Below, piece by piece: positions 1 to 64,000 of a stretch of 64,000 nucleotides of DNA (its first letter is position 1; the number at the start of each line of letters is the position of its first letter). This DNA is from Asparagopsis taxiformis (Eukaryota > Rhodophyta > Florideophyceae > Bonnemaisoniales > Bonnemaisoniaceae). The position numbers were made by a program, and so were the translations under genes. The DNA is taken from contig JALQPE010001976.1 of assembly GCA_030407315.1 (NCBI GenBank), positions 62,001-126,000 on the forward strand, read 5' to 3'. Under the pieces are notes generated by a model that worked only from the letters and a program-made list of their open reading frames with translations, had not been told where the DNA came from and did not search any database.

Positions 1-9
1 ATCCGTTAT

Positions 10-2114
10 GTGGTTTTCAACGGCCCAATTCTATCGGATGACTCTCTCGACCATTCCGTCGCGCCTGAAATAGGTGTGCAGGAAAGGCGGACTAGGCGAA
101 AATCCTTGGAAGGGAATACTGCACCTCAACCACGACAACAATCCGCATCGTATGGTGATACTTCAAATGCTGCCATTGATCGCTCGGACGTGGTACAGAG
201 TCCAAATGTACTTACCCAACAGCAGACACAGGGCAGTCTGGAAATATCGGATCGTGTTAACGCTGAGGTCGGTGCTGCAACACAGGTTGGTGAAGAGGCG
301 ACAGGGAAAGCGGCAGATTCCGAAAGCGCAAAGCAGGTTACAACGGACCGCGCAGTGCCTACTGCGCCTACCGAGAACAATTCTTCGAAACCTGGAGATT
401 GTGAAGTTGGGGATGTGTTGCAGAAGAACGTAGGAACTCAAGAGCTTGAACCAACTGGTGCAAATCGAGGAAGAAATGACCACGGTGATGAAAATGACCT
501 GCAAAACCACCTAGCCCAGTGGCAGCCGGAAGTGCCACGCTCAGACCAGAGCAGGGTGGAAAGTCGCCGGCGAATATGTCAGTTGGTCATCCAAGAACTG
601 GTCGAGATGGTGAAGGAGGTCCTGAATCTAGGAAGAGCGATGGGTCTGGAACGAAAGATGTCCGCGAAGAATGTCCCGAACATTCTTCTGGAAGGACAAC
701 GGAGGACCCGATGAAAGGTGTACGAAATCAGGGTGATGGCACTGGAGACGCTATGTTATCTACAGCGGATGTCGGCCTACCTGTTTTACCTGAGCTGGAG
801 GACACGGAAACACCTGTTACCAGTTCTACGCCTAGGAAGTTGATGAAAGCCAAGCACAGCAGTGGTTTCGTGCCCTTAAAGGCAAAGCCGAGGAATACGG
901 AGACGCCGCCAATGATTCTACGATCCAAACGGAAATTGGTGGATGTCACCCCTCAAGAGGTTATTGACCTGGTGGGAGAGGATACCAGCAGGCCGCGGCA
1001 GAAGAAGAAGCAAAAGATGCGTGAAGACGCAAATTTGCAATCCGGCAAAGACGCTGCAGTCCACGCGGTTCAAGGAGGTCAGTATTCGGACAGGCAACAA
1101 AATGATGTCCCTGACAAAGATGTGGAGGAAGGTATAGAAGCGAAACTGCCTGTTATCATTCATCCCGACAGTCGAATGAAATACTATGTGAATGGGAAAC
1201 TGGTCGATACGCTTCGAGCCGAGGTCGCTGAAGCAGCAGCGAGTGCCTATTCGGCACAAAATGTTTCCGCTGAGTTTCTCTCGAGGGCTTATTTCCGAGA
1301 GAAACGAAATGAAATAGACTTGGTTGGGTTTACAATTCTGGACGGAATATTCAAGTCTTCTACTACTGCAGATGCGATCCACGAACTGCTCCTTCATTTT
1401 TCTGCGTTGTTTGAGGAACGTCTCGAGGATGCCAAGAAGAACTCTGAATCCGGTGACACCCGCAGAGATCCGGACTGGACACCGTGGTGCATGGCTATGA
1501 TGGATGGGAAAAACTCTGATGAAGAAGGTGAGAAGGGCAGAGGAATCTTTATAACAAAGCGGAAGAGCTTATGTGATGACCTCGAGGATAACAATAATAA
1601 TCTCTATCGGAAGAAGATGATTGTTGAGCTCGGTCTAGGTATTTGTGCGGAAGGTTTGGAATTGAGGACTAGTGGGAAGGACCCGATGGCCTTCCCCAGC
1701 ACTGGAACTACTTTAGTGCTGACTGGAGAGCGGACTAAACCTCGTGCTGGACATACAGACTATGAAGTGGGAATCGATGAAGTTAACAGTCCCCCTTCTC
1801 CGCCATCCTACTTCATGATGTCAAGCGGCGCAGATGGATTCGGCCTCGTGCTTGCACCCTACAGTCATGTCTGTTTATCCCATCCCAACAGAGAGTTATA
1901 CAGAGTTCCAATGAAGAGGTGTGAAGTACCACCATATTCTGTTCTTGTCTGCCGAGGGGATGTTTATCACCACGAGGAAGGCTTTGAGAGCGATAAGGGT
2001 CTTCAATACAAGTTCCCGATCCGATCTCACATATTCCTCAAAACTGAGCAGCATCAAAGTGAAGAAGGAGAATATGTCGTTGGACATTGGGAGGGCAATT
2101 CGAAATTGAAGTGA
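10..2114 (+). pseudogene. ParB/2OG-dioxygenase-like protein, C-terminal part, frameshifted
   Basis: Two overlapping open frames (10-714 and 519-2114) read as one gene broken by a frameshift between about 519 and 714. The first is hydrophilic and low-complexity, like the linker of the intact E1 homologue. The second, 531 aa, has a basic stretch with a VIDLVGED motif that resembles a SUMO-interacting motif. A domain shared with the 1215-aa E1 protein follows: PDSRMKYY, then TAGHTDYEVG-like HTD, SYFMMSSGADGF, SHVCL, VPPYSVLVCRGDVYHH and IRSHIFLK. The HxD, the distal H and a following basic residue fit the Fe(II)/2-oxoglutarate ligand pattern of dioxygenases, which is inferred rather than proven. 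The ParB-like half should lie before the window. AATAAA at 2171-2176 is a possible poly(A) signal. Confidence 0.6.
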
Positions 2115-3139
2115 TGAAGGGCATCTGTCCAGCCGTGTTGAAGCCTTAGTTGGGTATGAATCCGTAGAGTAATAAACACAATTCCAATAGAACATGATAA
2201 AAGAGATACTGCATGGATTCTTTATATAGTCAGATCAATTTCACAAATGTAACAAACACCACATGCAGAAAGCTATTCTCCACAGAAAGCTCTACCTACA
2301 GGAGCTGCAAATTCTAAACCTCTTCAGTAGATGCAAGAAACGATAGCAGATAGTAAAACCTGGTATTATATTACATCGTTCACTATCCCCGGTAAAATTT
2401 TCAGTTCCTGAGAACAGGAGTCTGGCCGGGTATAAAGTTGGGTGGGTGTAGACCAAGTGCACCAACCCCATTGCCTGGGGGTACTCCGGATAACCTCAGC
2501 CAATGGCGTTGGTGCACCTGGCTTTTGGGAGGCCAAAATAATACCGGGTATTATTTTGGGTCGGTATAGACCAAGTGCACCAACCCCATTGGCCGGTGGT
2601 AGCCGGATACCCTCGGCCAATGGCGTTGGTGCACCTGGCTTTTGGGAGGCCAAAATAATACCGGGTATTATTCCTAGTTTCTCAAGCCAGGTGCAGTGCA
2701 CTCATTGGCCGAAGCCCACTTATTCGTGGTTCATGTTGAATACAGACGCATTTGGTATGTACGCATCAGCTCCACGAGTTGGTGCAAAATGCTGGGAAGT
2801 ATGTGACTTCAGCATTATGTAGTTATTACTTGAGTGGTTTTGGGGTAATCACCATGACCAACTCGTACCTGTTTAGCCACTTTGAGTATGAACTCGTCGT
2901 ATAGCGATTGTATTTGGCCGCAGAAATTAACTGAATTTCGAGTATTACTCTTGATCTGAGTCAAGTGGTCTAGAAATAAACAAAAAATTGAAATCAGAGT
3001 TGAAACGGATTGTTCACGTTTGATCCTTTATCAGACTGCAGTAGCGAAATAAATCTATCTTAATCGTCTCTGTATCGTCGTTATCGGGGTCGTACACTCA
3101 ATCAAGCTTCTCTCCATTCCTGCTTTCCCTCATCCTTCA
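2115..3139. other. Intergenic region of E0 with palindrome array
   Basis: No gene is seen. It holds a possible poly(A) signal just after the upstream gene and the 118-bp palindromic repeats described separately at 2440-2715. The remainder up to the ATG at 3140 is AT-rich and presumably contains the promoter of the next gene. Confidence 0.5.
2440..2715. repeat. E0 palindromic intergenic repeats, 118-bp period
   Basis: A unit beginning GACCAAGTGCACCAAC at 2451 and again at 2569 (period 118) contains two nested palindromes. One is a stem of GTGCACCAACSCCATTGGC-type arms about 60 bp apart. The other is the short palindrome AATAATACCGGGTATTATT at about 2536-2556 and 2654-2672. A partial third stem ends near 2715. 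The TACC(G)GGTA core is shared with the second array of E0 and with the arrays of E1. Confidence 0.85.
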
Positions 3140-5972
3140 ATGGCTCCTCGCAATCGCTCCAAACCCTCTGCCCCCGCCCCTGCTCGCGCTTCGACAAGCG
3201 GTCGGGCCTCCGCTCGCTCTCGCGCCCTTCTCGCTCTCGCGCCCCTTCTCGCAGCCCTGGTCACGATAACTCTGTCACCGCCGAGGTTCAGTTGTCAGAC
3301 TGTCCCAAAGCTGACCACAGGCTGTCTCCCTTGGATTTGCACAGACCTCCCCTATTCTCTCGTCATATTAGGGAAGGGAGAGTGCTTGAGCTGAAGGAGA
3401 AGTTCCTGAGGGAAGGATTCACCTCCTCAATCTCCCGAATCCTTGCCTGCAAAATGCTCCTTCCCAGTGAAGGCAGCACAACCCCCACCCTTCAAACGTT
3501 CTACATCGATGGTGGCCATCGCGTTGCGGCTCTCCAGAAGTGCATTCGTGAAGACCCGGAAGGGCAACATCCGTATGCTGCTTCATTCAGGAACATCGAT
3601 GTGGCTTTGATCAGGCGCCGAGGGACAGAAGAAGTTTCCGATGAGTACTTCACACCTTTTGAAGTACTCGGGCTGTCCATTCAAGCAAACACACTCACAC
3701 ATGATGTTGCCCTTGTTTCTTTGGCAGACCGAGTGTGTTCTGTGGTCCAACTGCTCACGACCAAGGACATGCTGGGTGAACCGAATCGGAAGTGCATTCA
3801 GGTCATCATGGACAGCCAGTTGTCGATATCGAAACTGGGCTACCAAGCCATCAACAAGCACGTGACTGCTGCGAAAGGCTTCCGGACTGTGAACAACAAA
3901 GCGCTTGAGTTCTGGAGTTCTGGAGTTCTGGAGTTCCGTACCGAGCATGTTCACCAAGGAAATTCTCGCTGCGGAACAGGAAAGGGCCGTTAAAGAAGGC
4001 CGTGACATCAACGACGATGTCTTCAAGCAGTCCGTAGACATGTATGGCTGCAACATGGATCTCGTTTTCATGGCAGACTTCCGTCGCGGCTCGGAGTATC
4101 AGCAAAGGTTCATCTTGCTGATCACAGCTCTCTGGACACGCATGCGAGATCTGCGTCAGTTGAGTAGGACGACAAGAGGATTTGGTAATCCTTTCGTTCG
4201 TGTTTTAATTGAAGTGTTCAAGATGTCCGAGCCGGTTGCTGCTCACAAAAAGATGGAGCCTCCGCTCGAGCATTTCTACTCCGAGCTCAAGAACACTGGG
4301 TCAGGAAAGGAGACTGTTATTGCGAACAGTATTGCGGAGACCCTCCTGCACTTCAATACCGACGACAACAGAGGTACGAAGCATGCTCTCGTCTCCGACG
4401 AAATGTATGAGCAGCTTCGCTTTTCCACGGGCGTTGTGGACATGGAAGAAGACCAAAGGGTCATTGTTCACAATGAACAGCCATCTGAAGATGCGCCGAA
4501 GCCATCTACGCCCCAATCAGATGAGCCTTCTACCCCTTCTACCCGTTCTGGTCCTACTCCTCCTGCCCCTTCTACCCCTCCTGCTCCTTCTACCCCTCCT
4601 GCTCCTCGTGCTCATTCTACCCCTTCTACTCCTCCTACCCCTTCTACTCCTGCTCCTACTACCCCTCCTGCTCCTGCCACTTCCGTTCCTGCAGTTGAGC
4701 AGGCTCAAGGAACCCCTGATGCCACTGTGGCAGGTTCTGAGAAGCAATTGGGATCTGTTCTCCTCCGTCTCCCTCTCAATGCACCACCGCTTGCGGTGAA
4801 TGAGCCAGTCGAGACACTTCGCAGGTCGAAACGGCAGAGAACGGAGAGTTCACGGGTTGGCGACACATGAGGCAGAGTCGGAGGTAGAAGAGTCCGAAGA
4901 GCCCCTTCCGAAGCGCAGAAGACTGGAAGTTAACCGTACGGTTAAACGTTCAACCGAGGAGATTCCATTGTTCAGCGATGAGCAAGAAAATCCCCTCCCC
5001 GACAGGGTAGTCGATGAACGGATTATGGATATCCTCCCGAACACCATACCGTCAGACTCTAGGGTCAAGTACTATATCGACAGCAAGCTGTACGAAACAA
5101 TCCGACAGGAGATTTTGAGTGCAGCTGCTGCCGATATGAATTGTATAGCGTGCAGTGGTCCAGCTTGCTGTGCAGAGAAGTTCTTTGCAACAGCTAGGTC
5201 AACTCTCAATCTCTTGGGTGCCCATGTACTCAGTGGTATCTTCCGTTCTTCGACTGTGGGCAACGCAGCACATGAACTGTTCACGTTCTACGCCCAGAAG
5301 TTCAAACCTGTTCATTCTTCTGCTGAAGACAGTTCCAATGATCCCTGGCATCAGATTCGAAACAAGGGTGAGGTAACAGCAGAGCAACAGGCCTCTCGTT
5401 TGGGAAGGTTCTCTATCTCAAGGAAGAAGATTTGCGACGATCTCGAGCAGATGGATGAACATCAATTCAAGAACAAGATGATTCTCGAGGTCGGCAAAGC
5501 AATCTGTGCCGAGCTAATGTACTTGGGCCTAGGAATCCATGAGCCTGTGGCCTTTCCTAAAACCGGTTTACGTCTTTTGCTGACCTCTGATGGTGCTCCA
5601 GATCAAGACTTGCACACAGACCTACCGGTGGTCATCAATGATTCCGATTTCCCACCTGGAAGATCGTACTTTCTGATGGCAAGCGCGGCTGATGGGTTCT
5701 GGCTTCGTGGAGCGTATTTCAGCCACGTCTGTTTGACGCGTGCAGACGCTGAGAAGTACAAGACGCCTGTTATGGACATCTACGTGCCACCGTATTCTCT
5801 CTTCATCGGTCGTGGTGACTTCTACCATGGAGGCAAAGGATTCAGTAGTTCAGCGGAAAATCGCCTAACATATGGTCTTCCGGTTCGTCATCTCTACCTT
5901 TTAAGTGACGAAGAAGAATTGGCGGATGCTATCGAAACAGTCAACTACTGGGATGCACCTAGTGCGCGATAA
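3140..5972 (+). pseudogene. ParB-2OG dioxygenase-like protein, three frameshifts
   Basis: This is a near full-length homologue of the intact E1 protein at 24285-27932, split over frames 3140-3394, 3292-3993, 3905-4870 and 4800-5972. The ATG at 3140 is chosen because it opens the first frame. The N-terminal half has a ParB/sulfiredoxin-like motif, YIDGGHRVAAL (near 3507-3535), followed by a conserved helical region. A Pro/Ser/Thr-rich linker (4500-4690) follows, then the dioxygenase-like domain with LHTDLPV, VPPYSLFIGRGDFYHGG and PVRHLYLL. The first frameshift lies in a CGCTCTCGCGCC-type simple repeat near 3215-3255. The second is an expansion of the 8-mer GAGTTCTG at about 3906-3937, giving 16 extra bases. 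The third is near 4800-4870. A dead gene is most likely; sequencing error cannot be excluded at the homopolymers. Confidence 0.75.
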
Positions 5973-6832
5973 TCTGCAAGAATACTGCTTTGCCTCTCCC
6001 TCTACAGGCAGCATCTGCTAATCCTAAGCTAGCTTCGGTAGTATACTTCCTTTACCACAACTAAATCTACTCCTATTCATGACTTTGAAAATATTAGCAC
6101 GGTCAGTCTACTGCACTATTAGAGTTCCTCTACCTCTCACCCCGCATAGCTTCTACACCCTACATCGTACAGACTGATCTCTTTTCCTTTCCTACATGCA
6201 TGGCACAGTTTTGCAAGACTGCCACAATTCCACATCACTCGAGTAACCAAGGTCTTGGATTGTTCTTCTTAGTATACTAACTATAGTTGAGATGCAAACC
6301 TGGCAGCCAATGGCAAAGCCCAGGTGCAGAAATTCCATTGGCTGCCGCTGCGTTCATGACAGCCAATGGCAGAGCTGCACTTGGGCTGGCCACACCCAAA
6401 ATAATACCCGGTATTATTTTGGCATGGCAAAGCCCAGGTGCAGCAATTCCATTGGCTGCCGCTGCGTTCATGACAGCCAATGATAGTGCTGCACTTGGGC
6501 TGGCCACACCCAAAATAATACCCGGTATTATTTTGGCATGGCAAAGCCCAGGTGCAGCAATTCCATTGGCTGCCGCTGCGTTCATGGGAGCCAATGGCAG
6601 AGCTGCACTTGGGCTGGCCACACCCAAAATAATACCCGGTATTATTTTGGCATGGCAAAGCCCAGGTGCAGCACTATCATTGGGCGTGGGCTGACTGGCA
6701 CCGCTCAGCAAATGAAAGTCTGTTATTATCGCTCAGGTAGATTGTAGTATTACAACGTTGTACGAGTTCAGATGCAAGACTTTTTATTGCTGATGGTACT
6801 TTTGATATCTGTAATTGGACGCCTAAACTGTC
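5973..6832. other. Convergent intergenic region of E0
   Basis: The two flanking genes end towards each other here. Apart from the 114-bp palindromic repeats at 6295-6690, nothing coding is seen. Open frames crossing the array on both strands are repeat artefacts. Confidence 0.6.
6295..6690. repeat. E0 palindromic intergenic repeats, 114-bp period
   Basis: Three near-identical 114-bp units start at 6315, 6429 and 6543 (AAAGCCCAGGTGCAG), with a partial fourth at 6657. Each unit has an outer stem (CCAGGTGCA...CATTGGC against GCCAATGG...TGCACTTGGGCT) and the palindrome AATAATACCCGGTATTATT, with centres near 6409, 6523 and 6637. The layout matches the array at 2440-2715, with the central base C instead of G, which is the same palindrome read from the other strand. 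Confidence 0.9.
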
Positions 6833-9800
6833 CTACTTCTCTGCAGTCCAGTAGCGCGATCCATAGTCAACGAATATCTCTTCCCCAGCTCGAACATCTA
6901 CTACAACCTGCGCTAGGATGAGATCAGGTTTTGCTACTGCATACTTGAAGTCGCAAGTAGGATTGACGTCTTTGTGAACTCGGAACTCCGCATTTTTTCT
7001 GCGTTGCACATTTGCAACTCTCTCCATTCCGTCAATGGTCCTACTGTCGTTGAGGTAGCTGCAGACATTGTATTCCGCTGTTACAAGATATATCTTGTCG
7101 ACCGGTGCTTCTTCTCCGATGACACTGGTCTCCATCTCCATGTTGAAGTTTGGAATCTTTCACCAGTACAACCGAACCCGTCCGGTCCGTACAAGCGACT
7201 GCGTTGCGGTTCATTCTCCCCAATCTTCCCGTATAAAATTGTCCCATTATACCATCCAAAAACAGAGCCCCTCTCTAAATCTTCTGCGGCAAAAACCCCC
7301 AATCCTCCCTCTCGAACTGTCGATGCAGCAACAATAACGTTGTGAAAGGAGGCATCTACTGCAAGCATCATCTCAGGGTCAACGGAGAAAACCTTGCCTA
7401 AATCTTCTACGCCCCATTCATTCATTGGGACTTCGGCAAGTCTTCGGAGCATGCTTTGATCCCGCGCAACAGAGGAGACAAATCGCAACATATGCAGTGG
7501 TAGTGAAGATACCGACGGGAATCCATCAGGCGCATCACTTCGATGTCGAAGTCTTTCACTTCCTACATTGCTCCTTATCGAGTAATTCCATTCTTTGTTA
7601 GCGAGAATACTCGATATGTCATTTTTGGTTGCCTCCCCAAAAACTCCATCTCGACCTTGCCTAACAAAGCAATCCAGCAACAACGGCTGAGCTGATCCAT
7701 GGCATGTGGCGTCTTTTTCACATCCAATAAACTTGCGATACAGACCATCTCTCATTGTCATGCAAGCTATTGCAGTAGAATACGTTCCGGAGAATAGATC
7801 TACCACAATGTCTCCTGGCTTTGAAAACCTTGAAATAAGCTCTCGAAGTATGGACAGAGGCTTCTGCTCCGCACGTAGCCTTTTGTCTTCGAAGTTCAAT
7901 GACTCACCAGGTCCGAGCTTTGGGCAGTTGTCGATTGCGTTCACGTACCCTGGATGTCGTGAAAGGTCACGGTTATGCAAAGAATAATCAACCATTTCAA
8001 ACGCGGCAGCTCCCATCCCACGTTTGAAACTGTGCACAACAAACTCGTGAATGTTGTGTAATGAACACGATTTGTTCATTGGGTTTTGGATGAATACGTA
8101 GGGACGACGGCTTAGAATGAGAGGAACATCGTCTGTACGCATGGATTGTTCCCCGCTTTCTGCATTTTGAAGAGCTTCTCCCCACCCAACCAACTGTTTG
8201 ATACTGGAAAATATCAGGGCATGTCCTCCAGGGCGCAGCATTCGAGAAATGTCCTTTCCAGTACGAAACATTTGTGCGCTATTGATGTCATCATAGTCTG
8301 AATTGGTCTTGCCTTTCTCCCTCCGCGTGTTGAAGGGTGGATCGGTGAGCACAAGTTGTGCTTGTCCATCAATAGTATTCCCTGAAAGCATGCCAATGGA
8401 ATCAGTGTTAACCTGGTGCACTAACCTCGAGGCTGTACAGTTGTAAGCCACGCAAAATCTCTTCATGACCTTTTTCAATTGCACAATATGATCCGGTACC
8501 CCCTCTTCCTCACCCACTGCCTCCGCTGACGGTGTATCCTCCGCAACATCTTGCATAACCGTGTCCATTGCGGACGAAGCCCTCCCATCCATGCTGGATG
8601 TATACTGGGATCCAGAGTCATTGGTAGGTTTCCTTCCACCTGTACCTAAACGGCGAGTGCTGTGCTGCATTGATTCATTCGACTCAAGACGATCTCTTTC
8701 TCGAGAAAGAGATCTGGATGCTGCGTTGCGCTGTTCAGTCTCGTAGAGAATTTTCAAGTCGGAGACATCAACTGGCTTCACACGCATTTCACGGTTCCAG
8801 TTCTTCCATACCTTGAGTCTTTCGTGACCATCCAATGCGATGGATTGTTCAATTCTTGCTTCGATGAAGGCGTTCAATCCGAACCGGTCAGGCTGATGGA
8901 AAATTTAGTGCGCAGCCCTTCCATCTGGTTCGTACTTGATCCGAATACATCAATGCCTATCATACAGTCATACACAGACCCTAGTACGGCTTCTGTCAAA
9001 GACCTCAACCTAGCATCAACAGAGATATCCAAAGTGCCTGGATAACCTGCATTCTCGCGGACTTTCACTACCGGGGACGGAAGCAGAAGATCTGAGTAGT
9101 GGTCAGGATGTGCCCACCCGTCAGTACGATTAGCAAGACAGATGAATTGGAATTTCTCAGAGTCGAAAACCATGTATGGGCGACACATCATGTAGGCGCT
9201 TTCGAAGCCCAGAATCATCGCTGTTGTATCCCAGGCAGACATGACCCTTTCCAAAACGACACCCACAGACTCTCCGTTTGCTCTTGTGCGCTGGAAAGGG
9301 GCGAATGTAGAAGTCTCTGTATCCCTCCCAGTTCTACGACGCTTCCTACACCGGCGAATGGGTGCATTTCTGCGTCTAGTGAGGGCAATGTGCACAAATG
9401 AAATCATAAACATCAGCCTTCCAAATACTTTGTCTTCTTCTGTTGATGTTCTACCCTGTGCACTTCTTCCAGAACGAAAATACTCACACGTGAGGACTTC
9501 GCGACACAATGGAGAAGCAATTTCACCACTTGTAGACATCCCAAACAACTGCTCGCCGACTGATGCTCTTTTCTCGAGAGATGTGGGAAACTCCTTCATC
9601 GCAAAATTGTTCTGAACTTCCACCGGCCTTCCCCATACAATACAGAACAACTGCCACAGACAGCGAACCATTTTGGGATTGGGTTCTTCTATGCGACTGT
9701 AGGGGCGAAGCACACGAAGAATTGACAAGCAACTCTCGTACTGTGGCTGCCTCAGCACAGTTTCTGCCAAATCTTCGCGCTGAGATCCCACGGCGAGCCA

Positions 9801-10340
9801 TCGCCTAATGGATGGCATATTCACGTCGCGAATTGTAACCATGCTTGAGCTTCCTTGTTTTTCACCTGCGTTTCGCTCCCAGTACCCATCTATAAGATCC
9901 AAAGTAAGATTCAGGTACTCAATGAAAGTCATCCTCTTCTGCCTGGATGCCATATCGTTCGCGTTTGATGCTTTCACACTATCTAGAAGGAAAGCAGCAC
10001 TTGTAATCGGAGATATGTCGACTTCTTCTTCAATCATAGGAACAGTGAAATCACGCGGAAGCTCACCGTTCTCTATGAGCTTGATTACAGCTTTCGAACG
10101 ATGCGCACCATCCAGCACCTCTACCTCACCGGCAATGATCCGACCGGTAATTGGGTTGTTGTCATTGTAGCCGTAAACATGAATGCTCTCGGCAATAACA
10201 TCGACGTGCCTGTAGTCGATTTCTCGAATCTCGACATATCTTTTGATCTTGAATGGGTCGATGTGCAATAGCCCATTGCGCCGCTCACCATGAAGGGGAC
10301 GCCGAGAGGTGCTCGCTGGATTTCTCTTCTCAGAGGCCAT
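6833..10340 (-). pseudogene. ParB-DNA methyltransferase-SET fusion, two frameshifts
   Basis: Three frames on the minus strand (8874-10340, 7081-8877, 6833-7141) together match the intact E1 protein at 18725-22192 from end to end. The first has the ParB-like motif VLDGAHRSKAV. The second has the amino-methyltransferase motif IV, LTDPPFNTRRE, then VLRPGGHALIFSS, then motif I, VDLFSGTYSTAIAC: the beta-class order seen in N6-adenine/N4-cytosine DNA methyltransferases. It continues into the start of a SET domain (GGLGVFAA, GWYNGTILY). The third completes SET (NVCSYLNDSR, GEEIFVDYGSRYW). Single-base frameshifts lie near 8895-8925, in an AAATTTT run, and near 7130-7155. The catalytic motifs are still readable, so decay is recent. 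A 24-bp perfect palindrome sits at 8691-8714 in the linker. Confidence 0.85.
8691..8714. repeat. 24-bp perfect palindrome inside the methyltransferase pseudogene
   Basis: GATCTCTTTCTC followed at once by its exact reverse complement. It lies in the low-complexity linker between the ParB-like and methyltransferase parts and keeps the frame (encoding SLSRERDRL-type residues). It resembles the other short perfect palindromes of the window. Confidence 0.9.
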
Positions 10341-11071
10341 CGAGAAATAGATTCTTCACCTCAATCAGCCACCAGCAGAAAACAATCTTCTCTCCTACCT
10401 GCCGTTAAAAACCTTCGGCAACAATCTTGATAAACCTTAAATGCACAGTTAAAGAGTTAACCTGAATATTTTCAGGTATACTTTGGCTAGGTAGGGTACG
10501 TAATGAGGAATAATTAGGTTCTTCGGCGGCCTTTCAATACAATTATTTCGCCAACGGACATTTCCATTTTTGTTTTGAATTTGAAGTCCCCTCGAGAGAT
10601 TGAGTTTGAAATCTGCCATCGGAGATTTCAAAACCAATCTCTTGAGAGGACTTCATCTTCTGTTCGAACTTGTAGACTCGTTCTTACAACCAGTATATAA
10701 ATATACACATTGATTTCACTGCATCATTCTCGATCCCTGCGTCTGTTTATACATAGACGTCTAGGTTCCGTTATATTGCCACAGCGAAAAATACACCCAA
10801 TCTACTGGTAATGGCTTCGAGCAGCTCGGAATAAGATCTTTATTATATGGTGATGAATGTTCAAGAGAGATGATCATCACGATGTTGGTCTCCCATGTCG
10901 CTTGGGACAGTTGTTAGTAATTTATAACCGTTACGAGTTATGCAAGTATAAAAATAGTAACCTACCAATTTTCTCTCTATCATTCCACACGGATACAAGC
11001 TGTACAGTTTCGTCATCTTTCCTGTTTCCTCAGTCGATACCTCTTCCATTCTTTTCCTGGGAATACCCATT
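10341..11071. promoter_or_regulatory. Divergent intergenic region between methyltransferase-SET and Tudor-like genes of E0, with hairpin
   Basis: The flanking genes point away from this 731-bp gap, so it should hold both promoters, as does 18212-18724 in E1. It contains a long imperfect inverted repeat, with arms at about 10583-10617 and 10621-10654 (GAAGTCC...GAGAGATTG...TTTGAAATCT), nearly without a loop. No coding sequence is supported. Confidence 0.5.
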
Positions 11072-12063
11072 ATGCAAGACCCAACAGACTTTGTCTCCGA
11101 AGGATCAGTCATTGAAGTAGAATGGAGTTTACAAACGAGAGGAAGGAAACAGAAAAATGTTTGGTGGGGCGCCAAAGTTTTGAGTACTGCCAAGCCGGAC
11201 GCGTCCGGAGAACATCGTTTGACTGGAAACTTGTTTGTTACGCTGCAATATCAATCTGAACACGGTTTCGACCAGTCAGTCTCTACAGCAAAATTATTCA
11301 AGAACAATTCGCTGCTGGACATTGACTCTGGAAACATGCTTCGTTGGAGGTTTGGAGAGCAACTAGCACTAGAGCAGACGATCTCGTCTGCGGGTGAAGA
11401 CAGTTTCCATAAAAAAGACTGCAAACAAACATGTTGAGTCGATCCAAGTCCGAGCCGCGCTTAGTTTGCGATGAGAGTCCTCCTGGTCCTAACATCAATG
11501 AGGACATATCCAAGCTGTTTCAAAAGGTATCCTACCTCGAAAGGCAGATTCTCAACTGTCGCGGTTCATCAAGCGCTACTGGACCCATCTTCGGAAACAT
11601 TGTGTGCGACTAGCTGTTCCAGAGAGTTGGCTTAAAACTGGACAAACCCCTGTCCTCCAAAATCACGAAGTCTGAAACATGCCGGGAAGTGAGCTCCCTG
11701 GTGCAAGACTATGTGACGGCAAGAGCAGATTGCTCGCTTGAACAGTTTTTACAACTTTCCAGGCTATGCGAAGAGAAGAACGACCCAAACACAATTTTCC
11801 TGCCGAGCGTCGAGGCGGTTCGAATTTCAACTGGGAGAGATAAAGAGCTATCGATCCACTTTGGAACATACTATGACCTCTGCAATACTTTAGCCCCTTC
11901 CATGTCTACATGCACGAACTCTACTATCCTCAAGTGGAAGAAAACACGACACGATTCTGGGTCTTCTGTCATTAGAGTTTTGGGAACTCTAGCAGACAGT
12001 GCTTCAGAAGAAACACTGATTTCCAGTAATTCAGAAAAAAATATTTATATCAGAAAAGTTTAA
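11072..12063 (+). pseudogene. Tudor/SH3-like protein, broken copy
   Basis: ATG at 11072. The first frame (to 11437) starts VIEVEWSLQTRGRKQKNVWWGAKV and continues LQYQSEHGFDQSVSTAKL, which matches the N-terminus of the intact E1 protein at 16850-18211 in spacing and in its WW, GRK and EHGFD residues. A frameshift near 11431 moves to a second frame, which ends in a stop at about 11611. Codons after the stop match the E1 protein (LFQRVGLKLDKPLS, ARADCSLEQF, TIFLPSVEAV, SSVIRVLG) up to 12063. It is therefore one ancestral gene with one frameshift and one stop. Relative to E1 it is also shortened at the C-terminus. Confidence 0.65.
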
Positions 12064-12663
12064 AAGTCTGTGGATTTATGTTTGCTGTTGGTAAAGGGCT
12101 AATTGGAGCCTCATTCTAGCGGGTGGATATGATTTGAGCGCTTTTTGAGCTTTTAAACAGTTTATATGGATTCTATTCTGCCTCAGTTGGTATCATGACG
12201 ATAGGACACGTGTCCTATATGTTGTGGGTAGCTTCTGGACAAGCTGCAATCGGTACGCACTGCGAGAAACTAAACAGGACAGCTGTCTCTAGGAAGCGTT
12301 CACTTCATGAGTGCACAATGCCTAGCTCAAAGGTAAGCTTCTTGTAGTAACGATTTACCTGAAATCGCTATTAAATTTATGCTGTATTTAATGCTTGCCG
12401 AAAGCCCCTCCCAGCCAATCGACTCGTTTTCCTTCATAGTTACATCCAAAATCAACCCCAACAACTACCCAATAAAAATTCAGCAGCAGCGAATCTCATA
12501 ATCTACTCGCCCACTTGGCACTGTACATTACGATACTTTACGAAATACTATGGTCCTACTGGCTCATATGACCACACGTTGCACACATGGCACGCTCAGT
12601 TGTACTTGGCCATGTGCCGTGCAACTTCCCTAGCAACCGCTGCACATGGCCATTTCAGTAGTG
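12064..12663. repeat. Right subterminal region of E0
   Basis: No coding sequence is supported. The last 100 bp carry three copies of a CACATGGC/GCCATGTG motif (near 12583, 12609 and 12644), and the segment ends in CAGTAGTG at 12663, the mirror of a CACTA start. Clustered short inverted motifs just inside the terminus are typical of CACTA elements. The end call is tentative because it is not the CACTACGGTG terminus of E1. Confidence 0.45.
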
Positions 12664-14145
12664 TACAGAGAAGTAGAGGGAGAATGGTGTATGGACAGGG
12701 TGCTCTTTCTGCAGTTGCGACACTATAATCCAGTCCTGTAAAAGTGTATTCAAGCCTAGATAGAAATGCGAATACGGTAGTTATGAGGACATGCTACACT
12801 ATCATAGTATGTGAGAGTGTATGGGTATATTGGAATGGGAAATATTTGGGGATTGCGAGCCAAGACTTGCCTGCTCTGGCAAATACAATTCCGGCCGATC
12901 GGATACACGCGCGCGAAGCGCGCGCCAGTGCGTAGAGGGTACTTTTCTCGGTTCAACGATACGCATGAACAGGACATACCTCCGGATTCTTTGTGAAGAT
13001 TATGAGATATCATGGCGACATGAACGCTAAGAATGTCCACTGAGAGAAGTAAGCGTATCCCAGCACACTCAAATATACGCCTCGTGCACTGTTGAGACTT
13101 CCCGAAAGTACGCCGGTTCCCTGGGAGCAGCTTCGCGAAGTGGGGGCCTTTATCACATCACGAATGTCAAACGATTTGTTAGCCAAGTTTCGCATGTTCT
13201 CGAACAAGTCTCACAGGCGCAACGGGGCAACAATGATGGGGGAACGAAGCGTGCTTGTCGTCATTTTCGTCGCATAGGACTGCCAACTTGTGACGATGAA
13301 GAACCTCCGCTCCATTATCTGGACCATGTCAAGAAACTTGAGTCACTGGAGGCGATCTGTATGGAGCTTTACGACGACCGCGAAAATAATTCTGTGGCAG
13401 ATTGTTGTTACGAATCCAAGCCCTTGCGAGACACTCCTTTCACCAACAGCCTTTCATACTGACCTTTCTACCTTGTTCTCTCAATCATGGCTACTCTCCA
13501 CCGCGCAGCTCCTCAACTGCTTCCCGACACCATCGACTAATGTAGCCAACGTCAAATGCTCACAGCGGAACTATTTCTATCTTTCATCAATGAGTTTGTT
13601 ATACTACAAAGGTCCTCAGCGATTTGTTACTATATGGCTCCAGATTTGAACATGTTCAGCACAGTGATATTAGCGGGCGAGAGCTAGACGAAGGTGATGG
13701 TGATGGGAATGAATTGGTGAATGGCCAATATTCTCTGTCTTCTTGGAGATATGACTATGTGCTATGTGAATTGCAAAGTGAATTAGTGGAGTAATGTCAC
13801 CCATTTCAACCGGGAGCGAATATGTCGAGGTGCAACCATTGACAAAACAATCGTCAGCAAGAATCGAGGTGGAATGGCGCGACTATAGCTCGATGGAGGG
13901 CCAAAGCGGCAGTGCAGATGTCTCACGGACGGTCCTCACATCTCAATTGATGAAGGGATGATAATGTAATCGTTCATGGTCCGATTGCTGTAAAGTCGCC
14001 GCTTCGCTCCCATTATGTTTGCGCGATTGCCGTACAAGCATGACGCCAATCTGAGATTTTACCACTGGCAAGATTGAATGGGCAGTATACAACTATTTCA
14101 CCTCTCAATCAATTGCAGCAGGAAGGATTAGCACCCATCGAACAA
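12664..14145. other. Spacer between E0 and E1
   Basis: About 1.5 kb of unassigned DNA. It holds the coding-like frame at 13031-13462 and a short GC palindrome (CGCGCGAAGCGCGCG) near 12909. The rest shows no recognisable gene or repeat. Confidence 0.4.
13031..13462 (+). pseudogene. Unrecognised coding-like remnant without a start codon
   Basis: An open frame of 143 codons runs from just after TAA at 13028-13030 to TGA at 13460-13462 and has no upstream ATG. Its composition is protein-like, with segments such as RRIGLPTCDDEEPPLHYLDH and KKLESLEAICMELYDD. I do not recognise the family. It could be a 3' exon, or the decayed tail of a host or transposon gene broken by insertion of the neighbouring elements. 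Confidence 0.3.
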
Positions 14146-14630
14146 CACTACGGTGTTGAGAATGAAAACAGACAGTAAATTTACTGTCTGAGACAGTAAA
14201 AATTACTGTCTGGCCAAGACAGTGCGCGGAGACAGTAAAATTTACTGTCTGGAAATTTCAGAATACTGCTGCAGCAGTAAACTGGCACGAAATCTGGACA
14301 GTACCAAAAACAGTAAAATTTACTGTCCAGAACAGTAAATTTTACTGTCCGGAAGTGTTGCCGCCAGACAGTATGTGCAGACAGTACATTTTACTGTCTG
14401 AGACAATACATTGTACTGTATTACTGCACTGTCTGGGGAAATCTGTAGACAGTAGTGTAGATAGCAAATTGTATTGTCTGCGGGTAGTACCGTGCATTGT
14501 TTGACAACACTGTCTGGTGGAGTGGACTTAGAGGAAATATGGAGCATAGTGTTGGTGTGAAGGTAAATATTGGAATGGTGTGTGGTATACGACTATATTA
14601 ATTGTGATGGTGCTTTACAGATAGTTGGGT
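14146..14630. repeat. E1 left terminal and subterminal repeats (type L end)
   Basis: The CACTACGGTGTTGA terminus is followed to about 14540 by at least ten copies, in both orientations, of ACAGTAAAATTTACTGTC-like palindromic motifs. The whole segment reappears inverted at 55690-56182 with high similarity, which defines the L-type end of this family. Such motifs bind the transposase or accessory protein in characterised CACTA elements (known for En/Spm). Confidence 0.88.
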
Positions 14631-15047
14631 GCGGGGAAGCTAGATGCTGAATAGGACGTTGGAGAAAGGAAGATTGGGAGAACAGAACATATCTGGTTTG
14701 TCTCACCGTAAGGAGAGAATGTACATAGTAGCTATAATATGTTGAGTTTAGCATTTCAAATTATACCTATCTATCTTTGCATTGAAAGTGTCTAGTAGGA
14801 GACGTCAGTCTGGTAGCGAGGTGTGGTATGCACAGGACGTGGGTGGTGGCAAAGGAAAGAATACGCACCATCCACCACTAAATTATGAAAAATAACCGTT
14901 ACGGAGCACTGGGAAGCATTATTATTATGTAGAGTAGACCAGGATGGATGCATCCACTGAAATGATATTTGCTACAACACTGCTGTACTAAGCGTGACAT
15001 CCTTCAAAGCAATTCTCCTTTTAGCAAACTCCAATTGCAAGGTCAAG

Positions 15048-16574
15048 ATGAATCCCGAAACCTCCGTAAGCATCGCCGCATTTTCCGAAATAACGCGTGA
15101 GGGCTTTTCGAACATCACTGCAGAGTTGAAAGCCCTGAGTGATAAAATGGATGCCGTCGAGAAGAGCACCATTCAATTACGCGAGACTCTCGGAAATGTC
15201 GCCAAGACTGTCTCCATGCTAAACACCGATATGCAGGAGGTCAAGAGCATCGTCGATGGGCTTCTGAGCCAGGGACAAGGACATCCGAAGAAGATCGCCT
15301 CCGAGAAGGACAGGGAACGTCTCCGCATTGCGCAGGATGCGGAGAAATCGTTCACGTTCGAAATGGTGTGTGCTGTGCTGTGTGCTGTTGTTCCAACGTA
15401 CACGAAGGCAATGGTGGATAAGAGGGATAGGCATTTCAACGGATGCCAGCTAATCAATACGCTGATGTTCGCCAGGCAGAGCAATGAGCGAAAGGATGTG
15501 TTCAATAGGACGCTTGCCGGCCGGAACCACATTGAATTGCGCTGCCAAGTTGTGACCTCTTTAATCAAGAATACGTGTCAAAACAATTCTTTCAGAGAGG
15601 GAGGAGACCGTTCCAGCTCCAATGGAACGTCGGAAGGTATCGAACGGTGGAGGGCGCGGGGGTATGTGACTACCGGGACCATTGAGGAGACAATTCGCGG
15701 AACGGACTCTGCTCGCATGGATGGAATGCATGGGACGTCCGAGGGAAGTGATGGGGCCGCTCGAAAGCAGAAGCGAAGAAAGGTTGGAGACAATGGGCCG
15801 TTGCACAGAAAGGAGGTAGGCATCACTGTGACGAAATCGGCACTCACAGCAGTGACCGGGTTTATGAACAAGTCCAGAGATCATGTGCGAAACCGGTTCA
15901 TCCGAGATCTTGGATTCGTTCTATACAGTGGGTTTCAAGGTTCAGTCCGAATGGAGCATCATTTGCACGACGGTGGGCTGGACATTGAGTCAGTTCCAAG
16001 TCTGTACTCGGCGCAGAGGAAAATGAATGCAGCGGAGCGTGCAGCAATGGATGACAAGAATATGAAGATTCTTCGCGACTTCATTGCAGTGCGAAAAGAA
16101 ATGCTATTCAAAGTCGAGTACGAAGTTCAAATAATTGGAGAACCGGACAAGAGGTTTTTGACTAGGAGGATCAATTTAGTAGAGGTTGCACTGAACTTTG
16201 CAGTCGCCTACACGCAATGTTCTGATAAGAACATGTTCCTGCGACGTTCAGAATACTCCTTGCAATTCATCTACATACTTGCATACGGGTTCCGAACGAT
16301 TTTGAAATTTCAAAGTGGAACAGAGGTGGAAGGAGCGCAAATCCGGGAAATCAATGAAGCAGTGAAACTGCTTCTTCCCGGGGAGCGGGTGAGTAGTCGG
16401 TTCATGAATGAGGAGGTTTTGACTATATCGCGTGATAGATATGAAGAACTGAACGTAGACGATGGGGGGGAATCAGTGCTGGAGGAGAGCTTCAGGTCTA
16501 TGGAAGAGGACGGAGGAGATGCAGAATATGTGAAGGTATTCGTCGATGATGAAATCGAGAATGAAGGGGAGTAG
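15048..16574 (+). CDS. Orphan coiled-coil protein of E1 (508 aa), candidate accessory transposition protein
   Basis: The first in-frame ATG is at 15048 (TCAAGATGA); the frame is open further upstream but without ATG. Residues about 10-75 form a heptad-rich, coiled-coil-like N-terminus (FSNITAELKALSDKMDAVEKS). A basic Ser/Gly-rich middle follows (residues about 180-265, with RKQKRRKVGDNG, a possible nuclear localisation signal). A conserved-looking globular part comes next (HDGGLDIESVPSLYS, FAVAYTQCSDKNMFLRRSEY), then an acidic tail. I recognise no family. It lies right inside the L terminus. In En/Spm-type CACTA elements a second protein besides the transposase binds subterminal repeats, so that role is a reasonable guess and no more. 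No homologue is seen in E0 or E2. Confidence 0.7.
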   Translation: MNPETSVSIAAFSEITREGFSNITAELKALSDKMDAVEKSTIQLRETLGNVAKTVSMLNTDMQEVKSIVDGLLSQGQGHPKKIASEKDRERLRIAQDAEKSFTFEMVCAVLCAVVPTYTKAMVDKRDRHFNGCQLINTLMFARQSNERKDVFNRTLAGRNHIELRCQVVTSLIKNTCQNNSFREGGDRSSSNGTSEGIERWRARGYVTTGTIEETIRGTDSARMDGMHGTSEGSDGAARKQKRRKVGDNGPLHRKEVGITVTKSALTAVTGFMNKSRDHVRNRFIRDLGFVLYSGFQGSVRMEHHLHDGGLDIESVPSLYSAQRKMNAAERAAMDDKNMKILRDFIAVRKEMLFKVEYEVQIIGEPDKRFLTRRINLVEVALNFAVAYTQCSDKNMFLRRSEYSLQFIYILAYGFRTILKFQSGTEVEGAQIREINEAVKLLLPGERVSSRFMNEEVLTISRDRYEELNVDDGGESVLEESFRSMEEDGGDAEYVKVFVDDEIENEGE

Positions 16575-16849
16575 TATCGGATGAAACCAGTTTCGGTGTA
16601 GTAGACGAAGAATGAAGAAATAAAATTTCTGTTGAGGTGAATTTTGTAATAGATGGAAGTAGATAGGTGCGAGACATCAGGAAACCAGTCAGACGATAGT
16701 GTCAAGTCGAAGGAACAGCGCAGAGACAGGTAGTGGAATAGTCGAAGTAGGAAGGGGCGAGGGTATCCGTCTTTACTAGAAATTGATGGCCACAGGAGCT
16801 CTAGAATGGAATACCCAGGAACAGGATAACTACGGATAGGTGTGCTTTA

Positions 16850-18211
16850 TCATTTTTGCTCCGGACTGCAGGTGGCAGGTGGAGGAGAGGGTGGGTGGGT
16901 AGTGTCTGAATCCGCATTGAAGCCAAGACGAGAGATAGCCTCATAGCCAATGTCTTCAAGCTCCTGGCATATAGTAGTACCACTGAAAATACAGCAAGGT
17001 AAGCGTAGATGTAGTGTACCAAACGTCTCTGCGGTTGATAGAGGCTGGAAAGTGCTGTAACAAGCTCGGCGCTGAATACGTCTCCACAGTAACGAAAACG
17101 TTGCTCCATAAGTAACAGTAGCCTTATCACGTAGGTGGAAAGAGTCCACGATGCTAGACTGTGATAGTTGGCTAAGACATAGGGGATGTAAAAATGTATT
17201 GTTGACATGGTCAAACTCGTAGGAGTCTCTGCAAAGAACTGTCATACGTTGGTCTGGGCTGGACAGGACGTAAGCAGATGAGCCGACGAGAAATGCGGAA
17301 GAAGGAGCATCATGAGAGCAGTCAACGTCGACTAGATTTCCTAAAATTCGGACAATCGATGAGCTGCCTCCATCGCGTTCCGCCCTGCTCTTCACCAATA
17401 TTTTCTGGAACCCGTGTTGCGAGGTACCTATGGAGTCACATAGTGCCTGAAAGGTGGGGAAAATGATGGAAAGATCCGACTCATTTCCAGAGGGAAAGGT
17501 GATGTCCTCAAAGGACGGCAGGAAGAGAACATCACGATTCTCTTTCGCCTTGCATTGAATGGCAATAGTGCGGAATTGAGCAAGGGAGCAGTCAGCCTGT
17601 ACTCTGATTTCTTCTTGCGATGTTTGTCGCATTCCCCTGGAGTGCTCGGATTTTGTCATCCGGAGGGAGAGGGGCTTGTCCGTGTACACACCAAGCTTCT
17701 GAAACAGAATGCTACATACAGTCAGAGCAGAGGAGGTCATGGAGCTGTTGGAATCGAATGGAGGGGGAAGAGGATGTTTGGCAGCTGACTCCAGCTTTTC
17801 CAATCTTGCCAGCATTTCTGCTATGGTCTTCTTCATTTGATCCGCAGTGCAATCTTGAAGGATGCCGCGGTGGCGGTGGCGAGTGTGGTCAATGCCGTAG
17901 TCCGGGTCTCTCTCTGCTGGGGATGCAGGTGAGTCCATACTGCGAAGCTCACCACTTCGCCACGGGAGAACCCTTCCGGAATCCTTGTCGACGAGCTCGT
18001 TACGATCTGAAATCTTGACTTGAGAAAGGGTAGAGTCGAAACCATATTCAGCTTTGTATTCGAGCAATGCATGGAGGAATGGGTCTGTTTCGGTCTTGAC
18101 CTGAGTAATTTCCTTGACGATTGCAGACCACCACACAATTTTTCGTTTCCTCCCAAACGGCCGAAGTTCCCATTGAACTTCTATAACGTCGTTTGGAGCG
18201 AGAGGAAGCAT
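16850..18211 (-). CDS. Tudor/SH3-barrel-like protein (453 aa)
   Basis: ATG at 18211 (CCCAACATGC). Residues about 7-90 read VIEVQWELRPFGRKRKIVWW, then AIVKEI, LEYKAEYGFD and VLPWRSGEL. The WW pair, alternating beta-strand pattern and length suit a Tudor/Agenet-type SH3 barrel, the fold that reads methylated lysines or binds nucleic acid; this is by pattern only. A short predicted coiled coil (QMKKTIAEMLARLEKLE, about residues 124-140) follows. A second region with LFQKLGVYTDKPLSL and DCSLAQF is also conserved in the E0 copy at 11072-12063. The C-terminus is Pro/Ser-rich. It is divergent from the methyltransferase-SET gene, sharing a 513-bp promoter gap with it, an arrangement repeated in E0. 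Confidence 0.7.
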   Translation of the reverse strand: MLPLAPNDVIEVQWELRPFGRKRKIVWWSAIVKEITQVKTETDPFLHALLEYKAEYGFDSTLSQVKISDRNELVDKDSGRVLPWRSGELRSMDSPASPAERDPDYGIDHTRHRHRGILQDCTADQMKKTIAEMLARLEKLESAAKHPLPPPFDSNSSMTSSALTVCSILFQKLGVYTDKPLSLRMTKSEHSRGMRQTSQEEIRVQADCSLAQFRTIAIQCKAKENRDVLFLPSFEDITFPSGNESDLSIIFPTFQALCDSIGTSQHGFQKILVKSRAERDGGSSSIVRILGNLVDVDCSHDAPSSAFLVGSSAYVLSSPDQRMTVLCRDSYEFDHVNNTFLHPLCLSQLSQSSIVDSFHLRDKATVTYGATFSLLWRRIQRRACYSTFQPLSTAETFGTLHLRLPCCIFSGTTICQELEDIGYEAISRLGFNADSDTTHPPSPPPATCSPEQK

Positions 18212-18724
18212 GTTGGGATAGCTATGGGATAGAATTGTTGTATTAGTGAAAGCCTAACCGTTACCTTCTGCTAAAGAGTAGTATATACTAGGAGGATTGG
18301 AAAGGTCCAGAAGAGATGTTTAGGTGGTGTAGAAATAGAATGGACAATTGACAAAATTGACACGTCAGTGTGGATGATGTCTGCCATGAACTGATTGCAG
18401 CATAAAATTTGATGTGAATAATCGTTCTAGAAGTGAATGTCGGATGCATACGATTGGACTACAAAGATACGCTTAGAGATGTTACGGGGCCCAATAAATT
18501 GCATGGAAAAATATTTTGAGTATTACTTTAGTATTACATTGATTATTGAGCTAACAGTCGATGTAGTTATCTTGTAAAGGTTCGGACAGGGGTGGAAAGG
18601 AAACAGCCACCGAAGTGCTACCACTCGCTGACACTTTGTTTTAAACAACCAACTTCTGCTTTGCGCCACCCTGGTCAAGCAGCAACCAACTATCCCTTTC
18701 TTAAAAACTCTACCTTTGTTCGCC
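18212..18724. promoter_or_regulatory. Bidirectional promoter gap of E1
   Basis: The start codons of the Tudor-like gene (minus) and the methyltransferase-SET gene (plus) face away from each other across 513 bp. This geometry is conserved in E0 (10341-11071), which suggests co-regulation. I see no obvious TATA box or repeat cluster here. Confidence 0.5.
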
Positions 18725-21700
18725 ATGGAAGGAACGTTCCACAATCACGGTGAAAAGCACGACGGATGGGTGTTCATCGACCCCAATCAAGTCAGCAAAT
18801 TCGTATCGATTCGCGATGTTGATGCAAGTCATGTGGAAGCGCTCATGGAGAGCATTCGCAACAGCGGTTATGACACAGCTCATCCCGTGACTGGCAGGTT
18901 TCGAGAAGGCGTTCTGGAGATATTGGATGGAGCGCACCGCTGCATGGCAATTGTACGTGGAATGGAGAAGGGCGTCTTTCCTCCTGGCGTTACGATTCCT
19001 ATGCGAGAAGAGTCTATCGTGGCGGACACCAACAGCAGTACTGCTGTTGTGCTGGACCGTGTGAGAGCGACGACATCCAACGACATTGCAGGCCTGCAAA
19101 GGCGCATGATGTTTGTTGAGTATCTGATGATCGCCGTTGATCTCAGAGACGAGTACTGGGTCCAAAAAGGAAAGGACAAGTACGCTCATATTTCGTCTGT
19201 GAGGATGGCCGATGTGTTGGGCTGGATCAAGTCCTGCGATCCAAGCGGCCAAATTGCTTCAAGCCTGAGTGGTAAACCGCAGTACAGCTCATGCATGTCT
19301 ATCCTGGCTGTGCTTCGGCCGTATCACCGAGCAGAAGATTCGAGTGCGATTGATTTGCGTCTGTGGCAAATGTTTTGTCATGCATGGGGACTCAATGCAG
19401 AGATGGGTGATTCTCCGAGGATGGTTGAGTTTCCGAAACAGGTGGGGGTGACTAGTTCTCGTGCCGTCGAAATGTTTGGCAAGACACCCCGCGGAGAATT
19501 GTCCTCTCCACTGAACCGCGAACTGCTTTCGAGCAGGTACTTTCTAGACGGCGCTACATCCGACATGCAAGATTCTTTGCAGGCTAGCCAGAAGCGGTTC
19601 AGGAGGCTGATGGTTATGATGTGCCAGTGTATCTTGGCTATTCGCAGTAAGGAGATGGGCAGTGCGCCATCTAGGCGGGCCAGAGCCACATCCGGGGCCA
19701 TTGGTGGTGGTGGAATGGTTGGAATTGCAACATCCAGTGCGCAAGCCAACCAGCTTGGATTTGTTGTCGACCGTGTGTTAGCTGCGTGGGATACCGGGGC
19801 AAGAGTGTTGGGGTATGAGGATGTTGAATCGATGTGCTGGCCGTTCATGGTATTCGATCCTGCGAGCCTTTGCTTCAGGTCACTCCCGAATCGGTCTGAT
19901 GGCTGCGCGGTCGAGGAGCATCGGAAAAACCTGACCATTGTCCCGAAAACTGTAGACAGTGAAAACGGGTTCTGTGCCGACCTTCCAGTGGCTGTGGATG
20001 CAAGGCTGCGATCATTGACAAGCGCCTTCCTGCTGTCGATACGCCAATGTGTCACTGAGGTGAATGTGTTCGCCGAGCGTGGTCAGCTGATGCAGAGACT
20101 TCGAGCCTTGCTTTTCGACACTCCTGACAAGTTCGGATTGAACTCGTTCATGCGAGCCAAGTTGAACACGTCTCATGCCCTGGATGGTCAGAGGAGGCTG
20201 AAGGCTTGGTTATTGCGAACCCGAGAGCAACGAAAGCTTCCTCTGACCATGGATGAGTTGCACAGTCTTGAGGATACGCCCGAGCCTGGCATCCTTGAAG
20301 GTGCACCTGCGCAGATGGAAATATCCGCAGCAGTGCCAAACAATGGCAGCGAGGATATAGAAGAGGATAGTCTGGAGCCACAGAGGAAGAAGGCTAGGCT
20401 GGAGCGCGGTGGTGGAGAGGACGATAATGCGGCGGTTGCTAGCGAAACAGCAACAAGAGAAGGTGCGGCCGAGGATGACGCTATGGAGGTTGACACTGTA
20501 TCGCCTACAGAAGCACCGCTCGTTGACGTCGGAAAGGAATCCAAGCCGGAATATGTCACCAAGCTGGAAGCTGTGATGGGGCGTTACATTCACACTGTGA
20601 ATTGTGACGCCACTGATGTAGCCAAAGAGGTGGAGGACAAAATTAGTTTCCTGGAAGATGGCGTGTTGGAGGACAGTGTTCAGCTTGTGCTCACTGATCC
20701 TCCATTCAACACGAGGCGGGAAGGCGGCAGAGAAAACTCGGAGTACGATATTCTGGAGCCGGAAGAGTTGGCGAGTGTTGCGTGTGAAATAGTTCGAGTT
20801 CTTCGGCCTGGCGGTCATGCTCTAATCTATTCCAGCGTGCGCCAACTCGTGGCATGGATGGATGCAATCAGAAATGCCGAGCCTGGCAAGATGATTGTGG
20901 ACAGTGTTCCAGTCGTGCTATCTCGCCGACCACACAGCTTTACGTCCAATCCATCGACGAAAACGTGCACACTGCATAATATGCACGATTTCGTTATCCA
21001 TGCGTATAAGCGGGGGAAGGGTATGGCTGCATACGATATGGTGGATTACAGGTTGCACAATCCGGACATATCGAGGCACCCTGGGTTCACCAACGCGATT
21101 GACAACGTTCCGAGGTTGTCGGCTGGTGAAGCTCAATACGATGGGCAGAACAACCGACTGCGCCATGAGCAGAAGGCGTTGACCACTCTTCGTGAGCTTC
21201 TGGAACGATTTTCGAAGCAGAACGATATCGTGATGGATTTCTTCTCGGGAACATACAGCACAGCCATAGCGTGTATGACGTTGAGGGATGGTACGTATCG
21301 TCGGTTCATTGGGTGTGAGAAGGAAAAAAGGTGCCACGATGCATCGCAGGAGTGGATACTGCATGCTTTCGTCAGTGAGGTGAAAGCCGGGCGATATGGG
21401 GGGATCTTGCAGCGTGAGGTGGAGAGTATTCTTGGGGACGAGTCGGTACCGGTCACAGGAAAAGCTCCAAGGCTTCGTCAGAAGCACATCTCAGATGCAC
21501 CAGAAGGTTTACCTGCTGTGACAGCATTGCCGAACCATCTGCTTGTGTTCGTTGCGTCAATGAAGAAGGACGGTTCTATGCTTCACAGATTGAGCGGGGT
21601 GCCTATGGACCAGTGGCCGGCCGAGGACATGCACTCGTTTTGGAGCATAGACCCGGACGCGATTCTGGCTGCTGATGCCGCATTCTACGGTGTCTATGTT

Positions 21701-22192
21701 TCGCAATCGGAGGTAAGAGGTGGTGGGTTTGGCGTATTCGCGGCGAAGAAACTGAAGAAGGGGACGGTCATTGGCTGGTACAACGGGACGATTTTCTATG
21801 CGAAGATTCGAGACTCGGAACCGCAGAGATCAGTGATGTACGGCCCGGAAGGATTTGGGTGCACAGGACAGAGGTTCCAGGACTACAACATGGAATTGGA
21901 AACCACGTACATAGGGAGGGGTGCACCTGTTCGGAAGGTCTGGCTCGTTCCAGCGGTCTATAATTGTACCAGCTACCTCAATGATTGTCGGGTCATTGAC
22001 GGAACGGAGAAAGCGACCGAGGTGAGTCGAACACAGTCAGCCGAGTTTCGACAAGGCGATGCCATAGACAAACCGGACTTTGCTTCGAATATCAAGAATC
22101 CCCATGCTGTCAAGGTCGTTCTGACCAGAGACGTTGAAGCTGATGAGGAGATATTTGCTGACTATGGTAGAAAATATTGGCCAGCTAACTGA
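18725..22192 (+). CDS. ParB-like domain - DNA amino-methyltransferase - SET domain fusion protein (1155 aa)
   Basis: The start is ATG at 18725 in a strong context (GCCATGG). Residues 15-95 hold a ParB/sulfiredoxin-like domain with LEILDGAHRCMAIV (DGAHR at 68-72). A conserved helical region of unknown function runs to about 500, followed by an acidic, basic-patched linker. A beta-class DNA methyltransferase follows, with LTDPPFNTRRE (DPPF at 658-661), VLRPGGHALIYSS (about 692-704) and motif I, DFFSGTYSTAIAC (838-850), then RRFIGCEKE. DPPF with this order is typical of N6-adenine or N4-cytosine enzymes. The C-terminal SET domain has GGFGVFAAKKLKKG and GWYNG (about 1000-1021), CTSYLNDCR (about 1081-1089) in place of the usual NHxC-type motif, and EEIFADYGRKYW (1141-1152). 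The frame is intact. Product methylation, DNA plus protein lysine, is inferred. Confidence 0.9.
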   Translation: MEGTFHNHGEKHDGWVFIDPNQVSKFVSIRDVDASHVEALMESIRNSGYDTAHPVTGRFREGVLEILDGAHRCMAIVRGMEKGVFPPGVTIPMREESIVADTNSSTAVVLDRVRATTSNDIAGLQRRMMFVEYLMIAVDLRDEYWVQKGKDKYAHISSVRMADVLGWIKSCDPSGQIASSLSGKPQYSSCMSILAVLRPYHRAEDSSAIDLRLWQMFCHAWGLNAEMGDSPRMVEFPKQVGVTSSRAVEMFGKTPRGELSSPLNRELLSSRYFLDGATSDMQDSLQASQKRFRRLMVMMCQCILAIRSKEMGSAPSRRARATSGAIGGGGMVGIATSSAQANQLGFVVDRVLAAWDTGARVLGYEDVESMCWPFMVFDPASLCFRSLPNRSDGCAVEEHRKNLTIVPKTVDSENGFCADLPVAVDARLRSLTSAFLLSIRQCVTEVNVFAERGQLMQRLRALLFDTPDKFGLNSFMRAKLNTSHALDGQRRLKAWLLRTREQRKLPLTMDELHSLEDTPEPGILEGAPAQMEISAAVPNNGSEDIEEDSLEPQRKKARLERGGGEDDNAAVASETATREGAAEDDAMEVDTVSPTEAPLVDVGKESKPEYVTKLEAVMGRYIHTVNCDATDVAKEVEDKISFLEDGVLEDSVQLVLTDPPFNTRREGGRENSEYDILEPEELASVACEIVRVLRPGGHALIYSSVRQLVAWMDAIRNAEPGKMIVDSVPVVLSRRPHSFTSNPSTKTCTLHNMHDFVIHAYKRGKGMAAYDMVDYRLHNPDISRHPGFTNAIDNVPRLSAGEAQYDGQNNRLRHEQKALTTLRELLERFSKQNDIVMDFFSGTYSTAIACMTLRDGTYRRFIGCEKEKRCHDASQEWILHAFVSEVKAGRYGGILQREVESILGDESVPVTGKAPRLRQKHISDAPEGLPAVTALPNHLLVFVASMKKDGSMLHRLSGVPMDQWPAEDMHSFWSIDPDAILAADAAFYGVYVSQSEVRGGGFGVFAAKKLKKGTVIGWYNGTIFYAKIRDSEPQRSVMYGPEGFGCTGQRFQDYNMELETTYIGRGAPVRKVWLVPAVYNCTSYLNDCRVIDGTEKATEVSRTQSAEFRQGDAIDKPDFASNIKNPHAVKVVLTRDVEADEEIFADYGRKYWPAN

Positions 22193-22489
22193 GCTACTTT
22201 GATAGATTTGAGTAAACACGCATTGACAGAGACAATAGACTGTGCATCATCTTCCAAGAGCGCTAGATATTATAGACTACACTACAACAATCGTGACATG
22301 ACTGCAGGAAGGCATCTGCGGCCTGGAGTGCAAACTATCCACTTTTCAACTGCTATACCTATGGATACGAAAGGGAGAGAAACTAGAAAGATGTGAGTGC
22401 GAAATTGTGTAGCAACGCAGCATGTAGAACACCAGTAACAGAGCGATGTAGGAGAAGCAGTCACCCCATTACAGTGCGGGCCGTTTACC

Positions 22490-22905
22490 GGGGATGCTGA
22501 CAGCAAAGTCATCGTTACGATGACTTTGCTGTAAGAAAACAAATCATTACAGCAGCCATGATTTCTTTACCGGGTAAAAAAATTGTGGCCGCTGTAATGA
22601 AACGTTTTCTTACAGCAAAGTCATCGTAACGATGACTTTGCTGTAAGAAAGCAAAACATTACAGCGGCCACAATTTTTTACCCGGTAAAATTTCTTGCTG
22701 ATTTTTTACCCGGTAAAAAATTCTTTGGCCACTGCAAGGAAACGGTTCCTTACAGCAAAGTCATCGTTACGATGACTTTGCTGTAAGAAAACGTTTCATT
22801 ACAGCGGCCACAATTTTTTTACCCGGTAAAGAAATCGTGGCTGCTGTAATGATTTGTTTTCTTACAGCAAAGTCATCGTAACGATGACTTTGCTGTAAGG
22901 AACCC
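22490..22905. repeat. E1 palindrome array, block 1
   Basis: Four copies of a 37-bp near-perfect palindrome, with arm TTACAGCAAAGTCATCGT, one central T/A and the mirror arm. They alternate with shorter palindromes around TTTACC(C/G)GGTAAA. Copies occur in both orientations, recognisable by CGTTACG versus CGTAACG at the centre. Confidence 0.92.
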
Positions 22906-23484
22906 TGGTAAACGGCTTCAGCTGTAAGCAGCAGGGAGTTTCGTCCTTCTCCCTTCTTGGTAAAGGTACCTTTACCAAGATGGGAGAAGGACGAAACTCC
23001 CTGCTGTCTCACATGAGAAGCGAAGTGTGAAGTAGGGAACATCACGGGAGGATGGTTTGGACGGCTGTTGGTCGCAAAATCTACTCCTTGTGCCGTGAGC
23101 CACAGCGACCATATGGTACCTGTGCCTCACGGCATAAAATATATATTCAACCCGCCCGGGCGGGAACCGGCGCCGGTTCCGGTGCACTATAGTCGTCAAT
23201 AAGTAGGACTCTAGCTACTCACTATACAACTATAATCGTAAGGTAGGATAGCCTAAGATCGTAGTACGGAAGAGACGGATGGGAGGGTGTGTGTAGAGGA
23301 AAATTAAGGCGGCAGTACGAGTAGCCTATCGTGGTAATAGACGAGTATTTCATTGCGAGAGGGGGCGTGAGGGGGGAAACGAAAGGCGTCAGTCGTCACC
23401 AGAGAGGCTGGGATGCTGAAGGCGGAGTAGAGAAATGGGGGAGAGGGTGAAGCCAGACTGCTTACAGCTTTGGCAGTTCCGGCG

Positions 23485-23790
23485 GGGTGCTGACAGCAAA
23501 GTCATCGTTACGATGACTTTGCTGTAAGAAAACAAATCATTACAGCAGCCATGATTTCTTTACCGGGTAAAAAAATTGTGGCCGCTGTAATGAAACGTTT
23601 TCTTACAGCAAAGTCATCGTAACGATGACTTTGCTGTAAGAAAGCAAAACATTACAGCGGCCACAATTTTTTACCCGGTAAAATTTCTTGCTGATTTTTT
23701 ACCCGGTAAAAAATTCTTCGGCCACTGCAAGGAAACGGTTCCTTACAGCAAAGTCATCGTTACGATGACTTTGCTGTAAGGAACCCTGGT
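23485..23790. repeat. E1 palindrome array, block 2
   Basis: Three copies of the 37-bp palindrome with interleaved TTTACC(C/G)GGTAAA palindromes. It repeats most of block 1 at 22490-22905 almost base for base. Confidence 0.92.
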
Positions 23791-24284
23791 AAACGGCTTC
23801 GGCTGTAAGCAGCAGGGAGTTTCGTCCTTCTCTCATCCTGGTAAAGGTAAGAAGCGAAGTTTGAAGTCGGGTAAATTGCTCAGCAAAGGTCTGTACGGCT
23901 GTGAGCAGCTCTCAGGAGTATTTTACCTCACGTGGTCTCTGTTCAGGTTATACCCTGTATATATATAGGTAGCCTAGTGTAGGTGGGAAGATAGACGAAA
24001 ATTCTACAAATAATTTATCACAGTGACGGCTCTCGTAGTCGAAATCTGCGCGTTGTCAAGGGTTGAAACTAGTCTCCCCCTACGGCCTAGCTAGTAAAAT
24101 CATATAACGTTGTAGACTAATATTAAAAAGTAGCAAGCAATCTGCTGAGTAGCACTAAACTATGAGATGAAGGACAGATGTATAGATGAGAACTGAAAAA
24201 TGGGCTAAGGTAACAATGTTGAGATGAGAAAGACAGAACTTTATAGCAGGGAACAGTAGTATAGGTTTTAATACTTCTGATATG

Positions 24285-27200
24285 CTATCTATTGCTCCTA
24301 TCGTACTTGTAATATTCGACGGTGTGGATGTGGTCCGTGAGGACGTCCTTCTCCGTCTTCAAGTAGATGTGGCCGCGCGTGGGCAGGCCATAGACTAACT
24401 TCTCGCCTGCAGGAAGATCTCCTCGGCTGAAGCCGACCCCGTAATGGTAAAGGTCACCGCGACCAACCAATACGGAATAGGGTGGCACCCAAAAGATGAG
24501 AGGGGGAACCTTCCACATATCGGCGCCCGGACTGGCCAGGCATACATGACTATAAGGGGCAACTACTATAGAGAACCCATCGGCTCCGCTCGACATCATG
24601 AAATATGATGGAGACGTGGTAGGACTTCCAACACTATTCGTCGCTACCTTGAAGTCCGTGTGCCCATCCTGGTCCGCAGCCCCATCTGCTGTAAGAAGCA
24701 GCCGCAATCCTGTCTTCGGGAAGAAGACAGGATCCTCACCCTCCATTCCCAACTTCAAGAACTCCGCACAAACACCAAGAGCAAGCTCTGCCACCAACTT
24801 GTTCTTATACATCTCCAAATTCCCCTCCTCCAACTTGTCGCACAACTCACGCCGCGGCAGAGAGAGGCGCCCACGACCACCATCGATGCGGTCCTTCGCA
24901 TCACCCACGTTGTGGATGAACTGCCACGGCGAAGGATCGAAGCCGGGCTTTGCGAAAGCTGGCGGCTCGTCCTGTGGCTCCCTGTCGTCATCGTTAGAAT
25001 CAGACTGCTGGGAGGGTTTTTCAACCTCCTCAACCAGCGGGAACTGCCTAGCGAAGTGACCGAACAACTCATGCGTCGCATTACCAGCCGTGGACGATGC
25101 CAACAGGCCTTCCATAACAATAACCCCCAAGTTTTCCAACAATGCCTTCTTCACCGCAAAGTACCTGTCCACCACCGTATCCTCAGCACCCGGCGATGCA
25201 GCTGCCTGGAATGCTGCCGCCCTCATTTCCGCCCGAACCGTCTCCACCGTCGTACTTTCCATATAGTACTTCATCCGGCTGCCAGACGCAATTGCGCTGG
25301 GGAGAACGGCGGCCACATTCTCATCGACGATGCTGTCGGGAATGGGATTCTCCTGGGCGTCGTCGAACTGGAGAACCGGCTCCCGAGAGCGACCTCGGGA
25401 AGCCGACTTGGATTTCTTTGACGACGACTTTGATGAAGTCTCACCGAGCCTTCTCTTTTTGGTAGAAGGCTCGGGCGTCGCAGAAGCGGCTTCCAAGTTA
25501 CGCTTCCCGAGGATGGAGTTTTCACCCGCATCCTCGGGGGCGCTCTCCAGCTCGACGACCTCCACAGCACCACCCGCCGTTCCACCACGACCGGAACGAC
25601 TCGCTTGCAGGCGGGTACTCCTTCTGGGCATCACTTTCCTCCCAGAAGTTTCCACTCCGGGCGGTGCAGAATCACTGACTTCAATGACATCTTCGTCAGG
25701 ATCTGCACCGCCCTTCGCACTGCTGCCCTCGACCACATTCTCGGGAGTAGGGCCCTCCGTCGAAATCCTCGCAACCGTCTTCTGTCCAACCCCACCGGAT
25801 GGTGAAGGGACGAAGCTGTCATCGCTGGAGCTTCCCGAACTGCTAGCAGATGCAGAACGGGAAGCTTCGACAGCGGGGGCCGGAGCAGCAGGGTGCTGCT
25901 CGGCAGCCGGAGTCGCAGGCTCAGGCTGCGAAGCCGGTGAGACCTGCTCCTGCGCGGCTTGGACAGGACGGTTGGGGGTACCAGTCCCGGCGTGGGAAAC
26001 TGGACCAGAGCGTTCGCTGCCATCCTGGGGACCACGCGCAGTCGGCTTGACCGGGGTCACCGCAGGGGAGGATGCAGACACGGCAGGGGTAGAGACAGGA
26101 ACAGGGGCAACCTCGGAATTGCTGGAAGATTCCAGTTGAGGTGGTGGGGGCAAAGGAATGGAGGATGAAGGGATGGGCAAGGAATTGGAAGAGGAAGGGA
26201 TGGGGGCATCATCACCACATGTGGCTGGGAGCGCAGCATGTGGGATGTCTGGGTACATCGCGTGAAAGCGTTTCCGCATTTGCATGTCGCGGTACCCAGT
26301 GACGCGCAGGAGCATTTTCCTGGCGTCCTTCCCGAAGACAGACTTCTTACGGGGAAAAATATTTTCGTAACTGTAACCATCGGGGGGGCCTTCCTTGGGA
26401 CGGAAGTCTGCCCAGCACCCCTTCTTGGGGACCATCTGAGCAAGAACTTCGACAACGCGCGAGCGAATGTCGAAGCTCTTGCTCGGGTCACCCCGGCTGG
26501 GAATTGACCCATCCAGCATCCTCAACACATCCGACACGTTCCAGTACTCGGCCACCTCCTTCACGTACCCGAAGATTTCCAACAAACCAGCAATCCATTC
26601 CTGCCCAATGGTACCAACCGAGTACGGTTTCAGCCCGGCCGACCGACGGCTACAAGTGTAGCGCGCCGTCATCTCCAGGATGAAACACTTCTGCACATCC
26701 GGAGCACTCCTGAACGACCCATTGAACAACAAGTTCACCGTACAACCAGCCAGATCCTCGGTCGAAGAGAACTGCACGAACTCCGGCCTGTTCGGGATGC
26801 TCGACCAGTACTTGAAAGCAGGGCTTTCAATGGTCTTGAACCCTCGCGCGATCGAGACGTAGCGCATGAGCTGTCTCGGACGAATCCAGCTCAGCGCTTT
26901 CCGTTCTTTTATGTATTGAACGGTCGGCTCGATCTTCTTCTTTCCCAGGCGGTGGATATTGATGAACTCCATCACAGAGCACACATTGTCAGCAACTGTT
27001 ACCTCGCTGACATTGTGGGTGTGGAAGTTCATCAGCCGTGAAAGCGGGAGTACTTCTTCGGAGCAGAAGACATCCCGGCCAAGCCGAGTCGGTGGGAGGA
27101 GAAAGTCGACTGGAATAGTTCCAAAGCGACGGTAGATGTCAGACTTGACAAACTCCTCCCACTCTGGACTGTCCTTCGCAGGAGCAGGTCCAGCCGACTC

Positions 27201-27932
27201 GAGAATGGCCTTCAACGCGGTCACTCGGTGAGATCCATCGACATATTGCAGTCGTACTTTTGCATTGGAATCAATCACCTCGCAGACGGACACGCGTGAA
27301 GCAATCACGGAAAATCCCTGAGTGAGAAACGTTTTCTTCAACTCATCAACGCGATGCGGCCTGACCACCCTGGACACGACTGCCGGAGGAGAAACATCCA
27401 GGGGGGAAATGAAGACTGGAATGTTTCGGCAGCTCTCCGGACTTATGTCGTAGTCCACATCCACCGGGATGGGCACTGTGCCAGGGTAGGCCAGCCTGGT
27501 GCTGCGGAGAGGCTTGTTCGGTACGATGTCACGAGCGTTGTGATCATCGACCTTCTCCGCATCCTCTGCCAAGTCGCTGCCGGACGCGATGATCATGTCC
27601 GGAGCAGGCGAGCTGGGCAGAGGAGCACCAGATCCCTCGACGGCTGGCGCCGCTTCGGCAGATTGAGCCGGAAGCGGAGTTGCGGGAACGCCAGCGTCGA
27701 TTGTCGGGACAACCGCGGGATCGGAAGCGGAAGGGGGGGAGGGGACGGGCTTAGGTGCTGGGCTGAGCTGGGTCAGCGCTGCAGCAGCTTCGCAAACGTC
27801 CATGGGGACAGGGGGGGCCAGAGAAGGAGAAGGAGAGGGAGAAGGAGAGGGAGAAGGAGTGGGAGAATCGTTGTCACGGCGGCTGGCAGAGCGCACCTGG
27901 CGGTCGAAAGCGTTGGGGGATTGTTGAGCCAT
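24285..27932 (-). CDS. ParB-like domain - Fe(II)/2-oxoglutarate dioxygenase-like protein (1215 aa)
   Basis: The start is ATG at 27932 (AAGCAATGG); the frame opens further upstream but without ATG. A Pro/Ser-rich N-terminus leads to a ParB/sulfiredoxin-like domain (about 175-250) with LQYVDGSHRVTALK (DGSHR at 232-236). A helical domain follows, conserved among the paralogues (ADNVCSVMEF, ARGFKTIESPAFKYWSSIP). A long disordered linker (about 575-850) carries acidic hydrophobic motifs EDVIEVSD and VVEVVELE, like SUMO-interacting motifs. The C-terminal domain has PKTGLRLLLTADGAADQ, HTD (1091-1093), SYFMMSSGADGF, VPPYSVLVGRGDLYHYG (H1163) and PTRGHIYLK. HxD, distal H and a basic residue downstream fit the double-stranded beta-helix dioxygenase pattern. 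A DNA or histone substrate is inferred from the fusion partner and neighbours. Confidence 0.85.
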   Translation of the reverse strand: MAQQSPNAFDRQVRSASRRDNDSPTPSPSPSPSPSPSLAPPVPMDVCEAAAALTQLSPAPKPVPSPPSASDPAVVPTIDAGVPATPLPAQSAEAAPAVEGSGAPLPSSPAPDMIIASGSDLAEDAEKVDDHNARDIVPNKPLRSTRLAYPGTVPIPVDVDYDISPESCRNIPVFISPLDVSPPAVVSRVVRPHRVDELKKTFLTQGFSVIASRVSVCEVIDSNAKVRLQYVDGSHRVTALKAILESAGPAPAKDSPEWEEFVKSDIYRRFGTIPVDFLLPPTRLGRDVFCSEEVLPLSRLMNFHTHNVSEVTVADNVCSVMEFINIHRLGKKKIEPTVQYIKERKALSWIRPRQLMRYVSIARGFKTIESPAFKYWSSIPNRPEFVQFSSTEDLAGCTVNLLFNGSFRSAPDVQKCFILEMTARYTCSRRSAGLKPYSVGTIGQEWIAGLLEIFGYVKEVAEYWNVSDVLRMLDGSIPSRGDPSKSFDIRSRVVEVLAQMVPKKGCWADFRPKEGPPDGYSYENIFPRKKSVFGKDARKMLLRVTGYRDMQMRKRFHAMYPDIPHAALPATCGDDAPIPSSSNSLPIPSSSIPLPPPPQLESSSNSEVAPVPVSTPAVSASSPAVTPVKPTARGPQDGSERSGPVSHAGTGTPNRPVQAAQEQVSPASQPEPATPAAEQHPAAPAPAVEASRSASASSSGSSSDDSFVPSPSGGVGQKTVARISTEGPTPENVVEGSSAKGGADPDEDVIEVSDSAPPGVETSGRKVMPRRSTRLQASRSGRGGTAGGAVEVVELESAPEDAGENSILGKRNLEAASATPEPSTKKRRLGETSSKSSSKKSKSASRGRSREPVLQFDDAQENPIPDSIVDENVAAVLPSAIASGSRMKYYMESTTVETVRAEMRAAAFQAAASPGAEDTVVDRYFAVKKALLENLGVIVMEGLLASSTAGNATHELFGHFARQFPLVEEVEKPSQQSDSNDDDREPQDEPPAFAKPGFDPSPWQFIHNVGDAKDRIDGGRGRLSLPRRELCDKLEEGNLEMYKNKLVAELALGVCAEFLKLGMEGEDPVFFPKTGLRLLLTADGAADQDGHTDFKVATNSVGSPTTSPSYFMMSSGADGFSIVVAPYSHVCLASPGADMWKVPPLIFWVPPYSVLVGRGDLYHYGVGFSRGDLPAGEKLVYGLPTRGHIYLKTEKDVLTDHIHTVEYYKYDRSNR

Positions 27933-28159
27933 TGCTTTGGTGAGTGATTGACAAACGAAGAGTGAAAGATTGAGAAAGAGAGAAGAAGATCTGAACGACA
28001 AGCTGTTTTGCTGCGTAAGCTGAGTAAGATAGGCGAAACTTAGAGATCTGACATATTCCTATTAGTATACACCCTGGTAATGATATTCAGCGGTTGACCA
28101 ATCCGAACCTTCCACATCACTTTTCGTTGTACGACAATTACAGCTCAGGCAGTTTACCA

Positions 28160-28435
28160 AGGATCCTTACAGCAAAGCCATCGTTACGATGACTTTGCTG
28201 TAAGGAAACGTTTCATTACAGAGGCCAGGAATTTTTTTACCGGGTAAAGAAATCATGGCCACTGTAATGTTTTGTTTCCTGACAGCAAAGTCATCGTTAC
28301 GATGACTTTGCTGTAAGAAAACGTTTTCATTACAGCGGCCAGGAATTTTTTTACCGGGTAAAGAAATCATGGCCACTGTAATGAAACCTTTCCTTACAGC
28401 AAAGTCATCGTAACGATGACTTTGCTGTAAGCATC
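28160..28435. repeat. E1 palindrome array, block 3
   Basis: Three copies of the 37-bp TTACAGCAAAGTCATCGT palindrome (one with a single change, AAAGCCATC), alternating with TTTACC(G)GGTAAA palindromes. Confidence 0.92.
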
Positions 28436-29027
28436 CCTGGTAAACTGCTCCATCTGTAAGCCGTTGGTCTCAACCCTCGCTCTCGTTTCTGTTGTCCTCC
28501 TTCATCATCTCCACCTACCTTCCCCCTACACACCACCTCTCTAATGTCACTCTACCCACCCTTTGGTGCATGAAATATTTTCTTACCACTGCCATAGTCT
28601 ACACATACTGCTGCCTTCATACCTCTGCATGCCTACCCTTCAATCTTTCTTCCATCTTTCTCTACCGTGCTAGGCTTAGACCATGCTCTGTGCACATCTG
28701 ACTTACTTAATATCATTGTATAGCTAGAAACTAGAATAATAATTACATCACTAGAGTACACTGCAAATGTTAGTAACTATGGTTGGTGTGGTACACAACA
28801 CCCTAACTCCTTCATGAGTAAACTTTGCGCACAGAACCGTTCAATACCAGGTAGTGCAGCCAGCGCAAACCAGGCTTGCACGACGCAGAGTGCTCCCCAG
28901 AGCCGTCAACAGTCGTCCAAACCATCGTTGTACGATGTTCCCGGCTCCACACTTCCCTTCTCACCCTTCCCAGGGTGGGAGACGGACGAAACTCCCAACC
29001 GCTTACAGCCGAAGCCGTTTACCCGGG

Positions 29028-29262
29028 ATGCTTACAGCAAAGTCATCGTTACGATGACTTTGCTGTAAGGAAAGGTTTGATTACAGTGGTGAGAAAATTT
29101 TACCGGGTAAAAAAATCAGCAAGAATTTTTTACCCGGTAAAAAATTGTGGCCGCTGTAATGATTTGATTTCTTACAGCAAAGTCATCGTTACGATGACTT
29201 TGCTGTAAGAAATCAAATCATTACAGCAAAGTCATCGTAACGATGACTTTGCTGTCAGCACC
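29028..29262. repeat. E1 palindrome array, block 4
   Basis: Three copies of the 37-bp palindrome; the last two nearly touch. They are interleaved with TTTTTTACC(C)GGTAAAA and TTTTACCGGGTAAAA palindromes. Confidence 0.92.
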
Positions 29263-29508
29263 CCAGCGAAACTGCATCATCTGTAAGCCTTCCTCACCTC
29301 AATGTTGTAACCAAAGACGACTGCGATATTACCTTGTTCTATTCTAGTAGTGCCCACCATAGTTTCCTCCCCTTCTCATATTAAATTGAGTATTGTATAT
29401 CTCTCGACCCGTCTACATACGCAAACGTCATGTACTAGCCTAACTTTCATCGTTTACTTGAAGGCGGCCTTGATGCCTGCCATAGAATGCTATTAAGAAC
29501 TAATTTCA

Positions 29509-32249
29509 TCAGATATCTAAACGCTCCCAGTAGTTGACATTGAAGGGAGGCTGTAGCAACTTCTCCCTGGAAGTTCGCAGTGATAGATGGGACCGGATAG
29601 GATGCTGGTACCTCACCGAAGAACGACCCTCCGCGAATCCCATTCCTCCGTGATACACGTCCGTTCGGCATACAAGCAGGGAATACGGTGGGATGCGCAC
29701 GTTCGTCACTGGCACGCGGTACTTGTCTTTCGCTGGATGACTTAGGCACACATGGCTGAACTTGGCGATACGAATGATGAACCCATCCGCACCAGCAGCC
29801 ATCATGAAATATGATGGCGAGTTGAGAGGACCAGTTCCAGTTCCCTCACGGACGGGAACATCGGTATGCATAAGTTGCTCCTGACTACCTTCTGCGGTCA
29901 AAATCAGACGAAGACCCGTTTCTGGAAAGACCACCGCTTCTTCTCTTCCAAACCCGAGCTTCAGGTTCTCCGCACAAATCGCCTTACCTAGCTCCAGAAT
30001 CAGCTTGTTCCTGTACTGCCGCGCGCTTTCTTGCTCAAGGTCATCGCAGATGCTTTTCCGGTCCGTCTTCAATACACCAGTGCTGTCTTTCGGTCGAAGT
30101 GGTTTCCACGTGTTCTTCTGACTTGCACTCGAGCCACTTGCAGTACCTTGGAATGTGCTGGCCATCTGTGTGAATAACTCGGGCTAGTGCTGTAAGTTTC
30201 TGGTGTCCTGATTCGAAGTTTCAATATCACAGAGCGGTTCTGCGCATCTCCAGCCTGTTGTCCAGGCGTGTCTATGTCCATGCGACCACTATTGTCCAAG
30301 TTGATATCCAGACTTTGCGTATCGCCGCTTTGTTTCCTTCCCTGAGGAAGATCTTCTCTGACAATCCTTCCCGGCGAATTATCCCTGGCACGACTTTCCC
30401 GCTCTGCCCTTGAAGCTGAAAGACGTTCCTGTTCTTTTTGGAGAACAGCAAGACGTTCTGCTTCCCTCTTCTCAGCTGCTGCAAGACGCGTGGCAGGACG
30501 TTCCTGTCCTCCCTCTTTTGCTGCGGCAGGACGGTCTTCTGCTTCTTTCGGGGTGCTCAGAGGTGCCTCTTCTATTGCTTTCGTCGCGACAGCAGGAATC
30601 ACTTCTTCAGCCACCACATTTGGAGTAATTTCCTGTTCTTCCTCCACAACAGCAGAAACTTCCTGCTCTGCTTGGGCTTCGGCAGATACTCCTTCTTCTG
30701 CTTGAACAGGACCAGAAGTTTCCACAGTTTCCTTCTCTGTAGAATTATTTCCCTGTTCTGCGGCAGTAGGTGCTTCTTCGTCTTCTGCTTTGGCGCCATC
30801 AACAAGTGCTTTTTCTATTTCTCCGGGGGTCATGCGATTCCGTTCCCTCTCCTCCTCCGCTTTCGTCTCCTGCATTGCCTTTGTCCCGGTAGCATATTCC
30901 AGTTTGTCGTAAAAACTGTTTGTAAACATCCCGTTCTTGGTTCTCAGACTGCTACTGTCTACCACGTCGTCATGAAAGTCGACAAGGACGAATACAATGC
31001 GCTCTCCAATGCGATGATCATTATCCCCGACCTCCTTCGCGTTTTCTGCTGCCAAATCCGTTCGCACGAATTCCTCCATCGTTGCAGAGTTCAACCACTT
31101 GCGGACGACCTCTGCCATATCATAGATGGCCAACAGAGCCAGTAGCCAAGTGCGCATCGTGAACGGACTTCCGCTTCCGATATTTCTGACAAGTCCTCTC
31201 TTCCTCCTCATCCTTGTCCACGACGCTGTCATCTCGAGCACAAACCACTGGAACCACTCCTTATCGCGCGTCCCGCGTCCGTCCGTGCCATTGCGGAATA
31301 TTGCGTTATTGACAAGATCGAGCACGCACCCGTACATATCGGCAGAGTCAATTCGAGAAAAGTCCGGATCTCTTCCCTCGGTTCTTGCATCCTCGATTTC
31401 TCTGTTCCTATCCAAAGCATTGTAAACGCTAGGGATAGAGCTCCAGTACACGAAAGCAACGCTGTCTGTGCGATTGAACCCCTTCGCAATGTTGATGTAC
31501 TGCCTATACGAGTTCTCCGAACGGTTCCTGTCGGACGGCAGAATATAGCTCACTTCTTTCAGAATAGGAATAAGCCGGACAACAGGAAGATCCATCTGGT
31601 TGGAAAACCTGAGAAACTCTATGACCGCACACACATTGTCGGCAATGCTCACAGAAGCGACATCGTGAGTTTGTATATTGGCTTCGAGAGACAGTTTCAG
31701 AACCTCCAGCGCATCGAAAATTAGACGCCCGTTCGGCGCAATCAACTGTTGTACCCAAACCAATTCCAAGGAATCCCTGTTCTTTCCTGAGTACTTCTCC
31801 AGGCATAGTTGCAGAGCAGCTATGCGATGAGAGCCATCGATGCAGTAAAACTCGTCTCCTTCGTTATCTTCCATTTTGCAGACTGTAATCATAGTTCCAG
31901 TGGTAGAGAAACCTCTATCCATGAAAATGCTGGCCAGTTCGTTTACACGACCCGGTCGCACCAAACGGGAGGTCACTGTCGGAAATTTCACTTTGCGAGG
32001 ATCAACTTGCACTTTAGAAGAGCTGTACTGAGCAATAGTGATGCTTTTCTCTTCAGCAGAAGGAGAATTGCTCTTCTCCGCTGTAGTATTCATGATACTA
32101 TTGTCTCCCATTGTAATCCCTGCAATCTCAGTTCGTTCAATCGGTTCTCTGTTCAAATGTTGTGTAGACGATGAAATCCACAATTGTGGTACCTCCGAGT
32201 GCGCTTCCCGTCTCTCAGCTTCCTCTCTTATACTGTCCGGACAAGACAT
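29509..32249 (-). pseudogene. Second ParB-dioxygenase-like gene of E1, frameshifted and internally deleted
   Basis: The first frame (30069-32249, ATG at 32249) carries the ParB-like motif YCIDGSHRIAAL (DGSHR at 138-142), the shared helical region (SIADNVCAVIEF, AKGFNRTDSVAFVYWSSIP) and a Glu/Ala-rich, coiled-coil-like linker. It then runs out of frame. The second frame (29509-30165) resumes at the sequence that aligns with HELFGHF and carries HTD (MHTDVPV), SYFMMAAGADGF, IPPYSLLVCRTDVYHGG and IRSHLSL. The roughly 100 residues that should precede it in the family (SRMKYY through the FAVKKALLENLG-like segment) are missing, so this is a deletion plus frameshift rather than a simple indel. An intron at the join cannot be fully excluded. 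Confidence 0.75.
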
Positions 32250-33880
32250 TCCCTACCTACGTTCAGTCCTGATGAACCTTACGCTGCACCCGCTCAGCAC
32301 CTCTGACTCTACCTGATCCTGATACCTCCACAAAGCGTTTAGCCCTTTCCATCAATCTACACCTAATAGTATGTACCTCTAGCGCATATAATGCAATCGA
32401 ACCCGTTTACCTCACCACGTCAATTATCATTCATATTCCAACAACCTATTTCATCCACACTCTCCACCTCGCTTCTTCTTCCGTACCATTGATTCCTATC
32501 AATCGATTCTACGTGAGTTTTATACATTTACTACGATCCACCTCTCCTACAAGTCTGAAAAATTCATTTCTACACTAACTTTTGCTACTCACAAATGAAC
32601 GGTTCCCGTGCAGGCCACTGCTTGAATTTCTTCCTATTGGCGTACTCGGCTGCAAAGGATTCATAGACTATTTAAACGGTGATCATATAAATGGTTTTCA
32701 ATGTGCTCCAATGGACAATACACCAAAGAACATCAATATGAATTCATTTCAACTACCTATTCACTACTGCGATTCAGTTTTCTTGCATACCAAATCTCAT
32801 TGCGTTCCTACCCTAGTCGATTCAAAATGCTTCCTCTTCGTCAGTTGATCAATATTCCTTATTCCTTACAACGAGCAGGTCCTCTGGACATCCTAAAGTT
32901 GGTTACTTAACCTTAACTATCGATGAATTTGCTGTAATGAAACGTTTTCTTACAGCAAAGTCATCGTTACGATGACTTTGCTGTAAGAAAAGAAAACATT
33001 ACAGCAGCCATGATTTCTTTACCGGGTAAAAAAATTGTGGCCGCTGTAATGAAACGTTTTCTTACAGCAAAGTCATCGTTACGATGACTTTGCTGTAAGA
33101 AAAGAAAACATTACAGTAGCCATGATTTCTTTACCGGGTAAAAAATTGTGGCCGCTGTAATGAAACGTTTTCTTACAGCAAAGTCATCGTAACGATGACT
33201 TTGCTGTAAGAAAGCAAATCATTACAGCGGCCACAATTTTTTTACCCGGTAAAATTTCTTGCTGATTTTTTACCCGGTAAAAAATTCTTCGGCCACTGCA
33301 AGGAAACGGTTCCTTACAGCAAAGTCATCGTTACGATGACTTTGCTGTAAGAAAGCAAATCATTACAGCTGCCACGATTTTTTTACCCGGTAAAACATTC
33401 TTGGCCACTGTAATGGAAACGTTTTCTTACAGCAAAGTCATCGTAACGATGACTTTGCTGTAAGCATACCTCCCTCCATCCTCTCAGATCCTCTCCCCAC
33501 TACTTTGCACCAATCCACCACCGCCCTAGAGTGTACAATTCATATGTGATGCATCTGGTTATTCATTTTATTCTTCCCTAAAAATCATGCAGCCCTCGGT
33601 GGAAATCCGTCTCGCCTACATAGTGCATATATCTCTCCACCCTCCAGCAGTCCGGGTCCGTGCCTTACCTCCCTCATGTTCTCATCATATTCGCATACAC
33701 TCCCATTGCAATAGTGCATACCAAACACCTCAGTGACTCCCTCACTCATCTCCACAATTACTGTTCGTCGCCTCTCTTCGACCTTGAACACTCCTTCATC
33801 AGTTTTTTGCAAACCCAGGCAAACTCCATAAGCTGTACCTTGCTCATCTCTCGCACTCTCGTTCCTCAGGATAAAGAACG
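32250..33880. other. Intergenic region of E1 upstream of the second dioxygenase-like gene
   Basis: About 1.6 kb between the 5' end of the second dioxygenase-like gene and the 3' end of the transposase gene. AT-rich sequence to about 32920 is followed by the palindrome array at 32930-33467. The short frames here have no protein-like features. Confidence 0.5.
32930..33467. repeat. E1 palindrome array, block 5 (longest)
   Basis: Five copies of the 37-bp palindrome separated by GCGGCCACAATTTTT-type spacers containing TTTACC(C/G)GGTAAA palindromes. It has the same architecture as blocks 1-4. Confidence 0.92.
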
Positions 33881-36800
33881 CTAGAACAATAAAAACCGCG
33901 GTTCATAATTAATTCTTCCCCGCATTATCTCTGATGTGAGACGAGACGCCGGGTACAGAATCGCTTGTGAAGTTGCACCATCCTCACATTTCATCTGTTC
34001 AGGGCAAACAGCATGGATGATAGCTCCTGATTCTAGAGAGCCAGACCTCTGCACTGTTTTCCTTCCCCACTCTGTCGTAGTGCTTCTAGAAACTCTTCTC
34101 ACCCATTCGGCATACTTTCCACACCCGCTTGTTCCGCTTCCGTACCTTTCGGTAAAGAACCGTTTGAAAACACCTACAGCACCCTCTGCCATATCACATT
34201 TTCCATTCATGTACTCCTTGACCTCGTCAATAGATATACCTCCATGCCCTCTCCACGTCACAATTTCACCATCCGCCGACAATATCTTTCCTCGACGCTG
34301 GGAGAGAAGCTGGAGAACCGGTTCCTGGAAGCAGTTTTTCACTACCTCGTCTTCCACATCTATTTCTCTCCCTAGCTCCTGTGAAAGAACGTTGACCATT
34401 TGAGAGCATTCGGACGAGGACCAATGTTGTGGCTCCATGCCGATTTCGCGCAAAACAATGGCCACTCTCGTCTGCCAGTCATCCGCAAGAACTAATTCCA
34501 GCGCTGAAAGCTGTTCGCTTTGGTGATTGGACATTCTCACACCTTTCTTCAGCGGCTGATGCATCCGTTCGAATATAAGCTCCTGCACGTGCTTCACAGA
34601 GCCGTAGGCAGGAAGCGTATGAACACAAAACTCGACAAGACGATGAACATTAGGCTTGTCCAAATGTGCTCCTGCTCCCTTCACTTTCCGACAATACTCA
34701 TTCAACGTCTCCACGTAGTCTACAGTTCTTCCCAGAATGTATTCATTCCTGCCACCTTCTCCGTCAGCCGTCTCTACTTCATGGGGACCGTCTTTCCACC
34801 ATACGGGCATGAAACTAATACACGAAACCAGCTTCTGAAACATCACTACTAGTTTGACGGCCCCATCAAATTTTTCACGATGACCTTCCCCTTTCCCATC
34901 CATCATTCGAGCTGCGTTTTCGAATGCCATAGGTGCTATCAGAAGCACACTGAATATGTCACTCATGTTCATGGAAAGCAGATTGTTGGTTCCAAATAAA
35001 CGGTTCTGCCTTCCCATCCTGAACTTCTTCAGAGCGCCCAGAATTTGCAATTCAGCTACCTCTCGAATTCGTGGGCTGGCAGCTGAAATACAAGCGTTCA
35101 GTACATCTTGTGCCAGTCCAGACAATAGATGGTCAGGTGCTATCACTGCGGAACGGTACGGGTCAAAAATTGCTGGGACAACTGAAACTCCGTTTTCCGT
35201 CTTCGGTACTTCTTCCTGCACTGCTTCCAAGGAAGTGCTCAGGACATGAAATGGTAAATCTTCCCCTTCTTCTGCAGCCAGTCCGAGAGTGCGAAGCTGG
35301 GTTTCTGTGGCATCCTTACGTGTCGATGCATTCCGATACTTGCTCCTGGCATGCGTCGATGTTTGCCCGTTCACTACCGAAGTGTATGCATTCTTCGTGC
35401 CACCAGTACTGCTCAGGTCATATTTGCGGAAACTGCAGATGTGGCACGGAGAGTTTGATGTGTGTCCAAGAACATCCAGGGTATGTGAAACTGCAGGATA
35501 GTCTCCAATGCTCCCCACTGGGTCTAGAAATACCACAATATCTTCTCCCTCTGCATTTTTCGTTGGGAAACCCTCTGTGCTTCCTCGCACTATATCTTGA
35601 ACGATATATCGCAATACACAATTTGTGGACACTCCCGGAGGTGGCAAACCAATCACTCGAACCGCTTGGTAGCTTCCCCTTTTCCGAGGCGGTAGATTGA
35701 GAGGTAACATATAGCATCCACCAAAACTTCCCTTCCTGCTTGTGAATGGTTCAAAGTCATCCGTGTAAAGGAGAAATCGGTAAACAAAGTAGTTTCGACC
35801 ATCCTCCAGCTTTCCCCAACATGGTGCATCTTCTCGCGGAGACGCTGGGTGCCATTGCGACCTGTGGTCTCCGAAACCATCCGAGAACACCCCTGAAACA
35901 CGAATTTCTTCATAGTTGGGGCTTCCTAGTCTATCGGGCGGGTTTCTGGCTTCAGCAAAGCTCGCGCCCGGTGAAAAGCAAAGTAACATGGTGGATGCTT
36001 CTCCGACCTGCTCTTTCAAATACCTGTTCACCAATACGACGTGTGGAACAATATCACCCTCTTCCATTCCAATTGGTAATAGAACGGTTATCACGTCCCC
36101 AGCTCGTGTTCCTTTTCCCTTGGCTCCTGCTCCGATTACACATTGCGATATCGCTCGCAGAGCATGCTGCCTCTCCCATTCCAATAGATGTGACATTCGC
36201 GGCTGCAGATATTTTTCGACATGCACATCATGCTCACCGTCGTGTCGAGCCTCATAGGTAACTATGGTCCTAGCATGAAGTTCCCACAACGACGTAACCG
36301 CCACTCTTCTCCTCTTCGGTTTCCCACCATCTCTGTCATTCTTCCTGAACCCTTTTGCTCTTTCGATGACGGCAACCTGACGAGCTCCTGGATGACATCG
36401 GATTCGAATTGCTGTTCCATCAGGTACATAAATGTGCTTCAAACCCTTTTTCCCATCGCTGTCAATGGGAACAACTGCTGTGCGAACGAATGGGTCGCTC
36501 AAAACACCCCTCCTGCACTTTGCAATGAACGAATCTTCAATGCTGCACTCTGCGGTTGATTTTTCTCCTTCCGAGCTTCGATTGTTCGCATCACTGCGGA
36601 ATGCTTTAAAGATTGGTCGAGTCTGGACATCTTTCAGAGCCCATGTGCTTGGGAGTACAATACGAACTTTCGCCATTCCTCCACAATTGTCTCTGTCATC
36701 TGTTGTTCCACGGGTTCCTACTGCACCTCGATGCTGTGCAGCTCTTGCTCCGCTCTTTCGAAGGTCTATCGGAAACTCGATGTCACAGCTCTTTGCATAG

Positions 36801-37387
36801 CAATGTTTCCTCAAGAATGGTAGTATCTTCTGTCGCATCACAGAGTCCGACGGGACGTGCTCACTTGGATCTCTGCGGAAATTCATTCCGAACAGGGTAC
36901 CTTCATAGTGGGCTCTTGTCATTCTTTGAGTTCCACTCAGCTGAAGAGCCCCATACATCGCAGGCCATTGTAGTAATGCCTTGAAATCACCACATGCTTC
37001 ATCCCCAGCATTTCGGTCTATCGGGCCTCCAGTTGAAATGGAATCAGAACCTCGTCCGGTTGCTTCTTCCGATTCCATTAGCGTGCTCGATGCTACGTAG
37101 ATGTCACTTCCAGCTTCATCGTTGTTGCTGTACACATCAATACAACCTTCTATTGTGTCACCCATAGGGATTGGGGACTCCAATAGGTCATCTGTGGTAC
37201 ACTCACGTCGTAGCTCATTACCTCTCGGGATTTCTTTGTTCATGCAGGCTGCATCACTGCTGCGGATTTCTCCCTGCAGTTTCCCAGGAAGCTGTTTACT
37301 GGGACTGGCCACATTGAGTGAATCGAATCTCGCCTTTGTCCTACGACTTGTGGTTTTCTTTCGAATAGGAGTCCGTCTCGGAGCCAT
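33881..37387 (-). CDS. CACTA-type (TNP2-like) transposase (1168 aa)
   Basis: ATG at 37387. A basic N-terminus (APRRTPIRKKTTSRRTK) is followed by an acidic region. The catalytic core resembles the TNP2/Transposase_21 family: LYTDDFEPF (about 540-548) then MLPLNLPPRKR, matching the DGFNPF...LPP pattern; VVFLDPVGSIGDYPA (about 618-632) followed by GHTSNSPCHIC (a C-x2-C at 648-651); and KPNVHRLVEFCV with LPAYGSVKHVQELIFERMHQ (about 911-944). The frame is uninterrupted. It excises and reinserts the element by cutting at the CACTA ends; the termini at 14146 and 40031 agree with the family. It lies next to the R end. The exact catalytic triad was not aligned. Confidence 0.88.
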   Translation of the reverse strand: MAPRRTPIRKKTTSRRTKARFDSLNVASPSKQLPGKLQGEIRSSDAACMNKEIPRGNELRRECTTDDLLESPIPMGDTIEGCIDVYSNNDEAGSDIYVASSTLMESEEATGRGSDSISTGGPIDRNAGDEACGDFKALLQWPAMYGALQLSGTQRMTRAHYEGTLFGMNFRRDPSEHVPSDSVMRQKILPFLRKHCYAKSCDIEFPIDLRKSGARAAQHRGAVGTRGTTDDRDNCGGMAKVRIVLPSTWALKDVQTRPIFKAFRSDANNRSSEGEKSTAECSIEDSFIAKCRRGVLSDPFVRTAVVPIDSDGKKGLKHIYVPDGTAIRIRCHPGARQVAVIERAKGFRKNDRDGGKPKRRRVAVTSLWELHARTIVTYEARHDGEHDVHVEKYLQPRMSHLLEWERQHALRAISQCVIGAGAKGKGTRAGDVITVLLPIGMEEGDIVPHVVLVNRYLKEQVGEASTMLLCFSPGASFAEARNPPDRLGSPNYEEIRVSGVFSDGFGDHRSQWHPASPREDAPCWGKLEDGRNYFVYRFLLYTDDFEPFTSRKGSFGGCYMLPLNLPPRKRGSYQAVRVIGLPPPGVSTNCVLRYIVQDIVRGSTEGFPTKNAEGEDIVVFLDPVGSIGDYPAVSHTLDVLGHTSNSPCHICSFRKYDLSSTGGTKNAYTSVVNGQTSTHARSKYRNASTRKDATETQLRTLGLAAEEGEDLPFHVLSTSLEAVQEEVPKTENGVSVVPAIFDPYRSAVIAPDHLLSGLAQDVLNACISAASPRIREVAELQILGALKKFRMGRQNRLFGTNNLLSMNMSDIFSVLLIAPMAFENAARMMDGKGEGHREKFDGAVKLVVMFQKLVSCISFMPVWWKDGPHEVETADGEGGRNEYILGRTVDYVETLNEYCRKVKGAGAHLDKPNVHRLVEFCVHTLPAYGSVKHVQELIFERMHQPLKKGVRMSNHQSEQLSALELVLADDWQTRVAIVLREIGMEPQHWSSSECSQMVNVLSQELGREIDVEDEVVKNCFQEPVLQLLSQRRGKILSADGEIVTWRGHGGISIDEVKEYMNGKCDMAEGAVGVFKRFFTERYGSGTSGCGKYAEWVRRVSRSTTTEWGRKTVQRSGSLESGAIIHAVCPEQMKCEDGATSQAILYPASRLTSEIMRGRINYEPRFLLF

Positions 37388-39190
37388 CTTGATGTTTTTG
37401 TTCTTTTCTTCTTCGCTCAGTTTTGTGGCATAGAATACAACTCTAAACTTCTATGACATGACTACTATCTCAATACAGTACTACTACTTTTAACCGTTAC
37501 GAAACCTTTCCAGGCTTTCATTCGATCCAATGAACTGGTTCACCACAATGCTTTGCCCTATGCTCATTGCTTTATGCACATTGATTGCTATTTCATCCGG
37601 ACTCAACATCGTTTTGCTATCTTGTATCGCATCCCCTAACCACAAACCCAGCCAAGATGTATCCATTTCCGGAAAACGGCCGTTTATTTCGCAGTGATGC
37701 TCTAGGCACTAATACTGAATCTGATTTTCTCATACACGTACTTCCTACTCGTATACTCTACCATTTTCGGCCCTATTTACAAGTTGAAAGCACAATCTCT
37801 CGTTGAATCGTACTCGGTGTGATATCTTAAATTAGCATAAATTTATATATTGCAATGCAGATTCACTGCTCGCTTGCAACATGAAAATTATAAAATTTCT
37901 CCCACACTGCTGTTTCCTAGCCGCCCACATCCACGTGGCCCGCTTTGACTGCCTGCCAAGTGTGCTCAGAGCATGCAATGACGTCATCGATATATACCGT
38001 CCAAATCATCACTGGAAGCGCGGACTCCTCGTCCAGGAAAGTGCGCCATTTTTCCTACTCCTCGCCTCCCCCTTTCCAGTAGGCCCCATATGCTAGTGTT
38101 TTTCCTATATTTCTGTAGTGATGACGTCATTATAGACTTGAGAAGGCGGTAGAAGATACAATAATTTTGCGCCTGTTCTGCCAGGTCATGTGCTTCAAAG
38201 CGTAATTCGCACCCTAGGTATCGTTTTTCTGGGCCTCCCATCGCACCGCTCCGTTTCAAATTCATCCCTCTATTGTTCTCCTACACGTCATTTCCGCCCG
38301 CAGAGTGCTACTTAAACAACAGATTCTGGAAATCCCTGTTTCCATCTTCGTATCCGTCGGAAACAAAACAACAACTCTGGCTGTGGAAGCAGTACAGATC
38401 ATCTATACTGCTTCCAAAGCGTAAGTTGTAGATCATCAATACTGCTTCCAAAGCCAAAGTTGTTGCTTTGTCTCCGACGGATATGAACCATGATGGTACG
38501 TTTCCACAACTCACGCCACTAACCCAGTTTTCTATTCGTTTTCTCTTTCTCAGGTTTCCAGTCGGTGAGTGTTCCACTTCTACTTTCATTTATCTTTCTC
38601 TCTTACCACTTCTCCACTACTTTTCTTTTCTGCCTGTGAGTACATATCTCAATTTGGGATGCAATGGTATTTGTTAAGGTACGTTAGTCTCCTAATCACC
38701 ATCAATTTCCCTCTCCAATTCAACGTCACTAACTTGTTTCCTTTCTCTACATCATTTTTTCTTCTTCTCTTCATTTCCTAGCTTATTCATGCAACTCAAT
38801 CAGTTGATAGATTTCTAGACTTTTCTAGTAGTTTTAGTTTTACTCGTCGGAATAGTGTTAGTTGTAGTAGCATTTTTAACATAGGGATTGTTTATTCTCA
38901 ATGTAGCCTGCGCAAATAAACAAATCCAGAGTGAAGCTTCCCATATCGCACCCTCTTAGATTGCTACCTATCCTACCGCGTATACCTCTCGCTAGCTCAT
39001 AGTCACTACGAAATAAAAATTCCTAGCCGTACTATTCTGTCCATTCCCATATGAATACCGTCCATGCCCCATCCTCATAGCGCTAGAACTGCCTTCCTCT
39101 ACCCCAGAAAGATGCCCACGACAGCGTGACGCTCCATCTCATCCACCACTCCCAGACACCGAATTTTACTATATCAGGACACTACTTTTA
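37388..39190. repeat. E1 right subterminal region, duplicated in inverted form in E2
   Basis: From about 37490 to 39190 the sequence matches the reverse complement of about 41640-43260, with point changes and small indels. It includes a hairpin at about 38347-38490 (arms TATCCGTCGGA... and ...TCCGACGGATA, with an internal duplicated GCAGTA/TACTGC motif). No convincing gene is present; it serves as untranslated leader and subterminal DNA of the transposase gene. Confidence 0.75.
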
Positions 39191-39690
39191 CTGTCTCCAG
39201 GTGCTGCCCAGGGCAGCACGAAATACTGTCTCCAGGTGCTGCCCAGGGCAGCACGAAATACTGTCTCCAGGTGCTGCCCAGGGCAGCACGAAATACTGTC
39301 TACAGGTGCTGCCCAGGGCAGCACGAAATACTGTCTCCAGGTGCTGCCCAGGGCAGCACGAAATACTGTCTACAGGTGCTGCCCAGGGCAGCACAAAGTA
39401 CTGTCTACAGGTGCTGCCCAGGGCAGCACGAAATACTGTCTACAGGTGCTGCCCAGGGCAGCACAAAGTACTGTCTACAGGTACTGCCCAGGACAAGGAA
39501 AATCACTGTCTCCAGGTATTGCCCAGGACAGTGAAAATCACTGTCTCCAGGTACTGCCCAGGACAGTGAAAATCACTGTCTCCAGGTACTGCCCAGGACA
39601 GTGAAAATCACTGTCTCCAGGTACTGCCCAGGACAGTGAAAATCACTGTCTCCAGGTACTGCCCAGGACAGTGCACCGTGTTGGTTCCAT
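39191..39690. repeat. Subterminal tandem array of E1 R end (35- and 34-bp units)
   Basis: Starting at 39191, about nine direct copies of a 35-bp unit (CTGTCTCCAGGTGCTGCCC then AGGGCAGCACGAAATA) pass into about six copies of a related 34-bp unit (CTGTCTCCAGGTACTGCCC with AGGACAGTG). Each unit contains an inverted pair, GTGCTGCCC/GGGCAGCAC. The open frames through it on both strands are repeat artefacts. E2 has the same array with fewer copies (about 41440-41650). Confidence 0.93.
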
Positions 39691-40031
39691 CTATTGTCCC
39701 AGGCAGCGTATTTCACTATCCGGCCATGTTGCCTTGGCCAATACAAAACACTATCCGCCAACACTGCCCAGTACAGTAAATTACATCATATCCAACTATT
39801 GAATAAATCATTAATTTTTACTGTCTCCATTCACTGCCTCAGACAGTACTGTGAGACAGTGTTTTTTACTGTCTGCAGACAGTGTTCCGTACTGTCTGCC
39901 AGACAGTGCAAATCACTGTCTCCAAGTGTGGCATTAATTTTCATTTGCCGCATAGTGATTTTTACTGTCTCAGACAGTAAAAATCACTGTCTCGCAGTAC
40001 TGTCTGAGGCCCCCTTTTCAACACCGTAGTG
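39691..40031. repeat. E1 right terminus (type R end)
   Basis: Subterminal ACAGTAAAAATCACTGTCTC-like motifs lead to the terminus CCCCCTTTTCAACACCGTAGTG, ending at 40031. It is near-identical, inverted, to 41092-41440. Confidence 0.9.
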
Positions 40032-41091
40032 CGTGCACCTGGGCATACGTAATGCTCGCCCTCTACGCCGTTGCGTAATTTCGTTTATTCGCCTTGCGAA
40101 CCCGACGGGGACGCGATTGACGGAGTCGTTTCGCATGCCCGCGGGCGGTTGAGGCTGCTACGTGAGCCAACTTTTCGTCGGCTCGTTGCCTTCAGCTGTG
40201 CCGTTTACGTTGGCTACCAGCTTGTACGCCGTTGCGTATTCGTATTTCGTTTCGTACGTTCGGCCCGTTGGCGTGCGTCGTTATCGTTAGCGACGTCCGC
40301 GTACGCGCTCGTATCCTGGCCGACGTGGCCGGTGGCGCGCGCGCCTTCGAATTCGAACGGGGTCTAAGCTCGTTAGCTTCTCGTTTTGCGACGCGGACGT
40401 GCGCGTCTTAGCCTTCGTGACCGTACGTGGTCAACCCCTTTCGGGTTTGCTCGTGCGTTTCGACTAGCCGGCGGGCTTTTCGCTTTCGCGCGTCATTCGC
40501 TATGCCCGCGTGGCAGGACACCGTTGTGTCGTTCCGTGGTTGCCGTACGTGGCTACCGTGTTCGGCGTCGTGCCTCACGATGGCGATACGGTTCGCCGTC
40601 CGTCGTCGCGGCCTCGTTGGCTCGTCGTACGCACGCTTTACTCGCGCGCTTCGTGCGCTGAGACCCGTTGGTCTTGTTCGTCGGCTAACGTATAGCTTCG
40701 CTCCGCTTCGTGCGTGGAGTTTCGTAATGAGGCCGTTGCCATCTTCGTTGGGGACGCGTCCGTTCTACGTCGTTTCTCCGCCTTCCGGCGTCACGTTGCC
40801 GTTAGCTCGCGAGCTGTTGGCGTTGACCACGTTGGTCGATGCGACTCGTTGTCAGCGGCTGTCCACGGGGACGTACGATGGCTCACGTGACATGCCAAAA
40901 TTACGAAATTTTCGGGGCACGCGTGTCCCGAGATTTGGCCGGATTAGCGCACTGTAATCTACCCGATTTTTCGTACCGTGCGTCCATGGCCCGCTGGCCC
41001 AAGTATAATTTTTCGCGCGAAAAATCCGACGTGTTGTCCGTCCGTGGCCCGTGGTGTCGTCACCTTTGCCCGTGGGACGGTCAACACTGTC
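40032..41091. other. GC-rich island between two outward-facing R termini
   Basis: About 1060 bp rich in CGT and CGTACG words, much more GC-rich than E1 or E2 and closer in style to the gypsy element at the right of the window. It sits exactly between the R end of E1 and the R end of E2. Several frames are open but none resembles a known protein. It may be remnant retroelement or host DNA. Comparison by eye with the LTR-like region at 63400-64000 found no match. Confidence 0.5.
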
Positions 41092-43260
41092 CACTACGGT
41101 GTTGAAAAGGGGGCCTCAGACAGTACGGTGAGACAGTGATTTTTACTGTCTGAGACAGTAAAAATCACTATGCGGCAAATGAAAATTAATGCCACACTTG
41201 GAGACAGTGATTTGCACTGTCTGGCAGACAGTACGGAACACTGTCTGCAGACAGTAAAAAACACTGTCTCACCGTACTGTCTGAGGCAATGAATGGAGAC
41301 AGTAAAAATTAATGATTTATTCAATAGTTGGATATGATGTAATTTACTGTACTGGGCAGTGTTGGCGGATAGTGTTTTGTATTGGCCAAGGCAACATGGC
41401 CGGATAGTGAAATACGCTGCCTGGGACAACAGATGGAACCAACACGGTGCACTGTCCTGGGTAGTACCTGGAGACAGTGATTTTCACTGTCCTGGCCAGT
41501 ACCTGGAGACAGTGATTTTCACTGTCCTGGCCAGTACCTGGAGACAGTGATTTTCACTGTCCTGGGCAGCACCTGTAGACAGTATTTTGTGCTGCCCTGG
41601 GCAGCACCTGTAGACAGTATTTTGTGCTGCCCTGGGCAGCACCTGGAGACAGTAAAAATAGTAAAATTCAGTGTCTGGGAGTGGTGGATGAGATGGAGCG
41701 TCATGCTGTCGTGGGCATCTTTTTGGGGTAGAGGGAGGCAGTTCTAGTGCTACGAGGATGGGTAATGGATGGTATCTACGTGAGAATGGTCACAATTGTA
41801 CGGCTAGGAATTTATATTTCGTAGTGACTATGAGCTAGAGAGAAGTACAAGCGGTAGGATAGGTAGCAATCTAAGAGGGTGCAATATGGGATGCTTCACT
41901 CTGGATTTGTTTATTTGCGCAGGATACATTGAGAGTAAAATATCCCTATGCTAGAACTGCTACTACAACCAACACTATTATGAATAGTAAAACTAAAAGT
42001 ACCAGAAAGTCTACAAATCTATCAACTGATTGCGCTGCATGAATAAGCTAGGAAATGAAGAGAAAGAGAAAAAACAGATGTAGTGAAAGGAAACAAGTTA
42101 GTGACGTTGAATTGGAGTGGGAAACTGATGGTTACCAGGAGACTAACGTACCTTAACGAATACCATTGCATCCCAAATCGAAATCTGTACTCACAGGCAG
42201 AGCAACAAAAATGGAGGAGTGAGAGAGAAAGATGAACGAAAGGAGAATTGGAAAACTCCCCGACTGGAAACTTGAGAAAACGAATAGAATACTGGGTTAG
42301 TGGCGTGAAATGTGGTGACGTACCATGTACACTGCTCCGGAAGCGTATACGCTTCCGGAGCAGTAATTATAATTACTGATGCTTTTTTTTCCGACGGATA
42401 TGGAGATGGAAAGAGGGATTTCCAGAATCTGTCGTTTAAGTAGCACTCTGCGGGCGGAAAAGACGTGTAGGAGAACAATAGAGGGATGAATTTGAAACGG
42501 AGCGGTGCGATGGGAGGCCCAGAAAAACGATACCTAGGCTGCGAATTACGCTTGGAAGCACATGATCTGGCAGAGGAGGCGCACATTATCGTATCTTCTA
42601 CCGCCTTTTATTGTCTAGAATGACGTCATCACTACAGAAATATAGGAAAAACACTAGCATATGGGGCCTACAGGACAGGCGGAGGTGAAGAGTAGGAAAA
42701 ATGGCGCACTTTCCTGGACGAGGAGTCCGCGCTTCCAGTGATGATGTGGATGGTATATATCGATAACGTCATTGTATGCTCCGAGTACACTTGGCAGGCA
42801 GTCAAAGCGGGCCACGTGGATGGTGGCGGTTAGGAAACAGCAGTGTCGAAGAATTTTTATAATTTTCATGTTGCAAGCGAGCAGTGAGTCTGCATTGCAA
42901 TATATAAATGTATGCTAATTTAAGATATCACACCGAGTACGATTCAACGAGACATCGTGTTTTCACCTTGTGAATAGGGCCGAGAATATGGTAGAGTATA
43001 CGAGTAGGAACTACGTGCATGAGAAAATCAGATTCAGTATTAGTGCTTAGAGCATCACTGCGTAACAAACGGAAGTGGATACGTCTTGGCCAGGCTGGTG
43101 TTTAGGGAATGCGATACAAGATAGCAAAACGATATTGAGTAGGTCGAGCCCGGATGAAATAGCAATCATTGTGCATAAAGTAATGAGCATAGGACAAATC
43201 ATTGTGGTGAAACAGTTCATTGGATCGAATGAAAGCCAGGAAAGGTTTCGTAATGGTTGA
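41092..43260. repeat. E2 R-type end and subterminal region
   Basis: This is an inverted copy of about 37490-40031. The first about 350 bp are almost identical to the E1 end. The tandem array is reduced to about three 35-bp units with AGTACCTGGAGACAGTGATTTTC-type sequence and two with GCAGCACCTGTAGACAG. Homology continues to about 43260 and stops where the transposase gene should follow. Confidence 0.88.
42331..42364. repeat. 34-bp perfect palindrome in the E2 subterminal region
   Basis: ACTGCTCCGGAAGCGTA directly followed by its reverse complement. The corresponding place in E1 (38347-38490) holds a longer, different hairpin, so this spot has been rebuilt at least once. Confidence 0.92.
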
Positions 43261-43309
43261 ATTTAGTGGCGGAGAAATATAATTCTGCACTATAGCGGAG
43301 AAGTAGCGG

Positions 43310-45628
43310 AAAAGAGTAAATCTCCTTCAGCAAGCGAGACATGCATCAATATTGCCCAGTATAGTTCGTCTGAAGTGCAAGTTGAACCTCGCAAAGTGAA
43401 TATCAGAGGTCGTTGGCTAGTGGTTGAAGAAGTCTGCAACGATGGAGCAATTCTTGAAAACGGATTTGGCTGCAGAAAACTATTCCGAACAGGCCAGAGT
43501 TCGTGCAGTTCTCTTCGACGGAGAATCTGGCTGGGTGTACGGTGAAATTGTTGTTCAACGGATCGTTTAGGGGTGCTCCGGACGTCCAAAATTGTGTCAA
43601 CCTCGAGATGACGGCGTACTACACTTGTAGCCGTTGGTGGGCCGGGCTGAAACCGAACTCGGTTGGTACCATTGGGCAGGAATGGATTGCTGGTTTGTTG
43701 GAAATCTTCGGGTACGTGAAGGAGGTGGCCGAGTATTGGAACGTTTCGGATGTGTTGAGGATGCTGGATGGCTCCATTCCCAGCGTGGGTGACCCGAGCA
43801 AGAGCTTCGACATTCACTCACGCGTTGTCGAAGTTTTTGCGCCGATGGTGCCCAAGAAGGGGTTCTGAGCGGACTTACATCCCAAGGAAGGCCCTCCCAA
43901 TGGCTCCAAGTTTGAGAACATCTTTCCCAAACGGAAGTCTGTGTTTTGAAAGGACGCCAGGAAAATGCTCCTGCGCGTAACTGGCTACCGCGACATGTAA
44001 ATGCGGAAACAATTTTACGTGGTGGACCCACACATCCCACATGCTGCGCTCCCAGTCACATGTGGTCATGATTCCGCCATCCCTTCCCCTTCCATTTCTA
44101 TTTCCCTGACCATCCCTTCATCCTCCATTCCTTTGCCTTTGAAGAATCCAATTGAGGTAGTACCACCTCAATTAGATTCTTCCAGCTATTCCGAGGCTGC
44201 CTCTGTTTCTGCCACTACCCCTGTCGTGTCTGCATCGTCCGGAGTGGAAACTTCTGGGAAAGTGATGCCCAAAAGGAGTACCTGCCTGAAAGAGAGTCGT
44301 TCCGATCGTGGTGGAACAGCGACGGCGGGTGGTGCGAGCCCTGTTCAGGTCGTCGAGCTGGAGAGCGCACCCAAGGATGCGGGTAAAAGCTCCATCCTCG
44401 GGAAGCGCAACTAGGAAACCGCTTCTGCGACGCCCGAGCCCTCTACCAAAAAGAGGAAGCTCAGTGAGACTTCATCAAAGTCGTCGTCAAAGAAATCCAA
44501 GTCGGCTTCCAGAGGACGTTCTCGGGAGCCGATTCTCCAGTTCGACGACGCCCATGAGAATCCCATTCCCGACAGTATCGTCGATGAGAATGTGGCCGCC
44601 GTTCTCCCCAGCGCAATTGCGTCTGGTAGCCCGATGAAGTACTACATGGAAATTACGACGGTAGAGACGGTGCGGGCGGAAATAAAGGCGGCAGCATTCC
44701 TGGCAGCTGCATCGCCAGGTGCTGAGGACTCGGTGGTGGAATAGTACTTTGCGGTGAAGCGGCGTTGCTGGACAACATGGGGGTGGTTGTTGTGGAAGGC
44801 CTCTTGCAGTCGTCCACGGCTGGTAGTGCGACGCATGACCTCTTCAGTCACTTTCTCGGCAGTTCCCGCTGGTTGAGGAGGTTGAAAAGCCACAGAAACC
44901 CTCCCAGCAGTCTGATTCTGATTATGAAGACAGGAAACCACAGGACGAGCCGCCAGATTTCGCCAAGCCCGGTTTTGATCCTTCGCCGTGGCATTTCATC
45001 CACAACGTGGGTGCTGCGAAGGACCGCATAGATGGTGGTCGTGGGCGACTCCCCCTGCCGCGGTGTGAATTGTGCGACAAGCTGGAGGAGGGGAATTTGG
45101 ATATGTACAGGAACAAGTTGGTGGCAGAGCTTGCTCTTGGTGTTTGTGCGGATTTCTTGAAGTTGGGAATGGAGGGTGAGGATCCTGTCTTTTTCCCGAA
45201 GACAGGATTACGGCTGCTTCTTAAAACAGATGGGGCTGCGGACCAGGATGGGCACACGGACTTCTGAGTATCCCAATTTTGAGGAGTCGGACCTACCCAA
45301 TCCCCATCCTATTTCATGATGTCGAGCGGAGCCGATGGGTTCTTTATAGTAGCTGCACCTTATAGTCATGTATGCCTGGTCCATACGGACGCCGACATGT
45401 GGAAGGTTCCCGTTAACCACTTTTATGTGCCACCCTATTCCGTCTTAGTTGATCGCGGTGACCTTTACCATTACGGGGTCGGCTTCAGGTGAGGAGATCT
45501 TCCTGTGGGAGCAGAATTTAGTCTATGGTCTGCCCACGCGCGGCCACATCTACTTGAAGACGGAGAAGGACGTCCTCACGGACCACATCCACACCGTCGA
45601 ATATTAAAAGTATGACAGGAGCAATAGA
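43310..45628 (+). pseudogene. Chimeric remnant of ParB-dioxygenase-like genes
   Basis: Bases 43310-43395 match the N-terminal coding region of the second E1 dioxygenase-like gene, and 43400-43475 match a later part of that gene. From about 43478 to 45628 the sequence follows the 1215-aa E1 gene from its NRPEFVQFSS segment to the C-terminus. Stops interrupt it (for example at about 43866, 44412 and 45265) and there is a deletion of roughly 110 codons near 44238. The ParB-like motif is lost. Recognisable pieces include FGYVKEVAEYWNVSDVLRML, HTDF and GLPTRGHIYLKTEKD. It is dead, but shows that E2 derived from an E1-like parent. Confidence 0.85.
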
Positions 45629-47284
45629 TAGCATACGAGAAGTATTAAAACCTATGCTATTGTTCCCTGCTATGAAGTTCTGTCTTTCTCATCTCAACAT
45701 TATTCGCTTAGCCCACCTTTCTATTTTCATCTATACATCTGACCTTCATGTCATAGTTTAGTGCTACTAAGCCTATTGATTGCTACTTTTTTGTATTAGT
45801 CTACAACTTTACATGATTTCACTAGCTAGACCGTAGGGGGGACTAGTTTTAGACCTTGACAACCCGTGAGGTTCGACTATAAGAGACGTTGCTGAGATAA
45901 CACATGACACAGAATGCTCCTGGAAGCCACTCACAGCCGTACAAACGTTTTGCTGAGCCATGTTCCTGACTTCCCAATTCCTTGCTCACCCTTCCCTAGG
46001 TGGGAGGGGGACGGAACTCTCAGCCCCTTACAGCGGAAGCCGTTTACCGGGGATTCTTACAGCAAAGTCATCGTTACGATGACTTTGCTGTAAGAAAGCG
46101 TTTCCATTACAGTGGCCAAGAATTTTTTTACCGGGTAAAAAAATCATGGCAGCTGTAATGATTTGCTGTAAGGAAACGTTTCCATTGCAGTGGCCAAAAA
46201 ATTTTACCGGGTAAAAAATCAGCAAGAATTTTTACCGGGTGAAAAATCGTGGCTGCTGTAATGATTTATTTTCTTACAGCAAAGTCATCGTTACGATGAC
46301 TTTGCTGTAAGAAAGCGTTTCAATTACAGTGGCCAAGAATTTTTTTACCGGGTAAAAAATCATGGCTGCTGTAATGATTTATTTTCTTACAGCAAAGTCA
46401 TCGTAACGATGACTTTGCTGTAAGCATCCCTGGTAAATTGCTTCCGCTGTAAGCGGCAGGGACTTCCGTCCTTTTCCGACCTAGGGAAGGGTGAGGAAGG
46501 AATTATGAAGTCAGGAAACAGGGTATAGGAATGGTATGGACGGCTGTAGGCGGCATTAGGTAACACATTGTGTTGTTTACACCCGGTTTGAGCTGGGTGT
46601 TGTGTCTAGTATGGTTGGAGGAGTGTACGAAATTTCTACCACGTGGTCGGAAATGGTTCAATTTTCTCACGACAGAGATTCTGACTTTCGAAATTCAAAA
46701 TCGTTAAAGTGGGCTGGAGTTGGTGTGAACACCTCCAGGACCTCTGGGAAGGATCTGGTAACACATGTCCTGTGACTGCACGCGGTTATCCTCTCTGAAA
46801 TCAACCATAGATTATCAGAGGGCAAAATCTACTCTTGGTGCCGTGTGGCACATTGACTATATAAAACCGTCTGTTTCCAGTTTTTATATACTTTACTCTC
46901 GAGTAGATAGGATTTCAGCTGTCCAAGTAAAGAATGGGCCATATAAATGTTTCATTTCAACACAAGCATTGTGCAATTCAACCTCTTCCAGGTCCAAAAA
47001 CTTGTCCAGAGTACACTTCCAGGCCATCGCCTGGGAGCGTACTCTAGACAATTTTTTGGACTAAGTGCACTTTCAAGTGCATGCACTTGGAGGCATCCAG
47101 TCCAAATCTACGTCGTTCCGACAAAGTTGAATTTTGGCCATGGCCGAAATTCATCACATCTGCAGTTGTGAGAATCTGATGACCAAAAATCGATGCATTC
47201 TGCCAGCCCTAATGCGCAAGCCAGAAGCTTTACGGACAGATAAAACACCTTTCTGTACTCCCCAGAGCCACTCCAGCCCTTATA
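45629..47284. other. E2 intergenic remnant
   Basis: Homologous at first to the E1 segment downstream of the 1215-aa gene (around 24284 and lower). It then contains the palindrome array at 46055-46428 and a stretch (47095-47284) resembling one unit of the 172-bp repeat at 49784-50476. No coding sequence is supported. Confidence 0.5.
46055..46428. repeat. E2 palindrome array a
   Basis: Three copies of the 37-bp TTACAGCAAAGTCATCGT palindrome with interleaved TTTACC(G)GGTAAA palindromes, as in E1. Confidence 0.9.
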
Positions 47285-47345
47285 CACTACGGTGTTGAAA
47301 AGGGGGCCTCAGACAGTACGGTGAGACAGTGATTTTTACTGCCTC
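47285..47345. repeat. Additional R-type CACTA terminus
   Basis: CACTACGGTGTTGAAAAGGG at 47285 and the next about 55 bp repeat the R ends at 40031 and 41092. Homology then jumps to the reverse complement of E1 interior sequence (about 28480-28690), so this is the end of an internally deleted derivative, not a full subterminal region. It abuts a sequence resembling the 172-bp repeat. Confidence 0.85.
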
Positions 47346-47616
47346 ACTGTACAATGATCTTCAGGAAGTAGGATATTTTCTAAGCCTAGCACGGGAGAGA
47401 AAGATGGAAGCGTAGGCATGCAGAAGTATAGAGGCAATAGTATGTGTAGACTATGGCAGTGGTAGAAAAGTATTTCATGCACGAAAAGGACTGGTAGAGT
47501 GACACTAGAGAAGTGATGCTTAGCAGGAAGGGAGGTGGAGATGATGAAGGAGGACAACAGACATGAGATCGAGGGTTGACACCAACGGCTTACAGACGGG
47601 GCAGTTTACCAGGGAT

Positions 47617-47838
47617 GTTTACAGCAAAGTCATCGTAACGATGGCTTTGCAGTAAGGATACAATTCATTACAGTAGCCATGATTTGTTTACCCGGTAAAA
47701 AATTCTCCGGCCACTGTAAGAAAAAAATTCATTACAGTGGCCAAGAATTTTTTTACCGGGTAAACAAATCATGGCTACTGTAATGAATTGTTTTCTTACA
47801 GCAAAGTCATCGTAACGATGACTTTGCTGTAAGCATCC
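47617..47838. repeat. E2 palindrome array b
   Basis: Two copies of the 37-bp palindrome (the first degraded: CGATGGCTTTGCAGTAAG), with TTTACC(C/G)GGTAAA palindromes between. Confidence 0.85.
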
Positions 47839-48584
47839 CTGGTAAACTGCCTCAGCTGTAAGCGGCTGGGAGCTTGGTCCCTCCCTCACCTTGGGAAGGG
47901 TGAGCAAGGAATTGTGAAGCCGTAAAACATGGCAGAGGGATGGTTTGGACGGCTATTAGCGGTGTTGAGGAGCACTCTGCGTCGTGCTAACCCGGTCTGG
48001 GCTGTGGGTGCCCTGCCTGGTACGGCGGGAGGAATGCACAAAATTTCAAACACAATTTCCTCAAGAGTGAAATTCTGATTATCGAAACTCAACCTCCCTA
48101 AAATGAACTAGAGCTGGCATGAGCACCTCCACGACGTCTGGAAAGGTACTGACAGTACGTTTTCGGAGCATTGGCGCAGCTGTTCTCTCTGAGATCAAGC
48201 ATAGAGTATCCGTGGCCAGATTCTATTCCTGGTGCCGTGTGGCACAGTGACCACACCAAATCGCCCTTTTTAGCAGACTATAGATTTGAGTTACTAGGAA
48301 TCTAGCTGCCTTCAATACCAACATAGTTGGTAAGTAGGCTAGCCTAGGATTGTAGGAAAATCAGGAAGGAAGGGAGGGTAGGTATGCAGCAACATGAAGG
48401 GGGTAGTATGAGTAGATAATGGCGGTGGTAGACAAGGATTGCACTCACCGAAGGGTCGGCTGGAGTGACACCAGAGTCGACACAGGAAGGAAGGTTGGGA
48501 TAGGCTGGGATGAAGGAGGACAAGAGACATGAGAGAGAGGGTGAGGCCAGACCGCTTACAGCTGAGGCAGTTTACCAGGGATGC

Positions 48585-48904
48585 TTACAGCAAAGTCATC
48601 GTTACGATGACTTTGCTGTAAGAAAGGAAACATTACAGCCGGCACGATTTTTTACCCGGTAAAAAAATTCTTGGTGATTTTTTACTCGGTAAAAATTCTT
48701 CGCCCACTGTAATGTTTCCTTTTCTTACAGCAAAGTCATCGTAACGATGACTTTGCTGTAAGTAAACGTTTCATTACAGTAGCCACGATTTTTTACCCGG
48801 TAAAAAAATTCTTGGTGATTTTTTACCCGGTAAAATCCTTCGCCCACTGTAATGTTTCCTTTTCTTACAGCAAAGTCATCGTAACGATGACTTTGCTGTA
48901 AGCA
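48585..48904. repeat. E2 palindrome array c
   Basis: Three copies of the 37-bp palindrome with TTTTTTACCCGGTAAAA spacers. Flanking pyrimidine/purine-rich segments repeat those around array b. Confidence 0.88.
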
Positions 48905-49783
48905 TACCTAGTGAATTGCCTCAGCTGTAAGCGGCTGGGAGCTTTGTCCCTCCCTCACCTTGGGAAGGGTGAGATAGGAATTGTGAAGTCGGGAACATTG
49001 TGGAAGGATGGTTTCGACGGCTTCGGGCGGCTTTCAAGAGCAATCTGTGTCTTGTTCACCCGGTCTGAGGTAACTAAAATGTTCAGTATTGCGAGAGGAG
49101 CACGCAAAATTTCAACCACGATTTTCTCATGACAGAGATTCTGGCGGTCGAAATTCAAACTCGTTAAAATGGACTAGAGTTGGAGTTAACACCTCTAGGA
49201 CCTCTGGAAAGGTACTGCCTGCACATTTTCCGAGGCTACAAAAGGCTGTTCTCTCATATCAAGCATAGATTATCGATGCGCAAAATCTACTCCTGGTACC
49301 GTGTAGCACGTTGACTATACAAAACTGTCCATTTACCGTTATAATACACCCTACTTTCACGTAGGTAGGAATCTAGATATTCACTTTACATCGATGATTA
49401 TGAAGCAGGTTAGGCTAGGATAGGAGGGTAGGCATGGAGTGAAATGAAGGCAGTGGTATGAGTAGACTATGGCAGTGGAAGACAGGTATTTAATTCACAA
49501 GAGGGGCGTGTGAAGTGACACCAGAGGCACGGTGTGTCACAGGAAGGGAGATTGGGATGATGAAGGAGGAGTAGAGACTTGAGAGATGGGTTGTTGAGGA
49601 ATGATTCTAGCTCCAGTACATAACTACATTGCTCCTCTATAGGCCACGGCAATCGACTCCAGCAGTCCAAGAAAAAATGGACTATACGAATGTTTCATTT
49701 CAATATCAGAATTGTGCAGTTGAGCCTCTTCAAGGTCCGAAAACTTGTCCAGAGTACGCTTCCAGGCTACTTGAAGGCATCCA

Positions 49784-50476
49784 GACCACTTGCACATCGT
49801 TCCGACAAATTTCAATTTTGGCCATCACATCTCCAGTTGTGAGAATGTGGTGACCAAAAATCGATGAATTCTACCAGCCCTTCCACGCAAGTCAGAAGCT
49901 TTGAGTACAATTAGACCATGTCTCAGTGCTCCCTAGAGCCACTCCATCCCTTCTAGACCACTTCCACATCGTTCCGAAAAAGTTCAATTTTGGCCATCAC
50001 ATCTCCAGTTGTGGGAATCTGGTGACCAAAAATCGATGCATTCTGTCAGCCCTAGCGCGTAAGCCGGAAGCTCTACGAACGCATAGAACACTTTTCCGTA
50101 CTCCCTAGAGCCACTCCAACCCTTACAGACCACTTGCACATCATTCGGACAAAGTTCAATTTTGGCCATCACATCTCCAGTTGTGGGAATCTGGTTGCCA
50201 AAAATCGATGCATTCTGGCAGCCCTAACGCATAATCCAGCAGCTTTACGAACGCATAGAACACTTTTCCGTACTCCCTAGAGCCACTCCAACCCTTACAG
50301 ACCACTTGCACATCATTCGGACAAAGTTCAATTTTGGCCATCACATCTCCAGTTCTCAGAATCTGATGGCCAAAAATCGATGAATTCTACCAGCCCTTCC
50401 ACGCAAGCCAGAAGCTCCTATTACAATTACAACACGTTTTAGTGCTCCCTAGAACCACCCCAACCCTTTCAGACCA
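49784..50476. repeat. 172-bp tandem repeat, four units
   Basis: Units start with GACCACTTSCACATC at 49784, 49956, 50128, 50300 and (partial) 50472. Each contains TTTTGGCCATCACATCTCC and CAAAAATCGATGCATTCT. A diverged single unit lies at about 47095-47284. The 62-codon open frames inside are repeat artefacts. Confidence 0.9.
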
Positions 50477-50574
50477 CTTTGCAGCCTTTTTCGCGGGGTC
50501 CGAAATCGCCTCCTTCTTCTTCCCGAGTGAGAAACATCAGTCCCCCTCAGATGCTTACAGAGAAGTTGGTTTAC

Positions 50575-50830
50575 CATGGTTTCTTACAGCAAAGTCATCG
50601 TTACGATGACTTTGCTGTAAGCAACCGGGGTAAACTGCCTTTGCTGTAAGAAAACTGAATAGCAGTTCCGACAGCTTGTCCTGAGAAAGCAAATCCGCCT
50701 TAACGATGACTTTGCTGTAAGAAAACAGAGAACTTACAGTTCTGACAGCTTGTCCTGAAGAAAAAAATCCGCCTTAACGATGACTTTGCTGTAAGAAAAC
50801 AGAGTAATTACAGTTCTGACAGCCTGTCCA
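50575..50830. repeat. E2 palindrome array d, mostly half-sites
   Basis: One complete 37-bp palindrome (50582-50618) followed by two half-copies (ACGATGACTTTGCTGTAAG near 50702 and 50776) with AAATCCGCCTTA replacing the other arm. Confidence 0.85.
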
Positions 50831-51117
50831 GAAAACCCTTCCTCCCGCTCCAGTTATAGTCTGTTACCTATCCTAGAAACGTTCCCAGTCCGAGGTATCG
50901 TACCGCTTGATCACTTATGTACTATACTTGTGCTGCCAAAGATATTAAAATAATCGCTGCTGGAAAGCATCGTTTCTGTCTCGGCGAAGACGCTGGACGA
51001 CGGAGTGATATTGCGGGCGGAATACACACGATAACATTAATCACTACTCCCCTAATCGCCCAACTTGAGTATACTTACTAAAGAAATTAGATGACTCTTC
51101 CCCGATATGATCGTCAA

Positions 51118-51318
51118 TCATTCCGAACCTACACTCTTCAATGCTTTAGCTCTGTCGGCATCTTTCCACGGACGTGAAGGCTCCATGATCAGTAACGGCG
51201 ATTCAGTCGGGGAGATACGCAGTGTCGAAAAGGCCGATTGCCACACCGCCTGTATGGCGTCCCAATTCTGCACGGTGGCAGCGCCGGTTCTTTCGTCAAA
51301 GGCGTAGACGTTTCGCAC
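51118..51318 (-). pseudogene. Actin-related protein fragment (ARP4-like)
   Basis: A 66-codon minus-strand frame reads VQNWDAIQAVWQSAF then RISPTESPLLIMEPSRPWKDADR. It resembles the actin-fold segment xDWDxxxxIWxxxF...DPTEHPxLLxEPPxN, and the P-T-E-x-P-L-L pattern is nearest to ARP4/BAF53-type nuclear actin-related proteins. It covers only one short block of the about 400-residue family and has no adjoining actin motifs, so it is a captured or decayed fragment. Confidence 0.5.
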
Positions 51319-51339
51319 GTCGTGTCAGGCGTCGGGCGA

Positions 51340-51722
51340 CGTGAGGATATAATCGCCATCGAGATATTTCCAGTGTACAGAACTTGGTCGTCGCGCGACA
51401 CGAGCAGCGTGAAACCTGGCTGATTGTCAGCCGACGATATGCGCCGTACATACGCTGCTATGTCGCGGATGCGCGTGTCCGGCGTCGAGAAGAATGGATT
51501 ATTGCGGAGACGTTGTTGTTGCACCGGTTGCAGTTGCAGAACGAGACATAATTGCAGCAGGACAGCGAATATGAGCACGCCTTTGGTGACAGACGCCCAG
51601 CCGAGTTGGTCTGGAGCTATCTGCGGGGGAAGGCCAGATCGCGTCGGCATGAGGATTCGAGTGCCGGTCAGTTGTAGTATGAGTGTACAAGTGTATGTTA
51701 TGTCAAGAGATGCAGCTTGCAT
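51340..51722 (-). pseudogene. Unrecognised fragment with a hydrophobic segment
   Basis: The minus-strand frame (which continues to 51189) contains a likely membrane segment (GVLIFAVLLQLCLVLQL) followed by RIRDIAAYVRR and PGFTLLVSRDDQVLYTG. Its composition is protein-like but no family is recognised. It lies between the actin-like fragment and other captured pieces, so it may be another host-derived fragment. Confidence 0.3.
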
Positions 51723-52081
51723 TAGTGGTCGAGCGCGTACAAGTTACCAAGTTACGCTCCGTGAAATATTGATGCTTCCAGTCGTTGAACGTACGCTGCA
51801 CACCCACCAGGATAGAACGATACGCGCCGCGCCGCGCCATCTGTGTGACACGCGTGTCTACAACTTGCACGCCATGTACAATTCTGCACATCAACATTGA
51901 GAATACACCAGTCCAACTAAATTGCCGTTCCGCAACTCCGAAATATGTCCCAACCCGTAAGCTCTGGCCGCTCGCCACTCCCAAACGTCTCATCGCCAAC
52001 GTGGCGCAACGCACCTCAAGTTTTACATGATGCTGCTATGACATATCCGAGTCGATCTAATTCATGTAGCATACCATTAAA

Positions 52082-52560
52082 CTATCTAAAGCCTACAACA
52101 GCAATACATACCCCAAATCTACAGCACTCACATGCATACCAACTCACCTGTTCTCTTCGCCCGTTGTCGCAAAACGAACCATGCGCTCTAACAGCTCTAC
52201 TAACTTCCACCTTGTTGCACGATGTGATTCTCTCTACATGTAATTTTCGAATATCACCCACACTTTCACATGTCGTCGTACCTCCATCCTCCTCGCACTC
52301 CGAATCACCGCCTGATCCAATAGAACGTCCATCGAACCACCCCTCGCCCTGCGGCGTCCTGTAAACCGCGCTGCAGAACGAATACCCCGCAAGAATACCG
52401 TCACCGTGTTTTGACAGTGGTGTTCGTGGACGCTTCATCAGCGGCGAACTCAACGCCATGTGCTTGCTGACGTTGCTATCGCTCAGCGACGACACGTACT
52501 GTATGTCTTCTTCAACATCAGCCAACAGGATTGCCAACGCTTTCGCCTGCTTAATCTCCT
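52082..52560 (-). pseudogene. Unrecognised captured fragment
   Basis: A minus-strand frame starts near KKEIKQAKALAILLADVEED (just upstream of the Met at 52537) and continues SSPLMKRPRTPLSKHGDGI and YRTPQGEGWFDGRS. It looks like real coding sequence with no disruptions for about 120 codons, but I do not recognise it. It follows the natural stop of the kinase fragment. Confidence 0.35.
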
Positions 52561-52651
52561 TTTTCGTGCGGTTCCCACTCGACCTTGAACTAATTGTAGC
52601 CTAACTGTTCAGATCTTCGACGTGCTTCTTCAGTGTGTTATTTCTTGACGA

Positions 52652-52960
52652 CTAGTTACCAAGCGCGATACAATCCACGCTTTTGAACCATGGGTGTTCC
52701 TTCACTGCATTCCAGCCATCCTCACCAGTTCCAAGACGTTCCGACACATCACGGCGAAGAAGCTGTGTGATTAGATGTCTCACTTGCTGAGACAAACTTC
52801 ATGGATAGTAGATGGGCGCCTTTTCTATACGCCGGTAAATGTAGTTCCTGTCCTTTGAATAGAACGGTGTGTGACCGGGACAGTATCTCGTACGAAAGTA
52901 TCCCAAACGCCCATAAATCTATACTGGTGTCGTAGCTCTGGCCACCGAGCATGCTAGCTT
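52652..52960 (-). pseudogene. Protein kinase C-lobe fragment (AGC-type), frameshifted
   Basis: The minus strand reads [20 protein letters not shown], kinase subdomain IX (DxWxxG). After a frame change at about 52776-52794 it reads RHLITQLLRRDVSERLG, then VKEHPWFKSVD, the subdomain XI pattern of AGC-type kinases (LLxxDxxxRLG...HxWF), and ends at a stop at 52652-52654. The frame change coincides with a perfect inverted repeat, TGTCTCA-5-TGAGACA. The upstream catalytic loop and N-lobe are absent; instead the sequence is joined directly to the UFD2-like fragment. This looks like a captured fragment fused to another gene. Confidence 0.75.
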
Positions 52961-54615
52961 GCAATTGAACGGATCCACCTTATCGCTCAATAGGATGCGC
53001 GAGATTACCGCCCGGTCCATTATACTACCAGACGTCGGTAGTCGCACCGGATTCCGCATCAAACTGCTCATAATCGGGTCCAGAAACTCGTCTGGAATCT
53101 CCCCGAGCTCCACTTCAGCATCTTGGTCCTCCTGAAATGCACGAGCCGCATCCTCACTCACCCGCTGCAACGCCTCCAATTCCCCCGATTCAATAGCTTG
53201 CGATTGAGTCCAATTTTCAACACACGCTCACACAATTCCTTCTTGTATGATCGTCCGTCGCGTCCAACCGCCTCCGCGAACAAACGCTCCCCGTCAAAGT
53301 TCAGATACGTTTGCATAATCCGTGTCAGTAACTGCTGTGGTTTCCAAAACACTTTCTCCGGTTCCGACACCGCCAGATCCCGACACCGCTGCCCGCACAG
53401 TCCGTCCAGCAGATATATCTCAACTATAGTTGAGCATTTCCGCAATGCGTGACACCATTCCATCGCGTAGGAATATTCGCCGCACAACCTTGTCCTTTGT
53501 TGTTATCCACAGCAATTTCACATTGTTATTCACCAGTTGATTGTAGCTCTTCGCCAAGCCATCCAATCGCTGCAACCGCTCTTGTTTTTCCACTTTCTCC
53601 TCATCCGTCAGCGCCTCCCTCTCAGCCAACCCTCCGCGCATCAGCATTTGCATCATATGCATCCCCTCTAAGTCATCCAGCACAGAGTCCGGCAAATGGT
53701 TGACATCGTTCAACACTATAATTACAAACCTCAGGAATCGTGTCTCATCCCTCGCCTCCGCTCGCACAGACTTGCGATAGTCCTCCATGCGTATGTGATC
53801 CCGTATGCTCGACATCTACGTACAGGCGAAACAGCGCCTCCGGTAGAAATCTTCTTGACAACTTGTGACTTGCAAACAATCCCTCCATCACCGGGTTGAC
53901 CATCCGCCCATCGTCCTCGTCATCATCCAACCCACTGCCCTTTGGGAATATTGTGGACAGGAATTACACTAATTTCGAACGTAGATACGGATTCTTCACA
54001 TGCAGCGGTGATGCAGCTCCAGCAATTGCTGGAGCTGCATTAATGCAAAAACTCACAATGTCTTCAAGTAGAGCACTGCTACCATCAACAATCTGTGGTG
54101 CATAACGCATCGCCGACAGTAGTACCGTTGTGATAGTTTCCACTGCATGTTCAGGCAGCGAAGCCATGGCTTCGCTGTTACCATTACCTCCTACACCCGC
54201 GGGTGAAGGTGGTAATGGCAATGGAAGTAGCGACTCTCGCTTCGGTTCCGCCCTATCTTCTTCATTAGCCACTCCGCATCAGCTGTCACAAACCTCACAA
54301 GAGCTGTCAACATTTCATTGTTCTGTAAATATACATCATAGCACAGTTCCGCCTGCACCAAGTTGTCAAACTGCCTCTTAAACATCACCAATTGAGCCTC
54401 TTGGTAATCTGGTAACGCATTCTGCTGTTGCGCACGTTCCGTGTCCGAAATCATTTCCTTCAACCGATGTAACGACCGTCGCAGCGTTCTTCGTACATAT
54501 GTACGTGGGATTCATTGCAGTTGAGAACATATGTTCTCTACTGCAATGAATCCCAAATGGATGGACCGCATCGAAAGTCAGAAACACTCCGTCACAAAGC
54601 TGAAATCTTTGCATA
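52961..54615 (-). pseudogene. UFD2/UBE4-type ubiquitin E4 ligase fragment with U-box
   Basis: Scattered minus-strand frames together follow the UFD2 core in order: FKRQFDNLVQAELCYDVYL and TADAEWLMKK; LPEHAVETITTVLLSAMRYAP; ALLEDIVSF then VKNPYLRSKLV; LPEALFRLYVDVEHTGSHT; VRRIFLRDGMVSRIAEMLNY; LLDGLCGQRCRDLAV and RLFAEAVGRDGRSY. The U-box is [20 protein letters not shown] then [18 protein letters not shown]. In cells this family elongates ubiquitin chains. The copy is broken at several places, and at least three of these carry short perfect palindromes (53419-53434, 54011-54040, 54506-54555). The end is spliced onto a kinase fragment at about 52960. It is transposon-captured or interrupted host sequence. 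Confidence 0.85.
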
Positions 54616-55690
54616 CAGCCGGAGCAACCAACTTTATTGCCGACTCACTCGCTCTGCCTTCAGAAATCGGCCCTGCTCTCGCCGTTGAGCTCCTCCCCGC
54701 CTCACGTACAGTCACTTCAAGTTGTCGCGCCAGAGACTCTTGTGCATTCTCGTAGAGGAGAGCTTCAAAGGTGAGAATGTGGAGGGCAAAGCAGATGGGC
54801 CGGGGTCGAGGAGAAGGGTAACCAGTGGTTCGGGCTGTCTGTAAGCAGGCTTACAGTCTGAGGACAAGGCCAGTTGGGGTAGTGAAGCGAGAGATAAACG
54901 CTCATTATTGCTAAATCATTGCATATGGCGCCACGTGCTACACATCGCACTTTCTATATTTACAAGTCTTTTCTCTATCGAGCGTCACTCCCAATGCTTC
55001 GTAACGTCGGTGCACACTCTTCAACATCTCCCACCACGATATTCTCAAGATGATGTACCGTCCTCCTCCCGCTTGCATTCAAATGAATACGTGGATATCC
55101 ATGTGGATATACGTACGTATGGATGCCATTTCTCGACATGGCTACTATGCGATCATGAGCGATTGGCAGTGGCAATGGGAAATCAACTGGGAAACATGTA
55201 ACTTCGTCTTCCAGCCATGAATATCTCCATTTGCAAATAAATTAAGCACTAGGCAGCCTCTTGCTTTCCGAATACGTAGAAGGCCGAATTGCGCAACTCC
55301 TTTAAACAGCGACGTGTCGTTGATGTGGCGGAACGTTCATAATCCGTGTTCTTCGTGTATTCACTTGATTAGTTGTACAACTATTGCAGCACAAAGACAG
55401 TTTTTGAAATAGGCGTTCCAAAATTCGATCGAATAGCCTCGAGGCTATGAGGGCTGTTTGGATCATCGCAGATACTAATGCTCGCGCAAGACTTGTTGCG
55501 TTCTTCTACCAACAGGATATCGCACGATATCCTATTGGTAGAAGAACAGGCTAAGGTTTGCTCACAGAGCATTTGTAACACTGAGTCCATAAGAAGCATC
55601 GAAGTGACTTACAGGCCTTCTTCTTCTTGCTCCCATCGGAGTACGTTCTATCTGCTCTCCTCTAGAACTTATCCTCCCTCATACTAACTT
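54616..55690. other. E2 segment of unknown origin with palindromes
   Basis: No gene is recognised. It contains ATAGCCTCGAGGCTAT at 55433-55448 (perfect, 16 bp) and a near-perfect 46-bp palindrome at 55501-55546 (TTCTTCTACCAA...TTGGTAGAAGAA). It may hold further captured DNA. Confidence 0.4.
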
Positions 55691-56182
55691 CACAGCATCC
55701 TTCTATCTGTAAAGCTCCATCAAAATTACTATAGTCGTATACCACACACCATTCCAATATTTTCTTTCACACTAACACTATGCTCCATATTTCCTCTCAA
55801 GTCCACTCCACCAGACAGTGTTGTCAACCAATGCACGGTACTACCCGCAGACAATACAATTTGCTATCTACACTACTGTCTACAGATTTCCCCAGACAGT
55901 GCAGTAATACAATAAAATGCACTGCCTCAGACAGTAAAATGTACTGTCTGCACATACTGTCTGGCGGCAACACTTCCAGACAGTAAAATTTACTGTTCTG
56001 GACAGTAGATTTTACTGTTTTTGATATTGTCCAGAATTAGTGCCATTTTACTGCTGCAGCAGTACTCGGAAATTTCCAGACAGTAAAATTCACTGTCTCC
56101 GCGCACTGTCTTGGCCAGACAGTAATTTTTACTGTCTCAGACAGTAAATTTACTGTCTTTTTTCATTCTCAACACCGTAGTG
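55691..56182. repeat. E2 L-type terminus and subterminal repeats
   Basis: An inverted near-copy of 14146-14630 with ACAGTAAAATTTACTGTC motifs, ending ...TCTCAACACCGTAGTG at 56182. The next base begins GC-rich retroelement sequence. Confidence 0.9.
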
Positions 56183-56472
56183 TCGAGCCAGTCGTGGCTC
56201 TTCATATCGTGTGATCGTCCGCGCGTGGACTCGTCGTCCAATCTTTCGTTGGCGCTCGTGCCTCCACCAACGTATGGTGTCGAAAACGAAAAGAGCGACG
56301 GCTCTAGCACGCATCGCGCCCCCCAACGCAAGGGTGGACGTCCCGGCCACTCGTTGTGCCTTTGCTTCTCGTTCGTGCGGCTCGTCGCCTTCGTTTGTTG
56401 CATCGTGCAACTTCGCGCACGCGTGCGCTTAACCCGACGCTCGTGTGCGTTTTCGGGGGCCGTCGTGGCCTT

Positions 56473-57948
56473 TCACGTTGTTGCTCGTCGCACGCGTGCA
56501 AAGTATCGAGAGACGCTCTCTTCAGATACGTTCCGGCGGGGCTCCCACGTAGGGTCACGATACCCGACCCACTTCACGATGAAGTCTAGGGTGCCGTCAT
56601 CGTTTACGCGATGGTTTAGTAGGTCGTCTACTACATACGCCGGACCGTCGCGGTTCTTGTCGAGGTCTGCCTCGGTGGCATCGTATGGCTCCGGCGGGGG
56701 CGCGTTCGCCGGCGTTGGCGCGTACGCAACGCGGTCCGAGTTGACACGTTCAACTACGTCTCCTCGTTGGATGACGAACGTTCGTACGTCGTTACGTAGT
56801 ACGCGGAACGGTCCCAACGCGTGGTTGCCGAGCTTCGTGCCCTTCGTGGTCCCGTCCGTCGGGTCGATGAATACGTATTCTCCCGCGCGGATGTTTCGAT
56901 TCGAGACACGGACTCGCTTGTCGAAATTTCGTTTATAACGTGCCTGCGCGGCCTTCAGCGTTCGATACGCGTTATCCATCGTTGTGGCGAGCTCACGAAC
57001 GTAAGTGGCTCGCCCTCCCCCGTCGGGTAGTTCGCGGTTCGTTACCGACGTGTGTAGCGCCAACGGTGGCGGTGGATTCGTGAGAATCAATCGAAGGGCG
57101 TCGTGCCCGTGCTCGAATGCACATGCGTGTTGTACGCAAACGTTAACCCGATGCGTATCGATCCCAGTCGTTCTGGTTTTCGTTCACGTAATTGCGCAGC
57201 ATCGCCAGGATCGTCCTGTTGTAGCGCTCCACCTGCCCGTTCGTTTGGGGGTGGTACGTCGACGTAAAGACGTTCGTTACGCCAATCTCGTTGCAAACGC
57301 GCTGGAAGAACTTAGCAGCGAACTGCTTTCCGTTGTCGCTTATGAGCGTCCGTGGGGGTCCATACGAGAAGACCCACGCGTTGACGAACGCACTCGCCAC
57401 GTTGGCGGAATCGATATTACGTAGAGGTACGACTCTAGTCAGCTTCGTGAAGCGGTCCGTTATAACGAGAATAAATCGGTTGCCACGCGTGGTCTTCGTA
57501 AGCGGACCTAGTATGTCGATACATAGGTCTCGCAGCGGCTCCGTAGCCGGAAATAAACGTAGCGGGTTCGTCCGTTTGCGAAGCATCACGCGGTTCTTCG
57601 CACATCCAACGCAGTTTCGTACCGTTGCGTGGATGTCGGCGGCCATCGCGGGCCAGTAGTACGTCCTCCGTAGGGTATAGTACATACGCGTTTGTCCGGG
57701 ATGTCCAGCGAGGACGTGGTGGTGCGTTAACTCCAGCAGCCGCGGCCGTAACGAACCGGCACAACGATTTGTGTACGTTCCTCATCGTGAGGGTTCCGGC
57801 GTCGGAGTAGGCCATCGTGGCCTTCGAAGAATGCAGCGTCCTGCGTGTCAGACTGTCGTGTCAGTATCGTTTGACAGAACGCGTCCTCGCGTTGAGCTTC
57901 GATAAGCTCGTCCCTCGTAATGGGGAGCTGAACGTCAGCTGGTGGCAC
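56473..57948 (-). pseudogene. Gypsy integrase with C-terminal chromodomain, frameshifted
   Basis: Frames 57727-57948, 57435-57815, 57143-57685, 57087-57296 and 56473-57090 together cover integrase. They include an HHCC zinc-binding region (H residues near 57700 on the complement; NCVGCAK), DILGPLTKTTRG, SDNGKQFAAKFF and NGQVERYN, giving the D,D,E core. A tail follows with YKRNFDKRV, a GPFRVL-like segment and a chromodomain (FIVKWVGYRDPTWEP, near 56550-56590). Integrase joins element DNA to the target, and chromodomains direct insertion to marked chromatin in this group. The frame changes make it nonfunctional. Confidence 0.85.
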
Positions 57949-59891
57949 GCGTGCCGAATCGTCTTCAGCAGCGCGCTGTTCGTCGAGGAAATCCGGTTCC
58001 TCGTCAAGAACGTCATCGAGCGACGCGTCGTGATTGAACTCGAGTTCATCGTTGCCAGCCGTCGCGGCTGGTGTTCGTTCGTATCACGAGTCTCGTTCGA
58101 CGGGTCGTCGTGACCCCCGGCATTCGTCGCCTTTTTACGTACGGACGTCGTTCGTCCTTGCCCATTTCGTGTGCGTTGTCGACGACTGCGAGTCGTCACG
58201 AGGACCGCGTCCCCGTACGATGGTACGTCATCGTCGACGGGTCGACCGTCGTCATACGTAGATATCACACGTGATAAAGCGTCAGGTACCTGGTGCACGC
58301 GCCCAGGCCTGTACGTAACTTCGAAATCGAATTCGGCAACGCGTAGCCTCCATCGTAGTAGTCGTCCGGACGCGTCCGTCAACGTCATCAGCCAACGTAA
58401 GGCTTCGTGGTCCGTACGTACGGTAAATCGTTGACCCTCTACGTAGGGTCGGAGCGACGTTATCGCCCAAACGACGGAGTAGCACTCGCGCTCGGTCGCC
58501 GAGTAACCACGTTCGGTTTCGTTAAGGGTCTTCGACCAGTACCCAATCGGCACCCATTCGTTGGGCTTATCTTCGTTTTGCTGCTGGAGCAACGTAGCTC
58601 CCAGCTGATACGCCGACGCGTCGGTATCGATCATGAACGGACGTCCCGCCTTCGGAAGGTGCAAGACTGGTGGCGACACCAGTATTGTCTTCAACGTTTC
58701 GAACGCATTCGTTTGCGCGTCCGTTGGGTTCGTCCAATCGGGGGAAGCGTCCTTCTTCAAAATCGTGTTGAGTGGCCGAGCGATCTCGGCATACGCCTTT
58801 ACGAAACGGCGGTAAACGTTGGCCGCGCCCAAAAACGATCGACATTGCGTCTTGTCCCGCGGGAACGTAGCCGTACGAAAGGCTTCCTTGTTCCGTGCTG
58901 CGACGTGCAGCTTCCCTGGGGTGATCACGTGCCCCAGGTAGTCAACTCGTGGTTGAAAGAACGAGCACTTCGTGAGCTTTAACGTTACTCCCGCTGCGCG
59001 TAGCAGGGAAAGCACCTGGTCAACGTGACCCAGGTGAGACTCGAGGTCTTTCGAAAAGACGATTACGTCGTCTAAGTAGACAAGGCACGATTGCCAACGT
59101 ACTCCGGAGAGGATTATGTCCAACGTCCGCTGAAACGTAGCGGGGGCATTTCGTAGCCCGAATGGCATTCGCACGTAGCGATACGTTCCCATGAAAGACG
59201 TAAACGTTGTCTTATCACGGTCCTCGGCGGAGACGGGCACTTGCCAGTAACCGGCGTTACAATCGAGTGTCGTGAAGATGGCGGCGTCGCCAAGCGAATC
59301 GAGGCAATCTTCCATACGAGGAAGCGGGTACGAATCAGCGATCGTTTTCGCGTTCAAACGCCTGTAGTCGACACAGAAACGTAAGGATCCGTCCTTCTTC
59401 GGCACCAACACGATTGGTGACGCCCATTCGCTGGACGCGGGTTCGATAACCCCTTCGTTGAGCATCTTCGTGATCTGCTCCTCGGCTATCGTACGTAGAG
59501 CCGGACCCTGTCGATAGGGCATTGAACGTATGGGCCGCGTGCCCGGTTCGAGTTCGATTCGATGCTCCGTAGCATTGATTTCGCCGAGGCGTCCGCTCGT
59601 CCACATTGACGAATGTGTAGCTAGCATCTCGTTGATGCGCTTTCGTAAATCCTCGTCGTCGAGGTGCGACAAATCGATTGTCGACTGCCAATCCGTGGCG
59701 GGGTCGTTCCCCTTTTCGTTGACCAACGGGTCTGGCGTTTCGTCGCCCAACCCGTTCGTATTCGTCCGCGTCGTCGCGTCGACTAGCGGTAGGTTCAAAA
59801 CCTTCGCGAGGGCTTCGCCGCCCTCACGCTTGAGTGGGACGATTCCCAACGGGGAGCGTACCGCGTACGCAATCGTCGCGCCTTTCGGCAC
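57861..59891 (-). CDS. Gypsy reverse transcriptase - RNase H (676-codon frame)
   Basis: One continuous frame contains the linker EHRIELEPGTRPIR, RT motifs SEWASPIVLVPKKDGSLRF, TTLDCNAGYWQ, MPFGLRNAPATFQ and the catalytic YLDD (CLVYLDDVIVFS), then DYLGHVITPG. RNase H has FMIDTDASAYQLGATL and FTVRTDHEALRWL. These residues are intact. The frame is out of register with the upstream protease and with the downstream integrase, so the polyprotein is broken, although this domain itself looks recent. Confidence 0.88.
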   Translation of the reverse strand: MPKGATIAYAVRSPLGIVPLKREGGEALAKVLNLPLVDATTRTNTNGLGDETPDPLVNEKGNDPATDWQSTIDLSHLDDEDLRKRINEMLATHSSMWTSGRLGEINATEHRIELEPGTRPIRSMPYRQGPALRTIAEEQITKMLNEGVIEPASSEWASPIVLVPKKDGSLRFCVDYRRLNAKTIADSYPLPRMEDCLDSLGDAAIFTTLDCNAGYWQVPVSAEDRDKTTFTSFMGTYRYVRMPFGLRNAPATFQRTLDIILSGVRWQSCLVYLDDVIVFSKDLESHLGHVDQVLSLLRAAGVTLKLTKCSFFQPRVDYLGHVITPGKLHVAARNKEAFRTATFPRDKTQCRSFLGAANVYRRFVKAYAEIARPLNTILKKDASPDWTNPTDAQTNAFETLKTILVSPPVLHLPKAGRPFMIDTDASAYQLGATLLQQQNEDKPNEWVPIGYWSKTLNETERGYSATERECYSVVWAITSLRPYVEGQRFTVRTDHEALRWLMTLTDASGRLLRWRLRVAEFDFEVTYRPGRVHQVPDALSRVISTYDDGRPVDDDVPSYGDAVLVTTRSRRQRTRNGQGRTTSVRKKATNAGGHDDPSNETRDTNEHQPRRLATMNSSSITTRRSMTFLTRNRISSTNSALLKTIRHACHQLTFSSPLRGTSLSKLNARTRSVKRY

Positions 59892-61059
59892 TCGCGGTCC
59901 TTCTTCGTGAAGTTAGATACGATATAGAGAACGTCTCTCTGGGTCCTACGTCGACCACTCCGTTGGCTATACGAAGCCCATGCCGGAATTGCACCGACGC
60001 TTTCGGTTCGAGGAACACGAGTCCGGTCGCGTCCGTCGTCACGTTGACGGTCCGTTGCGACATCGCCGGTACACGCGTGTACTTCGTCAGGCGAACCGAG
60101 AACGTTCGGCTCGGCCGATTCGCGGCCGCGTTACGCTCGCGGCGTTTCGGGGGCTCCACGTTTGGATTCGTCTCTTCCCCCTCCTCGTATGGAGTCGTCG
60201 TATCGCCCTCCGCGATAATGGGTATCGTATCTCCCCGATGGAGGTCGATTGTTTGCGCTCGACAGCGTATAGCATCGACATGCTTCGACATGAACGACGT
60301 GCCCATTATGACGGGGACAGCCAGCGTGTTGGCTACGAAGAATTTTACGCGGAACAGCGAGTTCCCAAGCCTGACACGAAGCAGGATGGCGCCTTCGATA
60401 GGCAAACGTCGCCCGTTGGCGTCTCCGAGCTTCGGTAGCTCTTCGTCACGTAGACAGCGGTCGACCCAGTCGTAGGGTAGTAAACTTGTTCGTATCAAGT
60501 TGTAGCCGCTGCACGTATCCATCGCGATGGTAATCGCCCTCATCACGTTGAGGTCTAGTCCGATCGTTCCGGACACGATATAATGCTTCGACGCAAGTAG
60601 GCACGTATGCCCGTCGAGGACCAACGGTTCGGTCCTGACCGGCGCGCGGTCTGCGTCTTCGCTAGCGGTTCGTCGCTTCACCGTATGAGCCCGTATGGCT
60701 TCTTTTGCGTCGACACGCTTCGTATAAGCCGCGTGCTTGGCTTTCTCGCGCTCGGAAGCGTCGTGCTTCCGGGTAGCGCGTCTCGCTCGTCTGCGAGGCT
60801 TCCTCTTCGTGTGAGGTTCGTTCGTCCCGTCGGACTTCGTTTCTTCCCCCACGTCGGGTGTCGTGTGACTCGAGTTGGCCTTCGCGGCCGTGAGCTTTAC
60901 GTAACTCTCGTTCATCGGTGAGCCTGCGGAGGACCAATCATCGACGTCGGTCGTCCCCCTTTCACGTAAGGGTTCAGGCGATGTGGGTGGCTCGTGACCT
61001 ACATCGCCTGGTCGTTTTCCGGCGCGAGGCCGTTCGACACGTCGTCGTCGTGAGCCCAC
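59824..61059 (-). pseudogene. Gypsy aspartic protease region
   Basis: A 411-codon frame overlaps the end of gag by about 60 bases in another frame. After a Lys/Arg-rich leader it has IAMDTCSGYNLI, where the usual D-T/S-G is altered to D-T-C-S-G, and VPVIMGTSFMSKH, the flap-side hydrophobic-G motif. The altered active site, with the frame change into reverse transcriptase at about 59824-59891, suggests loss of activity. Function in the family: cleavage of the Gag-Pol polyprotein. Confidence 0.75.
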
Positions 61060-63400
61060 GAAGCTCGTTCGTCATCGTGACTCGTTTCCACCTCGAGTGG
61101 TGTTTCGTCAGCGGGAGTCGTCACGTAGACTCCGCTGCGGCCATTACGCTGGCCATTTCGTTCGTTCGCCCACGGGCGGGGGTCACGTCGGTCATTACGA
61201 AAGTCGCCGCGGCGCCTGTCGAAGGGCCTTCCCCCGTCACGATTGGGGTTTCGGAGTATCGTAGGCGGCGTGCCGTACCTCCGCGGGGTCACGTTCCCTC
61301 GCTCACCAGGTCGTTCCTGGTTACGTTTGGCCATTCGTTGGCGGAAGTACTCAGCCTGACGTGGGTTGCTCTTCACGTGGAAGAGGTAGTACTTGTACGC
61401 GAAAAAGATCCGTTGATCTGGCGTCAGACGCGGACACGTAAACGTCGAGTGGCCATCTTCGCGGCATGACCAACACGACAGCGTCCAGTAATCATTCGGG
61501 ATTACGGAGTGCGCCAATTGCGTCTGCTCGCTCGTGAGCTTCGGCACGTCCTCGCATGGACGGTTCAATCGAGCTTCGAGCTCGTCCGGCTTTTCGTTTG
61601 CCGTTTTCGTATCGTTGGGCGGCGGCCCGTTCGTGAAGAGGATCGCCTCCAAGTTCTCGGCAACGTGAGCCGCAGCGAGCGACACGTCGTCATCATCCCT
61701 CGCGGGGATGTTCGGGTTACCATCGTGGTAACTGGGCTCGCTAGCCCGTTCATTACGTAAGTACGCGGACTCATCGTAGTCCGCGAACTTCCTCGACTCG
61801 TGGTCGGAAATAGCCAACGTAGGCTTCACCGGAAACCGCACTTTCGGTTTCGCGGCTGACGCGACAGCTGCCGTACGTGCACGGAAGGTCGTTCCTTCGG
61901 CCGTCGCCAATCGTCTCACAACGGTGAGGTCGTTCCTCTCTCGTTCGGGGAGTGACCGGAGTCGTTCCGTCACGGCTGCCCGCGTCGAGGGCAGCAAACC
62001 ACGCACGTAGTGGTGAACGAGGAGTCGGTCCGTAAACACGTAGTTACACGCCCGCGTGGCGGTGTCGAGTCTATCAGCGTACTGATTCTCGTCCTCGTTA
62101 GGACTCTGCGTGATCATCGTGACCTTTTCGTAGGCCTCCTGCAGCACGTCGTCCTGCAGGTATCGTTTGATCAACGCGTTGATCACGTGAGGCCACGAGA
62201 ACCTCTTCGTCGGATCAGTCGTGATCACACCAGTCGTACACTGGGAATCGTAGAACCGTCGGGCGTCCCCTTCGAGGAAGAAGTGCAGCGCACGTACTGC
62301 CACTCCCTCGCACACTCCGAGTGTGCTGAACCCATCACGTATTTGGGCGAGGAATCCGAGTAACGTAATCGGATTCCGGCCGGAGAACGGCTTTAACGTA
62401 GGGAAAAGTCCCTCCAGCTCACGTTTGAGCTTATGTACGCTTTGACTCTCGTTCACGTAGAGATGTTCACGTACATCGTTAAGTCGGTACATGCGGTACG
62501 ACACCACGTTCGCAAATGCGTCGAGCATTGTCGTGTGCTCTGCCAACGCGTGGCAAACGGGTCCGAGGGCGTTCCCTGGTAAGCGTACCGCGTCGGCACG
62601 TTCGTTTTCGTGGACTCGCGTGTCCGTCGTGCCGAACGTTCCCAGCCACGGAATGTACGTCTCACGTGGCGGGGGAGCTCTCGTATCGAATTGTGCAGCT
62701 CGTGCTGCGTCCGCCGACCGCGCGTGGTCTGGGGTATCGTTAAAACGTAATTGCCTTCGTGGCGTCTCGTTGGGGTTGGCGATGGCTCGTTGCACTGTCG
62801 CCCCCTTCCGTACGTTGTCGGGGTCGTCGGACCGGGTGTTGGTGGGTATCCTCCCGGAACGGCCGGGGAGGATTGCGAGTTATAGGCGCGCGAGCCTTCG
62901 TAATTCGGATCGCTTCCGCTCGGCGGAGCGGAACGTCCGGCGACGATTTCGTTGAATACTACGACAAACGAGTCGAGTCTTCCCTCCACGGCGGAGAGGC
63001 GGTTTCGTAAATCTTCGTTTTCCCGTTCGAGGGTCGCTGAGCGTTCACGTAACGCAAGAGCTTCGCGCTCCGAGACTCCGAGTCTCTGCCTTACGGCTTC
63101 GTCGACGGCCGCGTCGCTCGCCCTTTCGATGTGACCTCGAAGGTCTTCGTACACTACGCGTAGTGCCGTGGGAGTCACGTTCCCTTCGTTGAGCTGACCG
63201 CGCGTTGCGGGGTCCATGCTCACGGACTCAAACGGGCTTACCGTACGTGGTAGCTGGCCGATCGCCTCGATATCCGGCGGGATAGATCGATCAGTCGCGA
63301 AGATCGCTTCTGCTGACAAGGCCACGTCGGCTTCGGCGTCCGCTGACGTTGGCAACGGTTCCCTGGGCGACGCGCTGGAATTCGACACAGCGTAATTCAT
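60999..63400 (-). pseudogene. Gypsy gag, one frameshift
   Basis: The first ATG is at 63400; that frame encodes an N-terminus with a coiled coil (REALALRERSATLERENEDL). Near 62800, at a run of five C/G bases, the coding continues in the frame 60999-62795. That frame has a retrotransposon gag domain (LKPFSGRNPITLLGFLAQI, FFLEGDARRFYD, LIKRYLQDDV, YADRLDTATRACNYV) and a CCHC zinc knuckle, CWSCREDGHSTFTC (about 61433-61477). The product forms the particle shell. A programmed shift is unlikely because other breaks of the same type occur across the element. Confidence 0.8.
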
Positions 63401-64000
63401 AGACCGTCGTCTGTAGCGTAGCACGTAGCTTTTCGTTAACGTAAAAGAGCTCAACCTCGTTGGTTGTCGTTATGCTCGTAGCAACTTCTAGGTCGAGAGA
63501 CCAGTGTGGAACAACGTTAGTTCTAGATAGCTGGTACGAGCTACGGACACGCTGTCCTTACGAAACGAAACGAGCAGTCCACCCGCTGGTGTTTGACTGT
63601 ATTGTTAGAACGGTAGAAGGTAGAGTGGTTAGCGAGTAGACACGAGCGTCACGACGCAACAATCCACGCGAGGATTACGTTAGCGAACGAGGTGGTACGT
63701 CACCGGAGGCGCTCTCAACCAAGCCCGGAGGCACTACACGCAATCAGCCTTACGTGCGGCGATGGGTAGGGAGTACGCAGCTCGACGGAGACGAAGCCTC
63801 GCTAGGCAAAACGTAAACGTAAAACGTAGATGTCAGTCGTAGACTAGAGCCGTTGCTCGATCGTTGTCTTGTCCCCTTTCCCTCCCGGCACGATGCCAAT
63901 ACCTATATAGCCACGATGGCATCGCTTTACAGTGTAAACACTGCTCGTAACGTCCCCGAATGGGAAAGGACCTTGTGGGTCACACGTAGGGACCCGTTGG
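63401..64000 (-). other. Gypsy 5' leader and part of 5' LTR
   Basis: Noncoding, GC-rich sequence upstream of gag. A TATA-like box lies at 63904-63909. The LTR boundary and primer binding site could not be fixed; CCA at about 63509-63511, which reads TGG on the sense strand, is one candidate. Confidence 0.45.
63902..63911 (-). promoter_or_regulatory. TATA-like box of the gypsy LTR promoter
   Basis: The sense strand reads GGCTATATAGG, about 500 bases before gag, in the expected position for a U3 promoter. It is supported only by motif and position. Confidence 0.4.

Follow-up and report, generated by a model that had tools for sequence, protein, structure and literature searches.

A large CACTA/EnSpm-like transposon family in a red alga carries a putative cassette for marking its own DNA and chromatin

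The element described here, E1, represents a large CACTA/EnSpm-like family, of about 26 kb, that has multiplied recently in a red alga, and its genes suggest a cassette by which the transposon could address, mark and control itself. Phycobiliproteins encoded on contig C469 point to a red alga as the host. We put the probability of this overall explanation at roughly 0.5. Within it, the anatomy (the family, the cassette and the palindromes) can be accepted with high confidence, and the self-addressed marking step, as read from domain and motif matches, falls somewhat short of even odds. The features of the window, the 64-kb stretch of DNA that was analysed, are collected in Table 1.

Table 1. 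Coordinates of E1, E0 and E2 and of their features in the window.
Feature	Position	Strand	Description
E0, part in window	1..12060	.	degraded second element
E0 DIOX2'	to 2111	+	
E0 palindromes, 25 bp	2534, 2651, 6397, 6511, 6625 (2534..6649)	.	<=3 substitutions; two corresponding intergenic gaps
E0 DIOX1'	3064-5969	+	
E0 MTase-SET	10355-6842	-	
E0 ORF2	10961-12060	+	
E1, CACTA/EnSpm-like element	14146..40031	.	L end 14146 (+), R end 40031 (-); inverted 14-bp ends and subterminal repeat density
L subterminal region	14146..14745	+	16 GACAGT/ACTGTC per 600 bp vs 9 per 22 kb of middle
ORF1	15048..16574	+	508 aa; open frame
ORF2	16850..18211	-	453 aa; open frame; predicted all-beta SH3-like barrel
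ParB-like/N6_N4 MTase/SET-like fusion (MTase-SET)	18725..22192	+	1,155 aa; open frame; Pfam matches
31-bp palindrome x7	22501..23776	.	MTase-SET / DIOX1 gap
DIOX1	24285..27932	-	1,215 aa; ParB-like and HxD...H dioxygenase-like domain; open frame
31-bp palindrome x6	28170..29254	.	DIOX1 / DIOX2 gap
DIOX2, dioxygenase-like part	29509..30165	-	218-aa frame
DIOX2, ParB-like part	30069..32249	-	726-aa frame
31-bp palindrome x5	32953..33460	.	DIOX2 / transposase gap
TNP2-like transposase	33881..37387	-	1,168 aa; truncated
R subterminal region	38832..40031	-	35-bp tandem repeats and 31 GACAGT/ACTGTC hexamers in 1.2 kb
E2, family derivative	41092..56182	.	15.1 kb; duplicated R end (41092, 47285)

E1 spans 25.9 kb between inverted copies of a 14-bp end, CACTACGGTGTTGA. 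Allowing up to two mismatches, the window contains this sequence 5 times, where shuffled sequence would give 0.42, and genome-wide it has 722 + 709 exact copies against none for the reversed control, which bears out the claim of a preliminary description that E1 is bounded by CACTA ends. These terminal inverted repeats, of the CACTA or CA..TG kind, place E1 in CACTA/EnSpm (CMCT). Dense subterminal repeats are another feature of that superfamily, and in E1 the two ends carry the hexamer GACAGT/ACTGTC at 26.7 and 25.8 per kb versus 0.4 per kb in the middle. Full-length family copies with both ends read measure 25-27 kb. An exact L end stands at the expected position for 43 of 46 ORF2 copies among the matches listed on contigs C1-C632, which supports the location of the genes within CACTA ends. 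A tRNA scan of the 64-kb window returned none.

E1 itself has no 2-bp target-site duplication (TSD; its flanks read AA/CG). Among 15 elements for which both termini were read, 6 have identical 2-bp flanks (p 1.8e-4 at a chance of 1/16 per element), namely 5 of 7 shorter copies and 1 of 8 full-length copies, in a count that omits the full-length candidates with an R end outside the stretch read (C1830 first copy, C1892 and C1569) and the partnerless ends L001-L005, L061 and L067. Chimeric assembly of long identical repeats may influence how the TSDs of the copies read. E2 has a 2-bp TSD (TC) with its outer R end (41092) and no 2-bp match with its inner one (47285); we took the outer end because the flank of 47285 recurs in other copies, a choice made after that flank had been found there.

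The transposase is of TNP2 type, as indicated by invariant acidic residues and a CxxC pair (C648/C651) at least 90% conserved across 30 transposase sequences. One of the 30 matched Pfam tnp2 (E 1.7e-4), and the window transposase had no match to that family. It had been described as an intact TNP2-like transposase; the likeness holds, but the protein is truncated, and its absent tail includes columns at least 90% conserved in the 30-sequence alignment. Three of ten copies read, including the window copy, encode 1,168 aa, six encode 1,267 aa and one 1,196 aa, and the short form occurs in 3 of 40 scored copies among the matches listed.

The predicted ParB-methyltransferase-SET protein was confirmed as an open frame, with a ParB-like region recognised through PHROG (about aa 15-80), an N6_N4 methyltransferase (aa 652-875, motif DPPF) and a SET-like region (aa 1001-1148). 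Both Pfam matches lie above the curated cut-offs: N6_N4_Mtase (PF01555) at E 2.3e-16 (60.9 bits, cut-off 26.7) and SET (PF00856) at E 4.2e-6 (27.6 bits, cut-off 22.4). The methyltransferase is also above cut-off in the related sequences P0002, P0003 and P0004, and the SET domain in P0002 and P0003; P0004 scores below the SET cut-off (E 0.0078). Motif I of such methyltransferases is canonically FxGxG and reads FSGTY in E1. The canonical SET motif is NHxC, and its position reads NDCR in E1, NDSR in P0002 and NDPR in P0003 and is absent in P0004. Since this motif is altered, we class the region as SET-like by profile rather than as a proven lysine methyltransferase. Among the phage matches listed for the fusion, 10 of 12 are annotated as adenine-specific methyltransferases, and the profile evidence suggests an adenine-type enzyme with predicted N6-adenine activity on DNA. 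In viral contigs the fusion had only short matches, at 5 loci, none of which reached into the SET part. The genome holds at least three MTase-SET families, with motifs kept across four sequences. The protein was 100% identical and open in 40/40 scored copies among the matches listed, and over 3,465 nucleotides 28 of 30 copies read had no difference and two had one. Cassette frames were open in 40/40 (MTase-SET, among the matches listed) and 38/38 scored copies, under a scoring that favours open copies.

The N terminus of the fusion matches two PHROGs, one a phage ParB family (E 0.003) and the other unnamed (E 1.7e-5), and a profile comparison links it to the N termini of the dioxygenase-like proteins with 80% probability (P 1.4e-5), versus 0.1% in two control comparisons. 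The DG-x-HR motif of ParB reads DGAHR in three MTase-SET sequences and DGSHR or DGGHR in four dioxygenase sequences. Profile match and motif together place the fusion and the dioxygenase-like proteins in the ParB/Srx superfamily. The ParB-like regions had no Pfam ParB match, profile searches of the PDB retrieved no ParB, and the DG.HR motif was not seen in two readable N-terminal pieces from a third MTase-SET family.

DIOX1 had been described as a ParB-dioxygenase-like protein; the open frame and the ParB-like region stand, and the dioxygenase assignment is at the level of motifs. The HxD...H motif is invariant among four dioxygenase paralogues, and the double-stranded beta-helix fold was not confirmed by a structure model built from the four-sequence alignment (pLDDT 33). 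The domain had no match in Pfam, NCBIfam, PHROG or the PDB, and no relatives were found by protein search, in viral contigs or in bacterial and archaeal genomes; phages yielded nothing convincing (two records, E 5 and 8). Two genes add to those described earlier, ORF1 and a second ParB-dioxygenase gene, DIOX2, which is split across two overlapping frames, its parts separated by a frame change or an intron.

ORF1 has no Pfam match above cut-off and no E0 counterpart at E 1e-3. ORF2, 100% identical in 93/93 scored copies, had been called a Tudor-like reader. The structure model predicts an all-beta, SH3-like and Tudor-compatible barrel for residues 1-90, with the remainder mostly at low confidence. 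The barrel stands as a prediction, and the Tudor identity is weaker than described: CarD and ribosomal protein L19 match the barrel besides Tudor domains, and the model points only to an SH3-like barrel. A sequence search of the PDB found nothing better than E 0.25 for ORF2. Viral proteases gave the best Foldseek rows and were rejected at E 0.018 or weaker and TM <=0.25.

E0 offers a comparison within the same window. Its transposase gene falls outside the window, to the left (L075), and the five cassette genes are alike in order and orientation in E0 and E1: the transposase, two ParB-like/dioxygenase-like proteins, the ParB-like/adenine-type MTase/SET-like fusion and the SH3-like-barrel protein. 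Protein identity is 46% for the transposase, 37-46% for MTase-SET, 37% for ORF2, 41-46% for the dioxygenase domains and 26-35% for the ParB regions of the dioxygenase proteins. Colinear genes at only ~26-46% identity argue that the set is a conserved cassette and disfavour chance capture. The gene set had been assigned to one element; its location in E1 is correct, but it is not confined to one, since E0 has the same genes and there are at least three MTase-SET families. A CACTA-like end pair was searched for in E0 and not found.

Both of these deeply diverged families hold palindrome arrays in corresponding gaps. In E1 the 31-bp palindrome occurs 18 times and never within a gene frame, and its core identity is 0.98 versus 0.58-0.67 in flanks 6-40 bp off (strands of each copy pooled). 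Exact sites number 8,354 genome-wide against 0 for the reversed control. Some clusters, on contigs C7 and C8, are without exact ends among the matches listed, so the palindromes may also occur outside elements. A second intergenic palindrome in E1, TTTTACCCGGTAAAA, has 16 matches with up to two substitutions; its centre resembles that of the E0 palindrome, and family specificity is therefore incomplete. Rather than being ParB addresses, the palindromes may form hairpins, serve as regulatory sites or be small foldback units that have inserted there.

In the reading that we prefer, the palindromes of the element would draw in the ParB-bearing proteins; the methyltransferase would then deposit N6-methyladenine on the element's DNA, and methylation of histones, or of another chromatin protein, at the element would be the task of the SET domain. 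The dioxygenases would oxidise or remove the mark, and ORF2 would bind methylated DNA or chromatin. Such a system could hold the element and shorter palindrome-bearing copies competent for transcription and transposition, or could time transposition. The preliminary description had proposed that the element controls its own chromatin state, for instance so as to evade or impose silencing. The association of transposase and modification genes on which this drew is conserved. No C5-cytosine methyltransferase (PF00145) was found in the host genome by a search whose control was detected in 10 of 14 prokaryote genomes, which makes escape from 5-methylcytosine (5mC) silencing unlikely and an adenine mark the better candidate. 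Further host 6mA enzymes, besides the element's, may exist, the MT-A70 search having had no control that gave a signal.

The ParB-like domains may instead be NTP-dependent nickases or nucleotidases, in a cassette with a role in replication, in the control of excision or in attacks on rival elements, with the palindromes as transposase-accessory or regulatory sites. By analogy this is conceivable, and we regard it as unlikely. In the accessible text of PMC5512222, the ParB-methylase Bce_0392 has nonspecific nicking activity and the ParB domains of polyvalent mobile-element proteins are suggested to be NTP-regulated DNases; weak DIOX2 ParB matches to GmrSD_N (E 0.066) and DndB (E 0.098), both below cut-off, point to that ParB/Srx branch. 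However, such activities explain neither the SET-like domain nor why two families have palindromes in corresponding gaps. Methylation might also govern transposition itself: the methyltransferase would mark adenine-containing subterminal repeats, the transposase would bind only un- or half-methylated ends after replication, the dioxygenases would reset the ends and histone marking would be secondary. Bacterial transposons under Dam control offer a precedent, and the adenine-type methyltransferase and the concentration of GACAGT/ACTGTC at the ends (26-27 per kb vs 0.4 inside) suit it; the palindrome arrays, however, are internal rather than at the ends and the SET-like domain is again unexplained, and we consider the idea improbable. 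Large transposons can carry cargo, but passenger genes caught by chance, amplified along and functionless for the element are a very remote prospect given a cassette colinear in two families at ~26-46% identity, motifs conserved in four MTase-SET sequences and scored frames that are open (in scoring that favours open copies). The size of E1 and the prokaryotic-type domains of several of its genes might suggest an integrated virus, or some other element that is not CACTA, but this is scarcely credible beside CACTA ends, subterminal repeats and a TNP2-like transposase; the viral form was rejected, a Pfam scan of seven frames having matched no virion protein family.

Self-marking by E1 would extend what is known of related systems. 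Enlarged EnSpm/CACTA families of 16-20 kb with 4-5 ORFs were reported from Chondrus crispus (Kojima, Bao and Jurka 2013, Repbase Reports 13:2577, via PMC6431247, in its accessible part). They belong to the same superfamily and host group as E1, resemble it in their unusual size and number of ORFs, and are quite possibly its relatives; E1 is larger at 25.9 kb, and the comparison is one of size and ORF number rather than of encoded proteins. The accessible account of TET/JBP-dioxygenase DNA transposons has the dioxygenase gene next to that of the transposase, with CMCT-clade ends of CA..TG and TSDs of 2-5 bp. E1 shares the adjoining dioxygenase-like gene, but its domain matched no TET/JBP profile and its host has no detectable C5-methyltransferase; ParB has 0 occurrences in the main text of that account, and no MTase-SET fusion is seen in its accessible part. 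HarbingerS and oomycete MuDR elements carry SET histone methyltransferases (PMC12730594), so that a transposon-borne SET domain is common to them and E1; they belong to other superfamilies, and the accessible text of that source mentions no DNA methyltransferase fusion. Transposons with single epigenetic enzymes, TET/JBP or SET, are thus already known (accessible text of PMC12730594). Bacterial and phage ParB-methylases likewise join a ParB-like domain to an adenine-type methyltransferase (PMC5512222, accessible text; phage PHROGs), and E1 differs in its SET-like fusion, eukaryotic CACTA context and paired ParB-dioxygenase genes.

In E1 a predicted enzyme for marking DNA, joined to one of the kind that marks histones, appears to travel with paired eraser-like enzymes and palindrome arrays as one conserved unit, which makes directly testable the long-standing question of whether a selfish element can write and read a private chromatin mark. 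If our preferred reading is true, the element would supply 6mA of eukaryotic origin that could easily pass for bacterial contamination. A complete private epigenetic system is a more tentative proposal that we think rather doubtful: the palindromes would be addresses, the ParB modules would recruit a dual writer and two erasers or modifiers, and the mark would be defined by the element and not by the host, whose genome shows no detectable 5mC machinery. Any shorter copy that retains the addresses would then be protected too. E2, the shorter derivative in the window, holds a DIOX1 relic (43479-45628) and 9 palindromes.

The gene cassette of E1, a CACTA/EnSpm-like element, is conserved between two families of this transposon class. 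E0, a degraded element, represents the second; it occupies the window's left part together with 10 kb next to it (L075), and the protein collection contains near-identical proteins whose frames are longer (P0002, P0006; source ena). When E1 is flipped, its genes match those of E0 in order and orientation, ORF1 excepted, for which no counterpart was found in E0. A third, more distant MTase-SET on contig C328 (L087-L090) is 25% identical to that of E1 and 33% to the database protein P0003 (source jgi), and the ParB DG.HR motif was not seen in its two readable N-terminal pieces.

Features of E1, E0, E2 and the right part of the window
Feature	Position	Strand	Description
E1	14146-40031		bounds are exact inverted copies of CACTACGGTGTTGA
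E1 35-bp tandem repeat array	39084-39811		adjoins R (right) end
E1 DIOX2	29509-32249		split into overlapping ParB-like and dioxygenase-like frames, possibly by an intron, frameshift or decay
E0 transposase		+	46% identical to E1's
E0 DIOX2' and DIOX1'	576-5972; L075	+ (both)	ParB regions 26-35%, C-terminal domains 41-46% identical to E1's; both split as E1 DIOX2
E0 MTase-SET		-	37-46% identical to E1's
E0 ORF2		+	37% identical to E1's
E0 near-perfect palindrome, 84 bp	L075:2802-2885		upstream of E0 transposase
E2	41092-56182		shorter derivative; DIOX1 relic, 9 palindromes, both ends kept
E2 R ends, in tandem	41092; 47285
LTR-retrotransposon-like frames	57143-63400	-	recognised by eye
Flanking 2-mers identical, possible TSD (target-site duplication)			C19 AG; C74 GC; C104 GA; C64a AT; C212 TA; E2 TC
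Flanking 2-mers not identical			E1; C10; C44; C64b; C168; C632; C1708; C1830 second copy; C1869

Directly inside the termini, the sequence differs between the left (L type, ...GAGAATGAAAA) and right (R type, ...GAAAAGGGGGCC) ends. Across the 141-Mb red-alga assembly (3,156 contigs) that contains the window and was used for genome-wide counts, the exact 14-mer terminus occurs 1,431 times (reversed control, 0), with 341 exact L-type and 887 exact R-type ends. GACAGT/ACTGTC reaches 26.7 and 25.8 per kb at the two ends of E1 versus 0.4 per kb mid-element. Across three elements, transposase and R end lie at spacings that differ by 35 bp steps.

The MTase motifs are conserved, and palindrome arrays are present. 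The 31-bp perfect palindrome CAGCAAAGTCATCGTWACGATGACTTTGCTG fills all three E1 gaps separating MTase-SET, DIOX1, DIOX2 and transposase, with 18 copies (≤3 substitutions) in the element and none inside gene frames. Its core identity is 0.98 versus 0.58-0.67 in flanks 6-40 bp away (both strands per copy pooled). There are 8,354 exact sites genome-wide (reversed control, 0), grouped and often spaced 110-140 bp apart in the first places listed; the 30 MTase-SET loci read carry 2-6 each, none in coding sequence, and clusters also occur on C7 and C8, contigs for which no exact end is listed. E0 holds no CAGCAAAGTCATCGTWACGATGACTTTGCTG and instead has, in the two corresponding gaps, another palindrome, the 25-bp CAAAATAATACCSGGTATTATTTTG (five copies, ≤3 substitutions), itself absent from E1. 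The centre of CAAAATAATACCSGGTATTATTTTG resembles that of a second E1 palindrome, TTTTACCCGGTAAAA (16 matches with ≤2 substitutions, in gaps within 22565-33395). Dyads at corresponding places suggest an element-encoded dimeric DNA-binding protein, and the ParB-bearing proteins are candidate binders. The main rival reading makes the ParB domains NTP-regulated nickases instead, for which bacterial ParB-methylases, as described in PMC5512222, offer a precedent. If the ParB-like proteins are recruited to the palindromes, the MTase would write 6mA, histones would be methylated, the mark could be oxidised or erased, and ORF2, with its predicted SH3-like barrel, might act as reader.

TET enzymes of transposons are usually taken to demethylate 5mC (PMC12730594, section 4.2), an idea that fits poorly here, because a six-frame search found no PF00145 C5-methyltransferase in the host genome (the control matched in 10 of 14 genomes). 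An element-made adenine mark is the better fit; among 12 listed phage matches of the MTase-SET fusion, 10 are annotated as adenine-specific methyltransferases. MT-A70 was likewise not found in the host genome, a search without a control match and uninformative alone. A comparable profile search recovers ten host-type SET genes, and phycobilisome proteins are in the assembly, mostly on a single contig. Of 150 genome SET hits scored, 140 have low, similar scores and 10 far higher ones that look like host genes; the C328 MTase-SET, the sole one of the 140 read, scores about as most of them do.

Large multi-ORF CACTA elements are already known from 16-20 kb EnSpm families of a red alga, which have 4-5 ORFs and were reported in 2013 (as cited in PMC6431247); as far as that citation describes them, they share with E1 the superfamily, large size and several ORFs. 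SET-bearing and TET-bearing transposons are also known (passages of PMC12730594). In the open-licence literature searched, we found no description of a ParB-MTase-SET fusion together with ParB-dioxygenases and palindromes.

The E1 family has amplified recently. Among the matches listed, all 40 scored MTase-SET copies are open and 100% identical, as are 93 of 93 ORF2 copies in identity and 40 of 40 transposase copies over the matched part; all 38 scored DIOX1 copies are open, 33 of them 100% identical and the other five 98-99%. Scoring favours open copies, so these counts are no census. The MTase-SET coding sequence was read at 30 loci: 28 match the window exactly and 2 differ from it by one nucleotide. 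By coordinates, among the matches listed, ORF2 lies at exactly equal distance from MTase-SET in 37 of 40 copies, DIOX1 is in place in 14 and the transposase in 9, and none of these comparisons gave a discordant pair. Among the remaining pairings, discordant neighbours turned up on C1569 (ORF2 vs MTase-SET), C1973 (transposase vs ORF2), C663 (ORF2 and L end) and C272 (L end). An exact L end stands at the expected spot for 43 of 46 listed ORF2 copies (contigs C1-C632), one of the other three being too close to a contig start; nine predicted L ends were read, eight with the exact 14-mer and one with a variant (L063). The preliminary description had placed the genes within CACTA termini, and as far as this check could be run, ORF2 and adjoining MTase-SET copies do lie inside such ends.

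The transposase, earlier described as intact, is truncated in the window: ten copies read have 1,168 aa (three, including this one), 1,267 aa (six) or 1,196 aa (one). E1 itself may therefore be immobile, or moved by proteins from other copies. In an alignment with 29 database homologues, acidic residues are invariant and CxxC is at least 90% conserved; one of the 30 members matches Pfam tnp2 (E 1.7e-4). Flanking 2-mers are identical in 6 of 15 elements with both ends read (chance expectation 1/16; p 1.8e-4), with E2 scored by its outer R end and some rows left out of the count. Matching 2-mers occur in 5 of 7 shorter copies versus 1 of 8 full-length ones, a difference that may, as an unproven reading, come from identical 26-kb repeats having been assembled chimerically.

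E2 has no ATG frame of ≥180 aa. The outside flank of its inner R end recurs on two further contigs (L002, L007), which suggests that the arrangement with a duplicated end has itself been multiplied. CpG observed/expected is 1.59 to the right of E2 versus 0.86 in E1.
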